Positions 1 to 64,000 of a DNA stretch of 64,000 nt are shown here, piece by piece (the stretch's first letter is position 1; each line of letters opens with the position of its first letter). The notes beneath the pieces were generated by a model that saw only the letters and a program-made list of their open reading frames with translations, searched no databases and was not told where the DNA came from. The DNA is from Paludibacteraceae bacterium (GTDB lineage Bacteria > Bacteroidota > Bacteroidia > Bacteroidales > Paludibacteraceae). The position numbers and the translations under genes were made by a program. The stretch is from assembly GCA_017394705.1 (NCBI GenBank), contig JAFPXH010000006.1:62001-126000 (forward strand). The letters are read 5' to 3'.

Positions 1-674
1 GCTTCGGCTTTACGGTCGTCGCTTTGCGCTAGCGTAAGGAATTGCTTGACATCCGCTTCGGGTATGTTCCATTTCTTGGAGTACGCCCCTGCTATGACAT
101 TTATGGATTGCTCAGGAGTTATCTTCTCCAAATCATAGCTGGAAGCCACAAGTGCCTGCATGATTTCCTGCTGCGAAGGCATCAGTCCTTTGGCAGAAGC
201 CTCATTGATGAAGTTCTGCTGACGAGCTTGTTGTTGGCGTTGCTTGTTACCTGCTGCTAAGATTTTGTTCTGCAACTCCATATACCGTGATTGCGAGGAA
301 GCACGATAATTCATAGCTCCCTGTTCCCACGCCAAAGCACCTTTGTAGGCATACGCTTTCTTGGCTTCCGGCGATAAGAGATCATTGACCGTAGGCAACG
401 CCGGGCGTTTGTTCAGTACATCACTTATCGAACTAATGGTCATCGGCGTAGCAGAATCCTCTGTGTCGTATTCCGGATTGACGATAGCCTGCAACTCTTC
501 TGTGATATAATCCGTATTTACCGGATTGTCAGCAGGTTCTACTGCCTGTTTCAAACTTGTTTTCTCTTGCACTTTTTTCTCTATGGCTTTCTCTGCTAGG
601 CCTTTGAGAAACTGTGCGTTCATCGGCATGGCGAACACTATGCCCGCCAGTGCCGTAAAGAGTATTTTTTTCAT
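1..674 (-). CDS. Secreted protein of unknown function (3' end beyond window)
   Basis: Only the first 224 codons are visible, because the gene runs off the left edge. The ATG at 674 lies 11 nt after the stop of the repeat lipoprotein gene upstream, so the two are probably one operon. The product opens with a Sec signal peptide (MKKILFTALAGIVFAMPMNA, likely cut after Ala20). The mature part is rich in Gln, Ala, Lys and Glu (for example QNKILAAGNKQRQQQARQQ near residue 140) and looks mostly helical. I recognise no family or catalytic motif. It is likely periplasmic or cell-envelope located. That it is a gene is supported by the signal peptide, the continuous frame and the operon position; its function is unknown. 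Confidence 0.75.
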   Translation of the reverse strand, partial: MKKILFTALAGIVFAMPMNAQFLKGLAEKAIEKKVQEKTSLKQAVEPADNPVNTDYITEELQAIVNPEYDTEDSATPMTISSISDVLNKRPALPTVNDLLSPEAKKAYAYKGALAWEQGAMNYRASSQSRYMELQNKILAAGNKQRQQQARQQNFINEASAKGLMPSQQEIMQALVASSYDLEKITPEQSINVIAGAYSKKWNIPEADVKQFLTLAQSDDRKAE

Positions 675-685
675 ACGTATCAGTT

Positions 686-1660
686 TTAGTCATTCAATGC
701 GCTGCAAGCGTCTGGGTCATTGGCCGCTGCTTTAGTATAAGATGCCGTACCGACTCCTGTGCCGTTAATAGCATTTACTTGCGCCTGTGTTTCAGATTCT
801 GTCCCCCAATAATAGGTAACGTTTATTTGTCCCACTATGTTGGATGTAATCTGCCAACAAGCTTCTTCTCCTTCTGTCGGATTAGAGTTCTCTTTGAGTT
901 CGTTACATGCATCTTCATCTGCAGCATCAGCCTGCTCGTACGTATATGTCAAACCCATCTGGTCATAATATTCAACCAACTGACGTTCGGTCATCCATAC
1001 ATAATTGACAATATCCATACCATAAGCAGTCTGCGTGGTTTTCCAGCATTTGTAGGTTGTGTTGTCGTACTGGTCGTAATTTTTCGGCTCGTCCGGATTT
1101 TGCGGGTCATCGGGATTGTCCTGTGGGTTGAGTTTTTCACAAGCGTCTTGGTCTGCGGCATCAGCATGTTTATAAGTATGTGTAAGACCTTTGCTCTCAT
1201 AGTGATCGTGACGCTCTTTCATGTTAGCTTCCGGCATCCAGCCGAAGTTTGTTTCAGATTGCGAACCATTGTAACTAATTGTCTCTTCCCAACATACAGC
1301 TCCTTCCCAAACTTGAGCATGACAAGCATCTTCATCATTTGCGTCTGCTTCAGACCAGTTCACCTTCTTGGTTTGATGACCAAAAACTTGGTAATCCATT
1401 GTAAGGATTAATTTAGCAGCTGCAGCTACTGATGCTTCCGATCCCCACTCATACTGACGACCGATAGTTGTTCCGTCACACCAAATGTCAATTGCCCAAC
1501 ATTTGCTGTCTTTGTCGTCCAATGCGGTTACATCAATCTGTGATGCAGAAGTGTACCAACTGCCGTCTTTGTCTGGATTATTGTTCCCTTTTTCGTTACA
1601 AGCCGTGAAAGTTACCACGCTTGCGAGGCACACGAGTGCCAGATAAAAATACTTTTTCAT
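686..1660 (-). CDS. Lipoprotein with four CW...DAC repeats, unknown function
   Basis: This 324-residue protein has a type II signal peptide with lipobox FTAC and lipidated Cys21, so it should be membrane anchored. I chose the ATG at 1660 because it opens the signal sequence; an upstream in-frame start would add ten hydrophilic residues. After a short Asn/Asp/Gly linker come four modules of about 50-60 residues, at Cys54-Cys113, Cys123-Cys174, Cys205-Cys252 and Cys268-Cys319. Each starts with CW, has an aromatic-x-W-x-(S/T/P)E core, and ends with an alanine/acid-rich stretch closed by DAC. A Pro/Asp linker separates modules 2 and 3. The paired cysteines suggest one disulfide per module in the oxidising envelope (inference). 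I do not recognise the module. It is expressed with the next gene downstream, probably from the promoter at 2123-2154. Confidence 0.8.
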   Translation of the reverse strand: MKKYFYLALVCLASVVTFTACNEKGNNNPDKDGSWYTSASQIDVTALDDKDSKCWAIDIWCDGTTIGRQYEWGSEASVAAAAKLILTMDYQVFGHQTKKVNWSEADANDEDACHAQVWEGAVCWEETISYNGSQSETNFGWMPEANMKERHDHYESKGLTHTYKHADAADQDACEKLNPQDNPDDPQNPDEPKNYDQYDNTTYKCWKTTQTAYGMDIVNYVWMTERQLVEYYDQMGLTYTYEQADAADEDACNELKENSNPTEGEEACWQITSNIVGQINVTYYWGTESETQAQVNAINGTGVGTASYTKAAANDPDACSALND

Positions 1661-1769
1661 TTTGTCATACCCTGTGAGTATCGGGCGCACTTTTAAAAAT
1701 TATTGTTGGTTTTGTTATTATAGGTCGCAATAGATGCTTTAGGACCTAATAGGACACGAAAAACGTGAG

Positions 1770-1940
1770 GCTTGTTAGCTTCAATCTGGGTGCTTGAGGT
1801 TCTCGACTACCTATACCAACCAAATATCTACAAAACAAGGCTCACGTCATTGCGTGAGCATAAAAGCCTTGTTCTTGGTTGGTATTGTTTGAAACTGTCG
1901 AGATTTCAAGTACCCAAGTTCTTAGCTGAATGCTTTATTA
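1770..1940. repeat. Long imperfect palindrome (element E0)
   Basis: The arms 1774-1846 and 1853-1930 are inverted copies that can fold into one long hairpin. The tip is CTCACG (1841-1846), a 6-nt loop and CGTGAG (1853-1858). Further pairs are ACAAGGCT with AGCCTTGT, ATACCAACCAA with TTGGTTGGTAT, and CTCGAC with GTCGAG. The right arm (GTACCCAAGT followed by GCTTT) matches the right part of the palindrome at 17554-17688, so these look like one family. It lies in the untranslated leader of the repeat lipoprotein operon. It carries no gene. Confidence 0.65.
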
Positions 1941-2015
1941 TTTATGTATGTTGTTTGTCTGTTGTTTTATGCCATAGGCGGTAATGTTGTTATTTTATAT
2001 GTTACTTTTTCCGGT

Positions 2016-2069
2016 TTAGCGTCTTGGAGAGAGGACGTGTATTATTTCTAATTGTGGCGAATTCGCCAT
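2016..2069 (-). other. Possible 17-codon leader ORF
   Basis: Downstream of the minus-strand promoter at 2123-2154 the first ATG opens a 17-codon frame encoding MANSPQLEIIHVLSPRR. Its start overlaps a perfect 14-bp palindrome (TGGCGAATTCGCCA, 2055-2068). It could be a leader peptide of the lipoprotein operon, or chance. No homology is recognised. Confidence 0.15.
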
Positions 2070-2122
2070 AGTTTTGTTCTCCGTATTTGCGGGTGTATAA
2101 TACCCCTATTTTGCTTGACGCT

Positions 2123-2154
2123 GCAAAAGTACTACAAATTTTTGAATTGTGCAA
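2123..2154 (-). promoter_or_regulatory. Bacteroidetes-type promoter for lipoprotein operon
   Basis: On the minus strand a -33 TTGC (2154-2151) is followed after 19 nt by TACTTTTGC (2131-2123), which fits the TAnnTTTG -7 consensus. Transcription would start near 2116 and give a leader of about 450 nt before the lipoprotein ATG at 1660. That leader contains the long palindrome at 1770-1940. Confidence 0.6.
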
Positions 2155-2204
2155 GATTTTAATCGAAAAAATCGTCTGTGCTCGCACAAGGGAGTTTTTT
2201 CGGT

Positions 2205-2625
2205 TAAAAATTACAAATGACAAATTACAAATGGCAAAATTTGACTTGTCAAATAATCGTGCCCTTGCGGCTAAGAAACAATCGTGCCCTTTAGGGCTAA
2301 GAAATGGGAAATGGGAAATGGGAAATGGCGAATGGGCAATTACAAATTACAAATGACAAAATTTGACTTGTCAAATAATCGTGCCCTTGTGGCTAAGAAA
2401 CAATCGTGCCCTTTAGGGCTAAGAAATAATCGTGCCCTTTAGGGCTAAGAAATGGCAAATGACAAATGGGCAAATGGCAAATGGGCAAATGACAAATGGG
2501 CAATTACAAATTACAAATTACAAAATTTGACTTGTCAAATAATCGTGCCCTTCAGGGCTAAGAAATGGGAAATGACAAATGGGCAAATGACAAATTACAA
2601 ATCAATTACCTACCGGCAACCAACT
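2205..2625. repeat. Composite tandem repeat array
   Basis: Three copies of a composite unit, about 122 and 164 nt apart, make up this stretch. Each unit has a run of degenerate 7-mers (AAATGAC, AAATGGG, AAATTAC type), then the perfect palindrome TTTGACTTGTCAAA (starting at 2240, 2362 and 2526), then one to three copies of a roughly 25-nt unit containing AATCGTGCCCTT and GGGCTAAGAAA. The better copies of that unit contain the palindrome GCCCTTTAGGGC. The 7-mers happen to stay open in several frames, but the resulting peptides are only translations of the repeat. No gene is seen here. Confidence 0.85.
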
Positions 2626-2627
2626 TT

Positions 2628-2680
2628 AAGGGGGTGATTACGGGGTGATTACTGGGTGATTACCGGGTGATTAGGGGGAT
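2628..2680. repeat. 11-bp tandem repeat, near-identical to mazG 3' end
   Basis: Four to five units of GGGTGATTACG type in tandem. The 53-nt block differs at only three positions from 19318-19370, where it forms the last codons and the stop of mazG. This makes it a dispersed repeat family, not a local duplication. Confidence 0.85.
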
Positions 2681-2697
2681 GTTATGCTAACGTGAGG

Positions 2698-2745
2698 CTA
2701 AGAAAACGCCTCTTTCAGAACGAAAATCGGATACTCCATGAGCAT
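2698..2745 (-). other. Possible 15-codon ORF behind strong promoter
   Basis: About 9 nt after the start site expected from the promoter at 2761-2793, an ATG at 2745 opens a 15-codon frame encoding MLMEYPIFVLKEAFS, ending in TAG. The stop is followed directly by the 11-bp repeat. It may be a small peptide gene or a chance frame at the head of a non-coding RNA. Confidence 0.15.
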
Positions 2746-2760
2746 TCCTTCAAATCTGCT

Positions 2761-2793
2761 GCAAAGATACAACAAAAATTGCATATATGCAAA
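2761..2793 (-). promoter_or_regulatory. Strong minus-strand promoter with palindromic -33
   Basis: TTTGC (2793-2789), a 19-nt spacer and TATCTTTGC (2769-2761) give a near-consensus promoter reading leftwards. The -33 region is part of the perfect palindrome TTGCATATATGCAA (2779-2792), which also occurs between EamA and murG at 43737-43750. It would transcribe the repeat array; no protein gene lies within 1.1 kb downstream. Confidence 0.6.
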
Positions 2794-3125
2794 TTTTCGG
2801 GTGTTTTTTTGCCAAATATAATAATTTTATGTATTAAATGGAAATATGGGGCATTTATGCATGCATAATATGACCTATAGAATCATTTAATACGAAAGCC
2901 GGCAGGCTTGGCAAAAAACACTCGCCTATGCATATATACCGCAAGACGCGACCGTATTTTCGAAGCTGGTGAAGAAGCCAATTGACTTTTGGCTTCGAAA
3001 GGGAAGGCTGGCGGGGAGCCAAAGCCGACCGAGAACAAATTATAAAAAGGGGAGGAGGTCGAAGATACACAAAAAAAATGACACTTGCAAATAAAAGTGC
3101 CATTTTATTGTATTTTTGTCTTTTT
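2794..3125. other. Gene-free spacer
   Basis: I see no supported gene here on either strand. The stretch is AT-rich at first, then has a short inverted repeat (AAGCC/GGCTT, near 2895-2910). The open frames on both strands are short and cross the promoter of the next gene. Confidence 0.5.
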
Positions 3126-3157
3126 TTTGCATATGTAAAAAAAAAGCAGTACCTTTG
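3126..3157 (+). promoter_or_regulatory. Promoter of tamB-like gene
   Basis: TTTG (3126-3129), a 20-nt spacer and TACCTTTG (3150-3157) match the Bacteroidetes consensus. The spacer ATATG-A(9)-GCAG is almost the same as in the promoters at 17180-17211 and, on the other strand, 19564-19600. Transcription would start around 3164, which rules out in-frame starts upstream and supports the ATG at 3185. Confidence 0.75.
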
Positions 3158-3184
3158 CAGTCGCAAAGGTTGGGAGCGCTAATC

Positions 3185-6100
3185 ATGCGTAGAAAAGGGC
3201 TTTGGTGGAAAATTCCTCTCGCGATAACAGGTATCGCATCGGGAATAGTGGTGTTGCTGCTGATAGCTGTGACATGTGTGCTTTGTGTGCCATCGTGGCG
3301 TGCGTCAGCGCTGGAGAAAGGAGTTGTCATAGCCCAAGAGAAGACCGGTCTGGACATCGACTTGGGCGGGTTGTACCTATCCCCGTTTCATCACTCGCCG
3401 TTCGTCCTATACCATGCCTACAAGGGCACTGCCGATCTGCCGATAGAAATACAGATAGACAGCCTTTTTGTCGGTCATCGCGGCCGTGACACCTTAGTCT
3501 ATACGCGCGCGCTTCGTCTGCGAGCAAAAGCCTTGACCAGTCAAGCACCTATTGGCTTGGAGTTACCCATCGTCGTCGAGCGGCTCTACTTGGCCCATAC
3601 TACGTTCCATTCGGATAGTTTGATTGCATCAGTGGGAGTGGATGCGATTGTCGGGATGTTAGATGTCTCGTCTCCGGAGATAAACATCTCCGAAGGCCGG
3701 TATCCGTTGCACGGCTTGCGTCTGCACAATGTATTCTGCGGGATTGATTTACGCCCCACTCCGGTGGACACGTTAGTCCAAGAACCGTCTCCTCTAAAGT
3801 TAGCCTTTGATATACCGGACGGCGAGTTAAACGATATACATTTCCGTCTGACGCCGTTGGGGATGGATATAAGCGTCGGAGAGCTGCGCACCAATGCGCT
3901 TGTCGATGTAGGGGCTAATCGCTATGACGCGAGAAAGCTGAACGTAAGCGGTTTTGCATTCGACTTGAATAACCTCCATATACCGGTAGATAGCATCTAC
4001 GGCTCTGCCTGCGCAGACATAGCGCATAATCTCATTACCAGTCCGGGTTTGTATGTGCGGTCTAATCCCTTTGGCGCGAAAGCATCGCTCCGTACGACCG
4101 AGATGGACCTGTCGTCCATGCGTATAGAGACAAGCGGTGATGCGGAGTTTCGTGGGAGCCGGGCGTCTCTTCGTGCTTTCTACGATATTGACGAGGAGAG
4201 ATACGATGCAGCCGTACATATCGACCGCGTTAACCTCTCTCCCTTCCTGAAAGACTCCACCCGTGTTATTCTGGCCGGAGATATAGAAGCAAAAGGAAAA
4301 GGCATTCAGCCCAAACGTCCTCTTTCTTCGCATGTCAAAGTGCGTCTCGACGATGCTGTTTACGGGCCTTATGACCTCTCCCGAACAACGATTGATTTGG
4401 CTACGGACAGTACTCTGTCTCTTTCTCTGGACACCCGAGGGCTGAACGTATCCGCCTCTTCTCCTATGCCGCTTTTCGCGCTTATTGACCGTCTTCCGCC
4501 GCTGGTCAAGGCTGTGAGCGATTCGGCCGTTCTTAATGGACTGACTTCGCTGCAAGATCTCACCGTATTAGATACTATCCGTCCTCTTATTCCGGCAATG
4601 GACATCGCGCTCCGAATGACGCACGGAAACCCTCTACAGCCTCTTATTGACAGTCTGGGGCTGGATATACAATCGATAGACCTCTCGCTTGCTTCCAATA
4701 CAGCCCAAACAGGTCTCTCCTTGTCTGCCTCCGTTCCGGAGATTTATCATTCAAAAGATAGTACGGTCTTCCGCCTTCCGGCCATAGAAGCCCTCTTGGG
4801 GGTGAGGATGCAAGAAGGACAAACAGACGCCTCTCTCCGCGCCCAAACGCAACTTACAGATGGCGCCATGAGTTTCTACGGGCTTTGCACAGATATGGGT
4901 CTGAAATTAGATGTACAGCGCGAAGAGAATCGGCTCTCCGGCGAAGGAAAACTGACGCTGGACAGTATCTCTTTTAACGCGGTGGATTTAGGTTCCCGTG
5001 CGATAGACATCAAGCTCTCTCCTTCGCTCACTCATGCCCACGCCCTGCGCGCGGAGATACAGACGGAGAGCATTCCCGTGGACATCATAGACGGCTTTGT
5101 TCATCTGCCGGATATAGCCCTCCGCGGGGCTGTCAAAGCCAAAGGCACCGTGGATGGACTTCCGCGCCAAGCGGATATATCCGCAGAAGTGAAGCCGATA
5201 GGTATTTCCGCGGAATACAAGCCCTACGAGATAGGCCTCAGCCTTGGAGAGACACCCATCATCATGGAGCATAACCATGTGGATCTCAACGGTTTGCCCG
5301 TGTATGGCGCAGACAGCACTTTTATCGCCTTGTCCGGCGGTCTGGACCTGAATACGATGCGGATGGATGTGACGTTAGAGGCAGATAGTTTTGCCCCGGT
5401 CAAAATGACGCGTGGAGGTCCTCTTCCCGTGTATGGCGATTTGGCCACCGATATCCGCGGTCGCGTCTCCGGTCCGCTGGATAGTATCGAAGCAGATGTG
5501 GATGTGACCATTCTGCCTACGACCGACATCACCTACCCCATCGATAAAAAGAACCTGGCTCAGGTCAAGCCTCACGGCACGGTGAGCGTCAACTATCAAA
5601 TGGCTCAAGCAGAGCCTCTCTCCCTCGGCGGACGTATCAACGTCGATGACGGTTTTATCCGCTACTCCCCAAAAGCGTATCCGATCATGCCGTTCCATGT
5701 CGATTCGGGCAGTCATGTGCTCTTTCAAGGCCCGATAGGAAAGACACAAATCAATGTATCTGCTTCGCAGCAGGTGAAAGCGGATGTGGAGTCTTCGGAC
5801 GAAGAGACGCGACGTGTGGATTTTCGCACAGGTGTACGCGTCAACGGTATGGTGGACTCGATAGGTATGCAGAGTATCGGTTTCTTCTTGGAGGCGCCCA
5901 ACGATGAGCCTGTCACGCGCGAACTATCCTCGATAGACGAGGAGACGCGGGAAGGGTTGGCTGCAACACTGCTGGCTACGGGCATGTATGTGGGAGAGAG
6001 CAATGTGGCTGCCCAACGGGACGGATATGCTCTTTCATCTATCATCAACAGCCGCATCAATGCCGCGATGGCTAACTCTAAAATGGGCAAGTTCGTGGAC

Positions 6101-7762
6101 ATAGACTTCAGCAGCGGACAAAGCACACACGCCTCCGGCAAGACCAATGACATGAATATAACCATCAGCAAGTCGTTCTTCAAAGACAAACTGCGTCTCA
6201 CCCTTGGTTCGACCATTACGGACAACCCGGAGGTGAATGAGACCAACGGCCTGCTGTCGAATTTCTCCGCGGACTACAAACTGACCAAAGAAGGCAATGT
6301 TCTGCTGCGTCTCTACTCTCAACGCGATTATAACAATGTGCTGGAAGGCGAACTCTACAAGGCCGGTCTTGCCGTGCGCGCGACGAAAGAATGGCGTCGT
6401 CAAGAGTTATACCGTGGTGATAGTATCTGTCGTGTGTATGGCCTTACCGCCGACGCCGGCGTTGCCTATCGCTCGAACAACAGTATAGGTCCTGACCTGA
6501 CGCTCAAATCGACGATGACGAATGTGCTCGGCCGCGGAGAACTATTCACGCTCAAAGGGAACGGTGCGTATTACTGGGCGCTGCGTGACCGGCATCCCGG
6601 CGACCCGAAGAAAACAGACACCTATAAACTGGGCCTCAACGCCTCGCTCGTCTTCCCGTATCTGCATTGGACCGGCGATCATATCCCTTCCGGCGATACA
6701 CGTTATATGTTCGGCTATCAATACGAGAACATAGCCGGCGGCTACGGTGTCCACAAACTCTCCGGTTCCTTCACCTATTTCATTCATTCGCCCCATTCGC
6801 CGCATATAACCCACGCCTTCACGCCTTTCTCCCTCTCCGTGGTCATGATGAAAGCGGAGGCCGAGGACCTGATGGACAAAGCAGCGGAGTACCCGCAACT
6901 CATCAAAGTGCTGGCCGGCGATGAATTCGTGCCTTCCATCGCATATAACTTCATCTACGATGACTACCGCGCCAAACGAGCTGTGAACACATTCCTCAAT
7001 CTGGGCGTCAAAGAGTCCGGCAACCTTATCAACGCCCTTTATTGCGCCTTCGGACACAAGTGGGACGAGCTGAATAAACCGCTGGGTAAGATTACCTTCA
7101 ACCAGTTCGTCAAACTGTCCATGGAACTGCGTAACAAATTCAATCTCACCGACCGTATTTCGATAGCCACCCGTCTGTTTGCGGGGGCAAATATACCGTT
7201 AGGAAACTCGTTCTTCGCCCCGTTGTCCGAGGCTTTCTATACCGGTGGCCCCAACAGTCTGCGAGCGGCGGCGCCTTATGCCTACGGTCCCGGTAATTTC
7301 TATTCTGCGAAATATAATCAGAATTTCTTCCATGCCGGCGATGTCAAACTGGAGGCGAACTTCGAGTTTCGCTTCCCGATTGTATGGAAACTGTATGGCG
7401 CAGCCTTCCTCGATGCGGGCAATGTATGGAACTGGTACTCCACGGTAGATATCTTCAAAGCCGCCGGATTGGATGATTATATCGAGCGTTTGGAGCTGCC
7501 GGAAGCCTTATACGACGGCATTATCAATAATCCCGAATTCGCCAAACAGATAGCACTCGGAACCGGTGCCGGACTGCGACTGGACATTGATGGATTAGTT
7601 GTGCGCCTGGATATAGGAGTGGGCATCCACGCGCCGTATCAGACTTTCCGCTACGACAAAGAAGGCAAACCCGATCCCAACCAGCCCATCAACACCTATT
7701 TCAATATCCCCTCCGCTCTCGATGCTATCCGCGTCAATTTCGGTATCGGATATCCGTTCTAA
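3185..7762 (+). CDS. TamB-like protein fused to a C-terminal Omp85-type beta-barrel
   Basis: The 1525-residue product begins with a positively charged tip and one membrane helix (about residues 9-38), as in TamB, which links the inner and outer membranes during outer-membrane protein assembly or lipid transport. A long beta-rich repeat region follows, ending in a DUF490-type segment (about 970-1085, with VDIDFSSGQ and ITISKSFFKDKLRLTLG). The protein then continues for about 440 residues of alternating strands carrying YTGGPNSLRA (about 1350) and AAFLDAGNVWNW, which resemble the TamA/TamL (Omp85) barrel, and ends in Phe. No POTRA domains are evident. In most Bacteroidetes the TamB and TamL parts are, to my knowledge, separate neighbouring genes; here they seem to be one. 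The DUF490 assignment is firm and the barrel assignment is by motif recall. Confidence 0.85.
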   Translation: MRRKGLWWKIPLAITGIASGIVVLLLIAVTCVLCVPSWRASALEKGVVIAQEKTGLDIDLGGLYLSPFHHSPFVLYHAYKGTADLPIEIQIDSLFVGHRGRDTLVYTRALRLRAKALTSQAPIGLELPIVVERLYLAHTTFHSDSLIASVGVDAIVGMLDVSSPEINISEGRYPLHGLRLHNVFCGIDLRPTPVDTLVQEPSPLKLAFDIPDGELNDIHFRLTPLGMDISVGELRTNALVDVGANRYDARKLNVSGFAFDLNNLHIPVDSIYGSACADIAHNLITSPGLYVRSNPFGAKASLRTTEMDLSSMRIETSGDAEFRGSRASLRAFYDIDEERYDAAVHIDRVNLSPFLKDSTRVILAGDIEAKGKGIQPKRPLSSHVKVRLDDAVYGPYDLSRTTIDLATDSTLSLSLDTRGLNVSASSPMPLFALIDRLPPLVKAVSDSAVLNGLTSLQDLTVLDTIRPLIPAMDIALRMTHGNPLQPLIDSLGLDIQSIDLSLASNTAQTGLSLSASVPEIYHSKDSTVFRLPAIEALLGVRMQEGQTDASLRAQTQLTDGAMSFYGLCTDMGLKLDVQREENRLSGEGKLTLDSISFNAVDLGSRAIDIKLSPSLTHAHALRAEIQTESIPVDIIDGFVHLPDIALRGAVKAKGTVDGLPRQADISAEVKPIGISAEYKPYEIGLSLGETPIIMEHNHVDLNGLPVYGADSTFIALSGGLDLNTMRMDVTLEADSFAPVKMTRGGPLPVYGDLATDIRGRVSGPLDSIEADVDVTILPTTDITYPIDKKNLAQVKPHGTVSVNYQMAQAEPLSLGGRINVDDGFIRYSPKAYPIMPFHVDSGSHVLFQGPIGKTQINVSASQQVKADVESSDEETRRVDFRTGVRVNGMVDSIGMQSIGFFLEAPNDEPVTRELSSIDEETREGLAATLLATGMYVGESNVAAQRDGYALSSIINSRINAAMANSKMGKFVDIDFSSGQSTHASGKTNDMNITISKSFFKDKLRLTLGSTITDNPEVNETNGLLSNFSADYKLTKEGNVLLRLYSQRDYNNVLEGELYKAGLAVRATKEWRRQELYRGDSICRVYGLTADAGVAYRSNNSIGPDLTLKSTMTNVLGRGELFTLKGNGAYYWALRDRHPGDPKKTDTYKLGLNASLVFPYLHWTGDHIPSGDTRYMFGYQYENIAGGYGVHKLSGSFTYFIHSPHSPHITHAFTPFSLSVVMMKAEAEDLMDKAAEYPQLIKVLAGDEFVPSIAYNFIYDDYRAKRAVNTFLNLGVKESGNLINALYCAFGHKWDELNKPLGKITFNQFVKLSMELRNKFNLTDRISIATRLFAGANIPLGNSFFAPLSEAFYTGGPNSLRAAAPYAYGPGNFYSAKYNQNFFHAGDVKLEANFEFRFPIVWKLYGAAFLDAGNVWNWYSTVDIFKAAGLDDYIERLELPEALYDGIINNPEFAKQIALGTGAGLRLDIDGLVVRLDIGVGIHAPYQTFRYDKEGKPDPNQPINTYFNIPSALDAIRVNFGIGYPF

Positions 7763-7802
7763 GCCGAAATATGCACGCGTAAGAACTTTTTTTGCCGAAA
7801 AA

Positions 7803-7834
7803 TTTGGTCATGTCATAAAAAAGCCGTACCTTTG
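7803..7834 (+). promoter_or_regulatory. Promoter of rpsA
   Basis: TTTG (7803-7806), 20 nt and TACCTTTG (7827-7834) form a consensus promoter. The resulting leader of about 145 nt contains CCCTTTAAAGGG and an 8-bp tandem repeat before the rpsA start. Confidence 0.75.
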
Positions 7835-7925
7835 CGCCGCTTTTCTCGCGGTCGACTGGTTCGACACCCGTTTGAGCCATGCGGAATGTGCAGAAAAGGC
7901 TAACATGTTTAACCCTTTAAAGGGG

Positions 7926-7957
7926 ATTTGAAGATTTGAAGATTTGAAGATTCAAAG
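7926..7957. repeat. 8-bp tandem repeat in rpsA leader
   Basis: GAAGATTT is repeated three times plus a degenerate fourth copy just upstream of the rpsA ATG. Similar GAAGATTT runs lie at 43216-43245 and 45944-45966. Expanding this repeat would change the distance between promoter and start codon. Confidence 0.7.
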
Positions 7958-7985
7958 CTTTGGTTCCCATCCTTATCTACCACTT

Positions 7986-9800
7986 ATGGCAGAAAATCTT
8001 TCTCTCCAGAACTTCGACTGGGATGCCTATGAAGCTCAAAAGCAAGGCAAACAAAACGAAGAAGAAATCCAAAAGTATAACGAAACGCTGAGTGCCATCA
8101 AGGACAATGAAGTCGTTGAGGGGACAGTGATTAGTATCAACAAGCGTGAGGTAGTTGTTAACGTAGGTTACAAATCCGACGGTATTGTTCCGGCAGCTGA
8201 GTTCCGCTACAACCCAGAGCTCAAAGTGGGCGACAAAGTAGAGGTTTACATCCAGAGCCAAGAGGACAAGAAAGGTCAGCTTGTGCTGTCTCATAAAGAG
8301 GCTCGCACGGCTCGTGCTTGGGACCGCGTTAACGAGGCGTACAACGCAGGCGAAATCGTTACCGGTTACATCAAATGGCGTTCGAAAGGCGGCATGATTG
8401 TTGACGTTCTCGGCATGGAAGCATTCCTTCCGGGCAGCCAGATCGACGTTAAGCCGGTTCGCGACTACGACATCCTCGTAGGCAAAACGATGGAGTTCAA
8501 GATTGTAAAACTGAACCCTGAGTTCCGTAACGTTGTTGTATCTCACAAAGCGCTCATCGAGGCTGAACTCGAGGCTCAAAAGGCTGAGATCGTCGGCAAG
8601 CTCGAGAAGGGTCAGGTACTCGAGGGTACCGTTAAGAACATCACCAACTACGGTGTATTCATCGACCTGGGCGGCGTGGACGGTCTTATCCACATCACCG
8701 ACCTCTCTTGGGGCCGCGTAAACGACCCGCACGAGTTGCTGCAACTTGACCAGAAGATCAACGTCGTTATCCTTGACTTCGATGAGGACAAGAAACGTAT
8801 CGCTCTCGGTCTGAAGCAGTTGACTCCACATCCGTGGGATGCTCTTGACCCGAACCTGAAGGTAGGTGACAAGGTACACGGTAAGGTAGTCGTTATGGCT
8901 GACTACGGTGCATTCGTTGAGATCGCTGAAGGCGTTGAGGGTCTTGTTCACGTGAGCGAGATGAGCTGGAGTCAACACCTCCGCAGCGCTAATGACTTCC
9001 TGAAAGTCGGCGACGAGGTAGATGCTGTGATCCTCACTCTCGACCGCGCTGAGCGTAAGATGAGCCTTGGTATCAAGCAACTCAAAGACGATCCTTGGGC
9101 AAATGTAGAGACCAAGTACGCTGTGGGTACACGTCACTGGGCTAAAGTTCGTAACTTCACCAACTTCGGTGTCTTCGTTGAGATCGAGGAAGGCGTTGAC
9201 GGTCTGATTCACATCAGCGACCTGAGCTGGACCAAGAAAATCAAACACCCGAATGAGTTCACCCAAATCGGTGCTCAGATTGAGGTTGTTGTGCTCGACA
9301 TCGACGTAGCAAACCGTCGTTTGAGCCTTGGTCACAAGCAACTCGAGGAGAATCCTTGGGAAGAGCTTGAGGCTAAGTTCGGTGTAGATACCGTAGTGAA
9401 CGGTAAAGTAGTTGAGTTGACCGACAAGGGCGCCGTTGTATCTCTTGAGGAAGGCGTTGAGGGTTTCTGCACCACTCGTCACCTCCAGAAAGAAGACAAG
9501 AGTCCTGTAGCTGTTGGCGATGAACTGCCGTTCAAGGTTATTGAGTTCAACCGCGACGCTAAGCGTATTCTGGTAAGCCACCTCCGTACATGGGAGGAGC
9601 GCAAAGAGGCAGCTCCCAAAGCCGCTAAGAAAAGCGCCAAGGCAGAAGAACCGGCTCTCGACATGCCGAAAGTAGAGAAGACCACCCTCGGTGACCTCTC
9701 CGCTCTCGCAGAACTCAAAGCATCGTTAGAGGCAGAAGAGAAACCGGCAAAAAAAGCAGCGACCAAGAAGGCCGCCGCTAAGAAAGAGGACGCTGAGTAA
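7986..9800 (+). CDS. rpsA: 30S ribosomal protein S1
   Basis: The 604-residue product has six S1 RNA-binding folds, beginning near residues 44, 130, 213, 298, 386 and 471 (for example GTVKNITNYGVFIDL and AKVRNFTNFGVFVEI). A Lys/Ala/Glu-rich tail runs from about 540. S1 sits on the small subunit and helps mRNA binding; in Bacteroidetes, which barely use Shine-Dalgarno pairing, it is expected to matter for initiation. I chose the ATG at 7986 (MAENLSLQNF) because the upstream in-frame codons are encoded by the 8-bp tandem repeat. It meets argS tail to tail with a 6-nt gap. Codon use is strongly biased, as expected for a highly expressed gene. Confidence 0.95.
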   Translation: MAENLSLQNFDWDAYEAQKQGKQNEEEIQKYNETLSAIKDNEVVEGTVISINKREVVVNVGYKSDGIVPAAEFRYNPELKVGDKVEVYIQSQEDKKGQLVLSHKEARTARAWDRVNEAYNAGEIVTGYIKWRSKGGMIVDVLGMEAFLPGSQIDVKPVRDYDILVGKTMEFKIVKLNPEFRNVVVSHKALIEAELEAQKAEIVGKLEKGQVLEGTVKNITNYGVFIDLGGVDGLIHITDLSWGRVNDPHELLQLDQKINVVILDFDEDKKRIALGLKQLTPHPWDALDPNLKVGDKVHGKVVVMADYGAFVEIAEGVEGLVHVSEMSWSQHLRSANDFLKVGDEVDAVILTLDRAERKMSLGIKQLKDDPWANVETKYAVGTRHWAKVRNFTNFGVFVEIEEGVDGLIHISDLSWTKKIKHPNEFTQIGAQIEVVVLDIDVANRRLSLGHKQLEENPWEELEAKFGVDTVVNGKVVELTDKGAVVSLEEGVEGFCTTRHLQKEDKSPVAVGDELPFKVIEFNRDAKRILVSHLRTWEERKEAAPKAAKKSAKAEEPALDMPKVEKTTLGDLSALAELKASLEAEEKPAKKAATKKAAAKKEDAE

Positions 9801-9806
9801 AACTCT

Positions 9807-11627
9807 TTACATCCGTTCGGGCATCTCTATACCGAGAAGCTCGAAAGCGGAACGAAGTACTTTCGCTACGTTTGCAGATAAAAGCAGACGTAGCGATTTC
9901 TTTTTTGCATCGGGTTCGTTGAGGATACTCAGGTCGTGATAGAACGAGTTGAAATCGCACGCGAGGGCGTATGCATAATTACATAGGATCGCGGGCGAGA
10001 ACTCTTCTCCAGCCGCCCGAACCGCAGACGGGTACTCGCACAGACGCTGAATAAGAGCGAGCTCTTTATCCTCTAACCCGCTAACCTCTAACCCGCTAAC
10101 CCGCTCTGTTTCCGCTTTCCGCAGTACAGATTGGATACGCGCGTAGGTGTATTGGATAAAGGGACCTGTGTTACCGTTGAAATCAATCGACTCGGCAGGG
10201 TTAAAGAGCATGTTCTTGCGCGGGTCCACCTTGAGGATGAAATATTTAAGTGCTCCGAGCCCCACCTTGCGGGCAATCTCGTTCGCCTCGTCTTCGGTAA
10301 TGCCCTGAAGGGTATTGACCTTGTCCTTACTGATTTCGCGGGCATCGGAAATCATCTTCTCCATCAAATCATCTGCATCGACTACCGTTCCTTCGCGGCT
10401 TTTCATCTTTCCATTGGGCAACTCCACCATTCCATAGGAGAAATGGACGAGTTCCTTGCCGAAGGGGAAGCCCAGGCGGTCAAGGAGAATCGAGAGGACC
10501 TTGAAATGGTACTCCTGCTCATTGCCGACCACATAGACCATCTTATCAATCGGATAGTCCTGAAAACGCAGTTTGGCGGTACCTATATCCTGGGTCATAT
10601 AGACCGACGTACCATCCGAACGGAGCAACAGTTTCTCGTCCAGGCCGTCCTTGGTCAAATCCGCCCATACAGAGCCGTCCTCACGACGGTAGAACTGTCC
10701 TGTCGCCAGACCTTTCTCCACTTCCGACTTACCCTCGAGGTAGGTGTTGGACTCGTAATAAATCTTATCGAACGAGACGCCCATTCGTTGGTATGTCTCG
10801 TCAAAACCGGCATAGACCCATTCGTTCATCTTCGCCCAGAGTGCCCGCACTTCGGGATCGTTGTTCTCCCATTTACGGAGCATTTCCTGAGCCTCGAGCA
10901 TCAACGGCGCCTCTTTTTTAGCGCGCTCTTCATCCACGCCTTGGGACATCAACTCAGCAATCTGCTTCTTGTACTCCTTATCAAAACGCACATAGTAATC
11001 ACCGATGAGATGGTCGCCTTTCTTGCCGGAACTCTCGGGCGTCTCGCCATTTCCGTATTTCAGCCATGCTAACATGGACTTACAGATGTGGATGCCTCGA
11101 TCGTTGACGATGTTCGTTTTGACAACCTTCCATCCGTTCGCCTCTTGAATCTTGGCAATCGAATAACCCAAGAGATTATTACGAACATGCCCGAGGTGGA
11201 GGGGTTTATTGGTGTTAGGCGAGGAATACTCAACCATCATAAGCGGCTTCGCCGCATTGGTGATTGGTGATTGTTGATTGGTGATTGGCCGATCAAAGCG
11301 ACCGTAGTTAGCGTCGGCATCGATGGACAAGAGTTGCTCTACCCAGAAAGCATCAGAGATACTCAAGTTCAGGAAACCCTGTACCGCATTGTATTTAGCT
11401 ATCAGTCGCGAACCGTCAGCCATCATTCGCTCACCAATCTCTGCCGCTACCTGTGCCGGCGCTTTGCGGGCAACCTTAACAAAAGGAAACACCACTAATG
11501 TGATGTTACCTTCAAACTCCGGACGGGTCTTTTGTATCTGTATCTGGGAGTCGTCGGCCTCTACGTCATAAAGCGCTTTGACTGCCGCTTTCGCCAAAGA
11601 AGTAATCTGTTGTTCTAACATATTCAT
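9807..11627 (-). CDS. argS: Arginyl-tRNA synthetase
   Basis: A class I synthetase of 606 residues that charges tRNA-Arg. It has the HIGH-type signature (HLGHVRNNLLG), the Bacteroidetes-style KMSKS variant KMKSREGTVVDADDL, an N-terminal Arg-S domain and a C-terminal DALR anticodon-binding domain. The start at 11627 (MNMLEQQI) is uncertain by two codons. Two stretches are translated tandem repeats: residues about 110-123 (from CCAATCA-type 7-mers at 11258-11300) and about 506-520 (from GGTTAG-type repeats at 10067-10114). Both lie in weakly conserved segments next to conserved blocks. The gene follows the glycosyltransferase with a 14-nt gap, so it is likely in the same operon. Confidence 0.95.
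   Translation of the reverse strand: MNMLEQQITSLAKAAVKALYDVEADDSQIQIQKTRPEFEGNITLVVFPFVKVARKAPAQVAAEIGERMMADGSRLIAKYNAVQGFLNLSISDAFWVEQLLSIDADANYGRFDRPITNQQSPITNAAKPLMMVEYSSPNTNKPLHLGHVRNNLLGYSIAKIQEANGWKVVKTNIVNDRGIHICKSMLAWLKYGNGETPESSGKKGDHLIGDYYVRFDKEYKKQIAELMSQGVDEERAKKEAPLMLEAQEMLRKWENNDPEVRALWAKMNEWVYAGFDETYQRMGVSFDKIYYESNTYLEGKSEVEKGLATGQFYRREDGSVWADLTKDGLDEKLLLRSDGTSVYMTQDIGTAKLRFQDYPIDKMVYVVGNEQEYHFKVLSILLDRLGFPFGKELVHFSYGMVELPNGKMKSREGTVVDADDLMEKMISDAREISKDKVNTLQGITEDEANEIARKVGLGALKYFILKVDPRKNMLFNPAESIDFNGNTGPFIQYTYARIQSVLRKAETERVSGLEVSGLEDKELALIQRLCEYPSAVRAAGEEFSPAILCNYAYALACDFNSFYHDLSILNEPDAKKKSLRLLLSANVAKVLRSAFELLGIEMPERM
10067..10114. repeat. GGTTAG-type tandem repeat inside argS
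   Basis: Alternating 7- and 8-mers (AGCGGGTT, AGAGGTT on the coding strand) encode RVSGLEVSGLED near the start of the DALR domain. Related GGTTAG runs lie in the SusC leader and in murG. Confidence 0.75.
11258..11300. repeat. Heptad tandem repeat inside argS
   Basis: On the coding strand five 7-mers of CCAATCA type run in tandem and encode PITNQQSPITN between the N-terminal domain and the HIGH block. The same repeat type is mostly intergenic elsewhere in the window. Confidence 0.8.
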
Positions 11628-11641
11628 ATCTGTCTGTATTC

Positions 11642-12376
11642 TTATATTTGCGGGTACTTTCTGAACCACGAGGATATCTTCAGCCTAATCACGCCGAGCA
11701 ATGCCTCGGAGAAAATACCTCCGCTCATCTTACTGGACCCCAGAACGCGGTTGACAAAGACGATAGGCACTTCCTTTATCTTCGCCCCGCACTTGACCGC
11801 TGTGAACTTCATCTCAATCTGGAAAGCGTACCCTTTGAAGCGGATCTTATCCAACTCGATGGTCTCCAGCAGATGGCGACGATAACATACGAAACCGGCG
11901 GTAGTATCATGGATGTCCACGCCCAGCACAAAACGAACGTATTTGGATGCGAAATAGCTCATCAAAACGCGCCCCATCGGCCAGTTAACGACATTCACTC
12001 CCGTCACATAACGACTTCCTATGGCGAGGTCACCGGTCTGATTGGCGCACGCATCGTACAGTTTGAGCAAGTCCTGCGGGTTATGACTGAAGTCTGCGTC
12101 CATCTCGAAGATATAATTGGCTTTGTGCTCAATCGCCCACTTGAAACCCGCGATATAAGCCGTTCCCAGACCCTGTTTGCCGGAACGCTCGATAAGGAAA
12201 ATGCAGTCTTTGTATTTACCGTTCATCATCCGTTTTACAATGGCCGCCGTGCCATCCGGCGAACCGTCGTCAATAACCAAAACGTGGAATAAAATCGGTA
12301 ATTCCATCACCGCCGTAATAATGGCTTCGATATTCTCCTTCTCGTTATACGTAGGAATAATAACCAGTCTTTCCAT
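11642..12376 (-). CDS. Dolichol-phosphate-mannose-type GT2 glycosyltransferase
   Basis: This 244-residue GT-A enzyme has the DPM1-like layout: VIIPTYNEKENI at the N terminus, VIDDGSPDGTA, and the metal-binding DADFSHNP. GSRYVTG and the C-terminal conserved RVLGSSKMSGGIF also fit polyprenyl-phosphate mannosyl/glucosyl transferases that load a sugar onto a lipid carrier at the inner face of the membrane. No C-terminal membrane helices are present, so it is the soluble single-domain form. The ATG at 12376 is preferred; the stop of the upstream hydrolase (12379-12381) lies just before it, so the two are translationally close. Substrate sugar cannot be told from sequence. Confidence 0.9.
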   Translation of the reverse strand: MERLVIIPTYNEKENIEAIITAVMELPILFHVLVIDDGSPDGTAAIVKRMMNGKYKDCIFLIERSGKQGLGTAYIAGFKWAIEHKANYIFEMDADFSHNPQDLLKLYDACANQTGDLAIGSRYVTGVNVVNWPMGRVLMSYFASKYVRFVLGVDIHDTTAGFVCYRRHLLETIELDKIRFKGYAFQIEMKFTAVKCGAKIKEVPIVFVNRVLGSSKMSGGIFSEALLGVIRLKISSWFRKYPQI

Positions 12377-12378
12377 AA

Positions 12379-13227
12379 TCAATTATTTAATGTATTTGCG
12401 TCTTGAATGATTTGGTCATTCAGGACATAAATCGGGCTCGGTATTGTTCTATCCAGCGCCTTGAGGAAGATTTCACTCCCGGGCTCTATTTCAATCTCCT
12501 CGAGGTACTCTTTGACGGTCTCGTAAGCCACCTCAGGGTCATTGTTCTCCAGCGAGAGGTGGCACAGCCATACATTGCGTAGTCCGGGATGCCAGTTACG
12601 CTCCAACAGCTCTCCACACACGTCATTGGACTGGTGTCCGCGGGGACTGAGAATGCGTTCCTTGAGGTAGGTGGGGTACGGGCCGTTCAGCAACATATGT
12701 TCATCGTGGTTCGCTTCTATCACCAAATGATTGGCCGTGCGTATATATTCCTCCATCTCTGCGTTGGGACTGCCACAATCGGTCATAAGCACAAAACGCT
12801 GACCCTGGAAATCAATGCAGTAACCGAGACAGTCGGTGGAGTCGTGCTCTATACCGAAAGTATTGATTCGCATGCCGAACAGTTCCCATTCTTCCCCTTT
12901 ATTAAAATAACGACGGCTGGTACGCAGTTTCTCCCGCACACCGTAATTGCGGTCAATACCCTCGTGTATCTCCGCCGTCGTATAAATAGGTAAGTGTACC
13001 CGCTCGCCAAGCGTGCCTACGGCACGTATATGATCGGCATGGTCGTGCGTGATAAGCACTCCCATGATATTCTGGAAATCCAGCCCCATTTCGCGCAGAC
13101 ATTTCTGTATGGTACGCGCAGAGATGCCCGCATCAATGAGAATGCCCCGTTGACGCGTTCCGAGGTAATAGCAATTACCGCTACTACCACTCGCAAAACA
13201 TCTGAATATGAGTCCGTTTTCCTCCAT
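12379..13227 (-). CDS. MBL-fold metallo-hydrolase (YycJ/WalJ-like)
   Basis: The 282-residue protein has the metallo-beta-lactamase fold signature THDHADH, the early FASGSSGNCYYLG loop typical of the YycJ group, TDCGSPN for the bridging aspartate, and a late HLSLENNDP histidine. These enzymes bind two metals; several relatives are nucleases or linked to cell-wall and DNA-repair control, but the substrate here is unknown. It should be cytoplasmic, as no signal peptide is seen. It is the first gene of a three-gene minus-strand operon with the glycosyltransferase and argS, and is divergent from the peptidase gene. Confidence 0.9.
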   Translation of the reverse strand: MEENGLIFRCFASGSSGNCYYLGTRQRGILIDAGISARTIQKCLREMGLDFQNIMGVLITHDHADHIRAVGTLGERVHLPIYTTAEIHEGIDRNYGVREKLRTSRRYFNKGEEWELFGMRINTFGIEHDSTDCLGYCIDFQGQRFVLMTDCGSPNAEMEEYIRTANHLVIEANHDEHMLLNGPYPTYLKERILSPRGHQSNDVCGELLERNWHPGLRNVWLCHLSLENNDPEVAYETVKEYLEEIEIEPGSEIFLKALDRTIPSPIYVLNDQIIQDANTLNN

Positions 13228-13261
13228 TATACCAATTCAGCCTGCAAAATTACAAAAAAAT

Positions 13262-13293
13262 TTTGATATATGCAAAAAAAATCGTACCTTTGC
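13262..13293 (+). promoter_or_regulatory. Promoter of Xaa-Pro aminopeptidase gene
   Basis: TTTG (13262-13265), a 19-nt spacer and TACCTTTGC (13285-13293) match consensus. The spacer again contains ATATGC followed by an A-run. Transcription from here excludes the longer frame beginning at 13208 and supports the ATG at 13313. Confidence 0.75.
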
Positions 13294-13312
13294 AGCAAAA
13301 TTCAGGTTTGTT

Positions 13313-15124
13313 ATGAACACAAGAGACAAATTATCAGCGCTGCGCGCGGAGATGCGCGAGCATAAACTGGCCGCCTATATTGTGCCGGGCAATGATCCCC
13401 ATGCAAGCGAGTATATGGCCTCACACTGGTGTGAAATGCAGTGGCTATCAGGCTTCAACGGTGAGTCCGGTACCATGGTTGTAACACTGGATAGAGCTCT
13501 GCTCTGGACCGACAGTCGCTACTATTTGCAGGCAGGGATTGAGTTAAAGGATTCGACGATCGAATTAATGCGCGAGAGTGATATCGACTGCCCGTCCATT
13601 CCGGAATGGCTAACCACCAATGTACAGGGACTGATAGGCGTGAATCCGGAGATGTTCTCGGTCAACGATTTCAAGGAGTGGAAGGAAAAAATGGCGGCCG
13701 CGAATATCGCAATTCAATCCATTGACCTCATCCAACCTCTGTGGAAAGAAGGTCGTCCGGCTATTCCGCAGGACAAACTCTATCCCTACTCCGCCGACTT
13801 CGCTGGAGAAACAGTGGATAGTAAGCTCTCAAGGATGAGAGAGAAATTGACAAAAGGGCAATCACAAATAGGCAATCACAAATGGGCAATGATTATTAGC
13901 GCGCTCGACGAGATTGCTTGGCTGCTGAACATCCGCGGAAACGATGTGGAGTATAACCCTGTGGTCATCTCTTATGTTGTCCTTGAGGCTGACAAATGCA
14001 CCCTCTTTGTCCATCCCGAAAAGATAGACACGGTGGCGCAGAACTACCTTGATTTCAATGACATTGACGTAAAGCCTTATGAGGCCGTCTTTGCATATAT
14101 CTCCAGCCTCAGCGGAACGGTCTTCTTCGACGGAGCACGCGTCAACGAAGCGCTCTTCGAAGCTATTCCGGAGCACTGCAGAAAAGTGAACATGAAATCA
14201 CCTGTCCTCATCGACAAAGCAAAGAAGAATGCTGTTGAACTGGAGGGCGAGCGTGTGGCGATGCGCCGGGACTGCGCGGCTCTGACCCGCTTCTTCAAAT
14301 GGCTCGAAGAGGAGGCGTTCAAAACTCCGCAAACCGAATGGTCGCTAATGGAAAAACTGCATGAGTTCCGGCTCAAAGGCGAGAATTTTGTAGAGGAATC
14401 CTTTGGCACAATCGCCGGTTATCAAGGTAATGGAGCGATTGTCCATTACGCGGCTACGAAAGAGAACTGCGCCGAGGTCAAGCCTGAGGGAATGTTACTC
14501 CTTGATTCGGGAGGTCAGTACCTTGACGGCACGACTGATATCACGCGTACCGTTTGGCTCGGAGGACGTATTCCCCAACAGGCCAAATTAGATTACACCT
14601 ACGTTCTAAAAGGACACATCGCGTTGCAGCGCGCACGATTCCCAAGGGGCACCAGAGGCAATCAACTCGATGCGCTGGCGAAGCAGTTTATGTGGGAAGC
14701 CGGCATCACTTTTGGCCATGGTACAGGGCACGGCGTCGGTCATTTTCTCGGTTGCCACGAAGGTCCGCAGAACGTACGTACCGACAACAATCCCACGGCG
14801 CTGGAGGTAGGACACATCATCTCTGACGAACCGGGTATCTATCGTACCGGCAAATGGGGTATCCGCACGGAGAACCTGATTACGGTCATTCCCGCCAAGC
14901 AGACAAAGGAGACGACCACTGAAGATGAATGGCTGACTTTCGAAACGCTGACTCTCTGCTTCTACGACACCCGCCTGATTGAGATGAGCCTCATGACCAA
15001 TGATGAGATTGATTGGCTGAATGCATATCACGTACGTGTGTATAAAGAAACAGCCCCGCTGCTCAACGCAGACGAGGCTGAATATTTGGCAAAGAAATGT
15101 GCGTCTTTGCCAAACAAAGGTTAG
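13313..15124 (+). CDS. Xaa-Pro aminopeptidase (M24B)
   Basis: The 603-residue enzyme removes N-terminal residues that precede proline. Two creatinase-like N-terminal domains come before the pita-bread catalytic domain, where the metal ligands are visible: DGTTDITRT (two Asp, about 405-411), GHGTGHGVGHFLG (His, about 470), ISDEPGIY (Glu) and IRTENL (Glu). Its length fits the long, eukaryotic APP1-like type common in Bacteroidetes. Residues about 181-194 (KGQSQIGNHKWAMI) come from CACAAAT/GGGCAAT 7-mer repeats at 13853-13893 and lie between the first and second domains. It ends 3 nt from the end of htpG on the other strand. Confidence 0.93.
   Translation: MNTRDKLSALRAEMREHKLAAYIVPGNDPHASEYMASHWCEMQWLSGFNGESGTMVVTLDRALLWTDSRYYLQAGIELKDSTIELMRESDIDCPSIPEWLTTNVQGLIGVNPEMFSVNDFKEWKEKMAAANIAIQSIDLIQPLWKEGRPAIPQDKLYPYSADFAGETVDSKLSRMREKLTKGQSQIGNHKWAMIISALDEIAWLLNIRGNDVEYNPVVISYVVLEADKCTLFVHPEKIDTVAQNYLDFNDIDVKPYEAVFAYISSLSGTVFFDGARVNEALFEAIPEHCRKVNMKSPVLIDKAKKNAVELEGERVAMRRDCAALTRFFKWLEEEAFKTPQTEWSLMEKLHEFRLKGENFVEESFGTIAGYQGNGAIVHYAATKENCAEVKPEGMLLLDSGGQYLDGTTDITRTVWLGGRIPQQAKLDYTYVLKGHIALQRARFPRGTRGNQLDALAKQFMWEAGITFGHGTGHGVGHFLGCHEGPQNVRTDNNPTALEVGHIISDEPGIYRTGKWGIRTENLITVIPAKQTKETTTEDEWLTFETLTLCFYDTRLIEMSLMTNDEIDWLNAYHVRVYKETAPLLNADEAEYLAKKCASLPNKG
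13853..13893. repeat. Heptad tandem repeat inside Xaa-Pro aminopeptidase gene
   Basis: Alternating 7-mers GGGCAAT and CACAAAT, five in a row, stay in frame and encode GQSQIGNHKW. The block is in a linker region of the protein. Confidence 0.8.
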
Positions 15125-15127
15125 AAC

Positions 15128-17068
15128 TTAAAGGAGTTCAACCGAGCGGTTAACGAACTTCGCTAAGGCTTCGCCTTTCAGTTGACCGGACGCCAGCAAC
15201 GCGATGTCGATGAGTTGTTTGATACGCTCGTCTTCGTTCGCCAAAGAATAGACCGTTTTTACGACGGTCTCTTTCTTTCCGTCTTTCTCCACTTCTTCGT
15301 TGACTTGCTCACTCGTTTCCTTTGCTACTAACTCTTGTATAAGCGGGTGAGCGGTATTTACCACAAGGTTATACTGGTCAGGCATCTGACCGTAGAAAGA
15401 CATGCCTTGCTGGTGAGCGCTCATTTCCTTCATACGGCGCATGAACTCGTTCTGCGTCAGGAAGACAGGCAGCGCGTCACTCGCTGCGGCCTCACACGTT
15501 ACAAAGTAACGTAACTTGTCCTCGCTTGTCGGAAGCAAACTCTCAAATGCCTTGCGCAGACCCTCTTTTTGCTCATCCGAATAGGTATCTTTAGCCTGTT
15601 CTTCTTTCTTAATCAGGTTCTCGATCGTGTCCGAATCAATCCGGACAAAACGAAGCTTATTCTCCTCCGCCTTTTGCTCCGCTTGACTCATCACATGCAC
15701 GTCGAGTTCGCCATCCATCAGCAGCACGTCATAACCCTTCGCCTTCGCGCGTTCGATATAGGTGTAATGTGCGTCCGGATCGTTGGTATAAAGGAGTACC
15801 AGATTACCGTCTTTGTCGGTCTGCGAATCTTTTACTTGCGCCTTGTATTCCTCTAAGGTCGCGTACTTGCCGTCAAGGTTCTTGAGCAATGCAAAATCTT
15901 TCGCTTTCTCATAGAATTTCTCATCGGTCAGCATACCAAACTGGATAAACATTTTGATGTCATCCCATTTCTTGGCAAACTCCTCTTTGTCGGCTTTGTA
16001 CAGTTCAGTCAGTTTGTCAGCCACTTTCTTGGTGATGTAACCGCTGATTTTCTTGACGTTATTATCGCTCTGCAAGTAACTACGGCTTACATTCAACGGA
16101 ATGTCCGGACTGTCAATCACGCCGTGAAGCAGCGTCAGGTACTCCGGCACAATATTCTCCACTTCATCTGTCACATACACCTGGTTGCAATACAACTGAA
16201 TCTTGTTACGATGCACATCCAGATTTGACTTAATCTTCGGGAAGTACAGAATACCGGTCAAATGGAACGGATAATCCACGTTCAAGTGGATATGGAACAG
16301 TGGTTGCTCGAATTGCGTCGGGTATAACTCATGGTAGAACTTGTCGTAGTCCTCGTCTTTCAACTCACTCGGTTTGCGTGTCCAGGCGGGGTTAACATCA
16401 TTAATGATGTTCTCTTCATCCAGTTCCACTTCCTTTCCGTCTTTCCATTCTTTCTTCTTACCGAAAGCGATCTCTACCGGCAGGAACTTGCAGTATTTCT
16501 TGAGCAAACCCTCAATCGTCGCGTCCTCCAGATACTGGCTGAACTCATCGTCAATATGCAGAACAACATCTGTTCCGCGCTCGGCTTTGATGGTTTCCTC
16601 CATCGTATATTCGGGATCGCCTTCGCAACTCCAATGAACGGCTTTCGCATCCTCTTTGTAACTCTGGGAAAAAATCTCCACTTTCTTGCTGACCATGAAA
16701 GCAGAATAGAACCCCAGACCGAAATGGCCGATGATGGCTTCCGTCTTGTCTTTGTATTTGTTCACAAACTCCTCGGCACCGGAGAAAGCAATCTGATTGA
16801 TGAACTTATCCACTTCTTCAGCAGTCATTCCGATTCCGTGATCGCTTACTGTCAAGGTCTTTTTCTTTTTATCTATAGTTACGCGCACACGCGTGTCACC
16901 TAAGTCTCCCTTCACTTCGCCCACAGACGAAAGGGTTTTTAACTTCTGCGTCGCATCCACGGCGTTACTGATCAACTCACGCAAAAAGATCTCATGATCA
17001 GAATACAAAAATTTTTTGATGACAGGGAATATATTATCACTCGTCACTCCAATGTTACCTTTACTCAT
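15128..17068 (-). CDS. htpG: Molecular chaperone HtpG (Hsp90)
   Basis: The 646-residue cytoplasmic Hsp90 homologue has the GHKL ATPase signatures near the N terminus (ELISNAVDA, DHGIGM, GHFGLGFYSAF), the middle domain with the conserved RGVVDSPDIPLNVSR-like block (here GVIDSPDIPLNVSRS), and a C-terminal dimerisation domain. It uses ATP to remodel client proteins. The start at 17068 (MSKGNIGV) matches family starts. It is a single-gene unit, convergent with the peptidase gene. No CIRCE-type heat-shock operator is evident in its upstream region. Confidence 0.95.
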   Translation of the reverse strand: MSKGNIGVTSDNIFPVIKKFLYSDHEIFLRELISNAVDATQKLKTLSSVGEVKGDLGDTRVRVTIDKKKKTLTVSDHGIGMTAEEVDKFINQIAFSGAEEFVNKYKDKTEAIIGHFGLGFYSAFMVSKKVEIFSQSYKEDAKAVHWSCEGDPEYTMEETIKAERGTDVVLHIDDEFSQYLEDATIEGLLKKYCKFLPVEIAFGKKKEWKDGKEVELDEENIINDVNPAWTRKPSELKDEDYDKFYHELYPTQFEQPLFHIHLNVDYPFHLTGILYFPKIKSNLDVHRNKIQLYCNQVYVTDEVENIVPEYLTLLHGVIDSPDIPLNVSRSYLQSDNNVKKISGYITKKVADKLTELYKADKEEFAKKWDDIKMFIQFGMLTDEKFYEKAKDFALLKNLDGKYATLEEYKAQVKDSQTDKDGNLVLLYTNDPDAHYTYIERAKAKGYDVLLMDGELDVHVMSQAEQKAEENKLRFVRIDSDTIENLIKKEEQAKDTYSDEQKEGLRKAFESLLPTSEDKLRYFVTCEAAASDALPVFLTQNEFMRRMKEMSAHQQGMSFYGQMPDQYNLVVNTAHPLIQELVAKETSEQVNEEVEKDGKKETVVKTVYSLANEDERIKQLIDIALLASGQLKGEALAKFVNRSVELL

Positions 17069-17179
17069 AGTATATTTTGTGTTTTAAAAATTTCACCATT
17101 AAGCGGCTTTGCCGCGTCACCATTTCATCATTTACAATTCCCATGCCAAGCGTCTTTTTCTGCCAAAATGGCAGTTTTA

Positions 17180-17211
17180 TTTGCGTATGTAAAAAAAAAG
17201 CAGTACCTTTG
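17180..17211 (+). promoter_or_regulatory. Promoter of DUF59 gene
   Basis: TTTG (17180-17183), 20 nt and TACCTTTG (17204-17211). The spacer GTATG-A(9)-GCAG is nearly the same as in the tamB promoter. Confidence 0.75.
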
Positions 17212-17240
17212 TCGCCGTTTTTTACGGCGAACAAGAGAAA

Positions 17241-17555
17241 ATGAACGAATTTTTGGAAACAGAAGAAGCGATACTGAAGATGCTCAAGACCGTTTTCGAT
17301 CCTGAGATACCTGTTAATATCTATGATTTAGGCCTCATTTACGGCATTGAGGTTAAAGACGACGGAGTATGCGACATCACCATGACGCTCACAGCGCCAT
17401 CCTGCCCTGCGGGCGATTTTCTGGTAGAAGATATACGCCAGAAAGTAGGTTCCGTAGATGGAATCAAGGATGTGAACGTGAATATTGTTTTTGAACCGCA
17501 GTGGACCAAAGATATGATGTCCGAGGAAGCCAAACTTGAACTGGGGTTCCTTTAA
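17241..17555 (+). CDS. DUF59/MIP18-family iron-sulfur assembly protein (SufT-like)
   Basis: The 104-residue protein is a single MIP18-like domain with the family pattern DPEIPVNIYDLGLIY and TAPSCPAGDF, which contains the conserved Cys55. Such proteins help mature iron-sulfur enzymes in the cytoplasm; in Bacteroidetes a similar gene often sits with suf genes. Here it stands alone, before lpxH, so its pathway is inferred only from family. Its stop codon abuts the palindromic element at 17554-17688. Confidence 0.88.
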   Translation: MNEFLETEEAILKMLKTVFDPEIPVNIYDLGLIYGIEVKDDGVCDITMTLTAPSCPAGDFLVEDIRQKVGSVDGIKDVNVNIVFEPQWTKDMMSEEAKLELGFL

Positions 17556-17688
17556 TTCACAATTAGCAATTATCAATTAACAAAGGGCTCTTGGAGTTGG
17601 TACAAAACTATAAGATACGTACTTTCTATCGAGTTAGTACCCAAGTCACCAGGACGCTTTGTAAATTGTACATTATACATTGTAAATT
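17554..17688. repeat. Palindromic element with heptad-repeat ends (E1)
   Basis: The whole gap between the DUF59 stop and the lpxH ATG is one imperfect palindrome. The outer arms are 7-mer runs (CAATTAG, CAATTAT, CAATTAA, then ACAAAG) at 17556-17585 and their inverse at 17656-17688; about 23 of 32 positions match. The inner arms pair TTGGTAC with GTACCCAA and AACTATAAGATA with TATCGAGTT. The right half closely matches 31816-31910, downstream of the four-helix-bundle gene. It carries no gene and supplies the whole upstream region of lpxH. Confidence 0.75.
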
Positions 17689-18471
17689 ATGATTTATTTT
17701 CTGAGTGATGCGCATTTGGGCAGTTTAGCCATCGAGAGAAGATGGCCACACCAGAAAAAACTCATCGACCTGTTAGAGGAGATGAGCAAAGATGCTGTGT
17801 CGATATATATGTTAGGTGACATGTTTGATTTCTGGTTCGAATATTTCCACCACGACAAATCCAAACGTCAGTACTCGCCGTTCTTCAAGGAGTTGCGCAA
17901 ACTGACTAAACAAGGGATACACATTCATTTTTTCACCGGCAATCATGACCTTTGGACTTTCGGCGGTATTGAGAAGCTGAGTGGCGGAGAAGTACATCAT
18001 TCGCCCTGCACTATCTCGCGGTACGGCAAAACGCTCTACCTGAGCCACGGAGACGGCTTGCTGCCGAGTAACTGGGAGAGTTTGTATCCCAAGCCCGTGC
18101 AACGCAAGATCCGCCGGTTCATGCGACTGCGTTCAATTTTCCATTCCCCGGTACTGCAGTTTCTCTTCCGTTGCCTGCCGCCGAGTTGGGGCAACTGGTT
18201 CGGATATAACTGGGCCAAACGCAGCCGGCTCAAAGAGATAGCCAACCCTTGTCCGTATAAAGGGGAAGACAAAGAAGAATTGGTGCTGTTTGCCAAAGAT
18301 CAGGAACAGCAGCAAAACCATCGTGACTATTATATTTTCGGGCATCGGCATATAGAATTGGATTTGCAGTTACAGACCGGCGCACGCGTTGTTATCCTTG
18401 GTGACACGTTCCAACAATGGACATACGCAAAATTAGATAATCATGGACGCTTAAGCCTTCATAATTATTAA
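17689..18471 (+). CDS. lpxH: UDP-2,3-diacylglucosamine diphosphatase (LpxH-type)
   Basis: A calcineurin-like phosphoesterase of 260 residues with the two-metal motifs in order: SDAHLG (Asp7, His9), GDMFDFW (Asp44), GNHD (84-87), SHGDG and GHRH. LpxH removes UMP from UDP-2,3-diacylglucosamine in lipid A synthesis at the inner membrane; the basic, hydrophobic central segment (KIRRFMRLRSIF) fits its insertion lid. The match to LpxH rather than another phosphoesterase is by overall pattern. The sequence just upstream of the ATG is the palindromic element, with no ribosome binding site. mazG follows after 17 nt, so these two are likely co-transcribed. Confidence 0.85.
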   Translation: MIYFLSDAHLGSLAIERRWPHQKKLIDLLEEMSKDAVSIYMLGDMFDFWFEYFHHDKSKRQYSPFFKELRKLTKQGIHIHFFTGNHDLWTFGGIEKLSGGEVHHSPCTISRYGKTLYLSHGDGLLPSNWESLYPKPVQRKIRRFMRLRSIFHSPVLQFLFRCLPPSWGNWFGYNWAKRSRLKEIANPCPYKGEDKEELVLFAKDQEQQQNHRDYYIFGHRHIELDLQLQTGARVVILGDTFQQWTYAKLDNHGRLSLHNY

Positions 18472-18488
18472 GGTGAAAGGAGAAAGAG

Positions 18489-19349
18489 ATGCACAGTAGA
18501 GAAGAACAATTAGCTGCTTTTGAGCGGTTACTGAATATTATGGACGACCTGCGGGAGAAATGTCCGTGGGATCGCAAACAGACTTTTGACAGTCTGCGGC
18601 AGAACACCATTGAAGAAGCATTTGAGTTGGCAACCGCCATTTCGCGTCACGACATGAACGAGATTAGCAAAGAACTCGGCGATGTTCTCCTACACGTCGT
18701 TTTCTATGCCAAAATGGGCTCGGAAACCGGAGAATTCGACATCGCGGATGTATGTAACCGTCTATGCGACAAACTGATCTTCCGTCACCCGCACGTCTAC
18801 GGAGAAATGAGTAAATGTGAAAATGAGAAAATTGTAAATGACTCTGATGTCAGCCACTTGTGGGAACAGGTAAAACTCAAAGAGAAAGGCGGCAACAAAA
18901 CCGTGTTAGGCGGTATTCCTGACAGCCTGCCAAGCCTTGTCAAAGCCTACCGAATCCAAGACAAAGTAGCGAACGTTGGTTTTGACTGGGAGAAACGCGA
19001 AGACGTGTGGGACAAGGTTAAAGAAGAAATCGCAGAGTTTGAGGCCGAAATGCGCAAATGCGAAAATGAGAAAATGGCAAATGACCAAATGGTAAATGAC
19101 CAAATGGTAAATGAATTTGGGGATTTGCTATTCTCGCTGATTAACGCGGCACGGCTGTATAAAATCAAACCGGACAATGCGTTGGAGCAAACCAACCTCA
19201 AGTTCATCCGGCGGTTCAATTATATTGAATCCAAAGCGAAAGAACAAGGCCGCGCACTCAAAGACATGACCCTCGCCGAAATGGATACCCTCTGGACACG
19301 TGCCAAAAAAGAGGAAAAAGGGGGTGATTACGGGGTGATTACGGGGTAA
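18489..19349 (+). CDS. mazG: Nucleoside triphosphate pyrophosphohydrolase MazG, with repeat insertions
   Basis: The 286-residue protein hydrolyses NTPs to NMP and pyrophosphate and is thought to clean nucleotide pools. The first MazG domain shows CPWDRKQTFDSLRQNT, EEAFEL and ELGDVLLHVVF, with the acidic metal-binding residues intact. The second, weaker domain begins near residue 150. Three parts are translated repeats: about 107-118 (MSKCENEKIVND), about 190-208 (a tandem MANDQMVNDQMVNE stretch between conserved helices) and the last 11 residues, which come from the 11-bp repeat at 19318-19370. The second insertion splits EFEAEM from EFGDLLFSLINAARL, a helix pair normally close together. It is longer than the usual 260 or so residues for that reason. 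Confidence 0.92.
   Translation: MHSREEQLAAFERLLNIMDDLREKCPWDRKQTFDSLRQNTIEEAFELATAISRHDMNEISKELGDVLLHVVFYAKMGSETGEFDIADVCNRLCDKLIFRHPHVYGEMSKCENEKIVNDSDVSHLWEQVKLKEKGGNKTVLGGIPDSLPSLVKAYRIQDKVANVGFDWEKREDVWDKVKEEIAEFEAEMRKCENEKMANDQMVNDQMVNEFGDLLFSLINAARLYKIKPDNALEQTNLKFIRRFNYIESKAKEQGRALKDMTLAEMDTLWTRAKKEEKGGDYGVITG
19050..19115. repeat. 15-bp/7-bp tandem repeat inside mazG
   Basis: GGTAAATGACCAAAT repeats (15 nt, one 7-mer plus one 8-mer) follow shorter AAATG units and encode ENEKMANDQMVNDQMVN in frame. A second, shorter run (18808-18842) encodes KCENEKIVND earlier in the same gene. Confidence 0.8.
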
Positions 19350-19370
19350 TTACAGGGTGATTAGGGGGAT
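19318..19370. repeat. 11-bp repeat forming the mazG 3' end
   Basis: The 53-nt block matches 2628-2680 at 50 of 53 positions. It supplies the last codons and TAA stop (19347-19349) of mazG, so the C terminus KGGDYGVITG is repeat-derived. Confidence 0.85.
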
Positions 19371-19404
19371 ATTCGGCTCAGATCAAGCCAAGAATAAAAA
19401 AGAG

Positions 19405-19486
19405 TGCGGCATAAAAGACTCGAACTTTCACTCCTCTCGGAACCAGATCCTAAGTCTGGCGCGTCTACCAATTCCGCCAATGCCGC
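19405..19486 (-). tRNA. tRNA-Leu (anticodon TAG)
   Basis: The minus strand folds as an 82-nt class II tRNA. The acceptor stem pairs GCGGCAT with ATGCCGC, followed by discriminator A. The D arm contains AATTGGTAGACGC, the anticodon stem CCAGA/TCTGG closes loop CTTAGGA with anticodon TAG, the variable arm is long, and the T loop is TTCGAGT. CCA is not encoded. It reads CUA codons and, with modification, other CUN. The gene sits between mazG and the M16 peptidase on the opposite strand. Confidence 0.95.
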
Positions 19487-19502
19487 GGAAATCGCAAATC
19501 GC

Positions 19503-19559
19503 AGGGTTGGTACAACCCGAGATTTAGAATTCCTTGTTTGCCGACGGCAAACGGAATTC
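19503..19559 (-). other. Two hairpins in the tRNA-Leu leader
   Basis: Between the promoter and the tRNA lie GAATTCC...GTTTGCC / GGCAAAC...GGAATTC (19527-19559, a nearly perfect inverted repeat with a short loop) and GGGTTGGTACAACCC (19503-19517). These would be part of the precursor transcript and may guide 5' processing or act as an operator. Confidence 0.5.
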
Positions 19560-19563
19560 GGGT

Positions 19564-19600
19564 GCAAAGGTACTGCTTTTTTTTGAATTATGCAAGAAAA
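19564..19600 (-). promoter_or_regulatory. Promoter of tRNA-Leu
   Basis: On the minus strand a TTGC (-33) is followed by an A-rich spacer ending AAAAAAAAGCAG and by TACCTTTGC (19572-19564). The spacer matches those at the tamB and DUF59 promoters. The -33 half lies inside the first codons of the M16 peptidase on the other strand. Confidence 0.7.
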
Positions 19601-20840
19601 CACACAAACTTTTTATCATATTTTGCCAAACGGCGTTAAAATTGTCCATCGCTGGACGCCTTCCCCTGTGGCTTATGTAGGTGTGATGGTTGGTGCCGGA
19701 ACGCGGGACGAACAGCCCGAAGAGAACGGCATGGCGCATTATATCGAGCATTGTGTTTTCAAAGGAACAACCCATCGCTCGGCGCGACAAATCATTCATG
19801 CCATCGAAGGAATAGGCGGCGAGATAAACGCGTATACCACCAAAGAGGAAACCACTTTCTATGCAGCCATCCTCTGCGAACACGTACAACTCTCTCTCCA
19901 TCTGATTGCCGAAATGCTGCTCGAACCGGCTTTCAAGAAAGAAGAGACGGACAAAGAGCGGATGGTCATTCTTGATGAGATTGAGAGCTATAACGACAGT
20001 CCTTCCGAACTGATCTACGACGATTTCGAAAGTCTTGTTTTCTCTGGAACCAGTCTTGCAATGCCTATTCTGGGCACCAGGAAAACACTCCGGCATATAT
20101 CCTCCAATCCCGATTACGCCAAACGATGGATGGGCGAGCACTATCGCCCGGAGCGAATGGTCGTTTTCTGCCAGGGAAACATCGCTGCTGAACGCATTTT
20201 CCGTCTCGCGGAAAAAGAATTCGGCCATCTTACAGCCGAAACCGGTCTTACAGCAACGCGGTCCTACAGCGTCAGCGGTCCTACAGCGAACGAACGTGAG
20301 CGGTCCTTCCGAAAACATACTCATCAAGTGCACGCGATGTTAGGTGGAAAAGCTTACCCGCTGGGCCATGAGAACCAGTTAGCGATGTTTTTGCTCAATA
20401 ATATTCTGGGTGGCGGCAGTCTTAACAGTCGTCTCAATCTCAGTCTGCGTGAGGCGCGCGGGCTTGTTTATACCGTTGAGTCGGCCTATACGCCGCTTAG
20501 CGATACCGGTTACTGGTGTGTCTATTTCGCTTGTGACCCGGAAGACTATTCGCAAAGCCTTGATTTAGTGCGGCATGAGTTGGACAAACTGCGCACCACT
20601 CCATTGACTGAAAACGGTCTTCGGCACGCCTTGGACCAGCTGCGCGGTCAACTCGCCATTTCGGCTCAGAACCAGGAAAACAGCGCGCTGGCGATGGCCA
20701 AATCCGTCCTTTATCACGGCGTAGCACCTCGTTGGCAAGAGACCATGCAGAAAATCGAACAAACTACCACATTGCAATTACACCAAGTAGCAAAAGAAGT
20801 GTTCGAAGCACAAAACACTTACATTCTGACATACAAATAG
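19590..20840 (+). CDS. M16-family zinc peptidase
   Basis: The 416-residue protein has the inverted zinc motif HYIEH (50-54) and the downstream acidic ligand region (ETDKERMVILDEIESYND), and two M16 halves as in the PqqL/processing-peptidase group. It probably degrades or trims peptides; no signal peptide is evident at this start, so it would be cytoplasmic. Residues about 218-238 (from TGLTATRS to RERSF) come from an imperfect repeat of GGTCCTACAGC units at 20240-20305 and separate the two halves. The start overlaps the tRNA-Leu promoter on the other strand. I see no clear promoter of its own. Confidence 0.92.
   Translation: MQENTQTFYHILPNGVKIVHRWTPSPVAYVGVMVGAGTRDEQPEENGMAHYIEHCVFKGTTHRSARQIIHAIEGIGGEINAYTTKEETTFYAAILCEHVQLSLHLIAEMLLEPAFKKEETDKERMVILDEIESYNDSPSELIYDDFESLVFSGTSLAMPILGTRKTLRHISSNPDYAKRWMGEHYRPERMVVFCQGNIAAERIFRLAEKEFGHLTAETGLTATRSYSVSGPTANERERSFRKHTHQVHAMLGGKAYPLGHENQLAMFLLNNILGGGSLNSRLNLSLREARGLVYTVESAYTPLSDTGYWCVYFACDPEDYSQSLDLVRHELDKLRTTPLTENGLRHALDQLRGQLAISAQNQENSALAMAKSVLYHGVAPRWQETMQKIEQTTTLQLHQVAKEVFEAQNTYILTYK
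20240..20305. repeat. GGTCCTACAGC repeat inside M16 peptidase gene
   Basis: Three copies of GGTC(C/T)TACAGC spaced 16-17 nt, ending in a longer unit and a fourth GGTCC, stay in frame and encode a Ser/Thr/Arg-rich linker. This family differs from the 7-mers. Confidence 0.75.
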
Positions 20841-20940
20841 CCACAATTCTTATTCTACTGCGCATTTTCGTCGGTTTTTGCTAAACAAATGTAACAAAAT
20901 ATACTTTTTTAGCAAAAAAAGGTACTTTTTTCTTAAATAA

Positions 20941-20972
20941 TTTGGTCAGTTCAAAAAAAAGTTGTACCTTTG
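20941..20972 (+). promoter_or_regulatory. Promoter of the SusCD operon
   Basis: TTTG (20941-20944), 20 nt and TACCTTTG (20965-20972) match consensus. The leader of about 125 nt can form a GTAT-rich hairpin (about 20985-21030) and then carries a GGTTAG tandem repeat. No sigma/anti-sigma pair adjoins, so regulation by an ECF system is not shown here. Confidence 0.75.
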
Positions 20973-21040
20973 TGCGATTTTTCGTTTGTGCGCGTATGCG
21001 TATCCTTGTTTATATACATATACGCACGCGTCGTGAGAAG

Positions 21041-21078
21041 GATTAGGGGTTAGTGGATTAGAGGGTTAGAGGTTAGAA
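21041..21078. repeat. GGTTAG tandem repeat in SusC leader
   Basis: Degenerate 7-mers (GATTAGG, GGTTAGT, GGATTAG, AGGGTTA) precede the SusC ATG. The 22 nt at 21040-21061 match 44389-44410 inside murG with one mismatch. Confidence 0.8.
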
Positions 21079-21102
21079 TATCAAACAACAAACAATTATA
21101 TA

Positions 21103-24100
21103 ATGAAGCGATTTTACTTATTAATGGTCTGCATGTGCCTCCTTCCTGCGGGACTTTTCGCGCAGATGAAGGTGAAGGGAACGGTCGTGGACGAGAACGG
21201 CGATGGCGCTATTGGCGCTAACATCGTTGTTCAGGGAACGACAATCGGAACCGTGACAGACTTTGACGGCCAGTTTGAGATTAACGTGCCGGAAGGCAAG
21301 AAAGCGCTGGTTATTTCTTATTTGGGTTACAAAACTGTGACAGTTACTGCTAAACCCACGATGAAAGTGACGTTGGAGACCGAGTCTCAACAAATCCAGG
21401 AAGTGGTTGTACAAGGTATGGTGAAGCAAGACAAGCGTTTGTTCACCGGTGCAGCAACCAAACTGGAGGCGGAAGAGACAATGCTTTCCGGTGTGGCTGA
21501 TATCAGCCGTTCGCTGGAAGGAAAAGCAGCCGGTGTGAGTGTGCAGAACGTCAGTGGTACGTTCGGTACAGCTCCGAAAATCCGTGTGCGTGGTGCTACT
21601 TCTATCTATGGTGCGTCCAAACCGCTGTGGGTGGTAGATGGTGTCGTATTGGAGGATGCAGTCGAGATGGGTGCAGATGACCTGTCTTCGGGTGATGCCA
21701 AGACGCTTATCGCCAGCGCCATCGCCGGTATCAACGCAGAGGATATCGAGAGTTTCCAGATTCTGAAGGACGGTTCGGCTACCTCAATCTATGGTGCTCG
21801 CGCCATGGCGGGAGTCATCGTCGTTACGACAAAGAAAGGACAGGCCGGCAAGTCCAGACTGCAATATACCAGTGAGTTGACCTATCGTATGATTCCGTCC
21901 TATAGAGACTATAACATCTGTAACTCGCAAGAGCAGATGGGTATCTATCAGGAGTTGGAGCGTAAGGGTTGGCTCGAATATTCGTCTTTGAGCAATGCTA
22001 CCAACTATGGTGTATATGGTAAGATGTACGAGTTGATCGGAACCGGAGAGTTGGACAACACTCCCGAGGCACGTAACGCATATCTGCGTCAGGCAGAGTT
22101 CCGTAATACGGACTGGTTCAAGGCGCTCTTCAACCAGACTATTATGCATAATCACTCGCTCTCTTTCTCTGCAGGTACAGACCGTGCGCGTATATATGCG
22201 TCTCTGTCGGCTATGCATGATCCGGGATGGTACAAATCCAGTGAGATCGCCCGTTTTACGGGAACGATGAATGCCAGTTTTGATGTGCTGCCGAGTACAA
22301 GCAAACAGAAACTGACGGTAGGAATCGCTACGATGGGTAGTTACCGTAAGCAGAAAGCGCCGGGAACCATCTCGTCGCAGACAGACCCGATCTCAGGTGC
22401 TGTGAGCCGTGAGTTTGATATCAACCCGTTCTCGTATTCAATGAATACGGCGCGTGTGATGGATCCGACCTCCACCTATCGTCGTAACTACTGCGATTTC
22501 AACATTCTGGACGAGTTGGCTCAGAACTACATTGACGTAAAGGTGACCGACTTGAAATTCCAAGGTGAGATCAGCTACAAGCCCGTTCGCGGTTTGGAGA
22601 TCAATGCCCTCGGTGCCATCCGTTATCAGATGAGCCGCCAGGAGCATAATATTATGGATAATAGTAATATGGCTCGCGCTTACCGCGCAGGTATCGATCC
22701 TGAGAACAACACCATCCGTGAGCGTAACAAATACCTCTATACGGACCCGGATGATCCATTGGCATTGCCGGAGACGGTATTGCCTGAAGGCGGTATCTAT
22801 GACCTGACAGAGTACTCGCTGCTCTCTACGGACTTCCGTGCGACAGTGAGCTATAATGCCGACCTCGGTAAGAACGGCGACCACATCCTCAGCCTCTTCG
22901 GCGGTGGTGAGTTGAACTCAACCGACCGTCAGTATAACTGGTTCCGCGGTTGGGGTTACCAATACAACAATGGCGGTGTGCCTTTCACGGACTATCGTCT
23001 GTTTAAGCAGAGCCAGGAGGAGAACAGTACGTATTTCTCCAATGATTTCACCTACTATCGTAACCTCGCTTTCTTCGCGATGGCTACTTATTCGTACAAA
23101 GGTCGCTATACCATCAACGGTGTTGTACGTTATGAAGGAACAAACAAACTCGGTAAGAGTATGCAGGCTCGCTGGTTGCCTACGTGGAACGTATCCGCGG
23201 CATGGAACGCACACGAGGAGAGTTGGTGGGAGCCCGCCTTTGGCGATGCTTGGACCTATGCCAGCCTCAAAGCCAGCTACTCGTTGACCGCAGACCGTGG
23301 TCCGGGTTGGGTAACAAACTCACTCGCCGTATTCCAGAGCTATAGTCCTTACCGTCCGAGCACCAACGCTTCGGAGACCGGTATTCAACTCTTCGACTTG
23401 GAGAACTCGGAGCTGACCTACGAGAAGAAACATGAGTTGAATATCGGTGTTGCATTCGGTTTTGTGGACAACCGCATTAACCTTGAGCTCGACTGGTATC
23501 GCCGTAATAACTACGACTTGATTGGTTTGGTACAAACCATGGGTGTCGGCGGACAGGTTACCAAATACGCCAACGATGCTACCATGCAGTCAACCGGTGT
23601 CGAGTTCACCCTTTCGACTGTAAACGTGAAGACCAAAGACTTCAAGTGGACCACCGACTGGATTTTCTCTTGGGCAGACAACAAGATTACCAAACTACAG
23701 TCGCAGCCGCAGATATACGAGTTAGTATCCGGTTCAAGCGGTTCGCGTCGTCAGGATTATCCTGTAGGCGCTATGTTCTCTATTCCGTTCGCCGGCTTGA
23801 CCGAGGAAGGTCTGCCTACGTTCTATGTGGATAAAGAGCGCACCGTTATCGCCGGTCCGGGTAGTTATGATTTGATTAACTTCCAGGAGTATGAAGATAT
23901 CGACTGGCTGAAATACGAAGGTGTCGTAGATCCGAAAATTGTCGGTTCGTTTGGTAACACCTTCTCTTGGAAAGGCTTGAAACTGAATATCTTCTTTACC
24001 TATAGTTTTGGCAACGTGCTTCGTCTCGACCCGCTTTGCTATGTATATAGCAGCCAGTACAGCGATTTGACGGCCAGCATGAAGGAGATGAAGAACCGTT

Positions 24101-24459
24101 GGGTAGTACCGGGCGATGAGCAATTCACTACCATCCCCGCGATTGCCACTACTCGTCAGTATCAGCAAATCGACAACCTCTACTGGGGTTATTCGGCCTA
24201 CAACTACTCTACCGAGCGTGTAGCCAAGGGTGATTTCATCCGTCTCAAGGAGTTGTCGCTCAGCTACGACCTGCCGGCCAAAGTCTTTGAGGGTCAGAAA
24301 GCCGTTTCGAGCTTTGGCGTGAAACTGACGGCTACCAACCTCTGGTTGGCGTATGCGGATAAGAAACTGAATGGCCGTGATCCGGAGTACTACAACACCG
24401 GTGGTGTAAGTTCGCCGACACCGCGCCAGTTCACCCTAACCCTTAAACTTGGATTCTAA
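21103..24459 (+). CDS. SusC/RagA-family TonB-linked outer-membrane transporter
   Basis: The 1118-residue protein has a signal peptide (cut near Gln21), a carboxypeptidase-regulatory-like domain (about 24-105, VKGTVVDENGDGAIGANI and DGQFEINVP), a plug domain with VRGATSIYGASKPLWVVDG and GSATSIYGARAMAGVI, and a long beta-barrel ending in Phe. SusC-type proteins import large ligands through the outer membrane with TonB energy. The downstream SusD partner, 15 nt away, forms the lid. No glycoside hydrolase is in the operon, and a metallopeptidase is, so a peptide or protein ligand (RagAB-like) is more likely than a glycan; this is inference. Confidence 0.95.
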   Translation: MKRFYLLMVCMCLLPAGLFAQMKVKGTVVDENGDGAIGANIVVQGTTIGTVTDFDGQFEINVPEGKKALVISYLGYKTVTVTAKPTMKVTLETESQQIQEVVVQGMVKQDKRLFTGAATKLEAEETMLSGVADISRSLEGKAAGVSVQNVSGTFGTAPKIRVRGATSIYGASKPLWVVDGVVLEDAVEMGADDLSSGDAKTLIASAIAGINAEDIESFQILKDGSATSIYGARAMAGVIVVTTKKGQAGKSRLQYTSELTYRMIPSYRDYNICNSQEQMGIYQELERKGWLEYSSLSNATNYGVYGKMYELIGTGELDNTPEARNAYLRQAEFRNTDWFKALFNQTIMHNHSLSFSAGTDRARIYASLSAMHDPGWYKSSEIARFTGTMNASFDVLPSTSKQKLTVGIATMGSYRKQKAPGTISSQTDPISGAVSREFDINPFSYSMNTARVMDPTSTYRRNYCDFNILDELAQNYIDVKVTDLKFQGEISYKPVRGLEINALGAIRYQMSRQEHNIMDNSNMARAYRAGIDPENNTIRERNKYLYTDPDDPLALPETVLPEGGIYDLTEYSLLSTDFRATVSYNADLGKNGDHILSLFGGGELNSTDRQYNWFRGWGYQYNNGGVPFTDYRLFKQSQEENSTYFSNDFTYYRNLAFFAMATYSYKGRYTINGVVRYEGTNKLGKSMQARWLPTWNVSAAWNAHEESWWEPAFGDAWTYASLKASYSLTADRGPGWVTNSLAVFQSYSPYRPSTNASETGIQLFDLENSELTYEKKHELNIGVAFGFVDNRINLELDWYRRNNYDLIGLVQTMGVGGQVTKYANDATMQSTGVEFTLSTVNVKTKDFKWTTDWIFSWADNKITKLQSQPQIYELVSGSSGSRRQDYPVGAMFSIPFAGLTEEGLPTFYVDKERTVIAGPGSYDLINFQEYEDIDWLKYEGVVDPKIVGSFGNTFSWKGLKLNIFFTYSFGNVLRLDPLCYVYSSQYSDLTASMKEMKNRWVVPGDEQFTTIPAIATTRQYQQIDNLYWGYSAYNYSTERVAKGDFIRLKELSLSYDLPAKVFEGQKAVSSFGVKLTATNLWLAYADKKLNGRDPEYYNTGGVSSPTPRQFTLTLKLGF

Positions 24460-24474
24460 AAAAACGAAGCAGAT

Positions 24475-26211
24475 ATGAAAAAGATAAATACTATAGCATA
24501 TGTAATCGTACTCGGTATCGCGCTGAGTCTGGTCGGATGTAATTTTCTGGACCAGAACCCGGATATGCGTGCCTCGATTGATACGAAAAAGAAAGTGCAA
24601 TTGCTGCTCGTTAGTGCTTACACCAATGCCAACTTCGGTCCCATCTGTGAGTTCTCGTCTGACCAAGTGGTGGATAACAACGCGCCGGATAAGACCGGTC
24701 ACGCGATGAATGCCAAACCGCTGGATAAGATGTACGACGAGATTTTCGCGTGGGAGCCCGTCAAATCAGATGGCAACCAAGATTCTCCGAAGTATATCTG
24801 GGACGGCTGCTATTCGGCTATCGCAACTTGTAACCAAGCGCTGAAAGCCATCGAGGAGTTGGAGGCCAAAGGCATCAACATGGATTGCGAGAAGGGCGAA
24901 GCCCTTATCAGCCGTGCGTACCACCATTTCATTCTGGTGAACGTATTCTGTCAGGCATGGAAAGATTCGACCCTCAGCAAACTGGACCTCGGTATCACCT
25001 ATATGAAAGAGCCGGAGACCAAAGTTGCTCCGCATTATGAGCGCGGTACGGTTGCCGAAACGTATAAAGCCATTCAAGAAGATATAGAGGCAGGTTTGCC
25101 ACTGATTGATGACAATTACTATACCGTACCTCGTTATCACTTTAACTCCAAAGCGGCGTATGCTTTTGCAGCCCGTTTCTACCTTTACACCCGCCAGTGG
25201 GATAAAGTATTGAATGCAGCTAACCAAGTATTGACAACAGATGACGCCGTAACTTTGGCGATGCTCTACGATGCCAAAAAAGGTTATGGGTTAAATGATG
25301 CGAAACAAGAACAATTGGTATTCATCGATCCGAATGCGCCATGTAATTTGCTACTTAACACCACTATGTCGCAAGCTCCCTATACGCTCATTCCGGATTA
25401 TGGCCGTTATTATCATAATGGCGCAGCTCGTGATTACTCCACGCTGGGCGCCGGTCCGTGCTGGAGAAGCCAGTTCCCAGGCTGGCACCATTGGCAGTTT
25501 AACGAGACCTATGGTACTTTCTGTGCCAAGTCTTATTGGTTGTTCGAGTACACGGATAAGGTGAACGGCTATGGATATATCCACGGCGTGACGCGTGCAT
25601 TTACTACGAACGAGACGCTGCTCTGCCGCGCGGAGGCCAAGGTATTTTTGAACGATATTCAGGGTGCTGTCAATGACTTCCGTATCTGGTGTCAGGGATA
25701 CAACACCGGTCGTATGGATACGCTGCCTGACGGCAATGTAGATTTGACGATGGCTAAGATCAAAGCCTTCTACTCACCTGTTACAGCAAATAAAAATTTC
25801 GTGCCGGAGTTGCATAATATGGATATGAGTCCGGAGTTCATCGTTACTGAAGAGCAAAAACCGTATATATGGTGCGCGTTGCACTTCCGCCGTATCGAAA
25901 CCCAGAATGACGGTTTACGTTGGTTCGACCTCAAGCGTTATGGTATTGAGATCACCCACCAGCGCGGTACAGACCCGCTCCGTACGCTGATTTGGAATGA
26001 CGACCGCCGTGCGATTCAGTTGCCTGTTGATGTGCGTATCGCCGGTATGACGCCTAATCCGCGTGTGAACCAAGGAGACCACGTAAGTCCGGATGCAGCA
26101 GAAATAGGTACCTCTAACACGGGAGAACCACAACTGAGTTTTCCATTCATTGATTTGGGCAAGCAGGTTACGTGTGTTCCGGTAGATGACAATGATAACG
26201 ATAACGAATAA
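24475..26211 (+). CDS. SusD/RagB-family lipoprotein
   Basis: The 578-residue lipoprotein has a type II signal with lipobox SLVGC (Cys22) followed by NFLDQNP, a typical SusD start. The N-terminal TPR-like half contains YDEIFAWEP and ALISRAYHHFILVNVFCQAW, and the C-terminal half LHFRRIETQNDGLRWFDLKRYG and the family end motif RAIQLPVD. It caps the SusC barrel at the cell surface and binds ligand. It follows SusC by 15 nt and precedes the metallopeptidase by 11 nt, so all are one transcript. Confidence 0.95.
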   Translation: MKKINTIAYVIVLGIALSLVGCNFLDQNPDMRASIDTKKKVQLLLVSAYTNANFGPICEFSSDQVVDNNAPDKTGHAMNAKPLDKMYDEIFAWEPVKSDGNQDSPKYIWDGCYSAIATCNQALKAIEELEAKGINMDCEKGEALISRAYHHFILVNVFCQAWKDSTLSKLDLGITYMKEPETKVAPHYERGTVAETYKAIQEDIEAGLPLIDDNYYTVPRYHFNSKAAYAFAARFYLYTRQWDKVLNAANQVLTTDDAVTLAMLYDAKKGYGLNDAKQEQLVFIDPNAPCNLLLNTTMSQAPYTLIPDYGRYYHNGAARDYSTLGAGPCWRSQFPGWHHWQFNETYGTFCAKSYWLFEYTDKVNGYGYIHGVTRAFTTNETLLCRAEAKVFLNDIQGAVNDFRIWCQGYNTGRMDTLPDGNVDLTMAKIKAFYSPVTANKNFVPELHNMDMSPEFIVTEEQKPYIWCALHFRRIETQNDGLRWFDLKRYGIEITHQRGTDPLRTLIWNDDRRAIQLPVDVRIAGMTPNPRVNQGDHVSPDAAEIGTSNTGEPQLSFPFIDLGKQVTCVPVDDNDNDNE

Positions 26212-26222
26212 ACGGATAGCAT

Positions 26223-27179
26223 ATGAAAAAAATACTATATATATTCCTTCTTTGCGCAGTCGCATTGGGAATGGCGTCTTGTGAGGGCGACAAATTCGGT
26301 CCGTCTATCTTTATTGACCCCGTAGAATCTGAAGACGTTTATACGCGTGAGTTTGACCTCTGGCTCAAGAAGCACTACACGGATAAATACAACGTGGATT
26401 TCTTGTACCGTTTGGACGATAACGCTACTGACCCAGACTATAACGTAGTGCCGGTTAGTATCGGTAAGGCCGATACCGTAGCTCACCTCGCATTATACCT
26501 TTGGTATGATGTGTATGACTCCGTAGTCAGTCCTACGTTCCTCAAAGAGTATGGACCTAAGATGATTCAACTCATCGGCTCAGCCATGATCAATGCGGCG
26601 CAAGGCACCGAAAAACTCGGATATGCCGAAGGTGGCAACAAGATTACACTGCTGAAGATTAATAAGATGGAGACCAATAACATAGAGCAGCTCAACGAGT
26701 ATATCTTCAAGACCATGCACCATGAGTTCTCACATATTCTCCATCAGCAGAAGACCTACCCGAAAGAGTTTGGATTGATTACTCCGGAGGATTATGATCC
26801 GAACCGTTGGCAAGACCGCTCGAATCAAGAAGCTTGGCAATTAGGTTATGTCTCTCCTTATGCCAGCAGCCAGACGCGTGAGGACTTCGTAGAGACTATT
26901 GCCAACTACATTGTCAAGACCGACGCCGACTGGCAGAAAATGATAACTACTGCCGGTCCTACAGGTGCTGCATTCATCAACCAGAAATTAGAGATGTGCC
27001 GTACATGGTTGGCAGAGAAATGGCAAATCGATCTCGAGGCAATGCGTGCAGAGGTGCAGAAACGCCAAGCTAATCTGGACTGGGACATGATTATGAGTCT
27101 CGGATTCCTGAATGAACAGCCGGAGAACCCGGACGGCGTTCTGCCTCCTATCTTCTTTGAAAATGGAGAAACTAACTAA
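26223..27179 (+). CDS. Zinc-binding metallopeptidase lipoprotein
   Basis: A 318-residue lipoprotein (lipobox GMASC, Cys20) with the zincin motif HEFSH at 167-171 in MHHEFSHILHQQ. It resembles the putative zinc-binding metallopeptidase family often encoded beside SusCD in Bacteroidales. The third zinc ligand is not certain; the conserved block QEAWQLGYVSPYA and REDFVETIANYI lie downstream, and the acidic residues there could serve. It is probably surface exposed and may release peptides for the SusCD importer. Role in the locus is inferred from family and position. Confidence 0.88.
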   Translation: MKKILYIFLLCAVALGMASCEGDKFGPSIFIDPVESEDVYTREFDLWLKKHYTDKYNVDFLYRLDDNATDPDYNVVPVSIGKADTVAHLALYLWYDVYDSVVSPTFLKEYGPKMIQLIGSAMINAAQGTEKLGYAEGGNKITLLKINKMETNNIEQLNEYIFKTMHHEFSHILHQQKTYPKEFGLITPEDYDPNRWQDRSNQEAWQLGYVSPYASSQTREDFVETIANYIVKTDADWQKMITTAGPTGAAFINQKLEMCRTWLAEKWQIDLEAMRAEVQKRQANLDWDMIMSLGFLNEQPENPDGVLPPIFFENGETN

Positions 27180-27199
27180 ATCATTTAACAGAAGAGATT

Positions 27200-28483
27200 A
27201 TGAAAACTAAATATATATTCATCGGAATAGCGTTGGCGTGCGTCTTAGGTGCATGCAGCCGTGACGAAGAGAGTTTATTCGACAAGAATGCCTCCGAGCG
27301 CGCACAAGAAGCGCTGGATAATGCCAACGAAGTGCTCGTTGCGCCTGAGTTCGGTTGGGAGATGATTTATTTCGCCAACCCAGATTCGAAGGGCTATAAT
27401 ATGATCATGAAGTTCGATAAGGATGGACGCGTGACTGCAACTGCTAAGAACGAGACAACTACGCATAATAGAATCATGACGGACTCTGTAAGTACATGGC
27501 TCGTCAAACTGGACTACGGACCCATTATCTCGTTTGACACCTATAATGATGTGTTCCATGCGTGGGCAGACCCTGGTACCGATGGTGATGGCCTTCTTGG
27601 AGACTATGAGTTCCTTATCCTCCATGCGGATTCCAGTTATGTTAAATTGAAAGGAAAGAAACACAGTGCTTATTGTTATCTCTATCCGTTTAAACCCAAT
27701 AGTACGGTGGAAGAGTATTATACGTCTGTAGAAGCTCTGCAAAAACGCTTAAGCTCTAATGGAAATATATTCCATGTGAAAGCCAATACAGAGGAATATT
27801 TACTCCATTACGATGCGAGCACCGGTCTTTACAATCTCACCTTACCCAATAATGCTCCGAATTCTGAAGAATTAGAGAGTTATCCGGTTGCATTTCAGGA
27901 AAATGGCATTCAATTTATGGTATCTCCGCGTGCTTTGGGCGATGTTCGATTTGATATTAAAGACGGTCAACTGGTAAGCACTAGTTCTGAACTTGTTACA
28001 GCGCCGCTACCAGATTATTTTATTGAGCAAATGCAATTAGCTAAAGGCTCATGGACTATTGACATCACCAAGCATGTTAATGATTCACTCAAACAGGCTG
28101 TTGACTCCGTTACAGAAGCGCTCAAAGAGGCGTATCCCAAAAACAAGAAGAAGGCAGGTGTACAAAGTTTGCGTTTCAAGAAAACAAACGATGTTCTTGC
28201 ACTTGTTATTAATTACATTGGAAACTCCGCAAAGATTGATATAGCTTTCACTTTCAATATCCAAATTCAAAACGGAGGAGTTAAATTAACATACGTAGAG
28301 CCTACTACCGACGCTGCTGCGAATGTATTGACATATTTTCCAACTATAGCAGGCATCCTTAAACAAGTAGAGGGGCACTTTACTATCACTACCAGCGATG
28401 TCCTTAATCCTACATCAGGATTATATATGATTGACAGTTCCAATTCCGAGAAATGGTTTGACATGACCGGAAAGACTGAATAA
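27200..28483 (+). CDS. DUF4302-family lipoprotein
   Basis: A 427-residue lipoprotein (lipobox LGAC, Cys19) followed at once by SRDEES, which fits the acidic lipoprotein export signal that sends Bacteroidetes lipoproteins to the cell surface. The N-terminal half (EFGWEMIYFANPDSKGYNM, MKFDKDGRVT) matches DUF4302, a family found with SusCD and metallopeptidase genes; its biochemical role is unknown. It lies 20 nt after the metallopeptidase gene in the same operon. A ligand-binding or accessory role is a guess. Confidence 0.85.
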   Translation: MKTKYIFIGIALACVLGACSRDEESLFDKNASERAQEALDNANEVLVAPEFGWEMIYFANPDSKGYNMIMKFDKDGRVTATAKNETTTHNRIMTDSVSTWLVKLDYGPIISFDTYNDVFHAWADPGTDGDGLLGDYEFLILHADSSYVKLKGKKHSAYCYLYPFKPNSTVEEYYTSVEALQKRLSSNGNIFHVKANTEEYLLHYDASTGLYNLTLPNNAPNSEELESYPVAFQENGIQFMVSPRALGDVRFDIKDGQLVSTSSELVTAPLPDYFIEQMQLAKGSWTIDITKHVNDSLKQAVDSVTEALKEAYPKNKKKAGVQSLRFKKTNDVLALVINYIGNSAKIDIAFTFNIQIQNGGVKLTYVEPTTDAAANVLTYFPTIAGILKQVEGHFTITTSDVLNPTSGLYMIDSSNSEKWFDMTGKTE

Positions 28484-28521
28484 AACAACCACATTATTCA
28501 TCTATTTAAATTATTAAAGGT

Positions 28522-30174
28522 ATGAAAAAAATTACACTCCTTGTATGCGCATTAGCAACAGTTGCTACTGCGTTTGCAACTACTCGGAGAGCGTACCAAA
28601 CGGTTAACGCTTCCCGCAGTATCAAAATGAACGAGGTTAAAATCGAACCGGTTAAACCTGCTTCTTTTAAAAACGTTGAAGAAATTCAGGACGAAAGCAA
28701 CCCTCTGCTTTGGGTCCGCTCCTACGCTCCGAATGCATTTCACTACGGTTCTAACAGCAACGGTGCGTTCTATTACACACCGGCATGGTATGTAACTCCG
28801 TACATGGAATCTCTCAAGCTCTACAATGTAGCAGGTCTCAAGAGTTCTTGGATTCTGAATGATGCAGATTCTACCGTTCTGGCCTCCGATGCGGCTTCTT
28901 ATGCTCTTCCGTTGGAGAATGGTATCGGTTATTACTACGGATTGGCACCATTGATGCGTACTCCGGCTATCCCCGGCACAGACAAAGACACTATTGTTCC
29001 TGACTATCAGTATGGTAAGGGTGCAATAGTAGACTGGGCGTCTGTTGCAGGCAAAGCCCCTGAAGAGTTGGAGGATTACAAAGGCGTTATTAATGCAGAT
29101 CCGTATTTTAATCCGATGACTCTCTGTAATATCTACACAGAGGATACAGTATGCCCCTATTTCCCGTTTGATTACGGAACATTTGGTGCATCAGCTGGTG
29201 GAGATTATTGGTATGGTACGAAACGTACGAATAATTACACTTCAACTACCGAAGAAATAAAATATTTTGATACTATCGCTGTGTTCATTTCGAATCCCGG
29301 TGTAATGTATATAGATAATATTAAAGTCGGTGTGTGGACCAGAGCCAAATCCGGCGCTGATATGTTCCCGGATGAGAACGACCATGTTCGTCTAACCATC
29401 TATCCTTTGGATGCAAAGGGCAATCCAGACTGGGCTAATCCTCTTGCAAGTTCTAAAGCCGGTATTAATGAGTTGGCGTCTGGTAGTACATGGACTGATT
29501 TCTTGAAATTCAACTTCTTGGAAGAGGATCCATTTGTTCCCGGCAATTTTGACACCATTCCTGCCATTGTAGAGGGCGATTTTGCTATTGTATTTGATGA
29601 GTTCAATGATGGAACTGCAGCTTTTGGTTTCTTGAGTGACGGATATAGCGACTACGACAATGTTTCTCAAACCTACTTCTATTTTTATTATCCGGCTTAC
29701 GGACGAATTGTATCTACCCAGGCTTACATGACTCCTGCAAACCTATTAGTTAACATTGTTGGTTTCATGCCGACTGTTGTTAACGCTCCTGAAGTAGTAG
29801 AGTTTAAGAAAGGCGAAGCCCTTACACAAGAGATTGTTCTCCAAACCAACACATGGGCTGAAGATTACGACATCGAGTTAGATGATTGGATTAGCGTTGA
29901 CGCAGAGACCGTTTACGATGAGAACGGAGATCATGCATATGCCGTTAAGTTAACGATTACTGTAGAAGCAAGCGAAGAGGCTCGTCTTGGCCAAATTGAC
30001 ATTGAAGCTACCGGTTACAACTTCTCTATCAAAGTTAATCAGAACGAGTACGCTCAAGCTATTGACAATGTTGACTTCAAGCACGATGGTAAGAACTACA
30101 ATGTTCTTGGTATCGAAGTTAACGATGACTACAAGGGCGTTATCATCCGCAACGGTGAGAAATTTATCCGCTAA
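28522..30174 (+). CDS. Secreted protein with C-terminal tail, last gene of SusCD operon
   Basis: The 550-residue product has a Sec signal peptide (MKKITLLVCALATVATAFA) and no lipobox. The body is beta-rich without a motif I recognise; a domain at about 420-510 (from APEVVEFKKGE to the NQNE boundary) looks Ig-like or BACON-like. The last 40 residues (DGKNYNVLGIEVNDDYKG, then IIRNGEKFIR) resemble the short C-terminal tails of secreted Bacteroidales proteins, possibly a type IX secretion signal. It would then be secreted across the outer membrane and act with the SusCD lipoproteins. It is the promoter-distal gene, followed by a strong terminator. Confidence 0.8.
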   Translation: MKKITLLVCALATVATAFATTRRAYQTVNASRSIKMNEVKIEPVKPASFKNVEEIQDESNPLLWVRSYAPNAFHYGSNSNGAFYYTPAWYVTPYMESLKLYNVAGLKSSWILNDADSTVLASDAASYALPLENGIGYYYGLAPLMRTPAIPGTDKDTIVPDYQYGKGAIVDWASVAGKAPEELEDYKGVINADPYFNPMTLCNIYTEDTVCPYFPFDYGTFGASAGGDYWYGTKRTNNYTSTTEEIKYFDTIAVFISNPGVMYIDNIKVGVWTRAKSGADMFPDENDHVRLTIYPLDAKGNPDWANPLASSKAGINELASGSTWTDFLKFNFLEEDPFVPGNFDTIPAIVEGDFAIVFDEFNDGTAAFGFLSDGYSDYDNVSQTYFYFYYPAYGRIVSTQAYMTPANLLVNIVGFMPTVVNAPEVVEFKKGEALTQEIVLQTNTWAEDYDIELDDWISVDAETVYDENGDHAYAVKLTITVEASEEARLGQIDIEATGYNFSIKVNQNEYAQAIDNVDFKHDGKNYNVLGIEVNDDYKGVIIRNGEKFIR

Positions 30175-30234
30175 TTATTAACCCAACGGTTAAACAATAG
30201 GAATTATATTTCGACGCAAGATAATCTCTTGCAG

Positions 30235-30272
30235 AGCAGTCCGCTTCGGCGGGCTGCTTTTTTTATTTTTCT
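30235..30272 (+). terminator. Rho-independent terminator of the SusCD operon
   Basis: A 10-bp stem (AGCAGTCCGC / GCGGGCTGCT) with a TTCG tetraloop (30235-30258) is followed by a T-run. It lies about 60 nt after the last stop of the operon. Confidence 0.9.
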
Positions 30273-30600
30273 TTTAAGCTTTCAAAAACCATGTAGGAAA
30301 GTTAGAATGTTCCACGCATTTTAGTACGACATTACTCCGATAAAACCTCGTTCGTGGAACAATTTCAATTTAAGGTTTTGAACTGAAGTCTCCCGGTTGT
30401 TAATTATAAAGAAAAAACATTATACCCCTCCGTTGTTTACTACCAATTGTACATTGCAAATGACAAACGGCAAATGACAAATTATACATCCTCCATTTTA
30501 CCCCACTTTTTATTAAAATGTTAATAACTCTTACAATTCATTGATTTTCTACACATCTAAGCAACCTGCTATATGTAAAAACACTGTTAACAAAACAATT
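30273..30600. other. Gene-free spacer with inverted TGTTCCACG and repeat
   Basis: No gene is seen. TGTTCCACG (30308-30316) and its inverse CGTGGAACA (30353-30361) flank 36 nt; together they look like the two halves of a ParB site pulled apart. Heptad repeats of AAATGAC/AAACGGC type lie at 30441-30486. Confidence 0.5.
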
Positions 30601-30614
30601 GAAAATTTTTTTTG

Positions 30615-30655
30615 TGGGGAAATGTGGTGAATATCAAATATTTTTCGTATCTTTG
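30615..30655 (+). promoter_or_regulatory. mraZ promoter with MraZ box
   Basis: TATCTTTG (30648-30655) is a good -7 element. Instead of TTTG at -33 there are two direct repeats, TGGGG (30615-30619) and TGGTG (30625-30629), spaced 10 nt apart. MraZ proteins are known to bind TGGGN repeats with 5-nt gaps upstream of their own operon, so this is probably the autoregulatory site of the dcw cluster. Confidence 0.6.
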
Positions 30656-30718
30656 CAGCGACTTTTTAATTAACAAAATATTTTTGACATTTTTTGTAAG
30701 CGAAGCGCATTTTTGTAA

Positions 30719-30855
30719 GCATCCGAAGAAAGGGCAGTTACCTCCTATGGAGGTGCGGTACGATGCTCTAACGAGCACGTAAAGTTTACTTTTAAGAGCG
30801 CGGTGGGGCGCGGAACGCGGGAGGCCGGCTAAGGCCTGTGACCTTTCCCGGATGC
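30719..30855 (+). ncRNA. Predicted structured RNA leader upstream of mraZ
   Basis: GCATCCG (30719-30725) pairs with CGGATGC (30849-30855), and inside it AAAGG (30729-30733) with CCTTT (30842-30846). Enclosed hairpins are ACCTCC-TAT-GGAGGT (30740-30754), TGCTC-TAAC-GAGCA (30764-30777), AAAG-TTTA-CTTT and AGGCC-GGCTA-(A)GGCCT (30822-30837). The block is GC-rich amid AT-rich DNA and is transcribed from the promoter at 30648. I do not recognise a known riboswitch or 6S/SRP class. It could be a cis-acting leader of the dcw operon or a separate small RNA. Confidence 0.5.
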
Positions 30856-30942
30856 GCGTTTTTGATTTACTCTTTTTTGGTTTATATCGGCGTATGCCGG
30901 GTTTATCTAGGTTTATTTACTTATTAATGAATAATTAGATAC

Positions 30943-31395
30943 ATGAGTACTTTTGTTGGAAATATAGAAGGACGGTTGGATGAGAAAGGACGCATCTTTA
31001 TTCCTGCTGCGTACCGCCGTATTCTTTCCGAGGCAGAGTCGAAACGCATCGTCATGCGCCGTGATACAGACAATGAGTGTCTGATGTTCTACCCGGAAGC
31101 CGTGTGGAATGAGAAAGTGGAGACGCTCCGCGCCGCTCTGGATGAGTGGAATCCCGAGGATCAACTGATTCTTATGCAGTTCATGGCTGACGCTGAATAT
31201 ATGGAGCTCGACGGCCAGGGACGTATTTTACTGCAGAAGAAAAACCTGGAAACCATCGGCGCACAGAGCGACGTGCTCTTCGTCGGAATGCTTAACCGCT
31301 TCGCGCTGTGGGCTCCGGAGACGTTCGCCGCCAAACGTCTCAGTCAAACCGAATTGGCTGCAAGATTGCGTGCAAAGATGAGCCGAAACAATTGA
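30943..31395 (+). CDS. mraZ: Transcriptional regulator MraZ
   Basis: The 150-residue protein has two SpoVT/AbrB-like swapped-hairpin halves (FVGNIEGRLDEKGRIFIPAAYR and YMELDGQGRILLQKKNLE, quoted in part) and is the first gene of the division and cell-wall cluster. MraZ binds its own promoter and adjusts dcw transcription; a candidate box lies at 30615-30629. The start at 30943 (MSTFVGN) matches family. Its stop codon lies inside the left heptad repeat of the element that holds the next gene. Confidence 0.95.
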   Translation: MSTFVGNIEGRLDEKGRIFIPAAYRRILSEAESKRIVMRRDTDNECLMFYPEAVWNEKVETLRAALDEWNPEDQLILMQFMADAEYMELDGQGRILLQKKNLETIGAQSDVLFVGMLNRFALWAPETFAAKRLSQTELAARLRAKMSRNN

Positions 31396-31910
31396 CAATT
31401 CACAATGTACAATTAACAAAGGGCAACAAGAATATGTACGGACTTGGGATTTTAGGCGATAAAATAGAGGCTTTTACCAAACGCATCGTGAAAGCTACTA
31501 AATTTATTAAGGACAAAAAGGAGTACAGCCTTGCGGACCAATTCTTCCGTAGCGGCACCTCTATTGGTGCTAATTGTAGCGAAGCGGTTAGCGCGGTGTC
31601 CAAAGCAGATTTTGCGAACAAATTAAGTATTGCCCTAAAAGAAGCTAACGAGACCTGTCACTGGATTGAAGTTGCTCATGCTGCAGAACTATTCGATGAA
31701 AGTACGTACAATTCCATGAAGGAAGATGCGGTTGAGATATGTAAGTTATTAACATCTATAATAAAAAACGTACGTGCGAACATAGACAACGCTAGGAAGA
31801 ATTAGGCAGAGAACCTGTTCGGCACAAACTTACTAAACATGCACCTTCTATCAAAATAGTACAAAACCTGCTAGAACGCTTTGTAAATTGTTAATTGATA
31901 ATTGTTAATT
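31390..31910 (+). mobile_element. Palindrome-ended element enclosing a four-helix-bundle gene (E2)
   Basis: The left end (31390-31424, CAATTGA/CAATTCA/CAATGTA/CAATTAA 7-mers then CAAAGGGC) and the right end (31876-31910) are inverted copies matching at about 27 of 35 positions. They enclose the gene at 31434-31805. The right 90 nt also match the right two thirds of the gene-less element at 17554-17688. The layout, a protein gene inside a stem formed by complementary ends, recalls the intervening sequences of bacterial 23S rRNA, here placed between mraZ and rsmH. No transposase is present. Mobility is inferred from the dispersed copies. Confidence 0.55.
31434..31805 (+). CDS. Four-helix-bundle protein, 23S rRNA intervening-sequence (S23) family
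   Basis: The 123-residue protein is predicted to be all helical, with the family pattern FRSGTSIGANCSEA and ALKEANETCHWIEV, and matches the four-helix-bundle proteins first seen inside 23S rRNA intervening sequences. Related proteins (Avd) bind nucleic acid in diversity-generating retroelements, but no reverse transcriptase or template repeat is here. The biochemical role is unknown. I chose the ATG at 31434 (MYGLGILGDKIEAF); the frame extends upstream but only through the repeat and mraZ. It splits mraZ from rsmH and is flanked by inverted repeats. Confidence 0.88.
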   Translation: MYGLGILGDKIEAFTKRIVKATKFIKDKKEYSLADQFFRSGTSIGANCSEAVSAVSKADFANKLSIALKEANETCHWIEVAHAAELFDESTYNSMKEDAVEICKLLTSIIKNVRANIDNARKN

Positions 31911-32903
31911 ATGCCAGACGCCTATCATATACCGGCCATGCTAAAAGAGACCATCGAAGGCTTGAACATCAAGCCCGGTGGGGTGTATGTGGATGTCACT
32001 TTCGGAGGAGGAGGACATAGTCGCGCAATTCTTGAGAAATTAGCCTCTCCCTACCCATCCCCTGAAGGGAAGGGAGAAAAGGGAATGTTGTTTTCTTTCG
32101 ACCAAGATATTGAGGCCTACGAGAACGCGCAAGCACAGATGGCCAATGGCAAATGGCAAATGGCAAATGATTCTTGGACATTTGTGCATAGTAATTTTCG
32201 ATATCTAAGGAACTGGATGGATTATTATGATGTGCCGGAGATTGACGGCATTCTGGCAGACCTCGGCGTCAGTTTCCACCATTTCGACTGCCCGGAACGC
32301 GGTTTCTCTTTCCGGTTCAGCGCACCGCTTGACATGCGTATGAACCAGACATCCAAACGCACAGCCGCAGACATCGTTAACAGTTACAGCGAAGAAGAAC
32401 TGGCGCAACTCTTTTATCTATACGGTGAACTGAAGAACGGCCGGCAGATAGCGCGTGCCATCTGCAAAGCGCGCACAGACAAACGCATCGAGCGCACTGA
32501 AGACCTTGTAAAGATAGCCTTCCCCCATCCCCTCCCTGAAAGGAGGGGGGATGAGATCGAAGTTCCAACAAATGCCAAGAAAGACTTGGCCCGCCTCTTC
32601 CAAGCCCTGCGTATCGAGGTCAACGATGAGATGGGAGCCCTGCGCGAGATGCTTCTCGCCGCGAGAGACCTTCTCAAACCGGGCGGACGCATCGCTATTC
32701 TTACCTACCACTCGCTCGAAGACCGACTTGTAAAGAATTTCCTGAGAAGCGGCAACCTCGAAGGCACAATAGAGAAAGATTTCTACGGGAATAACCTCAG
32801 TCCTTTCACGCTTATCGAGAAAGGTCGCGAGGCCTCTGCCGAAGAAATAGAACGTAACCCGCGCGCCCGCAGCGCCAAACTGCGCGTAGCAGAGAAAAAA
32901 TAA
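31911..32903 (+). CDS. rsmH: 16S rRNA (cytosine(1402)-N(4))-methyltransferase RsmH
   Basis: The 330-residue enzyme methylates C1402 in the ribosomal P site. It has the SAM-binding VYVDVTFGGGGHSRAIL, ADLGVSFHHFDCPERGFSF, and the C-terminal LTYHSLEDRLVKNF and NPRARSAKLRVAEK blocks. The start at 31911 (MPDAYHIPAMLKE) matches family and directly follows the right end of the element. Three stretches are repeat-derived: about 45-60 (YPSPEGKGEKG, from a palindromic CCCATCCCCTGAAGGGAAGGG), about 75-88 (QMANGKWQMAND, from GGCAAAT 7-mers) and about 203-214 (FPHPLPERRGDE, again from a CCCCTCC palindrome). ftsL overlaps its stop by 1 nt. Confidence 0.95.
   Translation: MPDAYHIPAMLKETIEGLNIKPGGVYVDVTFGGGGHSRAILEKLASPYPSPEGKGEKGMLFSFDQDIEAYENAQAQMANGKWQMANDSWTFVHSNFRYLRNWMDYYDVPEIDGILADLGVSFHHFDCPERGFSFRFSAPLDMRMNQTSKRTAADIVNSYSEEELAQLFYLYGELKNGRQIARAICKARTDKRIERTEDLVKIAFPHPLPERRGDEIEVPTNAKKDLARLFQALRIEVNDEMGALREMLLAARDLLKPGGRIAILTYHSLEDRLVKNFLRSGNLEGTIEKDFYGNNLSPFTLIEKGREASAEEIERNPRARSAKLRVAEKK
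32045..32090. repeat. Palindromic C/G-run repeat inside rsmH (copy 1)
   Basis: CCCATCCCCT-GAA-GGGAAGGG forms an inverted repeat and stays in frame. A second copy of the same family is at 32521-32555. Confidence 0.7.
32129..32170. repeat. Heptad tandem repeat inside rsmH
   Basis: Four GGCAAAT-type 7-mers in a row encode QMANGKWQMAND in the region after the SAM-binding loop. They match the type of 7-mers seen at 2205-2625. Confidence 0.8.
32521..32555. repeat. Palindromic C/G-run repeat inside rsmH (copy 2)
   Basis: CCCATCCCCTCCC and its inverse GGAGGGGGGATG pair around TGAAA; in frame, encoding FPHPLPERRGDE. It resembles REP-like palindromes usually found between genes. Confidence 0.7.
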
Positions 32904-33220
32904 TGGCCGACGCACACGACATACAATCCTGGCTCAACGGTGACAAACTGCGCAGCCAAAAAATCAGAGAGCAATACCCTTTGATTGCCCTTATCGTGTG
33001 TCTCATCTTCATCTACATCCTCATGGGCTATCAGTCTGCCAAGCAGCAACACCGCCTAACGGACACCAAGAAAGAGATGCTTGATGCCAAGTTCCGCTAC
33101 ATGACCATCAGTGCCCAACTGACTAATACCACCCGGCAGTCACAGATTGTTGAAGCACTGGAAGAGCGAGGAAGTGCACTCCGGGAAAACCGCATACCAC
33201 CCACTAAGATTGATAATTGA
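32903..33220 (+). CDS. ftsL: FtsL-like cell division protein
   Basis: A 105-residue bitopic membrane protein: a short cytoplasmic N terminus, one membrane helix (about 26-44, YPLIALIVCLIFIYILMG) and a periplasmic helical stretch with heptad-like spacing. The family is weakly conserved; size, topology and position between rsmH and ftsI identify it. It would bridge FtsB/FtsQ to FtsWI at the septum. Its ATG overlaps the rsmH stop (TAATG), so translation is coupled. Confidence 0.85.
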   Translation: MADAHDIQSWLNGDKLRSQKIREQYPLIALIVCLIFIYILMGYQSAKQQHRLTDTKKEMLDAKFRYMTISAQLTNTTRQSQIVEALEERGSALRENRIPPTKIDN

Positions 33221-33231
33221 TAACTAAACAG

Positions 33232-35031
33232 ATGTCTGACGAGCAAAGAAATACAGTATGGCGCTTCGCGATTATTTTTATCGTGATTCTGCTGGGTTTC
33301 GGAGCTGTGCTCGGGAAAATCATCTATATCCAGACCGTGGAGCGCGATGAATGGCTTAAGGTGGCGGAGAAACAAGTGCCGACCAACCGGCCTATCAAAG
33401 CGACACGCGGTAATATACTTGACTGCAATGGTCAACTGCTGGCATCCAGTATGCCACAATACTATGTCTATATGGATACGCGCGTGCCGGCGCTGCATGA
33501 TAAAAAAGGTGCGCTCTTCGTTGCTCATATCGATTCCCTTGCGCTCGATCTTGCACGCATCGTCGGCGACCGCTCGCAAACAGAATACAAGACACGCATC
33601 GTCAACGCTTACCGGCGTGGAGAGAAACGACTGAAAGTATGCGACCATCGTATCAACTACCTCCAGCGACAGGACCTCGAGCAGAACAGTCTAATCAAGA
33701 AAGGCAAATATAAATCCGGTATTTTCTTTGAAGACCAACACCGTCGCATCAAGCCCTACGGTCTTCTCGCCAGTCGCACTATCGGCGGTATCTACGGCGA
33801 AGACGGTGTGGGTAACTCGGGTTTGGAGAAGCGTTTTGACAAAGAGCTCCGGGGCATCGATGGTCTGAGTTCCATCCAGCGTATCGGTGGTCGGAATGAG
33901 TCCGTCACTATCGAAGAGGCGCAGGATGGATGGGATGTCCTCTCCACTATCGATGCCAACTTACAAGACATCGTAGAGAACGCGCTGATGGTCAAGACGG
34001 CAGAGAGACAAGCCAAGTGGGGTTGTGCGATTCTCATGGAGACGCATACCGGCTATATACGCGCCATCGCGAACCTTGATCGTTCTTCCGAAGACGGCAA
34101 ATACTACGAAGCACAAAACCATGCCGTGCAACGCGTTGAACCCGGTTCGACCTTCAAGACTATTGCTCTCACCGCCGCTCTTGATGACGGCAAGATTGAT
34201 ATTGACGACACCGTCTCCACCAGCCGGAAACCATGGCAGTATTTCACCGTCAAGCACACCGACGCCCACCCTATGGATACTGTACTCACCGTACGTTCGG
34301 CGCTCGCCGTGTCGTCTAACATAGCCCTCGCCAAACTCATCACACGCAGTTACGAAGGCTCGGCGCGTAAATTCGTCCGTCGCATTGAGAAAATGGGGCT
34401 CAAAGACAGTGTTTATTGCGAGATACCAGGGGCAGACAAAGTGCGTATCGACGTACCCCGAGACACTGTCACGCTCAGTAAAATGTCTTATGGCTACTCC
34501 ATCGAGATGAGCCCGATGCAGATTCTTATGTTCTACAACGCCATCGCCAACGGCGGACGTATGATGCGACCTATGCTCGTCACCGCTATTCAGCGCAACG
34601 GAGAGAACATCAAATCTTTCCGTCCGGAGGTTGTCAAGTCCTCTATTTGCTCGTCTCGCACGCTCCGGGATATACAAGGGGCGCTGCATGACGTCGTTTG
34701 GGATAATCATCTTGGCACAGCCGCTGCTAAAACATGGAGTCGCAAAGCGCAGTCTAACCTCGTCTCTATCGCCGGCAAAACAGGTACGGCGCAGTTGATT
34801 ATCAACGGGCGCTACACATCCGGCAGACACCGCATGACGTTCGTCGGTTATTTCCCGGAAGAGAATCCGCAATACACCTGTATATGCATGATTGAAGACC
34901 CACGCCCCGCCGGCACGTATGACGCAGGTATGGATTGCGGCTCTACAGTCCGTGTCATCGCAGAAAAAACGATGGCTTACACCGGATGCTATGTGTACGA
35001 AAACGGAGAAAGAATATTAGAGAAAAGATAA
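33232..35031 (+). CDS. ftsI: Septal transpeptidase FtsI (PBP3), no PASTA domain seen
   Basis: The 599-residue penicillin-binding protein has an N-terminal membrane helix (about 12-32), a PBP-dimer domain and the transpeptidase motifs STFK (Ser306), SSN (361-363) and KTGT (516-519). It cross-links septal peptidoglycan with FtsW. Most Bacteroidetes FtsI proteins that I know are about 700 residues with a C-terminal PASTA domain; this one stops soon after the transpeptidase fold. I chose the ATG at 33232 (MSDEQRNTVWRF), 11 nt after the ftsL stop. Confidence 0.94.
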   Translation: MSDEQRNTVWRFAIIFIVILLGFGAVLGKIIYIQTVERDEWLKVAEKQVPTNRPIKATRGNILDCNGQLLASSMPQYYVYMDTRVPALHDKKGALFVAHIDSLALDLARIVGDRSQTEYKTRIVNAYRRGEKRLKVCDHRINYLQRQDLEQNSLIKKGKYKSGIFFEDQHRRIKPYGLLASRTIGGIYGEDGVGNSGLEKRFDKELRGIDGLSSIQRIGGRNESVTIEEAQDGWDVLSTIDANLQDIVENALMVKTAERQAKWGCAILMETHTGYIRAIANLDRSSEDGKYYEAQNHAVQRVEPGSTFKTIALTAALDDGKIDIDDTVSTSRKPWQYFTVKHTDAHPMDTVLTVRSALAVSSNIALAKLITRSYEGSARKFVRRIEKMGLKDSVYCEIPGADKVRIDVPRDTVTLSKMSYGYSIEMSPMQILMFYNAIANGGRMMRPMLVTAIQRNGENIKSFRPEVVKSSICSSRTLRDIQGALHDVVWDNHLGTAAAKTWSRKAQSNLVSIAGKTGTAQLIINGRYTSGRHRMTFVGYFPEENPQYTCICMIEDPRPAGTYDAGMDCGSTVRVIAEKTMAYTGCYVYENGERILEKR

Positions 35032-35049
35032 GATAATATCAAATAATTT

Positions 35050-36501
35050 ATGATTCTTAGCGAGTTATTAAGCGTCATTGAACCGATTGAGGTTCTGGGC
35101 GATGTGAACAAAGAGATCAAGGGTCTGCATTTCGACAGCCGCAAAATCGGCGAAGGTGACCTTTTTGTAGCGCAGGTTGGCACAGCAGTAGATGGACATA
35201 CGTTCATTGATGGTTGTGTCGCCAATGGCGCCGCGGCGATTGTTCTTTCGGACAAGAAATATATGAAAGAAAGGAAGGGAGTTACTTTCATCTTAGTCGA
35301 GAATACGGATAAGGCGTTGGGATTACTGGCGAGCAAGTGGTTTGGAGAGCCGAGCAAACAACTGACGCTTGTCGGTGTGACGGGCACCAACGGCAAGACC
35401 ACAATCGCCACCTTACTATATAAACTCGTGCGCGCGCTAGGTCATAAAGCCGGTCTGCTGTCCACCGTTGTCAATTATATCGAAGAAGAGGCCGTACCGG
35501 CGACGCATACTACACCGGACGCCATTGAGTTGAACGGGTTGTTGAGACGAATGGTGGATGCCGGTTGTAAGTACGCGTTTATGGAAGTGAGTTCGCACGC
35601 GATTGCGCAAGAACGGATTGCCGGACTCGATTTCGATGGTGCGTTGTTTACGAACCTGACGAGGGATCATATTGATTATCATAAGACTTTCGACAATTAC
35701 CGCGATACGAAGAAAAGGCTGTTTGACGGTCTAAAGAAGAGCGCTTTCGCGGTGACTAACAAGGATGACAAGAACGGGTTAGTGATGACGCAGAACTGCA
35801 AAGCGGAAGTGAAGACCTATTCCACCCGCGCGCTGGCAGATTACAAAGCGCAGATACTCGAGGAAGGTTTCGAAGGCATGCTGCTGAATATCAACGGAAA
35901 AGAGGTCTTTGTGCCCTTGGTGGGACGGTTTAACGTAAGTAACCTATTGTGTATTTATGGTGCGGCATTGTGTTTAGGTTTTGAGGAATTGGATGTACTG
36001 CGCGTGCTGAGCACTTTAAAACCCGTGAACGGGCGCTTCGAGACCATCCGTAGTCCCAAGGGATGGACCGCCATCGTCGATTATGCTCATACGCCAGACG
36101 CCGTGGATAATGTCATTCAAACGATTCGAGAAATCAAGAAAGAAGGCGCCAAACTAATCACAGTGGTGGGGTGTGGTGGAAACCGAGACAAGGGCAAACG
36201 ACCAATGATGGCTCAAATAGCCAAACGCGGTAGCGAACAACTCATCCTCACGTCTGACAACCCACGTGACGAAGAGCCGGCAGACATTCTGAAAGATATG
36301 ACGGATGGATTGACGGAAGAGGAACTACGGAACACACTGGTTATTGAGGACCGCGCCACGGCTATCCAGACCGCTTGCACCCTTGCCCAGGCGGGAGATG
36401 TCATTCTTGTTGCCGGTAAGGGGCACGAAGATTATCAGATTATTAAAGGAGTAAAACATCACTTTGATGATCATGAGGTAGTTCGCAAGTTTGCGGACTA
36501 A
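35050..36501 (+). CDS. murE: UDP-MurNAc-tripeptide synthetase MurE
   Basis: The 483-residue Mur ligase has the ATP loop GVTGTNGKTTIA, the central domain, and the DNPRDE motif that marks enzymes adding meso-diaminopimelate. It extends the peptidoglycan stem peptide in the cytoplasm. It follows ftsI by 18 nt. The gap to mraY holds a 7-mer TTTGAGA repeat. Confidence 0.95.
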   Translation: MILSELLSVIEPIEVLGDVNKEIKGLHFDSRKIGEGDLFVAQVGTAVDGHTFIDGCVANGAAAIVLSDKKYMKERKGVTFILVENTDKALGLLASKWFGEPSKQLTLVGVTGTNGKTTIATLLYKLVRALGHKAGLLSTVVNYIEEEAVPATHTTPDAIELNGLLRRMVDAGCKYAFMEVSSHAIAQERIAGLDFDGALFTNLTRDHIDYHKTFDNYRDTKKRLFDGLKKSAFAVTNKDDKNGLVMTQNCKAEVKTYSTRALADYKAQILEEGFEGMLLNINGKEVFVPLVGRFNVSNLLCIYGAALCLGFEELDVLRVLSTLKPVNGRFETIRSPKGWTAIVDYAHTPDAVDNVIQTIREIKKEGAKLITVVGCGGNRDKGKRPMMAQIAKRGSEQLILTSDNPRDEEPADILKDMTDGLTEEELRNTLVIEDRATAIQTACTLAQAGDVILVAGKGHEDYQIIKGVKHHFDDHEVVRKFAD

Positions 36502-36533
36502 TTTGAGATTTGAGATTTGAAATTTGAGATACT
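36500..36533. repeat. TTTGAGA heptad repeat between murE and mraY
   Basis: Four 7-mers (TTTGAGA, one TTTGAAA) fill nearly the whole 32-nt gap between the two genes. Confidence 0.75.
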
Positions 36534-37817
36534 ATGTTATATCATTTATTTGACTATTTAACAACGGCTTACGGTCATATGGCCGGTGCGAGGTTATTCA
36601 CTTACATCTCATTCCGCGCCATCACCGCCGGCATTATCGCGCTTTGCGTCAGTATCTGGTTCGGCAACTGGTTCATCGACACCATGAAACGCCGGCATAT
36701 CACCGAGACACAGCGGGACGAGAAAACAGACCCGTTTAACGTAGCAAAGAAAGGGGTTCCTACTATGGGCGGTATCATCGTCATCACCGCTGTACTGATT
36801 CCGTGTCTGCTGCTCGGCAAACTGACGAACGTCTATATGATTTTGATGCTCGTCACCACCCTTCTCATGGGCGCGTTGGGCTTCGCGGATGATTATATCA
36901 AGACGTTTAAGAAGAACAAAGACGGCCTGAACGGGTGGGTAAAGATTATCGGGCAGGTCACTCTCGGCCTCATCGTCGGTCTCACACTACGTTTCTGCCC
37001 GGCGGTGAGCATGAATGAGGTGGTGACGAGTCATATCGAGAACAATATCGTGGTCGTCGAAAAAACGCCGGAGATTAAGTCCACTCAGACCACTATTCCA
37101 TTTGTCAAGCATCATAACTTCAATTATGCAGATTTATTCAGTTGGACAGGTGAAAACAACAAATATCGTTTCGGTTGGATTTTCTTCGTTCTGCTGACAG
37201 TTTTTGTAGTAGCAGCAGTAAGTAATGGTGCGAATCTGAATGATGGAATGGATGGCATGTGTGCCGGTAACTCAGCTATCATAGGCATTGCCTTGCTCAT
37301 ACTCGCTTATACTTCCGGTAGTGTCGTCTGGGCGGAGTATTTTGATGTGATGTATATCCCCGGCAGTGAGGAGTTGGTTGTTTTCTTGGCCTCTTTCGTT
37401 GGTGCACTCGTCGGCTATCTATGGTTCAACGGCTTCCCGGCACAGGTTTTCCTCGGTGACACGGGTAGTCTGACTGTAGGTGGTATCATCGGTGTCACGG
37501 CGATGATTATTCACAAGGAGCTGCTTATACCTGTTCTCTGCGGCGTCTTCCTGATGGAGAGTGTAAGTGTTATTTTGCAGACACAGGTCTATAAGTTCTA
37601 TAAAGCGAGGGGAAGACGTGTCCGCATCTGGAAGCGGACACCGCTTCATGACCATTTCCGTACGTCTGTAGATCAGGTGCTTAAGTTCGACCCCACCTGC
37701 TCCATCCTTTTCAAAGGGAGTTCTAATCTGCACCACGAGACGAAAATTGTGTTGCGTTTTTGCATCGTTACACTGATATTAGCAGCGATAACTATATTGA
37801 CATTGAAGATACGATAA
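36534..37817 (+). CDS. mraY: Phospho-MurNAc-pentapeptide transferase MraY
   Basis: The 427-residue polytopic enzyme makes lipid I from UDP-MurNAc-pentapeptide and undecaprenyl phosphate. It has about ten membrane helices and the catalytic-region motifs GFADDYIKTFKKN, NLNDGMDGMCAGN and GDTGSLTVGG, and the HIP-like end KRTPLHDHF. The periplasmic insertion around residues 165-215 (with VVVEKTPEIKSTQTTIPF) is seen in the longer Bacteroidetes form. murD begins 1 nt after the stop codon. Confidence 0.95.
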   Translation: MLYHLFDYLTTAYGHMAGARLFTYISFRAITAGIIALCVSIWFGNWFIDTMKRRHITETQRDEKTDPFNVAKKGVPTMGGIIVITAVLIPCLLLGKLTNVYMILMLVTTLLMGALGFADDYIKTFKKNKDGLNGWVKIIGQVTLGLIVGLTLRFCPAVSMNEVVTSHIENNIVVVEKTPEIKSTQTTIPFVKHHNFNYADLFSWTGENNKYRFGWIFFVLLTVFVVAAVSNGANLNDGMDGMCAGNSAIIGIALLILAYTSGSVVWAEYFDVMYIPGSEELVVFLASFVGALVGYLWFNGFPAQVFLGDTGSLTVGGIIGVTAMIIHKELLIPVLCGVFLMESVSVILQTQVYKFYKARGRRVRIWKRTPLHDHFRTSVDQVLKFDPTCSILFKGSSNLHHETKIVLRFCIVTLILAAITILTLKIR

Positions 37818-37818
37818 A

Positions 37819-39102
37819 ATGAACAAAAGAATAGTTGTATTAGGAGCAGGCGAGAGCGGCACAGGAGCTGCCATTCTCGCCAAGGAGAAAGGCTTTGATG
37901 TGTTTGTCTCCGATTGCGGGACCATCAGTGAGCCGTACCGCGCTTTGCTGGACCAGAACGGAGTGAAATGGGAAGACGGCAAACATAGTGAAGAGTTGGT
38001 TTTGAATGCCGCTGAAGTAGTCAAATCACCGGGTATTCCATTGACTGCGCCGCTGATACAGAAACTGCAGGCGCAAGGAACACCTATTATCTCAGAGATT
38101 GAGTTTGCAGCGCGTTACACGCATGCGAAGATGATCTGTATCACCGGTTCCAACGGAAAAACCACCACCACTTCGCTCATCTATTATATTCTCCGCAATG
38201 CCGGGCTGAATGTCGGTTTGGCGGGAAATATCGGCAATTCGCTAGCGTTGCAGGTGGTTCATGAGGACCATGACTATTATGTAATTGAACTGAGCTCGTT
38301 CCAGTTGGATAACATGTACGATTTCAAGGCCGATGTCGCTATTTTGCTGAATATCACGCCGGATCATCTGGACCGTTACGACTACAAGTTCCAGAACTAT
38401 ATTGATGCCAAGTTCCGTATCACTCGTAATCAGACGGCAGATGATGCCTTTATCTACTGGGCGGAGGATCCGGTGATTGATCGAGAGATGAAACGGCTTC
38501 AGTTAGGCGCCACCCTCTATCCATATGGGTTCACGGTACCTAACCCACTGCCTGTCGGAGAGGAGGAATTAGCTCTTCAGGGACGACACAATGTACTCAA
38601 CTCTATGGCCGCTACTATAGCAGCGAATATAGTAGGTATCAAGAAAGATGTGATTCGTGAAAGCCTTATGTCTTTCCAAGGAGTTCCGCACCGTCTGCAG
38701 TATGTAGCAAGCGTCAAAGGCGTGAGATGGGTTAATGACAGCAAGGCGACCAATGTTAACAGTTGTTGGTATGCTTTGGAAAGTATGACCACACCGACGG
38801 TTTTGATTTTAGGCGGAAAGGACAAAGGAAATGACTACAGCGAGATTGATGAATTAGTCAAAGAGAAATGCCACACTCTTGTTTTCATGGGATTGCATAA
38901 CGAGAAACTCCACGAGCATTTCGACGGTTTTGGGCTAAATATCATTGACACGAATAACTTACACGATGCTATACAAGGAGCATATAAAGCCGCAAAAGAA
39001 GGAGACACGGTACTTCTCAGTCCATGTTGCGCAAGCTTTGACCTATTCAAGAGTTATGAAGATAGAGGTGATCAATTTATGGCAGCGGTAAGAGCTCTTT
39101 AA
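37819..39102 (+). CDS. murD: UDP-MurNAc-L-alanine:D-glutamate ligase MurD
   Basis: A 427-residue Mur ligase: N-terminal UDP-binding Rossmann part (VLGAGESGTGAAILA), ATP loop ITGSNGKTTTTSLIYY, and C-terminal domain with GGKDKGNDY. It adds D-Glu to UDP-MurNAc-L-Ala. Located in usual dcw order after mraY. Confidence 0.95.
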   Translation: MNKRIVVLGAGESGTGAAILAKEKGFDVFVSDCGTISEPYRALLDQNGVKWEDGKHSEELVLNAAEVVKSPGIPLTAPLIQKLQAQGTPIISEIEFAARYTHAKMICITGSNGKTTTTSLIYYILRNAGLNVGLAGNIGNSLALQVVHEDHDYYVIELSSFQLDNMYDFKADVAILLNITPDHLDRYDYKFQNYIDAKFRITRNQTADDAFIYWAEDPVIDREMKRLQLGATLYPYGFTVPNPLPVGEEELALQGRHNVLNSMAATIAANIVGIKKDVIRESLMSFQGVPHRLQYVASVKGVRWVNDSKATNVNSCWYALESMTTPTVLILGGKDKGNDYSEIDELVKEKCHTLVFMGLHNEKLHEHFDGFGLNIIDTNNLHDAIQGAYKAAKEGDTVLLSPCCASFDLFKSYEDRGDQFMAAVRAL

Positions 39103-39128
39103 TTCGCTCGTTCACCAACTCACTCAAC

Positions 39129-40379
39129 ATGAAGTTAGACTTCACACATATTGACAAAACGTTCTGGGGATTGTATATCCTGCTTATCATAGTAGCGATC
39201 ATCGCTCTTTTCTCCGCGTCCAGCACTCTGGTGTATATGCATCATTCGGCACTGGGGCCTATCGGTCAGCAGATGTTCTTCATCGTTCTGGGTATCCTCG
39301 CGGCGTTTGGGATTCAGTATATACCATCTTATTGGGTCCGTTTCGGCGGTTATGCGCTACTTGTCCTCAGCACTCTTCTAGTCTATTCGACGATGATTCC
39401 CGGCAACCCGCTTGTAGTCACTATCAATGGTGCAGCGCGTTGGGTGCGTATAGCCGGTATCACATTCCAGCCGTCCGAGCTGGCCAAGTTGAGTCTTATC
39501 ATCGTGGTTGCGGACCAGCTTGCGCGCATACGTTCGGAAGCGGATAAGACCAAGTATTTCTATCGCACTCTGGTGATGGCTGCGGTTGTGATGTTACCCG
39601 TCATGGCTTCTAACCTGTCCACGGCTTTGCTCATCGGTCTCATTGTTTTCTGTCTCTGGATATTGGCGCGTATCCCGTGGAAGTACACGTTGTCTGTTGT
39701 AGGGATTGCTATAGTGGCACTTGTCCTCGGTTATTGTATTGTGGAGTTCGCGTTTGTCCGTCCGAAACGTGAGATGCATGGACCTTTTGCCCGTGCCACC
39801 ACTTGGGTCAGCCGTATTGACCGACACTTACAGATATCCAATGACAAGTCATCTACGACCAATGCCCAATATATCCTCACCGATGATAATATTCAGGAGG
39901 TCTATTCCTCTGTTGCGATAGCGAGAGGTGGTGTTTCGCCAATAGGTGTCTTGCCGGGCAACAGTAAGGAGCGGGATTATCTGCCGTTGGCATTTGCGGA
40001 TTATATCTTTGCCATTATCGTCGAGGAAAGCGGTATAGTAGGTGCGGGTTTCTTGATTTTCCTGTATTTAGCAATTCTATTCCGTGCTTGCAATGTATCC
40101 AGTCGTTATTCGGATATGCCAGCCATGCTGATGGTGATGGGTCTGGCGCTGATGATTACTTGTCAGGCCCTAATCTCGATGCTGGTTGCAGTAGGTTTAG
40201 GTCCGGTCACGGGTCAACCCTTGCCGCTTATCTCGCGAGGAGGAACGTCGGTCCTGATTACATCCATTTATTTTGGTATTATGATGGGTGTAAGCCGTGA
40301 GCAGTTGAGCCTGCGCGAACGCGAGCAGAAGACGATAGAAGAGAGCCGCGATGATGCTCCCGTCGTGACCATAGAATAG
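39129..40379 (+). CDS. ftsW: SEDS glycosyltransferase FtsW
   Basis: A 416-residue SEDS-family protein with about ten membrane helices, the extracellular INGAARWVRIAGITFQPSEL, the conserved SKERDYLPLAFADYIFA loop, and the GPVTGQPLPLISRGGTS motif near the C terminus. It polymerises septal glycan with FtsI. In the usual dcw order murG comes next; here four other genes intervene. Confidence 0.95.
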   Translation: MKLDFTHIDKTFWGLYILLIIVAIIALFSASSTLVYMHHSALGPIGQQMFFIVLGILAAFGIQYIPSYWVRFGGYALLVLSTLLVYSTMIPGNPLVVTINGAARWVRIAGITFQPSELAKLSLIIVVADQLARIRSEADKTKYFYRTLVMAAVVMLPVMASNLSTALLIGLIVFCLWILARIPWKYTLSVVGIAIVALVLGYCIVEFAFVRPKREMHGPFARATTWVSRIDRHLQISNDKSSTTNAQYILTDDNIQEVYSSVAIARGGVSPIGVLPGNSKERDYLPLAFADYIFAIIVEESGIVGAGFLIFLYLAILFRACNVSSRYSDMPAMLMVMGLALMITCQALISMLVAVGLGPVTGQPLPLISRGGTSVLITSIYFGIMMGVSREQLSLREREQKTIEESRDDAPVVTIE

Positions 40380-40440
40380 TTGTTAGTTGGTAGTTATTAG
40401 TTGAATTAATCGTTCCCTCTTGGGGGATAAGAATTTTGAA
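40378..40440. repeat. TTAGT-type repeat between ftsW and DUF456 gene
   Basis: A short run of GTTAGTT/GGTAGTT/ATTAGTT units is followed by AATCGTTCCCTC...GGGGATAAGAA, a diverged copy of the AATCGTGCCCTT unit seen at 2205-2625. Confidence 0.55.
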
Positions 40441-40442
40441 TT

Positions 40443-40916
40443 ATGGACATTTTCCTTTTAATCTTAGCCGGCATATGCATGCTTATCGGTATCATCGGCT
40501 GTATTGTTCCGGGTTTACCGGGTGCGCCTATTGCGTATGTAGGTTTATGGATTGCGCAAGCGTCGGACCGAATTGATTTCTCCTGGCAGATGCTTCTTAT
40601 CTGGGGTCTTGTCGTTGTGCTTGTCACCGTTCTTGATTATGTTGTACCGGCCTGGGGAACGAAGCGTTTCGGTGGCACGCGTTGGGGAGTTTGGGGAAGC
40701 ACGATTGGTGTGTTTGTGGGTCTTTTCTTCGGTGCTGCGGGAGTTATTGTTGGTCCGTTGGCGGGTGCTATTTTAGGAGAGTTGTTAGGCGGCAAAGAGG
40801 TTGCACAGGCTCTTCGTGCTGGTTGGGGCAGTTTCATCGGTCTTCTCTGCGGTACGATTCTCAAACTGATTTGTTGCGGTCTGATGACTGTTCAGCTCAT
40901 TCAAGCTATCTGGTAA
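40443..40916 (+). CDS. DUF456-family membrane protein
   Basis: A 157-residue, very hydrophobic protein with four to five membrane helices and Gly-rich loops (IGIIGCIVPGLPGAP, GVFVGLFFGAAGVIVGPLAG) that match DUF456. The function is unknown; the Gly-rich helices look like those of small membrane proteins with tight packing. It lies 63 nt after ftsW, separated by a repeat. Confidence 0.85.
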   Translation: MDIFLLILAGICMLIGIIGCIVPGLPGAPIAYVGLWIAQASDRIDFSWQMLLIWGLVVVLVTVLDYVVPAWGTKRFGGTRWGVWGSTIGVFVGLFFGAAGVIVGPLAGAILGELLGGKEVAQALRAGWGSFIGLLCGTILKLICCGLMTVQLIQAIW

Positions 40917-40967
40917 TGCTGCATTTTGGATTTAAATAAAATCACTAAACATCAAACAATAAACATT

Positions 40968-41510
40968 ATGAAAACTCTAAAAGGAACCAAAACAGAGCAA
41001 AATCTGTTAGAAGCATTCGCTGGCGAGAGCATGGCGCGTAACAAATACACTTTTTTTGCCTCCAAGGCGAAGAAAGACGGTTATGTACAAATCAGTAAGA
41101 TTTTCGAAGAGACTGCAGCCAATGAGAAAGAGCATGCGGAGTTATGGTACAAGTATCTCAACGGAGGTAAAGTCGGTGACACGACTACTAACCTTGCCGA
41201 TGCAGCTGCGGGTGAAAACGCAGAATGGACGGATATGTATGCACGCATGGCCAAAGAAGCGCGAGAGGAAGGTTTCGATGAGATTGCCGAGAAATTCGAA
41301 CAGGTGGGTGCTATTGAAAAGCATCATGAGGAGCGTTATCGCAAATTGCTGAAGAATATCGAGGACAAGGTTGTTTTCTCCCGCGAGGGTGATGCTATCT
41401 GGCAGTGCTCCAACTGCGGTCATATTGTAGTCGGCAAAGCAGCTCCTGACGAGTGCCCTGTCTGCCATCACGCTCAGGCTTATTTCCAATTGTTAGCAGA
41501 GAATTATTAA
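40968..41510 (+). CDS. Rubrerythrin
   Basis: The 180-residue protein has a ferritin-like diiron domain (ExxH-type pairs such as EKEHAELW and [10 protein letters not shown]) and a C-terminal rubredoxin-like iron site (CSNCG...CPVC). Rubrerythrins reduce hydrogen peroxide in anaerobes using electrons passed through the rubredoxin domain. The ATG at 40968 ([12 protein letters not shown]) fits the family. Its TAA overlaps the next ATG by 1 nt. Confidence 0.95.
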
Positions 41511-42751
41511 TGCCAGAGATATTACTGCATTATATTTGGGAACACTGCCTGTGGGCAGGTTTTGAGCAAAAAACGACAGACGGTAGGACTGTAGAGATAC
41601 TATCCGTAGGCGAGCATAACCATGACGCAGGTCCGGATTATAGCCATGCCCGAGTGCGAATCGGCGGTCGTGAATGGGTAGGAAACATTGAGATTCATGT
41701 CTGCTCCAGCGACTGGCAACGTCACAAGCACCATTTAGACAAAGCATACGACACTGTTATTTTGCATGTCGTTCGTACCGCAGATAGACCTATCTATAAC
41801 TCACGGGGCGAATTGGTTCCTCAATGTGAATTGCAGTATCCGAGTGACCAAGATTATATCAGCGGCCTATTCCAAGCTGCGCAGCAGATGGATAGTGCCG
41901 TTGGTAGAATCGGGTGTGCAGAACAGTTATTACGTGAGCCGGGTTTATTGACTGAAGGCTGGCGAAAGACATTGCTGCGTAAGCGGTTCGAGTGCAAAAA
42001 AGCGTCTATTGAGCGGTTATTGGAAATCACGAAAGGCAGTTGGGAACATGCGTTATATATCTCATTGGCCCGCAATTTCGGCTTTCATACGAATAGTGTG
42101 CCGTTCGAAGAACTGGCTATTATTACGCCATTATCATACTTGCAGAAACACAGGAATAATCTCTTTCAGTTGACAGCGCTATTAATGGGTCAAGCGGGAC
42201 TGATTACTAACAACGAGGTTTTGGCGAAGGAGTATGATTTTTTGCGTACAAAATTCAGTCTCACGCCATTAGATGCAAGTGTGTGGAAACATGCCCGTTT
42301 GCGTCCGCAGAACAGTCCGGAACTGCGTATCTGTCAGTTTGCCCAACTGATGCATCAATCGGAGGCGTTGCTCAGTAAGATTCTCGACACTGAGAATATA
42401 AAAGAGTTGGTTCGTTTGTTTGAATTGAAGTCGGATACCGGTATTGCCCCATTAGGTAAAAGTAGTATAAATATTCTACTGATTAACACTGTTTTGCCCT
42501 ATAAGTACGCTTATGCGCTTAAACGAAACCTGACAAAACAAGCGGAAGAAGTGCTGGCAATCATGGAGCAGATTGCTCCGGAAAACAACACGATTATCCG
42601 GCAGTGGCGCATCTTGGGGCAACGGGTCAATAATGCTGCGGATACGCAAGCTCTCTTACACCTTTATCAGAATTATTGCCAACACCATGAGTGTATCAAT
42701 TGTGAAGTAGGATACAAAATTTTCCAAGACCGTCAATTGAGTTTTTTCTAA
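41510..42751 (+). CDS. DUF2851-family protein
   Basis: The 413-residue protein begins [15 protein letters not shown] and contains GEHNHDAGPDYSHARVRI and WVGNIEIHVCSSDW, the signature of DUF2851, a family common in Bacteroidetes. The GPDF/Y and EIHV residues look like a nuclease-like core, but no activity is known to me. It starts inside the rubrerythrin stop codon (TAATG), and its 3' end overlaps that of the EamA gene on the other strand by 3 nt. Confidence 0.88.
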   Translation: MPEILLHYIWEHCLWAGFEQKTTDGRTVEILSVGEHNHDAGPDYSHARVRIGGREWVGNIEIHVCSSDWQRHKHHLDKAYDTVILHVVRTADRPIYNSRGELVPQCELQYPSDQDYISGLFQAAQQMDSAVGRIGCAEQLLREPGLLTEGWRKTLLRKRFECKKASIERLLEITKGSWEHALYISLARNFGFHTNSVPFEELAIITPLSYLQKHRNNLFQLTALLMGQAGLITNNEVLAKEYDFLRTKFSLTPLDASVWKHARLRPQNSPELRICQFAQLMHQSEALLSKILDTENIKELVRLFELKSDTGIAPLGKSSINILLINTVLPYKYAYALKRNLTKQAEEVLAIMEQIAPENNTIIRQWRILGQRVNNAADTQALLHLYQNYCQHHECINCEVGYKIFQDRQLSFF

Positions 42752-43701
42752 CCAATCGAACCAATAGTCAGAAAGAGGAGACCGGTGAGGATGCCGAGCA
42801 TGCAGGCGACCTTTTTCCATGGATCTTGTTCTTTTAAGAAAAGCAGGCCATAGGCAAAACCTATCACTGCGCCGCCGCGTCGGATTGTACTCACGACTGC
42901 AATCAAGCTGTCCGGGTCACGCAACGCCAGCATATAGACGTTATCAGAAACAATCAAAAACAGGCTTATCAAGAGGATAACGCCTTTTTTTGTTATTTGC
43001 CATTTCTCTACCGCAGGGGCGTGATTAACTTCATTTTTGCCATTGGTCATTGGCCATTTTTTATTTGTTATTCCCCATACGACGAGCATCATCACCGCTT
43101 GATAGAGCGTATAATAGACCTGTACGGCATTGTGGTCGTATTGCCGCATGAGATACTTGTCGTACAACCCTGCGCAGGAACCAATTAAAATAGCCAAAGC
43201 GAGGGCTACGTAGTATTGATTTGAAGCTTTGAAGATTTGAGGATTTGCCATTGGCGATTTGCTCTTGAACGAGAAGACGAAGATAGAGCCTATGGCGAGG
43301 AGCACACCAATCCACTGCCAACCGTTCAGGCGCTCATCGAACAACACCAATGCTCCCACTAATGTCCACATAGGCCGCGTCGCCTGCATCGGGCTGACTA
43401 CCGACAACGGCAGATGCTTCAGCGATATATAGGCAAAAACCCAACTGCTTAGGACAATCATCGATTTTACCACCACATATCCGTGTGCCTGCAGATCCAG
43501 ACGCGGCACATAAAAAGCCGTGCCCTCCATTATCTCCGGACACACCCGTGACAGCAACAACGGCACCAACAATATTAACGACGAGAAACAGATGCTCATT
43601 GTCAGCACGTCTATCACCCTGTTTTCCCGAAGCGCAATCTTCTTGCTGATGTCATAGCCACCCAGGCATAGAGCCGATATAAACGACAGTACAATCCACA
43701 T
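42748..43701 (-). CDS. EamA-family membrane transporter, with repeat insertions
   Basis: A 317-residue protein with about ten membrane helices and two EamA-like halves (VSPMQATRPMWTLVGALVLFDE is the clearest family block, quoted here in part). Substrate unknown. Two loops are encoded by tandem repeats: about 144-161 (FKSKSPMANPQIFKASNQ, from GAAGATTT and CAAAT-type units) and about 209-235 (KKWPMTNGKNEVNH and EKWQITKKG, from CCAATGA 7-mers at 43000-43075). Both fall between helices, where extra residues are tolerated. The ATG at 43701 is used; a TTG 21 nt upstream is a weaker choice. Confidence 0.88.
   Translation of the reverse strand: MWIVLSFISALCLGGYDISKKIALRENRVIDVLTMSICFSSLILLVPLLLSRVCPEIMEGTAFYVPRLDLQAHGYVVVKSMIVLSSWVFAYISLKHLPLSVVSPMQATRPMWTLVGALVLFDERLNGWQWIGVLLAIGSIFVFSFKSKSPMANPQIFKASNQYYVALALAILIGSCAGLYDKYLMRQYDHNAVQVYYTLYQAVMMLVVWGITNKKWPMTNGKNEVNHAPAVEKWQITKKGVILLISLFLIVSDNVYMLALRDPDSLIAVVSTIRRGGAVIGFAYGLLFLKEQDPWKKVACMLGILTGLLFLTIGSIG
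43000..43075. repeat. Heptad tandem repeats inside EamA transporter gene
   Basis: On the coding strand CCAATGA, CCAATGG, CAAAAAT and neighbouring 7-mers encode a hydrophilic loop. A second run, at 43216-43262, encodes the loop before it and includes the GAAGATTT type. Confidence 0.75.
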
Positions 43702-43718
43702 AATTTGAAAAAACGGCT

Positions 43719-43767
43719 GCAAAAATACTGCTTTTCTTGCATATATGCAAAATTTTTAGTAATTTTG
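43719..43767. promoter_or_regulatory. Divergent overlapping promoters, EamA and murG
   Basis: The perfect palindrome TTGCATATATGCAA (43737-43750) gives a -33 element in both directions. Rightwards: TTGC (43737-43740), 19 nt, TAATTTTG (43760-43767) for murG. Leftwards: TTTTGC (43752-43747), 19 nt, TATTTTTGC (43727-43719) for the transporter. The two polymerases cannot bind at once, so the genes may compete. Confidence 0.7.
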
Positions 43768-43789
43768 CCGCGTTTTTTGGATAGGAATC

Positions 43790-44869
43790 ATGAAGTATCT
43801 TATTTCGGGAGGGGGAACGGGCGGTCATATATTCCCCGCAGTGAGTATAGCTAATGCACTGAAGGAGTTGGATCCTGAAGCGGATATACTGTTTATCGGC
43901 GCACTTGGTCGCATGGAGATGGAGCGTGTTCCTCAGGCGGGTTATAAGATCATCGGTCTGCCCGTGCGTGGATTCAACCGCTCTCAGCCATGGAAGAACG
44001 TGTCGGTGCTGATAGACCTTGTCAAGTCCATCTATCGTGTGCGCAAGATCATCCGTGCTTTCAAGCCGGACGTAGGTGTAGGTGTGGGTGGTTATGCCTC
44101 CGGTGCAGCGATGTGGTCGGCAGCGAAGATGGGCATTCCTATATTGCTTCAGGAGCAGAACGGTTTTGCCGGAGTAACGAATAAGATACTGAGAGACAAA
44201 GCTGCGAAGATATGCGTGGCGTATGAGGGCATGGAGCGTTTTTTCCCTGCCGACAAGATTATCCTGACCGGCAATCCGGTAAGGCAGGAGTTGCTCTCAG
44301 GAGTCAGGAGGCAGGAGGCAGGAGTCAGGACGCTGCTTATTTTAGGTGGTAGTCTGGGTGCGCGGACGATTAATGAAGCGGTGATTAGTGGATTAGGGGT
44401 TAGTAGATTAGGGGATAGTAATATACATGTGGTATGGCAGACGGGGAAAATCTATTTCGAGCGCTGCCAGGCAGCATGGGCAGCAGCTGGTGGGCCGTCG
44501 AACGTAGAGGTTCACGACTTCCTCTCGGACATGCCGGACCGTTACGCTCAGGCGGACCTTGTTATCTCCCGTGCCGGTGCATCGTCCATCAGCGAGATAT
44601 GTCTGTTAGGCAAACCGGCAATCCTTGTTCCCTCGCCTAACGTAGCGGAGGATCATCAGACTCACAACGCGATGGCGCTGGTTAGCAAAGAGGCTGCGGT
44701 TCTCGTGCGTGATGGCGATGCGGAGGAAAAATTAATTCCCACCGCGCTGACGCTTCTACAAGACGATAAGGTGCTCAAGAAACTGCATACGAATGTGCTT
44801 AAGCTTGCGCAGAAAGACTCCGCCAAACGTATCGCGGAAGAGGTGATGAAGTTGGCAAGCCATTTGTAA
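43790..44869 (+). CDS. murG: Lipid II synthase MurG, with repeat insertions
   Basis: A 359-residue GT28 enzyme that adds GlcNAc to lipid I at the inner face of the membrane. It has the N-terminal GGGTGGHIFPAVSIA, VGVGGYASGAAMW, LLQEQNGFAGVTNK, and the UDP-GlcNAc site SRAGASSISEICLLGKPAIL. Residues about 170-182 (SGVRRQEAGVR, from CAGGAGT/CAGGAGG 7-mers) and about 198-213 (ISGLGVSRLGDSN, from GGTTAG units) are repeat-derived and flank the LLILGGSLGA strand. It has its own promoter, away from ftsW. Confidence 0.95.
   Translation: MKYLISGGGTGGHIFPAVSIANALKELDPEADILFIGALGRMEMERVPQAGYKIIGLPVRGFNRSQPWKNVSVLIDLVKSIYRVRKIIRAFKPDVGVGVGGYASGAAMWSAAKMGIPILLQEQNGFAGVTNKILRDKAAKICVAYEGMERFFPADKIILTGNPVRQELLSGVRRQEAGVRTLLILGGSLGARTINEAVISGLGVSRLGDSNIHVVWQTGKIYFERCQAAWAAAGGPSNVEVHDFLSDMPDRYAQADLVISRAGASSISEICLLGKPAILVPSPNVAEDHQTHNAMALVSKEAAVLVRDGDAEEKLIPTALTLLQDDKVLKKLHTNVLKLAQKDSAKRIAEEVMKLASHL
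44295..44336. repeat. CAGGAGT heptad repeat inside murG
   Basis: Five CAGGAGT/CAGGAGG 7-mers in tandem encode SGVRRQEAGVR just before the central strand of the second domain. Confidence 0.8.
44381..44418. repeat. GGTTAG repeat inside murG
   Basis: GATTAGT/GGATTAG/GGGTTAG units encode VISGLGVSRLGD. The part 44389-44410 differs at one of 22 positions from the SusC leader. Confidence 0.8.
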
Positions 44870-44887
44870 TTGGTAATTGGTAATTTA

Positions 44888-45946
44888 ATGATTGGACAAG
44901 CAAGACATATAGTTATCTTCACGCATATGGCTCCAGACGGTGATGCCATGGGTTCCGCGCTGGCGATGTGGCACTATTGTAAGGACCGCTTTGCTGAAAG
45001 GGGAAAAGTGAAAAGTGAAAGTGGAAAGTGGAGCGTGACGGTGATTGTGCCGAATGCTTTTCCGTCCTTCTTTGACTGGATGCCCGGTGCGCATGAGATT
45101 AAGATTTACGAACACGAGGCGGAAAAATGCAATAAATTGATTGCCGAGGCAGACCTATTCTTTTGTCTGGATTTCAATGACCCGAGCCGTATCGGTCCTA
45201 TGGGCGCACGCATGTTAGCGAACCCGTGTCCGAAAATACTCATAGACCACCACCCGGGATTGGAAAGAGGAAAGTGGAAAGAGGAAAGTGAAAGGGGAGA
45301 GGGATTGACAGAGATACACTCTGATCCCGAAGCGTGCTCGACATGCGAAATAGTGTATCGGCTGATAGTGGAAAGTGGAGAGTCGATAGTCGATGGTCAG
45401 ATAGCAACGTGTCTATACACGGGTTTAATGACAGACACGGGTAATTTCAGTTTCAATTCCACTCGTGCAGAACTATACGACATCATCGCTTCTCTTTTAC
45501 GCGCGGGCGTGAAGAAAGACGAGATATACGACGCCGTTTTTAACCAATATTCGGCAGACCGCGTGCGCCTCACCGGTTATGCCCTTCACCGTAAGATGCG
45601 TATCTACCCCGAGCATCACCTTGCGCTCATCACGTTGAGTGCCGATGAACTGGAGCGTTTCCATTACCAGATAGGCGACACGGAGGGGTTGGTGAATATG
45701 CCACTCCAGATAAGCGACGTTTATTACTCTGTTTTCATGCGTGAGGAGCGTGCAAAGCCCGGCACGCCCAAATCCCGGATACGTATCTCCTTCCGCTCGC
45801 AAGGCGACCGTCCTGTGAACATATGGGCAAGCGAAGTCTTCCACGGAGGCGGTCATATGAATGCCTCGGGAGGAGAGATATACGGCACCATCGGGCAAGC
45901 AGTAAGACTTTTTGAACAGAGTTACAAAAAGTATTTGAAGATTTGA
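44888..45946 (+). CDS. DHH-family phosphoesterase (NrnA-like), with repeat insertions
   Basis: The 352-residue protein has DHH-domain motifs THMAPDGDAMGSAL, DFNDPSRIG, IDHHPG and GLMTDTGNF, and the DHHA1 signature GGGHMNASGG. NrnA-type enzymes degrade nanoRNA and may hydrolyse pAp or cyclic dinucleotides. Three linkers are encoded by 7-mer repeats: about 37-50 (GKVKSESGKW), about 124-139 (ERGKWKEESERGEGL) and about 160-172 (ESGESIVDG). All sit between, not in, the catalytic motifs. Its ATG at 44888 lies within a GTAATTG repeat, 18 nt after murG. Confidence 0.9.
   Translation: MIGQARHIVIFTHMAPDGDAMGSALAMWHYCKDRFAERGKVKSESGKWSVTVIVPNAFPSFFDWMPGAHEIKIYEHEAEKCNKLIAEADLFFCLDFNDPSRIGPMGARMLANPCPKILIDHHPGLERGKWKEESERGEGLTEIHSDPEACSTCEIVYRLIVESGESIVDGQIATCLYTGLMTDTGNFSFNSTRAELYDIIASLLRAGVKKDEIYDAVFNQYSADRVRLTGYALHRKMRIYPEHHLALITLSADELERFHYQIGDTEGLVNMPLQISDVYYSVFMREERAKPGTPKSRIRISFRSQGDRPVNIWASEVFHGGGHMNASGGEIYGTIGQAVRLFEQSYKKYLKI
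44996..45042. repeat. GAAAAGT heptad repeat inside nrnA-like gene (copy 1)
   Basis: Six 7-mers (GGAAAAG, TGAAAAG, TGAAAGT, GGAAAGT) in frame. Two more runs in the same gene are at 45258-45306 (GGAAAGA/GGAAAGT) and 45366-45404 (AGTGGAA, AGTCGAT). Confidence 0.8.
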
Positions 45947-45975
45947 AGATTTAAAAATTTAATGGTTATATATTT

Positions 45976-47760
45976 ATGAAAAAGATTTTATTGATTATGT
46001 CAGTGGCGGCGATGAGTTATACCGCCATGGGTCAAACACTCTTGACTGTCAACGGCAAGCCTGTCAGTACGGAGGAGTTTCTGTACATCTATGAGAAAAA
46101 TAACCAAGCCGGAGCCATCGATCCCAAGACGATGGACGAGTATCTGGAGATGTTCATCAATTTCAAGCTGAAAGTGGCAGAAGCGGAAGCCCAGGGTATA
46201 GACACGACGGAGTCCTTCAAGAAAGAGTTAAAGGGCTACCGTGCTCAGGCAACGCCGCGTTATCTTCAGGACGAGCACGCGATGGACAGCCTTGTTGAAT
46301 TGAGTTGGCGTCATATGTCCAAAGACCGTCGGGCAGCGCACATTGCCGTTCAGTGTCCGGCTAATGCTGACGCAGAGACGACCGCCAAAGCGCTGTCAAT
46401 CATCAACGAAGCCCGCGAACGTGTGACAATCGGCAAACTGAAAAGTGAAAGGAAGAAAGTGAAAGGCAAATGGCGCAATGTGGAGAAACGTCTGCCGGTA
46501 GAACGCTTTGCAGACGTGGCCCGCGAAGTAAGTACCGACCCTAACGTTGGAGAGACAGGTGGTGAATTAGGCTGGATTACGCCGTTCCGGTATGTGTATC
46601 CTTTCGAAGAAGCCGTCTATGAGACTCCTGTCGGCCAAGTGAGTGAAGTTTTCCGCACACAGTACGGTTTCCATATCGCGCTAGTAGAGGAAGAGCGTGA
46701 CCACCGTGAGGTGAAGGCCTCGCATATCATGAAAATGACCCCGCGTGGAGAATCCAGCGACAGTATTGTTGCCGCCAAGAAAGCACTGATTGATTCGATT
46801 GCCGCCATCGTAACGCCGAACAATTTCGCTGAGATAGCCAAAGTGGAGTCCGAAGACCGTGGCAGCAGTATGCGTGGCGGCGACCTTGGTTGGTTCGGAA
46901 TGGGTATGATGGTACGCCCCTTTGAAGATTGTGTTTTCGCGCTGAAAGAAGGCGAGATTAGCAAACCTATCCAGACCCATTACGGATGGCATCTCATCTA
47001 TAAAACAGGTGAACGGGGCATCCAGCCTCTCGATTCCATACGTTCGCAGATACTGCGTCAAGTTCAGCGCGACGAGCGTTCCAAAGAGGCAGATAAGAGT
47101 TTTATCCGCAAGACCCGCCAGGAGTATAACTTACCTACTGAAATGAGCGACGAGGAAGTGAAAGCATATGCGGACGAGCATCTTGAGGAGAAATATCCGG
47201 AGTTGAAGAATCTGGTTCAAGAATACCACGACGGCATCTTGCTCTTCGAAGTATCGCTACGTGAAGTATGGGACAAGGCGGCGCAAGACACCGTGGGTCT
47301 GGAGAAATTTTTCGCAGCCAACAAAAAGAAATATACATGGGACCAACCGCACTACAAAGGATGGTTGCTGCAATGCAAGGACAAACGTTCAGCCAGAGCA
47401 GCACAAGCCATCATCAAGAGTGCCCACCCGGATTCCATCAAGAGTTATATAGCCCACCGCATCAACCAAGACAGCGTGACGTATGTCAAAGCACAACGCG
47501 GTTTATGGGAGCAAGGCAAGAACGCAGCCGTAGATAAATACGGTCTGAAAATCAAAAAAGCAGCCTTCACGCCGAGTGAGCAGTTGCCTATCGTGGTATG
47601 CGTAGGCAAGAAACTCAAAGGCCCGGAAGAATGGAGCGATGAGAAAGGCACGCTGATTACCGACTACCAGGACTACCTGGAGGCCGAGTGGATTAAGCGT
47701 TTGCGCGCCAAATATCCCTACGAGGTAAACAAAGACGTTTGGGAGAGCATAAAGAAGTAA
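45976..47760 (+). CDS. SurA-like peptidyl-prolyl isomerase with two parvulin domains
   Basis: The 594-residue periplasmic protein has a signal peptide (MKKILLIMSVAAMSYTAMG), a SurA-N-like chaperone part (about 25-150), and two PpiC parvulin domains near 170-245 and 250-345 (ELGWITPFRYVYPFEEAVY and DLGWFGMGMMVRPFEDCVF). It should help outer-membrane proteins fold. Residues about 154-168 (KLKSERKKVKGKW) come from GTGAAAG 7-mers and extend the loop before the first parvulin core. It precedes gldG with overlapping or near-adjacent reading frames. Confidence 0.92.
   Translation: MKKILLIMSVAAMSYTAMGQTLLTVNGKPVSTEEFLYIYEKNNQAGAIDPKTMDEYLEMFINFKLKVAEAEAQGIDTTESFKKELKGYRAQATPRYLQDEHAMDSLVELSWRHMSKDRRAAHIAVQCPANADAETTAKALSIINEARERVTIGKLKSERKKVKGKWRNVEKRLPVERFADVAREVSTDPNVGETGGELGWITPFRYVYPFEEAVYETPVGQVSEVFRTQYGFHIALVEEERDHREVKASHIMKMTPRGESSDSIVAAKKALIDSIAAIVTPNNFAEIAKVESEDRGSSMRGGDLGWFGMGMMVRPFEDCVFALKEGEISKPIQTHYGWHLIYKTGERGIQPLDSIRSQILRQVQRDERSKEADKSFIRKTRQEYNLPTEMSDEEVKAYADEHLEEKYPELKNLVQEYHDGILLFEVSLREVWDKAAQDTVGLEKFFAANKKKYTWDQPHYKGWLLQCKDKRSARAAQAIIKSAHPDSIKSYIAHRINQDSVTYVKAQRGLWEQGKNAAVDKYGLKIKKAAFTPSEQLPIVVCVGKKLKGPEEWSDEKGTLITDYQDYLEAEWIKRLRAKYPYEVNKDVWESIKK
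46436..46485. repeat. GTGAAAG heptad repeat inside SurA-like gene
   Basis: CTGAAAA, GTGAAAG, GAAGAAA, GTGAAAG and GCAAATG units encode a lysine-rich loop. Confidence 0.7.
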
Positions 47761-47768
47761 TTTGTCAT

Positions 47769-49436
47769 TTGAAACTGAGAGGTCTATTCATAGTGCTGGT
47801 ATGTGTAGTGGCGGCCGTGGTGCTGTCACACGTATGGGTTGTTCGTTGGGATATGACGGACGACAAGCATTATAGTTTGAGCGAGGCATCGAAAGCACTC
47901 TTGCGGCAGACGGACGCTCCCATCGAGGTAACGGTACTCTTAGGAGGTGACCTTAATGCCGGTTTCCGACGCTTGCAGAAAGCTACGGAGGAAACGTTAG
48001 AGGAGATGGCAGTGTATGGAGATATCAGGGTAAATGACGAAATGACTGCATTGCTCAATGATAAGCGAATGGACTCGTTAGCTCTCAGTCCTATCATTAT
48101 CCACGAGCGAGAGCAAAACGGAAAGACAGCGCAAACGAAAGTTTATCCTTATGCGCTGATGCGCTACAAGGGCAAGAAAGCCGTAGTGACGTTGCTCAAA
48201 AACACCCGTGGACTGAGTGGAGAGGAGAACCTGAACGCCAGTATCGAACAACTGGAGTTTGCATTCTCGGAGGCGCTGCACCTATTACTGCAAACAGCCA
48301 CACCACGTATAGCCATTCTGGAAGGACATAACGAACCCGATGAGGCACATACGTATGACCTGATGACTGCTCTCAGTAAATATTTTCAAGTGGACCGCGG
48401 TAGTATCGTTCCCTCACAGCCTGCATTCAGGGATGAGCCCGAGGAGATAGATGTGCACCTATTAGACGGCTACCAAGCCATCATCATTGCGGCCCCGCAG
48501 ACCGCCTTCAACGATGTAGAACGCTTTGTGATAGACCAGTATATCATGCGCGGCGGTACGGTCCTTTGGGCCATCGATGGCGTACGGTTCAGCGAACAAG
48601 TGTTGCAAACAGAGGGATTTACACCTATTATTCCTTTAGATTTAGGTTTGACCGAGATGCTTTTCCGTTATGGCATACGTATCACCCCTGCACTGGTACA
48701 AGACATCCAGTGCCTGCCGATACCTGTTAACGTGAGTCCGAACCCCGAGCAACCGAACCTGCAGCCTATGCCGTGGACGTTTGCTCCTCTGTTATTAACC
48801 AGCCAAGGTTCGCCTATCACGCGCAATATGGGACAAGTGATGAGCACTTTTGTCAGCCCTGTCGAAGCCGTGGGCGGCGACGATGGCATTGAGAAACGAG
48901 TGCTGCTCGCCACCAGTACAGCCAGTCGTGTGACGGCTACACCGGGAAAAGTGGACCTGAATGATATGCAGCCGGATATGCAGGAGTTCAAATACCAATA
49001 TGTGCCTGTGGCTGTCTCCCTGGAGGGTGTTTTCCCTAGCGCTTATGCACATCGGATGGTTCCTGACGGCATTGCGACCAACGAACCTATCCGCAAGGAG
49101 AGTACTCCCACCCGCCAAGTGGTCATCGCCAGCGGCAGTGTACTGCTTAACGAGACGCAGAAAGGACAAATACTACCCATGGGTTATGACCGATACAGTG
49201 GGATGCAGTTCAGTAACCGTGACATGATTGTCAACGCACTGCTTTGGCTAACGGATGAGGAAGGGTTGATAGGTTTGAGAGAGAAAAACGTAGTACTACG
49301 TTTGCTCAATGATAAGCGTGCCCACGAAGAACGACTTCGTGTGCAATTAATAAGCACTATCTGCCCCATCGCCATACTGGCACTGATAGGCGGCATTGTA
49401 TTTATAGCACGAAAAAGAAAATTCGAACGCGTATGA
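47769..49436 (+). CDS. gldG: Gliding-motility ABC accessory protein GldG
   Basis: The 555-residue protein has an N-terminal membrane helix (LRGLFIVLVCVVAAVVLSHV), the early block DMTDDKHYSLSEASKALL, and a C-terminal helix (about ICPIAILALIGGIVFIARK). This matches GldG, the non-ATPase partner of GldF and GldA. There is no ATG near the start; TTG at 47769 (MKLRGLF) is my choice, TTG at 47739 is possible and would overlap the upstream gene by 22 nt. gldF and gldA are not adjacent. The next gene overlaps by 4 nt (ATGA). Confidence 0.85.
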   Translation: MKLRGLFIVLVCVVAAVVLSHVWVVRWDMTDDKHYSLSEASKALLRQTDAPIEVTVLLGGDLNAGFRRLQKATEETLEEMAVYGDIRVNDEMTALLNDKRMDSLALSPIIIHEREQNGKTAQTKVYPYALMRYKGKKAVVTLLKNTRGLSGEENLNASIEQLEFAFSEALHLLLQTATPRIAILEGHNEPDEAHTYDLMTALSKYFQVDRGSIVPSQPAFRDEPEEIDVHLLDGYQAIIIAAPQTAFNDVERFVIDQYIMRGGTVLWAIDGVRFSEQVLQTEGFTPIIPLDLGLTEMLFRYGIRITPALVQDIQCLPIPVNVSPNPEQPNLQPMPWTFAPLLLTSQGSPITRNMGQVMSTFVSPVEAVGGDDGIEKRVLLATSTASRVTATPGKVDLNDMQPDMQEFKYQYVPVAVSLEGVFPSAYAHRMVPDGIATNEPIRKESTPTRQVVIASGSVLLNETQKGQILPMGYDRYSGMQFSNRDMIVNALLWLTDEEGLIGLREKNVVLRLLNDKRAHEERLRVQLISTICPIAILALIGGIVFIARKRKFERV

Positions 49437-50824
49437 AACATATACTTCACATAGTATTCCTTACCTTCTGCTCCGTGATTTGCGCACAGGCACAGGACTT
49501 ATTGAATTACCCGTTAGATACAATCAATGGTGAAGAGGTGTACCGCTATGAAGTGGAGCGCAGTATTGGTCTTTACCGCATAGGCGTTAATTTTAATGTG
49601 CCGCAGGGTGAGATTATCCGTCTCAACCCACAGTTACGCGAACGTGGACTGCATTACGGCGAGACCATTCTTATTCCCACGAACCGCAAAGTAGAGGCAC
49701 GCCAGCCTCAGGCCGTTCCTGATGAGCCAGCAGTCGTAGAAATACCGGTAGTGGTAGAGACAATGGTAGAAGAGCCAGAGACAGAACATGTAACCGTATC
49801 AACGACAGAGCCGGTTATTGTATCCACGACAGAACCGGTAGAAGAGCCAGTAACTGTTGCACCACGCCGCGTAGTAGAGTTAGCGCTGATGTTACCTTTC
49901 GAGAGCCAGCAGACTAAACGAAGCGCCAATGCCAAACATATGACGGAATTTTACCAAGGAGCGTTGCTGGCCTTACATCAGTTACAAAACGATTCTACCT
50001 TATATCGTCTTCGCGTATATGACACCGAGCGCAGCGAACGACGCGTCAATGCCTTATGCGACAGTACTGAATTAGATAGTGTAGCTGCCATTCTGGGTTT
50101 GGTGTATCCCATTCAGATAGAACGGATGGCTACGTGGTGCGCTGCCCATAACATACCACTGATGTTGCCATTCAGCGATGAAGCCGAGTTACAAGATAAT
50201 CCTTATCTACTTCAGTTCAACTCTCCGGACGAGCAGGAGGCGGATAGCTTGTGCCGCTGGATCAAGCAACATGATGTAAACTGCGTTATGATTGATGTGC
50301 GCGATGCAGATTTGTCTAATATAGTGCGCGCGTTGCGCCAGCAAATGCGGAAGAACGATTTGTCTTACTCCAGTTTGGCGCTATTCGATTTAGTTAAAGA
50401 CTCAGCTGTGTATGCATTGGACAAAGAACGAGAGAACCTGATCATTTTACACACGGATCGCTACGCTCAAGCGCGCATTTTGTTACCGCATATCGCCAAA
50501 CTGCGCGATGCCGGTTATGCCATACGCATCGTTAGCCAATACTCATGGCAGAAAGAGACCATCTCCCTACCACAGGTTTATACCTCAGTTTTCACGTCTG
50601 AGAGACCGCACGAGGCATATGACGAACTATGGAACCGTTATTTCGTTAGCGGACATTCCTCCGATGTTCCTCGGTATGACCTATTAGGTTACGACCTGAT
50701 GCAGGCTTTAGTAGGTTGGATACAAGGACAGAAGAGTTATACCGGTCTGCAAGCGACCATCCAATGGCAACAAGAAGGTAATGGAGGATGGCAGAACACC
50801 GGCGTGAATGTAATAGAGAAGTGA
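49433..50824 (+). CDS. LysM protein with periplasmic ligand-binding-like domain
   Basis: The 463-residue protein has a signal peptide (cut near Ala21), a LysM domain (about 45-85, RIGVNFNVPQGEIIRLNPQ), a Pro/Val/Thr/Glu linker with two VSTTEPV repeats, and a C-terminal fold like type I periplasmic binding proteins (LMLPFESQQ and YQGALLALHQLQN onward). It could bind peptidoglycan and a small ligand or fragment. Role unknown; it is translationally coupled to gldG. Confidence 0.85.
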   Translation: MKHILHIVFLTFCSVICAQAQDLLNYPLDTINGEEVYRYEVERSIGLYRIGVNFNVPQGEIIRLNPQLRERGLHYGETILIPTNRKVEARQPQAVPDEPAVVEIPVVVETMVEEPETEHVTVSTTEPVIVSTTEPVEEPVTVAPRRVVELALMLPFESQQTKRSANAKHMTEFYQGALLALHQLQNDSTLYRLRVYDTERSERRVNALCDSTELDSVAAILGLVYPIQIERMATWCAAHNIPLMLPFSDEAELQDNPYLLQFNSPDEQEADSLCRWIKQHDVNCVMIDVRDADLSNIVRALRQQMRKNDLSYSSLALFDLVKDSAVYALDKERENLIILHTDRYAQARILLPHIAKLRDAGYAIRIVSQYSWQKETISLPQVYTSVFTSERPHEAYDELWNRYFVSGHSSDVPRYDLLGYDLMQALVGWIQGQKSYTGLQATIQWQQEGNGGWQNTGVNVIEK

Positions 50825-50855
50825 GTGAGTGAGTGACTGAGTGAAAGAATGAAGA
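50820..50855. repeat. GAGTGAGT-type repeat before barrel gene
   Basis: The 24-nt gap between the LysM gene and the barrel gene consists of GAGT/GACT units that run up to the ATG at 50849. Confidence 0.6.
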
Positions 50856-51526
50856 ATAAAAAGCGACATATTTTCCTTTTTATCCTTGCCCTGATAGCAG
50901 TGGGCAGCATGGCGCAGCCGCGATTAAGGAGGCCAGAGATCAGTTTCGGAGTACACGGCGGTGTGAGTGCCAGTTATGTTTTTTTCACTCCTTCGGTAGC
51001 CAATATGACGCCTGTCTACAATGCATGTACGCTGGGCGGAAACGGCGGTCTGGTCTTCCGTTATGCCGGACATAAATATTGTTCACTTCAGGTGGAATTG
51101 AATTATGTACACCGCGGATGGGCAGAGCGCTCCGGAGACCAGTGGTATGGTCGTCATCTGCATTATGTAGAGTTACCGCTGATGATGCACCTCAATTTCG
51201 GCAGCGAGACGTGGCGTTGGTTCTTCAATCTTGGCCCGCAGATTGGTTATTGTGTCAAAGATGAGGGCAATGCAGGAGTGTTGGTTAACGGGCTCGGCCA
51301 ACCGGAGTATGAACTGATAGACCATCCTTTCGACTGGGGATTGATAGCCGGTACGGGCATTTATTGTCACACTCGTAATGCCGGTACGTATCAATTGGAG
51401 TTCCGCTTTGACTTTTCCTTCGGCGGCATATATGGCACCAGTTTGATAGACCATTTCTCCATGGCGAGCCCAATGGACCTAAGTATCAATCTGGCATGGC
51501 TTTGGAATTTTAAAAAGAAACAATAA
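50849..51526 (+). CDS. Small outer-membrane beta-barrel protein (PorT-like)
   Basis: A 225-residue protein with a signal peptide (cut near Ala22), then eight or so amphipathic strands, with the EISFGVHGGVSASYVFF start and a C-terminal aromatic-rich strand. It fits the outer-membrane beta-barrel/PorT-like family; the exact family is uncertain. A GAGT tandem repeat (50820-50848) lies before its ATG. Confidence 0.75.
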   Translation: MKNKKRHIFLFILALIAVGSMAQPRLRRPEISFGVHGGVSASYVFFTPSVANMTPVYNACTLGGNGGLVFRYAGHKYCSLQVELNYVHRGWAERSGDQWYGRHLHYVELPLMMHLNFGSETWRWFFNLGPQIGYCVKDEGNAGVLVNGLGQPEYELIDHPFDWGLIAGTGIYCHTRNAGTYQLEFRFDFSFGGIYGTSLIDHFSMASPMDLSINLAWLWNFKKKQ

Positions 51527-51527
51527 T

Positions 51528-52370
51528 ATGAAAACAAACTACGAAATCAGGTACGCATCTAATCCAGTAGATGCCAAGAGTTATGACACCAACCGTTTGC
51601 GCAACGACTTCCTTATCGAGCGCGTGTTTGTGAAGAACGAAGTAAACATGGTTTATTCGATGTATGACCGCATGATTGTAGGTGGTGCGATGCCGGTTGG
51701 GGAGACGTTGCTGTTAGAGGCAATTGATCCGCTGAAGGCTCCATATTTCCTCACGAGGCGGGAGATGGGTATTTTCAATGTAGGCGGTAAGGGACGTGTG
51801 ATAGCAGGCGATGAAGTATTTGAATTGGATTACAAGGAAGCACTGTATTTAGGCCGCGGAGACAGAGAGGTAAAGTTCGAAAGTCTTGACGCCCAAAAGC
51901 CCGCCCTCTTCTATTTTAACTCTACCACCGCCCATTGCGCCTATCCGAACAAGAAAGTGACGAAAAAAGATGCAGTTGTAGCACACATGGGTAGTCTGGA
52001 GATGAGTAACGAACGTAACATTAACAAGATGCTTGTCAACCAAGTTCTGCCGACCTGCCAGTTACAAATGGGTATGACGGAGTTGGCTCCGGGTAGTGTT
52101 TGGAACACCATGCCGGCACACGTACACAGCCGGCGAATGGAAGCTTATTTCTATTTCGAAGTGCCGGAAGATCAGGCCGTTTGCCATTTCATGGGCGAAG
52201 TAGAAGAGACCCGCCACATCTGGATGAAAGGCAATCAAGCCGTTCTAAGTCCTGAGTGGTCCATTCATAGCGCCGCAGCTACCCATAACTACACCTTTAT
52301 CTGGGGTATGGGCGGCGAGAACCTGGATTACGGAGACCAGGATTTCAGTAAAATCACGGACTTGAAGTAA
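51528..52370 (+). CDS. kduI: 5-dehydro-4-deoxy-D-glucuronate isomerase
   Basis: The 280-residue cupin-like isomerase converts 4-deoxy-5-keto-uronate from pectin or other uronide breakdown toward 2-keto-3-deoxygluconate. The family blocks MPVGETLLLEA, FFLTRREMGIFNVGGKG-like (here YFLTRREMGIFNVGG) and the metal-binding AHVHSRRMEAYFYF are clear. It starts 1 nt after the barrel gene and precedes kduD. Confidence 0.95.
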   Translation: MKTNYEIRYASNPVDAKSYDTNRLRNDFLIERVFVKNEVNMVYSMYDRMIVGGAMPVGETLLLEAIDPLKAPYFLTRREMGIFNVGGKGRVIAGDEVFELDYKEALYLGRGDREVKFESLDAQKPALFYFNSTTAHCAYPNKKVTKKDAVVAHMGSLEMSNERNINKMLVNQVLPTCQLQMGMTELAPGSVWNTMPAHVHSRRMEAYFYFEVPEDQAVCHFMGEVEETRHIWMKGNQAVLSPEWSIHSAAATHNYTFIWGMGGENLDYGDQDFSKITDLK

Positions 52371-52390
52371 AAAGACAGATAAGTGACGTA

Positions 52391-52440
52391 GGCTGAATAA
52401 CGAACGAATAACTAACTTATTACTAACGAATAACTAACGA
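52391..52440. repeat. AACTAACG repeat between kduI and kduD
   Basis: Units of GAATAACTAAC and TTATTACTAAC fill most of the 82-nt gap. Confidence 0.65.
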
Positions 52441-52452
52441 TTGGACCGTAAA

Positions 52453-53256
52453 ATGACAAATTTGTTTAGTTTGGAAGGCAAGAACGCCTGGGTTACCGGT
52501 GCTTGCTACGGAATAGGTTTCGCGATTGCGAAAGCGTTTGCTCAAGCAGGGGCAAAGACCATTATTTTCAATGCGCGTCATGAGGAAGGCGTAACGAAAG
52601 CAATCGAGGATTATAAAGCGGCAGGCATTGAGAATGTCAAGGGTTATGTATGCGACGTGACGGATGAGAAGGCCGTGAAAGAGCTGGTAGAGCGGATTCA
52701 CGAAGAGGTGGGACAGATTGATATTCTTGTCAATAATGCCGGCATTATCAAACGCATTCCTATGCATGAGATGAAACGCGAGGAGTTCCAGCAAGTGATT
52801 GATATAGATCTGGTGGCGCCTTATATCGTCAGTGCCGCTGTACTGCCGGAGATGATGGCTCGTCGTGAGGGCAAAATCATCAATATATGCTCCATGATGA
52901 GCGAATTGGGCCGCGAGACTGTTAGCGCTTATGCCGCTGCTAAAGGTGGTTTGAAGATGCTGACTCGTAATATCTGCTCGGAGTACGGAGAATATAATAT
53001 CCAATGTAACGGTTTGGGTCCGGGCTATATAGCCACCCCTCAAACAGCGCCGTTGCGCGAGCCGCAAGCAGACGGCAGCAAACATCCGTTTGATGCCTTT
53101 ATCTGTGCGAAGACTCCAGCCGGTCGCTGGTTGGAACCTGATGAGTTGGGTGCGCCTGCAGTCTTCCTCGCGAGCCATGCCAGCGATGCCGTGAACGGAC
53201 AAATACTATATGTGGACGGCGGCATATTGGCGTATATAGGTAAACAACCCAAATAA
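52453..53256 (+). CDS. kduD: 2-dehydro-3-deoxy-D-gluconate 5-dehydrogenase (SDR)
   Basis: A 267-residue short-chain dehydrogenase with TGACYGIGFAIA for cofactor binding, NNAGIIKR, and the catalytic YAAAKGG. Next to kduI it most likely reduces the 2,5-diketo product to 2-keto-3-deoxygluconate; gluconate 5-dehydrogenase is the alternative. The ATG at 52453 (MTNLFSLEG) is preferred to the TTG at 52441. Confidence 0.93.
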   Translation: MTNLFSLEGKNAWVTGACYGIGFAIAKAFAQAGAKTIIFNARHEEGVTKAIEDYKAAGIENVKGYVCDVTDEKAVKELVERIHEEVGQIDILVNNAGIIKRIPMHEMKREEFQQVIDIDLVAPYIVSAAVLPEMMARREGKIINICSMMSELGRETVSAYAAAKGGLKMLTRNICSEYGEYNIQCNGLGPGYIATPQTAPLREPQADGSKHPFDAFICAKTPAGRWLEPDELGAPAVFLASHASDAVNGQILYVDGGILAYIGKQPK

Positions 53257-53317
53257 TTAACATAGTTTGAAAGTGCCTTCTAAGTGCCTTAAACCCTCGT
53301 TTACCCTCGATAGTTTT

Positions 53318-54157
53318 ATGAAGAAAATACTCTTTATCATCATCGCCTTACTGAGTCTCATTGCTTGTCAAAAGGAAACCGTACAACCGAAAGTGTTCGG
53401 CCGTTATGTTCCTGAGCGGAAAGATGATTTCGCTTGGGAAAACGAATACGCGGCATTTCGTATGTACGGTCCTGCATTGAGAGCGGAGAACCCATCCAAC
53501 GGAGTGGACTTATGGCTCAAAGCGAGTCCAGAACTGGTGGTAGACAGTTTTTACTACCGGGAGCATGTCTTGGGTCTGCCCTACCATATTAACTACGGCA
53601 AGGGATTGGACTGCTACAAAGTGGGACACACCTGCGGTGCCGGAGGACTGGTTGTATTAGCAGAAGACCAAACATGGATAGGCGGTGCGTATGACCGCTG
53701 GGAGATTTTGGAACAAACCCCTACCCGTTTCGTTTTCCGTTTGGAATACGATAGTCTTTTAGTGGCCGGACACATCTTGCAAGAAAGCATTACCATCACA
53801 ACGGAAGCCGGAGAACCAATGAACAAAGCAGAAGTAGTGCTGACCGGTTCCTATGACGGAGAGTTGCTGGTAGGCGGAGGTATCTATATGCATGACACGA
53901 TAGAGCATTTTGAGGTTTATGATGCATTAGGCACCGTTTATTATGAAGAAGATGCTCTGAGCGACAGGACTGCGGCCCAGATGAATTATGATTACAACGG
54001 CAGCACCACTCAAGGCCGCATATTTGTTACCGTTCGTACACCAGAAGCCACCGTTCTGGATATGCAAGACGGTAATTTGATTGCGGTCAAGCCATACACT
54101 TTAGGCGACACCCTGACCTACTATTTCGGTGCCACATGGAGTGAATGGCGAGAGTAA
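53318..54157 (+). CDS. DUF4861-family lipoprotein
   Basis: The 279-residue lipoprotein (lipobox LIAC, Cys17) carries the DUF4861 signature GRYVPERKDDFAWENEYAAF and YGKGLDCYKVG. This family is found with uronate and pectin genes and may be a lyase or hydrolase accessory; activity is not known to me. Location after kduI and kduD supports a role in uronide use. I used the ATG at 53318, which opens the signal peptide. Confidence 0.85.
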   Translation: MKKILFIIIALLSLIACQKETVQPKVFGRYVPERKDDFAWENEYAAFRMYGPALRAENPSNGVDLWLKASPELVVDSFYYREHVLGLPYHINYGKGLDCYKVGHTCGAGGLVVLAEDQTWIGGAYDRWEILEQTPTRFVFRLEYDSLLVAGHILQESITITTEAGEPMNKAEVVLTGSYDGELLVGGGIYMHDTIEHFEVYDALGTVYYEEDALSDRTAAQMNYDYNGSTTQGRIFVTVRTPEATVLDMQDGNLIAVKPYTLGDTLTYYFGATWSEWRE

Positions 54158-54180
54158 AGAACGTATAAGGCATTAGGGCT

Positions 54181-55176
54181 ATGACGTACCTAATTATTCG
54201 GTTTGCGACCTTAGGAAACGTGGCAATGACAGTCCCACTCGTGGCGTCATTGAGCAAACGCTATCCGGATGATCGGTTCATCATTGCCGGCAAAAAGAAA
54301 CTCGATGCGATGTTTGCCTCGATGCCGAACGTCGTTTATAGAGAGGTAGATAATCACCTGAATTGGCACGGCGTATGGCAATTATGGAAGATGCTTCGAC
54401 ATGAGACAAATGCCGTGATTGATTTGCAGGACGTTCCCCGTACGCGCGCATTGGATTTTCTAATGCGCCTGAGTGGAAAAAAGGTGACCCGTGTTCGCTA
54501 TGGCCGTGTCCGCAAACATCTCATCACACTCTTTGGCATCAAGCGAGCTTCCTTGCCAAGTGAGTTTGAGCGTTATAGCGATGCTTTCCGGCGCGCCGGT
54601 TTAGAGACAGACTATAGTTTTGAAGCATTAAAAGTAAACCGCGAAGCCGCGACCGCCGTACACGACACGTTCGGCGACAAAGAAGGTCAGTGGGTCGGAC
54701 TTGCGCCCTTTGCTAAGTCTCGGTCGAACATGTTGCCTTATCGCGTGACCAAAGATATTATCGAGCAGCTGACCCAACGCATAGATACTCGTGTTTTCCT
54801 CTTCGGAGCAGGCACCATCGAATGCGAGATGCTACGACAGTGGTCGAGTGTTTTTCCCCGCACAGTGAGCGTAGCTGGTCAGTTGAGTCTGGCAGAAGAA
54901 TTAGAATTAATGCGTCAGTTAGATGTGATGATTTGCATGGATAGCGCCAACCAACATTTATCGAGTCTGGTAGGGTTAAGAGCCATCAGTGTATGGTGCG
55001 CGACGCATCCTATTATCGGTTTTATGGGTTGGAAGCAACGTCCTGAAGACATCATCCAACGCACAGACCTTCGGTGCCGCCCTTGTTCATGCCACGGCAC
55101 CAACCATTGTCGCTACGGCAATTATGCCTGCCGACAAATAGAAGCAGAAACAATAATACAACGAATATATGAGTAA
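54181..55176 (+). CDS. Glycosyltransferase family 9 (heptosyltransferase-like)
   Basis: The 331-residue GT-B protein has the GT9 N terminus (IIRFATLGNVAMTVPLV), the central VGLAPFAKS, and ADP-sugar-site motif CMDSANQHLSSLVG. It likely adds a sugar to lipopolysaccharide core. The C-terminal block CRPCSCHGTNHCRYGNYAC has several Cys, as in other Bacteroidetes GT9. parA overlaps by 8 nt. Confidence 0.9.
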   Translation: MTYLIIRFATLGNVAMTVPLVASLSKRYPDDRFIIAGKKKLDAMFASMPNVVYREVDNHLNWHGVWQLWKMLRHETNAVIDLQDVPRTRALDFLMRLSGKKVTRVRYGRVRKHLITLFGIKRASLPSEFERYSDAFRRAGLETDYSFEALKVNREAATAVHDTFGDKEGQWVGLAPFAKSRSNMLPYRVTKDIIEQLTQRIDTRVFLFGAGTIECEMLRQWSSVFPRTVSVAGQLSLAEELELMRQLDVMICMDSANQHLSSLVGLRAISVWCATHPIIGFMGWKQRPEDIIQRTDLRCRPCSCHGTNHCRYGNYACRQIEAETIIQRIYE

Positions 55177-55930
55177 AATCATTTCATTAGCGAACCAAAA
55201 AGGAGGCGTAGGCAAAACTACGACCTCCATCAACTTATCCGCCGCATTGGCCAAAGAAGGCAAACGTGTTTTGCTTATCGATGCCGACCCGCAGGCAAAC
55301 ACTTCTTCCGGCTTGGGAGTAGAAATCCGTGAGTTGGACAGCACTATTTATGAATGTCTGGTCAACGGCATTGATCCTCACACGGCTATCATGCCAACCA
55401 GTACAGCCGGTTTGCATCTCATCCCAAGCCATATTGACTTGGTGGGTGCGGAGATAGAGATGCTTAATCTTGAGCATCGCGAGACGCTGCTTAAACGGGT
55501 CATAGAAAAAGTGCGCGACGATTATGACTACATTCTGATAGACTGCAGTCCGTCATTAGGCTTGATTACCATCAATGCCCTGACCGCCAGCGATAGCGTT
55601 ATTATCCCTGTGCAGTGCGAGTTCTTTGCTCTGGAAGGTATTGCCAAATTACTCAATACCATTAAGATTATCAAGTCCAAACTGAACCCGGCATTGAAGA
55701 TAGAAGGTTTCCTGCTGACGATGTTTGATAACCGTCTGCGTTTGAGCAATCAGGTTTATGAGGAAGTCAAACGTCATTTTGGCGATTTGGTTTTCAATAC
55801 CGTTATCGCCCGCAATGTACGTTTGAGCGAGGCTCCATCACACGGCATTTCCGTGCTGGATTACGACCCGCAGTCAAAGGGAGCTCAGAATTATATGGCC
55901 TTGGCCAAAGAACTTATTGCACGAAATTAA
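55169..55930 (+). CDS. parA: Chromosome-partitioning ATPase ParA (Soj)
   Basis: The 253-residue ATPase has the deviant Walker A (NQKGGVGKTTTSINL), DADPQANTSSGLG and IDCSPSLGLITINAL. It moves ParB-bound origins. It overlaps the GT9 gene by 8 nt and precedes parB. Confidence 0.95.
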   Translation: MSKIISLANQKGGVGKTTTSINLSAALAKEGKRVLLIDADPQANTSSGLGVEIRELDSTIYECLVNGIDPHTAIMPTSTAGLHLIPSHIDLVGAEIEMLNLEHRETLLKRVIEKVRDDYDYILIDCSPSLGLITINALTASDSVIIPVQCEFFALEGIAKLLNTIKIIKSKLNPALKIEGFLLTMFDNRLRLSNQVYEEVKRHFGDLVFNTVIARNVRLSEAPSHGISVLDYDPQSKGAQNYMALAKELIARN

Positions 55931-55937
55931 TACCCAT

Positions 55938-56771
55938 ATGAAAAAAATGACAGGACTTGGGCGAGGCTTGGATGCGCTGATAGACACCTCGCATGTAGAT
56001 ACCAATGGTAGCAGTTCTATTTCCGAAATTGAACTGAGTAAGATTGTCGCTAATCCGGACCAGCCCCGCCGCACATTTGATGAAGAGGCTCTACAGGAAT
56101 TGTCGGATTCCATCCGTGAGCACGGTGTAATCTCTCCCATCACACTACGTGATAATGGTGACGGGAGTTATATGATTATTGCCGGTGAGCGCCGTTTCCG
56201 TGCCAGCAAGTTAGCCGGTTTGGATTGTATACCGGCTTATATTCGCACCGCACAAGACGAGCAGGTGATGGAATGGTCGTTGATTGAGAATATCCAGCGA
56301 GAGGACTTGGACGCTATTGAAATTGCTTTGGCGTACCAGCGGCTGATGGACGAATATAATTTGACACAGGAACGTATGTCTGAGCGCGTAGGCAAGAAGC
56401 GCGCAACCGTGGCTAATTATCTGCGCTTACTTAAACTGCCGGCAGAGATACAAGTGGGCATCAAGGAGAAAAAGATTGACATGGGACACGCCCGCGCTAT
56501 CTTAGGTTCCCCTTCTGCCGAGCGGCAGTTGGAACTTTACCAGCGTATTTTGCGCGAAGGTCTTTCCGTGCGAAAAGTGGAAGCCTTAGCTCAAGAGAAC
56601 AAAGCAGAGAAAAAGAGAAAGATTAAAGAAGACAACGAGAATCCGTATATTGATATTCAGCGCGTTCTATGTGAGCGCACAGGTTTGAATGTGAAGGTAC
56701 AGGAAGGCAAAGTAGTGCTTACTTTTGCCAACTCGGACGAATTGAATGAGATAGTCAAAAGATTGAGTTGA
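55938..56771 (+). CDS. parB: Chromosome-partitioning protein ParB (Spo0J)
   Basis: The 277-residue CTPase and DNA-binding protein has the N-terminal GLGRGLDALI, ANPDQPRRTF, the CTP-binding GERRFRASKLAG, ENIQREDLDAIE, and a helix-turn-helix (LTQERMSERVGKKRATVANY). It binds parS sites. The ATG at 55938 is preferred. The next gene begins with TTG overlapping its stop. Confidence 0.95.
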   Translation: MKKMTGLGRGLDALIDTSHVDTNGSSSISEIELSKIVANPDQPRRTFDEEALQELSDSIREHGVISPITLRDNGDGSYMIIAGERRFRASKLAGLDCIPAYIRTAQDEQVMEWSLIENIQREDLDAIEIALAYQRLMDEYNLTQERMSERVGKKRATVANYLRLLKLPAEIQVGIKEKKIDMGHARAILGSPSAERQLELYQRILREGLSVRKVEALAQENKAEKKRKIKEDNENPYIDIQRVLCERTGLNVKVQEGKVVLTFANSDELNEIVKRLS

Positions 56772-57355
56772 GACGCCTGCTCTTCATAGTATTCATCTGC
56801 CTGTCTGTGCCGGTTGTTGCACAGCAAGACAGCATTCGCTACCAAGCACCGGACCCTATTAAGGCTGTTTGGTTAGGAGCTATCTTTCCCGGTGCCGGAC
56901 AGATATACAACCGTTCCTACTGGAAACTGCCAATTGTATATAGTGCGTTTATGGGTTGCGGATATGCTATCTCATGGACACATAATCGCTATTCGAACTA
57001 CAAGATTGCTTATCTGGACCTTTATAAGGACGTACAAGCCGGTACTGTAAGCGAAGATGCCAGCAAGAGTTATATTGCCGTTATTCCAGACGGATATGAC
57101 TTGAATCGAGTCGGAGGGGCGAGCACGTGGATGAACACATTAAAAAACAGGCAAAGCACCTATCGACGCTATCGCGACTACTCCATCTTGGCAACGGTCA
57201 TTGTATATGCCCTTTCTCTGATAGACGCCTATGTGGATGCACAGTTGTTTGACTATGACATTTCGCCCAATTTGAGTCTCAATATTGAACCTCAGATTTA
57301 TTATGATTTACAGCACCAACGGAGTGCAGAAATTAAATTAGCAATACAGTTTTGA
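56768..57355 (+). CDS. DUF5683-family membrane protein
   Basis: A 195-residue protein with a signal peptide or first helix, then WLGAIFPGAGQIYNRSYWKLP, the DUF5683 core. This family normally follows parB in Bacteroidetes; function unknown. The start is TTG at 56768 (stop of parB, TTGA overlap). Confidence 0.88.
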   Translation: MRRLLFIVFICLSVPVVAQQDSIRYQAPDPIKAVWLGAIFPGAGQIYNRSYWKLPIVYSAFMGCGYAISWTHNRYSNYKIAYLDLYKDVQAGTVSEDASKSYIAVIPDGYDLNRVGGASTWMNTLKNRQSTYRRYRDYSILATVIVYALSLIDAYVDAQLFDYDISPNLSLNIEPQIYYDLQHQRSAEIKLAIQF

Positions 57356-58647
57356 AAAAGAAATTATTCATATTCATCGCCCTCTGCTGCGCCGGTTGGA
57401 CTGCCGCTCAGGAATCATTGGAACTTGTGCCGATTCAGTCAACAGACAGTTTGATAGCAGAAGACACCACGGCGATTGTTATGCCCTTTTATCAGTCATG
57501 GAGCGCTACAGAACTGCCAGAGAATGAGTTATCGTTCTTGGAATGGTCCTTGCGTTGGTTAGATACCACTGACTGCGTGGCCACGCACGACACCACCTCT
57601 CTTCCTGATTCCGTGTATAAGGCAAGGTTGCAAGCACTGCCATGCGTTATTGAATTGCCATACAACGAAAGTGTACGCGGATTCATTCTGAGATACGTTA
57701 AGCGAAGCCCTAAACAAGTGGCTCGCCTAATGCGAATGAGCGAGTATTACTTCCCTATTTTTGAAGAAGTCTTAGGTCGTTACCAGTTACCCTACGAATT
57801 GAAATACGTTCCGATTATTGAGTCCGCATTAAACCCCATGGCACGTTCCCATGCGGGTGCAGCCGGTCTTTGGCAGTTTATGCCTGCCACCGCCAAGTTA
57901 TTTGGCCTGGAAGTCAACTCGTTGGTGGACGAGCGGATGGATCCTATCAAATCCACAGAGGCCGCGTGCCGTTTCTTGAGTAGCATGTATGCTATTTATC
58001 ATGACTGGAATCTGGTTATTGCCGCCTATAACTGCGGTAGCGGAAATGTGAACAAAGCTATTCGCCGTGCAGGGGGGAAACGCGATTTCTGGTCAATCTA
58101 CCCCTTCCTGCCTCGCGAAACTCGCAATTATGTACCCATTTTCATTGCTGCCAACTACGCGATGAACTACGGTCAGGAACACGGGATATGCAAAGCGCCG
58201 ATAGAAAAGACGATGTTAACAGATACTATCCGCACGACTCAGCGCCTGCATCTACAGCAAGTAAGTGAGAATTTGGGCATTGAAATGGAGGAACTGCGGC
58301 GACTCAATCCGCAATATTCACGGGATATATTGCCCGGCGGTAGTGCATATACTCTTTGTCTGCCAGCAGAAAAAGTGGGACTCTTCATTGACCAGCAAGA
58401 CAGCATTATGGCCTACAAGGCGGATAGTTTGATTAATAATCGAAGGGCGGAGATAGACTTAGCTAAAGTGACGTCGATTACAGGTGCCTATCGCGTGAAC
58501 GGCGTAACATACTACACCATTAAAAACGGTGATAGTTTGAGTGGCATTGCAAAGAAATTTCACTGTACCGTGAAACAACTCAAGCAATGGAACGGACTTA
58601 AGAGCGATACTATTCGTGCAGGCAAAAAACTCAAAATATGCAAGTAA
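57352..58647 (+). CDS. MltD-like lytic transglycosylase with LysM
   Basis: The 431-residue envelope protein has a signal peptide, an SLT-type transglycosylase domain (about 140-280; catalytic Glu157 in PIIESALNPMARS, then GLWQFMPATA), one degenerate LysM (about 300-345) and one clear C-terminal LysM (YTIKNGDSLSGIAKKF). It cleaves peptidoglycan glycan strands. The start is TTG at 57352, overlapping the DUF5683 stop. Confidence 0.93.
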   Translation: MKKKLFIFIALCCAGWTAAQESLELVPIQSTDSLIAEDTTAIVMPFYQSWSATELPENELSFLEWSLRWLDTTDCVATHDTTSLPDSVYKARLQALPCVIELPYNESVRGFILRYVKRSPKQVARLMRMSEYYFPIFEEVLGRYQLPYELKYVPIIESALNPMARSHAGAAGLWQFMPATAKLFGLEVNSLVDERMDPIKSTEAACRFLSSMYAIYHDWNLVIAAYNCGSGNVNKAIRRAGGKRDFWSIYPFLPRETRNYVPIFIAANYAMNYGQEHGICKAPIEKTMLTDTIRTTQRLHLQQVSENLGIEMEELRRLNPQYSRDILPGGSAYTLCLPAEKVGLFIDQQDSIMAYKADSLINNRRAEIDLAKVTSITGAYRVNGVTYYTIKNGDSLSGIAKKFHCTVKQLKQWNGLKSDTIRAGKKLKICK

Positions 58648-58976
58648 TGGCCGAAACAGAAAAACTATATTACTCGCTTCGCGAAACAGAGAAAGAGACC
58701 GGTATTCCGGCTTCTACGTTGCGCTATTGGGAGAAAGAGTTCGATGAATTACAACCACGCAAAGACGGCCATGGCAATCGATATTACACCCGTGACGACC
58801 AAGAGATTATCAAGCGGATTAAGTATATCCGTGATGAACTGAAAATCACTCGCATAGAGGCTATTCGCAAGGAACTCCGCATGAATGAAAAACACTCGGA
58901 CGAGCGCCAATCGGCCTTGGAAATCTTGCTGCGCGTCAAAGAAGAATTATGTGAAATACGCAAAATGATTAAATAA
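58647..58976 (+). CDS. MerR-family transcriptional regulator
   Basis: The 109-residue protein is a MerR winged helix (YYSLRETEKETGIPASTLRYW, EKEFDELQPRKDGHGNRYY) plus a helical tail; it lacks an effector domain. Similar small MerR proteins are common in Bacteroidetes; targets unknown. Start: ATG at 58647 overlapping the preceding stop; an in-frame ATG lies 9 nt upstream. yfhO-type gene overlaps by 1 nt. Confidence 0.88.
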   Translation: MAETEKLYYSLRETEKETGIPASTLRYWEKEFDELQPRKDGHGNRYYTRDDQEIIKRIKYIRDELKITRIEAIRKELRMNEKHSDERQSALEILLRVKEELCEIRKMIK

Positions 58977-61396
58977 TGAAGATTAATTGGAAGCAAATAG
59001 CCCCTTATCTGGTGGCAGTAGTAGTGTTCTTGGCATTTGCTGCAATTTATTGCAGTCCTGTGTTAGAAGGGAAAGTCCTAAACGCAGGTGATACAAAAAC
59101 ATGGATGGGAGCTGCGAATGAGGCATTAGAATATAATGCTCAACATAGTGATGGCACGTGGTGGACCAACTCCCAATTCGGAGGAATGCCGACATTCCAA
59201 ATAACAGGGAAACTAACTTCTAGCCGTACCGCATCATGGTGGGTTACATTATCAAAGAATGTTCTTAGCGTACCCATCGCCATAATATTTCTTTATTTCT
59301 TAGGTTATTTTTTGATGTTGATTTGCTTTGGCGTCAATCCTTGGTTGAGTATTATTGGTGGTTTTGCAATAGGATTAAGCAGTTATTTCTTTCTCATTAT
59401 CCCAGCCGGGCATATCACGAAAGCTTATGCCATTGGTGCTTTAGCCCCTATTATAGGAGGTGTATACGCGACCTTCCAAAAGAAGTATTGGCTGGGTATT
59501 CCGATGATTCTTATTTTTGGACCTTATGGTATTTTGCTACACCCGCAAATGACTTATTATATGGCGATGTTGATTGGTGTGTTAGCAATTGCAGGTATCA
59601 TTCAGAAATGCATAAATAGAGATTGGCAGAGCCTTTGGGTGACTATCGGTATCTTAGTTCTGTGTTTAGGCTTAATCTATGGCACTCGCCTAACCAGCAT
59701 GCAGATGAATCAATCATATCTTAAGGAAACGATGCGTGGTGGTCATAGCGAGTTAACAAAACAGGCACAAGGCAAACCAGCAGAGGGGCTTGATATCAAA
59801 TATGCAACCGACTGGAGTTACGGCAAAGCAGAGACATTGACCTTATTGATACCAAACTTCATGGGTGGCGCCAGCGGATATAATGTGGGTGAAAAATCTG
59901 TATTATATGATGAATTGGTCAAAGCACGTGTACCTAAGAGTTCTGCCAAGCAATTCTGTCAAGGTGCTCCGACATATTGGGGAGAAAAGATGTTTACCAG
60001 TGGAGCAGTATACGTGGGAGCAATTATCTGTTTCTTATTCGTATTAGGACTAATCATTGTCCCCGGACCTTATAAATGGGGATTGCTATTCGCAACTATT
60101 GCTTCTATCCTTTTAGCATGGGGTAAAAATTTTATGCCCTTAACAGAGTTGTTCTTCAACTATTTCCCCATGTATAATAAGTTCCGCGCAGTTGAATCCA
60201 TACTCGTAGTAGCGGAAGTGACTATCCCATTATTGGGTTTCTTGGGACTTCAGAAATTGTGGGAAGCGGAAGAGGAAAAATCCAAATACAGTAACTCCAT
60301 ACTGAGTGCGGGAGGAATTACAGCCGGCATATGCCTGCTCATCGCTCTCTTTGGCGGGATTATGTTTAATTTCACCTCCAGTTTTGATAACCAGTGGAAA
60401 GGACAAGTGGGGAATGATATCTACCAAATGATTATCGACCAACGTATCGCTATGATGAAAAGCGATGCCTGGCGCTCGTTCGGATTAATAGTTGCTGCTA
60501 CTATTGCCGTTTGGCTCTACGCAAAAGACAAACTCAAGAGCGGGTACGCTTTAGGCATCTTGGCCACATTATTATTGGTAGACTTGGTGCCTGTTGATCG
60601 TCGTTTCTTCGGCAGCAAAGATTTTATTAGCAAAAAAGACAACAATAGCTATTTTGCCATTCAACCATGGGAGGAAGAGATTTTGCAAGACAAGAGTCTG
60701 GATTATCGGGTGCTGAACCTCAACACCAATACATTTAATGATTCACGAACCAGTTATCGGTTGAAATCGATTGGCGGGTATAGCGCCGTTAAGTTGCGTC
60801 GCTATCAAGATTTGATTGACGAGCATATCAGCAAGATGAATTGGAATGTACTGAATATGCTGAATACTAAATATATCGTCTCACAACGTGGCGTGGTACA
60901 AAATCCCGATGCGATGGGTAATGCATGGTTTGTTGAGAATGTACAATTTGTCCCGACTCCGGATGATGAGAGCGCAGCACTGAATACATTGGATTTGCGC
61001 ACGACGGCCGTTTCCGATCAAAAATTCCGCGAGGCACTCACCTGCAAAGGAACGCCGAACGCAGAAGACTGTATTGAGATGACAAAATATGAACCTAACG
61101 AACTGAGCTACCATGCAAAAAATCAAGAAGATCGTATAACTGTCTTCTCCGAGATTTATTATCCGGAAGGATGGCACCTGTTTATAGACGGCAAAGAGGC
61201 TTCTATAGGACGCGTTAATTATATATTGCGTGCAGCAGTTATTCCCGCAGGCGAGCATTTGATTGAGATGAAGTTCAAACCCGGTATATTAGAATGGGAT
61301 TGGATTTGTACCTCCTTGGTCGTCTTATCCATGCTGATCAGTCTCGGCTGTCTTATCTGGCCGTTACGGCAGCAAAATAGTCCACAAAAGAAGTAA
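58976..61396 (+). CDS. YfhO-family membrane protein
   Basis: An 806-residue protein with a dozen or more membrane helices and a C-terminal periplasmic domain. The N-terminal loop (TKTWMGAANEALEYNAQ) and GMPTFQI match YfhO-like proteins, thought to transfer sugars from lipid carriers to surface polymers. Start overlaps the merR stop. Its last 44 nt overlap the 3' end of the GT2 gene on the other strand. Confidence 0.9.
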   Translation: MKINWKQIAPYLVAVVVFLAFAAIYCSPVLEGKVLNAGDTKTWMGAANEALEYNAQHSDGTWWTNSQFGGMPTFQITGKLTSSRTASWWVTLSKNVLSVPIAIIFLYFLGYFLMLICFGVNPWLSIIGGFAIGLSSYFFLIIPAGHITKAYAIGALAPIIGGVYATFQKKYWLGIPMILIFGPYGILLHPQMTYYMAMLIGVLAIAGIIQKCINRDWQSLWVTIGILVLCLGLIYGTRLTSMQMNQSYLKETMRGGHSELTKQAQGKPAEGLDIKYATDWSYGKAETLTLLIPNFMGGASGYNVGEKSVLYDELVKARVPKSSAKQFCQGAPTYWGEKMFTSGAVYVGAIICFLFVLGLIIVPGPYKWGLLFATIASILLAWGKNFMPLTELFFNYFPMYNKFRAVESILVVAEVTIPLLGFLGLQKLWEAEEEKSKYSNSILSAGGITAGICLLIALFGGIMFNFTSSFDNQWKGQVGNDIYQMIIDQRIAMMKSDAWRSFGLIVAATIAVWLYAKDKLKSGYALGILATLLLVDLVPVDRRFFGSKDFISKKDNNSYFAIQPWEEEILQDKSLDYRVLNLNTNTFNDSRTSYRLKSIGGYSAVKLRRYQDLIDEHISKMNWNVLNMLNTKYIVSQRGVVQNPDAMGNAWFVENVQFVPTPDDESAALNTLDLRTTAVSDQKFREALTCKGTPNAEDCIEMTKYEPNELSYHAKNQEDRITVFSEIYYPEGWHLFIDGKEASIGRVNYILRAAVIPAGEHLIEMKFKPGILEWDWICTSLVVLSMLISLGCLIWPLRQQNSPQKK

Positions 61397-62156
61397 CCAA
61401 CGCTTTCTTGAAATAGACCCAACAAAGCGTCAACCGGTATTTTGAGAGCAGGTTTCTATTTCTTGCATACCGGATTAAATCGGCAAAAACGCGCAGTTTT
61501 TGCCGATAGCGTTTTTTGTTCTTTTGATGGCTAATAGAGGTGGGATAGATAATGTAGTGATAAAACCTTTCTTTCGTCTGTACCACATTATTCGTCTGCA
61601 TAACAGCAGCAGCGATAAAGAAACTATCTTCTGCTGACGAATAAGCCGGAAATGTGATTTGATTATCAAGCAAGAACGAACGCTTGAATAAATAAGTCCA
61701 TAGATAAGCTACATATTGCGCCATATAGGAATGGGAAGTACGATAGACCGGATTATTTATCTGTGCTATGCTTTCATTTTTATGCACATACGCATTAGCG
61801 ATACCTATATCTGCGTTTTTTTTCAGACATAAGTTATAGAATTTTTCACACATTTCCGGTTCGACCCAATCATCCGCATCTACAAAAGCCACATATTCTC
61901 CCGACGCATGTTTAAGTCCCTCATTTCTGGCTACTCCAGGACCGCCATTCTGAGGCATTGAGTATATATGCCAGAAAGTTTGGAGTTGAAATTTTTGTAT
62001 AAAGTTTCGGGCAATAGACACGGAGTCATCTTCGCCATGATCATCAATAATTAGCACCTCTATATCCTTTAAAGTCTGTTTTCGTATGCTTTCTAAGCAT
62101 TGGCTCAAATAAGATGCCACATTATAAACCGGTATGATGATTGATATTTTTGTCAT
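61353..62156 (-). CDS. GT2-family glycosyltransferase
   Basis: The 267-residue GT-A enzyme has IIIPVYNVASYLSQCLES, VLIIDDHGEDDS and the DXD-type FVDADDWVEPEMCEKF. It probably adds a sugar to O-antigen or capsule; donor unknown. Its start overlaps the end of the next gene upstream by 4 nt (ATGA). The base composition is AT-richer than the genes to the left. Confidence 0.92.
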   Translation of the reverse strand: MTKISIIIPVYNVASYLSQCLESIRKQTLKDIEVLIIDDHGEDDSVSIARNFIQKFQLQTFWHIYSMPQNGGPGVARNEGLKHASGEYVAFVDADDWVEPEMCEKFYNLCLKKNADIGIANAYVHKNESIAQINNPVYRTSHSYMAQYVAYLWTYLFKRSFLLDNQITFPAYSSAEDSFFIAAAVMQTNNVVQTKERFYHYIIYPTSISHQKNKKRYRQKLRVFADLIRYARNRNLLSKYRLTLCWVYFKKALVTSFVDYFAAVTAR

Positions 62157-63151
62157 AGATTCTTAAGAACTTCTTGAATTCTATCAATAAATGTATTACC
62201 TTTAATAGCTGCTACATATTTTGTATATGGTATTTCTGGGGATTGTAATGCCCTCTGCAACAAGGATATCATTTCTTCTTCAGTATTATATAAATCTATT
62301 ACATCTCCAAAATGTTCCTGAATATATGGGTTTCTATCACATATCTCATGCGCACCGGAAGCTAATATTTCATAGACCTTGGGGTTTGCTCCATTTTTTT
62401 GTTGCTCTACATGTATATTAAGGACGACACGTGCTTGATTATATAACAAGTTCAATTCCTTTGCAGATGCATTTGTATTGGTGTATATGTCTCGATGTTC
62501 ACGGAAAAGCCAAGCAAAAAATCCTTTTTCTATAATCTTATATCTCCCCACAAAACATATTCGCTTATTAGGGAAATGATTTATTACAGATTTTAAGAGA
62601 CGTTTCCTTCTTTCCGAACTCCAAATTTCGCCCGCAAAGACTATATCATATTTTTTATCAATTCCATCAATGGGGAAGTACAGTGATGTGTCTACCGCTT
62701 GTGACAAAAAGAAAGCCTTTATATTATAATTCGCCAAAAAAGAGATATCTTGTTGCTCATAACAATATACCACATCTGCTGATTTCAAATTCTCTGTCAC
62801 ATACGGCATTCTTGTGATAGAATCATACATCCATACGACAATCTTTGAACAGTCATGCATATATGTCATGGCATTCAAAGACAAATTATCTCCATTTAAT
62901 ATGAATACCAAGTCTGGTTTGATCAAATCAAAACGTCTAAGAATATATGAATCATATTTGCTGCGTGAATTTTGCTTGAGACATAACTTATTTCGTGAAA
63001 ATTTATATTGGAGTTTTGCATATAACGTATATGGGTGTATGGGAGTACTATACGACTCCACATAAGTATCCCACCCCAATGTCTGGAAAGCGTGTGCCAC
63101 GCAATCATTGAAGTAGTGATAATCAGCCCCTATTATTAATACACGCTTCAT
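62153..63151 (-). CDS. CgeB-like glycosyltransferase
   Basis: The 332-residue protein has the CgeB pattern: N-terminal VLIIGADYHYFND, middle VWMYDSITRMPY, and C-terminal GANPKVYEILASGAHEICD, which fits a GT-B nucleotide-sugar site. It likely works on the same surface glycan as its neighbours. Codon use and AT content differ from the housekeeping part of the window. Confidence 0.85.
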   Translation of the reverse strand: MKRVLIIGADYHYFNDCVAHAFQTLGWDTYVESYSTPIHPYTLYAKLQYKFSRNKLCLKQNSRSKYDSYILRRFDLIKPDLVFILNGDNLSLNAMTYMHDCSKIVVWMYDSITRMPYVTENLKSADVVYCYEQQDISFLANYNIKAFFLSQAVDTSLYFPIDGIDKKYDIVFAGEIWSSERRKRLLKSVINHFPNKRICFVGRYKIIEKGFFAWLFREHRDIYTNTNASAKELNLLYNQARVVLNIHVEQQKNGANPKVYEILASGAHEICDRNPYIQEHFGDVIDLYNTEEEMISLLQRALQSPEIPYTKYVAAIKGNTFIDRIQEVLKNL

Positions 63152-63172
63152 TCTTTTTCTAAATTTACTCTC

Positions 63173-63982
63173 TTAATAAAACTTCACCAAATTCATATCT
63201 AAGATTTGTTCCCTTTTCTCTGGAGGAGGTACTTTCATGTAGTCACCATATATACCTGTTAAATGTTCATGCCAATTTCCCGGAGCAAAAAACATATGTC
63301 CCTCAAATTCTATTTCTGTCAATGGAAATATATTGGAGGCTTTATAAATTGCTCTTGGATGAGAATCCCATCGCGTTAATTGCTGACTATTTGTTTTCTT
63401 TCCCAACCATTCTATAAATTCCTTCGCAGCCCATGTAAAAGGATAAATCATATATGCTATGACTTTATTTACACTTTTTCTGATAGATGAATTATATTCT
63501 ACATCTCCATAATGATTCTTTTCATGGTAGGCTCTACGGAAAAGGGAATCAACCAAATTCCGAAACCGGTGAGACACATAGGGAGTATATCGAAATATAT
63601 CAAGCCAGAGTCCCTGTTGCTTTAATTTTGCAAAACGTGGGTAATAACAATATGATTTTGTATCTCTTACCCTGCCATAATAAAAAAAAGCATATGGGTC
63701 TGTTGTCGTATCCTGAAAAACGAACTGTTCCGGTAATTCTTTTATTAATGCACAACGGAGTCTTTTGTAATCTTTCTCCATGACTGCTATATCTATGTCA
63801 TCATCCCATGGAATAAAACCACCGTGACGGACTGCCCCCAACAATGTTCCGTATTCAATCCAATATGGGATTTCATTTTTTCGACATATCGTATCTACCG
63901 CTATCAACATATCCAACAATCTTAATTGGACTTTTCGAAGAACTGAGCCTTCCGGATTATATTTCGAAAAATCTTCTTTCAT
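63173..63982 (-). CDS. LicD-family phosphotransferase
   Basis: The 269-residue protein has the LicD signature YGTLLGAVRHGGFIPWDDD and DIDIAVMEKDYKRL. LicD proteins transfer phosphocholine or similar groups to surface sugars; no choline pathway gene is seen here, so the group is unknown. It is the first complete gene of the minus-strand glycan cluster, which continues to the right. Confidence 0.9.
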   Translation of the reverse strand: MKEDFSKYNPEGSVLRKVQLRLLDMLIAVDTICRKNEIPYWIEYGTLLGAVRHGGFIPWDDDIDIAVMEKDYKRLRCALIKELPEQFVFQDTTTDPYAFFYYGRVRDTKSYCYYPRFAKLKQQGLWLDIFRYTPYVSHRFRNLVDSLFRRAYHEKNHYGDVEYNSSIRKSVNKVIAYMIYPFTWAAKEFIEWLGKKTNSQQLTRWDSHPRAIYKASNIFPLTEIEFEGHMFFAPGNWHEHLTGIYGDYMKVPPPEKREQILDMNLVKFY

Positions 63983-64000
63983 ATTTGAACGCCCGAATCT

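Follow-up and report, generated by a model that had tools for sequence, protein, structure and literature searches.

In-frame tandem arrays of 7- and 8-base units occupy variable loops of housekeeping enzymes across a Paludibacteraceae genus

Features of the locus

The window analysed here is the whole 64,000-nucleotide stretch of contig JAFPXH010000006.1 (positions 62,001 to 126,000 of the forward strand, assembly GCA_017394705.1); the genome behind it is 71% complete and belongs to a genus of uncultured gut bacteria of the Paludibacteraceae. Tandem arrays were called with match +1, mismatch -2 and a score of at least 12. On the minus strand, the array scan finds two in-frame arrays in argS, one of 15-base (7+8) units encoding VSGLEVSGLE (10070–10101) and one of heptamers encoding PITNQQSPITN (11256–11288), as well as an in-frame octamer array in the EamA gene (43220–43247). 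On the plus strand, the scan places an in-frame period-14 array in the Xaa-Pro aminopeptidase gene (13850–13890) and in-frame heptamer arrays in rsmH (32139–32169, encoding MANGKWQMAN), in murG (44297–44330, encoding SGVRRQEAGVR, seen also in the alignments) and three times in the nrnA-like gene (44996–45032, 45261–45290 and 45367–45398). The same strand has an in-frame 15-base array in murG (44385–44420) and, in mazG, in-frame octamers followed by a 15-base array with CAAATGGTAAATGAC (19048–19114). A second in-frame octamer array of mazG (18805–18841) was located with the repeat finder, its part at 18805–18832 scoring 11. Heptamer arrays are also found at the murE–mraY junction (36501–36530) and across the murG–nrnA junction (44862–44885), both on the plus strand.

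A first-pass annotation had described in-frame 7-mer repeats in eight genes, and the array scan agrees with this for seven of them; the eighth, the SurA-like gene, has one weak 25-base stretch of period 14 (46442–46466, plus strand), whose score of 11 is below the threshold of 12. The period itself was only partly captured, as period 7 is indeed far above the shuffles described below, but the periods present in the window genes are 7, 8, 14 and 15 (7+8). The other repeat families that it had mentioned are present as well, all on the plus strand: from the sequence, rsmH has in-frame GC-rich palindromes near 32054 (32049–32080, PYPSPEGKGEKG) and near 32529 (32520–32555, encoding PHPLPERRGDE), and the repeat finder detects three copies of a 16–17-base unit (CGGTCCTACAGCG) in the M16 peptidase gene (20243–20289). 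A unit resembling the latter is found in frame in argS of the relative L214.

Between genes, the repeat finder and the sequence reveal a heptamer block of AAATGGC, AAATGAC, AAATTAC and AAATGGG units, in which 26-base units with GCCCTTTAGGGC are embedded (2204–2603). Between mraZ and rsmH lies a four-helix-bundle gene (31434–31805, plus strand), identified by profile matches to PF05635 and TIGR02436. It is framed by a left heptamer array that overlaps the mraZ stop codon (31390–31421), recognized by its inverted match to the right array, and by a right heptamer array that touches the rsmH start codon at 31911 (31879–31910; repeat finder and sequence).

Array counts and unit repertoire

The window contains 12 period-7 and 5 period-8 arrays, compared with none in five third-order Markov shuffles of the window, over all lags of 4–30. 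When a further 390 kb of the same genome is considered, the array frequency is the same as in the window, and the resulting 454 kb sample has 57 period-7 and 17 period-8 arrays. Counted as coding versus intergenic copies, a comparison proposed in the first-pass annotation, 39 arrays are entirely within called ORFs and 46 are outside, with the remainder at ORF edges. The doublet of AAATKRC occurs at 36 places across five of the nine contigs. Around murD, the period-7 density per 100 kb falls from 16.6 for the nearest 24 loci to 10.6 for the next 10 and 3.3 for the other 46; the array density around this gene is lineage-specific.

The repertoire is large, as 188 tandem arrays reduce to 83 different consensus units, and it is partly shared. 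The mazG 15-mer CAAATGGTAAATGAC is found in 13 of 41 genus genomes, and over all the 14- and 15-mers and the ordered 25-mer examined, the counts of genomes with copies at scattered sites are 13, 12 and 19 of the 41; the backward readings, which have the same letters and hence equal composition and period, are found in none. The ordered 25-mer is present at 82 places, and at 22 of 40 fetched sites an ORF begins at the element's own ATG. Outside the genus, three tandem copies of AAATGRC are found in 6 of 198 genomes, as is the backward control, and since there is no excess, no order-wide repertoire is claimed.

Array-bearing slots across the genus

Genus alignments were made for seven genes of the cell-wall cluster, each restricted to the rows that passed an identity cut-off (rsmH 35 of 39, ftsI 27 of 41, murE 42 of 44, mraY 42 of 48, murD 51 of 51, ftsW 30 of 45 and murG 32 of 34). 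In these alignments, the loops that hold 59 of the 63 arrays show gaps in other species, and the unit differs between species at 8 of the 9 shared slots. Of 30 species, 6 carry arrays, with 6 units, in the argS slot at 10070–10101, and 4 carry them, with 4 units, in the slot at 11256–11288, where several species have no insert. The mazG slot at 18805–18841 has an array in 2 of 30 species, and the three nrnA slots (in the order given above) each have arrays in 7 of 30, with 6, 5 and 7 units. For these three genes, alleles were compared by translating one strand in 12–16 species per gene, and the array count was redone with 30. The slot arrays are lineage-specific and in frame, with turnover of their content. 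The tree built in the analysis is a quick one.

In rsmH, murE, murD, argS and mazG, alleles with an array exceed in length those of the outlying species listed (rsmH slots 2 and 3 being covered in part), which fits insertion, as the first-pass annotation had proposed; at murG, a loop was replaced instead. The location of the inserts in loops, also put forward there, is in agreement with the orthologue alignments, with the gaps at the array sites in the solved relatives 1wg8 (RsmH) and 3ctz (aminopeptidase), and with the predicted structures of RsmH and MurG (from 26 and 25 sequences, respectively), in which the inserts are modelled in loops. The SurA-like protein was compared with one relative, and the orthologue comparison within the genus covers the seven cell-wall-cluster genes together with argS, mazG and the nrnA-like gene.

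The murG loop and traces of slippage

The murG loop keeps a constant length, with differing units in 9 species. Nine of the species that have this slot at 26–27 residues carry no scoring array, and the repeat-free loops of 13 outlying species are longer (34–40 residues). Equal-length, repeat-free orthologue segments had been named in the first-pass annotation as the observation that would speak against insertion, and at murG this is partly what is seen (9 same-length and 13 longer loops); from these repeat-free loops of equal or greater length it follows that the array replaced a loop. The sister species L082 and L085 have a wholly different murG-loop unit, with a flank identity of 84% or 94%, depending on the query.

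Other changes are visible in further allele pairs; of the 62 arrays that have a partner, those considered here are the ones whose best partner reaches a flank identity of 82% or more. The consensus unit of L131 has drifted by one base with respect to that of L103, a 21-base length step separates the coding pair L111/L113, and a 7-base step separates the intergenic pair L125/L104. The units are nearer in register than out of register in 52 of 89 allele pairs and farther in 32 of 89.

Arrays within genes show a statistical bias toward readings that lack stops and are hydrophilic, a pattern that selection against the other readings would produce. Units with stops on both strands account for 9 of 82 arrays in ORFs versus 24 of 57 between genes, and the hydropathy of coding arrays is -1.00 as coded and +0.64 antisense. 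The consensus unit has a sense stop in 19 of the 82 coding arrays, which means that part of the ORF or unit assignments must be in error. An apparent 21-base higher-order signal in coding arrays vanished once the comparison was restricted to period-7 arrays.

The putative four-helix-bundle cassette

The product of the gene between mraZ and rsmH has 123 residues; two NCBIfam models match it far below their cut-offs. Its left and right arrays form an inverted match (score 17.0, p 0.027), and in a sample consisting of the window and 25 of 30 fetched loci (those with full flanks), inverted array flanks surround 15 of 26 four-helix-bundle genes versus 3 of 286 control genes, an arrangement of inverted terminal repeats such as a mobile cassette has. 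Presence and absence between relatives, another property of such cassettes, is seen at one site: the gene is missing from the mraZ–rsmH junction in 35 of 35 relatives. In L085, a relative of the gene is on the opposite side of mraZ. An array lies within 250 bases of 19 of 30 four-helix-bundle loci versus 161 of 507 ordinary genes, and with so many controls also near an array, the former count looks stronger than is warranted. Of the flanks, 23 of 50 have arrays versus 30 of 238 in controls, a 120-base spacer having been demanded of the control flanks only; this flank comparison, and above all the inverted pairing, is firmer than the 250-base count. Across 19 genomes, the number of four-helix-bundle genes is not linked to array density (rho 0.11, p 0.64).

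Discussion

Arrays of 7–8-base units share a few variable loops and junctions of housekeeping genes throughout the genus, and their units differ between species. We consider it probable, with moderate confidence, that they spread to these sites within the lineage and that strand slippage then alters them where they lie. Units would be copied to scattered sites within the lineage and would persist where genes tolerate them, at loops and junctions; the unit could then be swapped with the frame left intact, either when slippage is followed by realignment or when three units (21 bases) are gained or lost at a time. The active spreading proposed in the first-pass annotation agrees with this in that the arrays are lineage-specific, in frame and built of units also present at other, scattered places of the genus, but among the loci compared no copying event is seen, nor a pair of loci with a copied array and its order of variants in common.

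One carrier might be the cassette of the four-helix-bundle gene and its inverted array ends. It is a tentative possibility that a new class of minimal mobile cassette (a PF05635/TIGR02436 gene with inverted arrays) terminates in the heptamer arrays, and that ends freed from it disperse. These ends would act as non-autonomous copies, inserting at start codons and, with the frame kept, in essential-enzyme loops. Alongside it there would be a second putative system, a DUF559 gene framed by GC-rich palindromes, which would leave in-frame palindromes in the same loops.

Less probable than the dispersal reading is that plain local polymerase slippage suffices, each array growing from its own seed, as is proposed for long simple sequence repeats, with no movement between loci and with harmful arrays selected out. 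Slippage is known to favour a length of seven (Mrazek et al. 2007, cited in PMC4679880), and the 7- and 21-base copy-number steps, the one-base concerted drift and the frequent register of nearest units are all of the kind that slippage produces. The whole unit nevertheless differs between sister species at equal length. The 14- and 15-mers and the 25-mer recur among the 41 genomes (12–19 of them) while their backward readings are absent, so local slippage alone is insufficient. It is unlikely that the arrays serve a function, for instance in starting translation or as peptides that act as spacers, and that selection, not spread, accounts for their recurrence. The ORF starts at the 25-mer and the hydrophilic character of the encoded peptides point in this direction, as do the TAACTGA repeats by start codons for which a regulatory role is proposed in Beggiatoaceae (in the text available from PMC4679880); however, slot content changes freely between sisters, many species have no array there, and the 82 places of the ordered 25-mer would not readily arise by convergence.

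The in-frame inserts in housekeeping genes, together with palindromic elements occupying the same slots, could also bring to mind a REP-type system with a RAYT transposase, or a kind of Rickettsia palindromic element. We regard this as very unlikely, since the heptamer arrays are tandem, with 83 units, and RAYT-type matches above the cut-off are found in 12 of 41 genus genomes, mostly weak, with none in the 71% complete genome studied here. An assembly or binning artefact is hardly credible: incomplete as this genome is, and although most relatives are labelled MAG or uncultured, the arrays leave the housekeeping ORFs uninterrupted, and these slots recur in MAGs of sheep, goat, cattle, buffalo, pig, horse and deer origin.

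The favoured reading, dispersal followed by rewriting in place, can be compared with known systems. Rickettsia palindromic elements are longer palindromic families inserted in frame at tolerated places of housekeeping genes. The orthologue slots described here share this mode of insertion, but what is found is tandem arrays, 83 units among 188, and not one conserved palindromic family, so the resemblance drawn in the first-pass annotation does not hold for the elements themselves. The small dispersed repeats that Elhai and colleagues are said to have described in Nostoc in 2008 are reportedly small hairpin units embedded in heptamer arrays; the intergenic block of the window (2204–2603) is similar in this respect, with different sequences and in a different phylum.

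Closer are the heptamer STRRs, or long simple sequence repeats, known from cyanobacteria as well as from other bacteria, which are described as degenerate, dispersed tandem heptamers, often by start codons and with a preferred length of 7, mainly intergenic and rare within ORFs (PMC4679880 and PMC4692102, as far as the available text goes). The present arrays have 7-base tandem units far above chance and are dispersed genome-wide, as seen in the 454 kb sample and the AAATKRC places. Unlike those repeats, as these sources present them, the genus has many units per genome, frequent in-frame positions in loops of essential genes, and units that differ between sisters; the split between positions within and outside ORFs sets the variant, not the unit type, apart. 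The arrays are of the heptamer STRR type, in a form distinguished by in-frame slots in essential genes that likely disperses. At a fixed position in lichen Nostoc, the trnL intron loop, one heptamer class is repeatedly swapped as a block for another (PMC4476775, in the portion available); block replacement of the unit at a fixed site is common to both, but there it concerns a single intron site and here many protein-coding slots and junctions. REP/REPIN sequences are short repeats that do not move autonomously and that have the RAYT transposase as their putative partner (PMC3116915), and an analogous pairing of gene and repeat is suggested here for DUF559 and the palindromes, whereas the heptamer arrays are not palindromes and RAYT does not seem to accompany them.

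To our knowledge, essential enzymes are normally considered closed to repeat insertion. In this genus, loops of MurG, MurE, MurD, RsmH, ArgS and NrnA are slots whose sequence is exchanged between species, the enzyme core being conserved. Such slots provide many natural replicates for studying the birth, copying and in-frame upkeep of tandem repeats, and for finding out where essential enzymes can accommodate foreign sequence in their loops. Should the spread be driven by four-helix-bundle or DUF559 cassettes, a function would emerge for two small gene families whose role is unclear.

Occurrence of the arrays in the genome

The genome of the window comprises 1.2 Mb in nine contigs (71% complete), and the nearest of its named relatives are uncultured members of the Paludibacteraceae or Bacteroidales, for many of which the record titles give sheep, goat, cattle, buffalo, pig, horse or deer as the source of the sample. 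Self-comparison of the window finds 12 arrays (tandem runs of short units) of period 7, five of period 8 and three of period 11, with more at 14, 15 and 22, and five third-order Markov shuffles of the window give no array over lags 4 to 30. In 454 kb of this genome, including the window, there are 57 period-7, 17 period-8 and 16 period-11 arrays; a single shuffle of this sample gives one array, at lag 4. After merging, and with mechanically called ORFs, 39 arrays lie wholly within an ORF, 46 lie outside and the remainder are at ORF edges.

The second array class, of period 11 (GGGGTGATTAC, GAATAACTAAC), is seen at 2631-2678, 19321-19368 and 52395-52440, and a minus-strand tRNA gene (19405-19486), the sole Rfam match in the window, is near the array ending at 19368. 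At 2247-2560, 26-base units carrying the hairpin GCCCTTTAGGGC are set among heptamers, which we take to resemble the small dispersed repeats of Nostoc. A long GGAGTCA run is found close to a contig end in a relative (G023:C60:66-247).

Array slots in conserved genes

Orthologues were aligned for seven dcw-cluster genes (up to 51 rows) and for argS, mazG and nrnA (30 rows each), with an array score threshold of 9 or more. The dcw-cluster genes have 15 slots, being alignment positions that hold arrays in various species. Together the slots hold 63 species-slot arrays, and for 59 of these the slot is gapped in other species. Nine of these slots are occupied in two or more species, and the units differ in eight of the nine. 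No array is found in 42 rows of mraY, and one is found in 27 rows of ftsI. The open length of the murD orthologues of the genus varies, several of them giving two matches split around an insert. In nrnA, arrays are present in 7 of the 30 species at each of three slots (with 6, 5 and 7 units), and argS has four slots with arrays in 3, 4, 2 and 6 of 30 species, the third slot being in an ungapped stretch; over the same number of species, arrays are less frequent in mazG than in these two genes. GC-rich palindromes and non-heptamer hairpin units of 16-20 bases occupy the same slots as the heptamer arrays. In another relative (G009; L292, L293 and L295), the peptide NDQMVNDQMVN is in frame in genes resembling valS, glnS and ileS, the names being assigned by eye on the basis of the peptides on either side.

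Coil is predicted for the array-bearing loops: residues 45-58 and 79-88 of the RsmH model are located between helix and strand (block confidence 64-76), and in the MurG model the array (residues 171-179) is coil, with a helix on one side and a strand on the other. The solved relatives 1wg8 (RsmH) and 3ctz (aminopeptidase) are gapped at the array positions; the loop of 3s2u, a solved relative of MurG, is about equal in length to the array-bearing loop.

The units of 188 period-7 arrays were surveyed, using our own sample, 183 kb of a related genome (G035) and 740 kb around the dcw cluster. Stops on both strands are present in 9 of 82 units in ORFs, 24 of 57 intergenic units and 20 of 49 units at edges, and in 27% of random units of matched composition. 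The mean hydropathy is -1.00 for the coded readings (n=82), +0.64 for their codable antisense readings (n=44) and +0.13 for the codable readings of non-coding arrays (n=77). The presence of a sense stop in the consensus unit of 19 of the 82 coding arrays counts against selection acting as a filter on these readings, and means that in some cases the ORF or the consensus unit has been called wrongly. Coding arrays of at least 35 bases show a 21-base signal (identity 0.83 at lag 21 versus 0.70 at lag 7), which is lost on restriction to period-7 arrays (0.868 versus 0.874).

Turnover of array units

The murG loop has 27 residues in 14 of 34 rows and 26 residues in four; it has 28-34 residues, with other inserts, in three rows and is repeat-free, with 34-40 residues, in 13 rows, all outlying. 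A heptamer array is scored in nine of the 27-residue loops, and the consensus units include GAGTCAG, GTGAAAG, GCGAAAG, GACAAAG, AAATTAA, AAATCAA and ATCGAAA. Two sister species (L082 and L085) have loops of equal length with dissimilar units, the flanks being 84% or 94% identical depending on the choice of query. Outside the murG loop, the consensus units of loci L131 and L103 are one base apart, which looks like concerted drift. Among 89 allele pairs whose lengths are equal modulo 7, the units differ less in register than out of register in 52 and more in 32, with five ties, the mean differences being 3.26 in register versus 4.99 out of register (the pairs are not independent). Taken with the sister species and the L131-L103 pair, this comparison shows that both drift and whole replacement of units occur. 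A coding array differs in copy number between L111 and L113, by 21 bases, and an intergenic pair (L125 versus L104) differs by 7 bases; relative to L086, L115 has a clean intergenic insertion of 45 bases.

A four-helix-bundle gene framed by inverted arrays

Between mraZ and rsmH, the window encodes a four-helix-bundle protein of 123 residues (PF05635, 3e-25; TIGR02436, 2e-29). Relatives of Avd, a protein of diversity-generating retroelements, presumably also belong to PF05635. On either side of the gene is a heptamer array, the two being inverted with respect to each other; the left array overlaps the stop codon of mraZ, and the right array abuts the start codon of rsmH. The gene was not found at this junction in any of the 35 relatives for which mraZ and rsmH could both be inspected; in L085, a relative of it, 80% identical, is found across mraZ on the opposite side. 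The family is present in 31 of the 41 genomes of the genus.

The flanks were compared for 26 loci, being 25 of 30 fetched loci of the family and the window. Judged against mismatched pairs, the inverted flank match lies above the 95% point in 15 of the 26, and the inverted match is better than the direct one in 23. Among 286 control genes of 100-400 residues, three exceed that score inverted (Fisher p 4e-16 for 15/26 versus 3/286) and eight direct, the direct match being better in 141 and the inverted in 105. An array is found within 250 bases in 23 of 50 four-helix-bundle flanks versus 30 of 238 control flanks. In some of the flanks of the family, as at L376, a hairpin unit (GACCGCTTCGCTGACA) is present instead of heptamers. 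With its inverted array ends, the gene is a candidate carrier of the arrays; the lack of correlation between gene number and array density in 19 genomes (rho 0.11, p 0.64) counts against a simple causal link.

DUF559 genes and GC-rich palindromes

DUF559 genes are present in 15 of the 41 genomes, and GC-rich hairpins flank them on both sides in five of the nine best loci (L401-L409). At the mraY-murD junction, many of the 46 rows have only a short spacer, and a unit of the DUF559/palindrome type is found in seven (L082, L109, L110, L115, L116, L117 and L118). By eye, its right palindrome reads in frame and forms the beginning of MurD in these seven rows; the DUF559 gene is confirmed by family search in three (G030, G021 and G035) and assigned by likeness in the other four.

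Dispersed units and known heptamer repeats

The window arrays belong with the heptamer arrays known as STRR or long simple sequence repeats. TAACTGA repeats, few of them within ORFs, are described for Beggiatoaceae, some cyanobacteria and five Bacteroidetes, where they lie close to start codons (PMC4679880), G-rich heptamers of Xanthomonas and Nostoc are the subject of another study (PMC4692102), and one heptamer class has repeatedly been replaced by another in a Nostoc intron loop (PMC4476775). Neither in-frame heptamer slots in essential genes nor heptamer-framed four-helix-bundle genes were found in open-access titles and abstract openings, and absence from print is not claimed for either.

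Counting tandem copies singly, a 15-mer of the mazG array has 70 copies in 13 of the 41 genomes and GGAGTCAGGAGTCA has 42 copies in 12, and no genome of the 41 contains the backward reading of either (the same letters in reversed order). Units of 7 and 8 bases also make up an ordered 25-mer, which has 82 copies, with at most one mismatch, in 19 of the 41 genomes, and whose backward reading is again found in none. Order-wide, the one unit tested is not in excess over its control. Forty sites were fetched for the 15-mer (from 4 of its 13 genomes) and 40 for the 25-mer (L331-L370, from 6 of its 19). The 15-mer is read through in frame at 18 sites and is at an ORF start at 13, with eight other sites and one antisense. 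At 22 sites an ORF of 70 codons or more begins at the 25-mer's own ATG or next to it, six sites being read through and 12 other, and at 30 of the 40 an ORF of 80 codons or more terminates at or near the element. Within the 25-mer, TAAATAAATGA contains a stop in all three frames, and ATG codons come after it. Of the 46 rows covering the mraY-murD junction, L085 and, less exactly, L091 have an element of the 25-mer type there. The copies at scattered sites, with the backward readings absent, indicate that the 15-mer, GGAGTCAGGAGTCA and the 25-mer behave as dispersed elements within the genus, and local growth alone would not explain the arrays.
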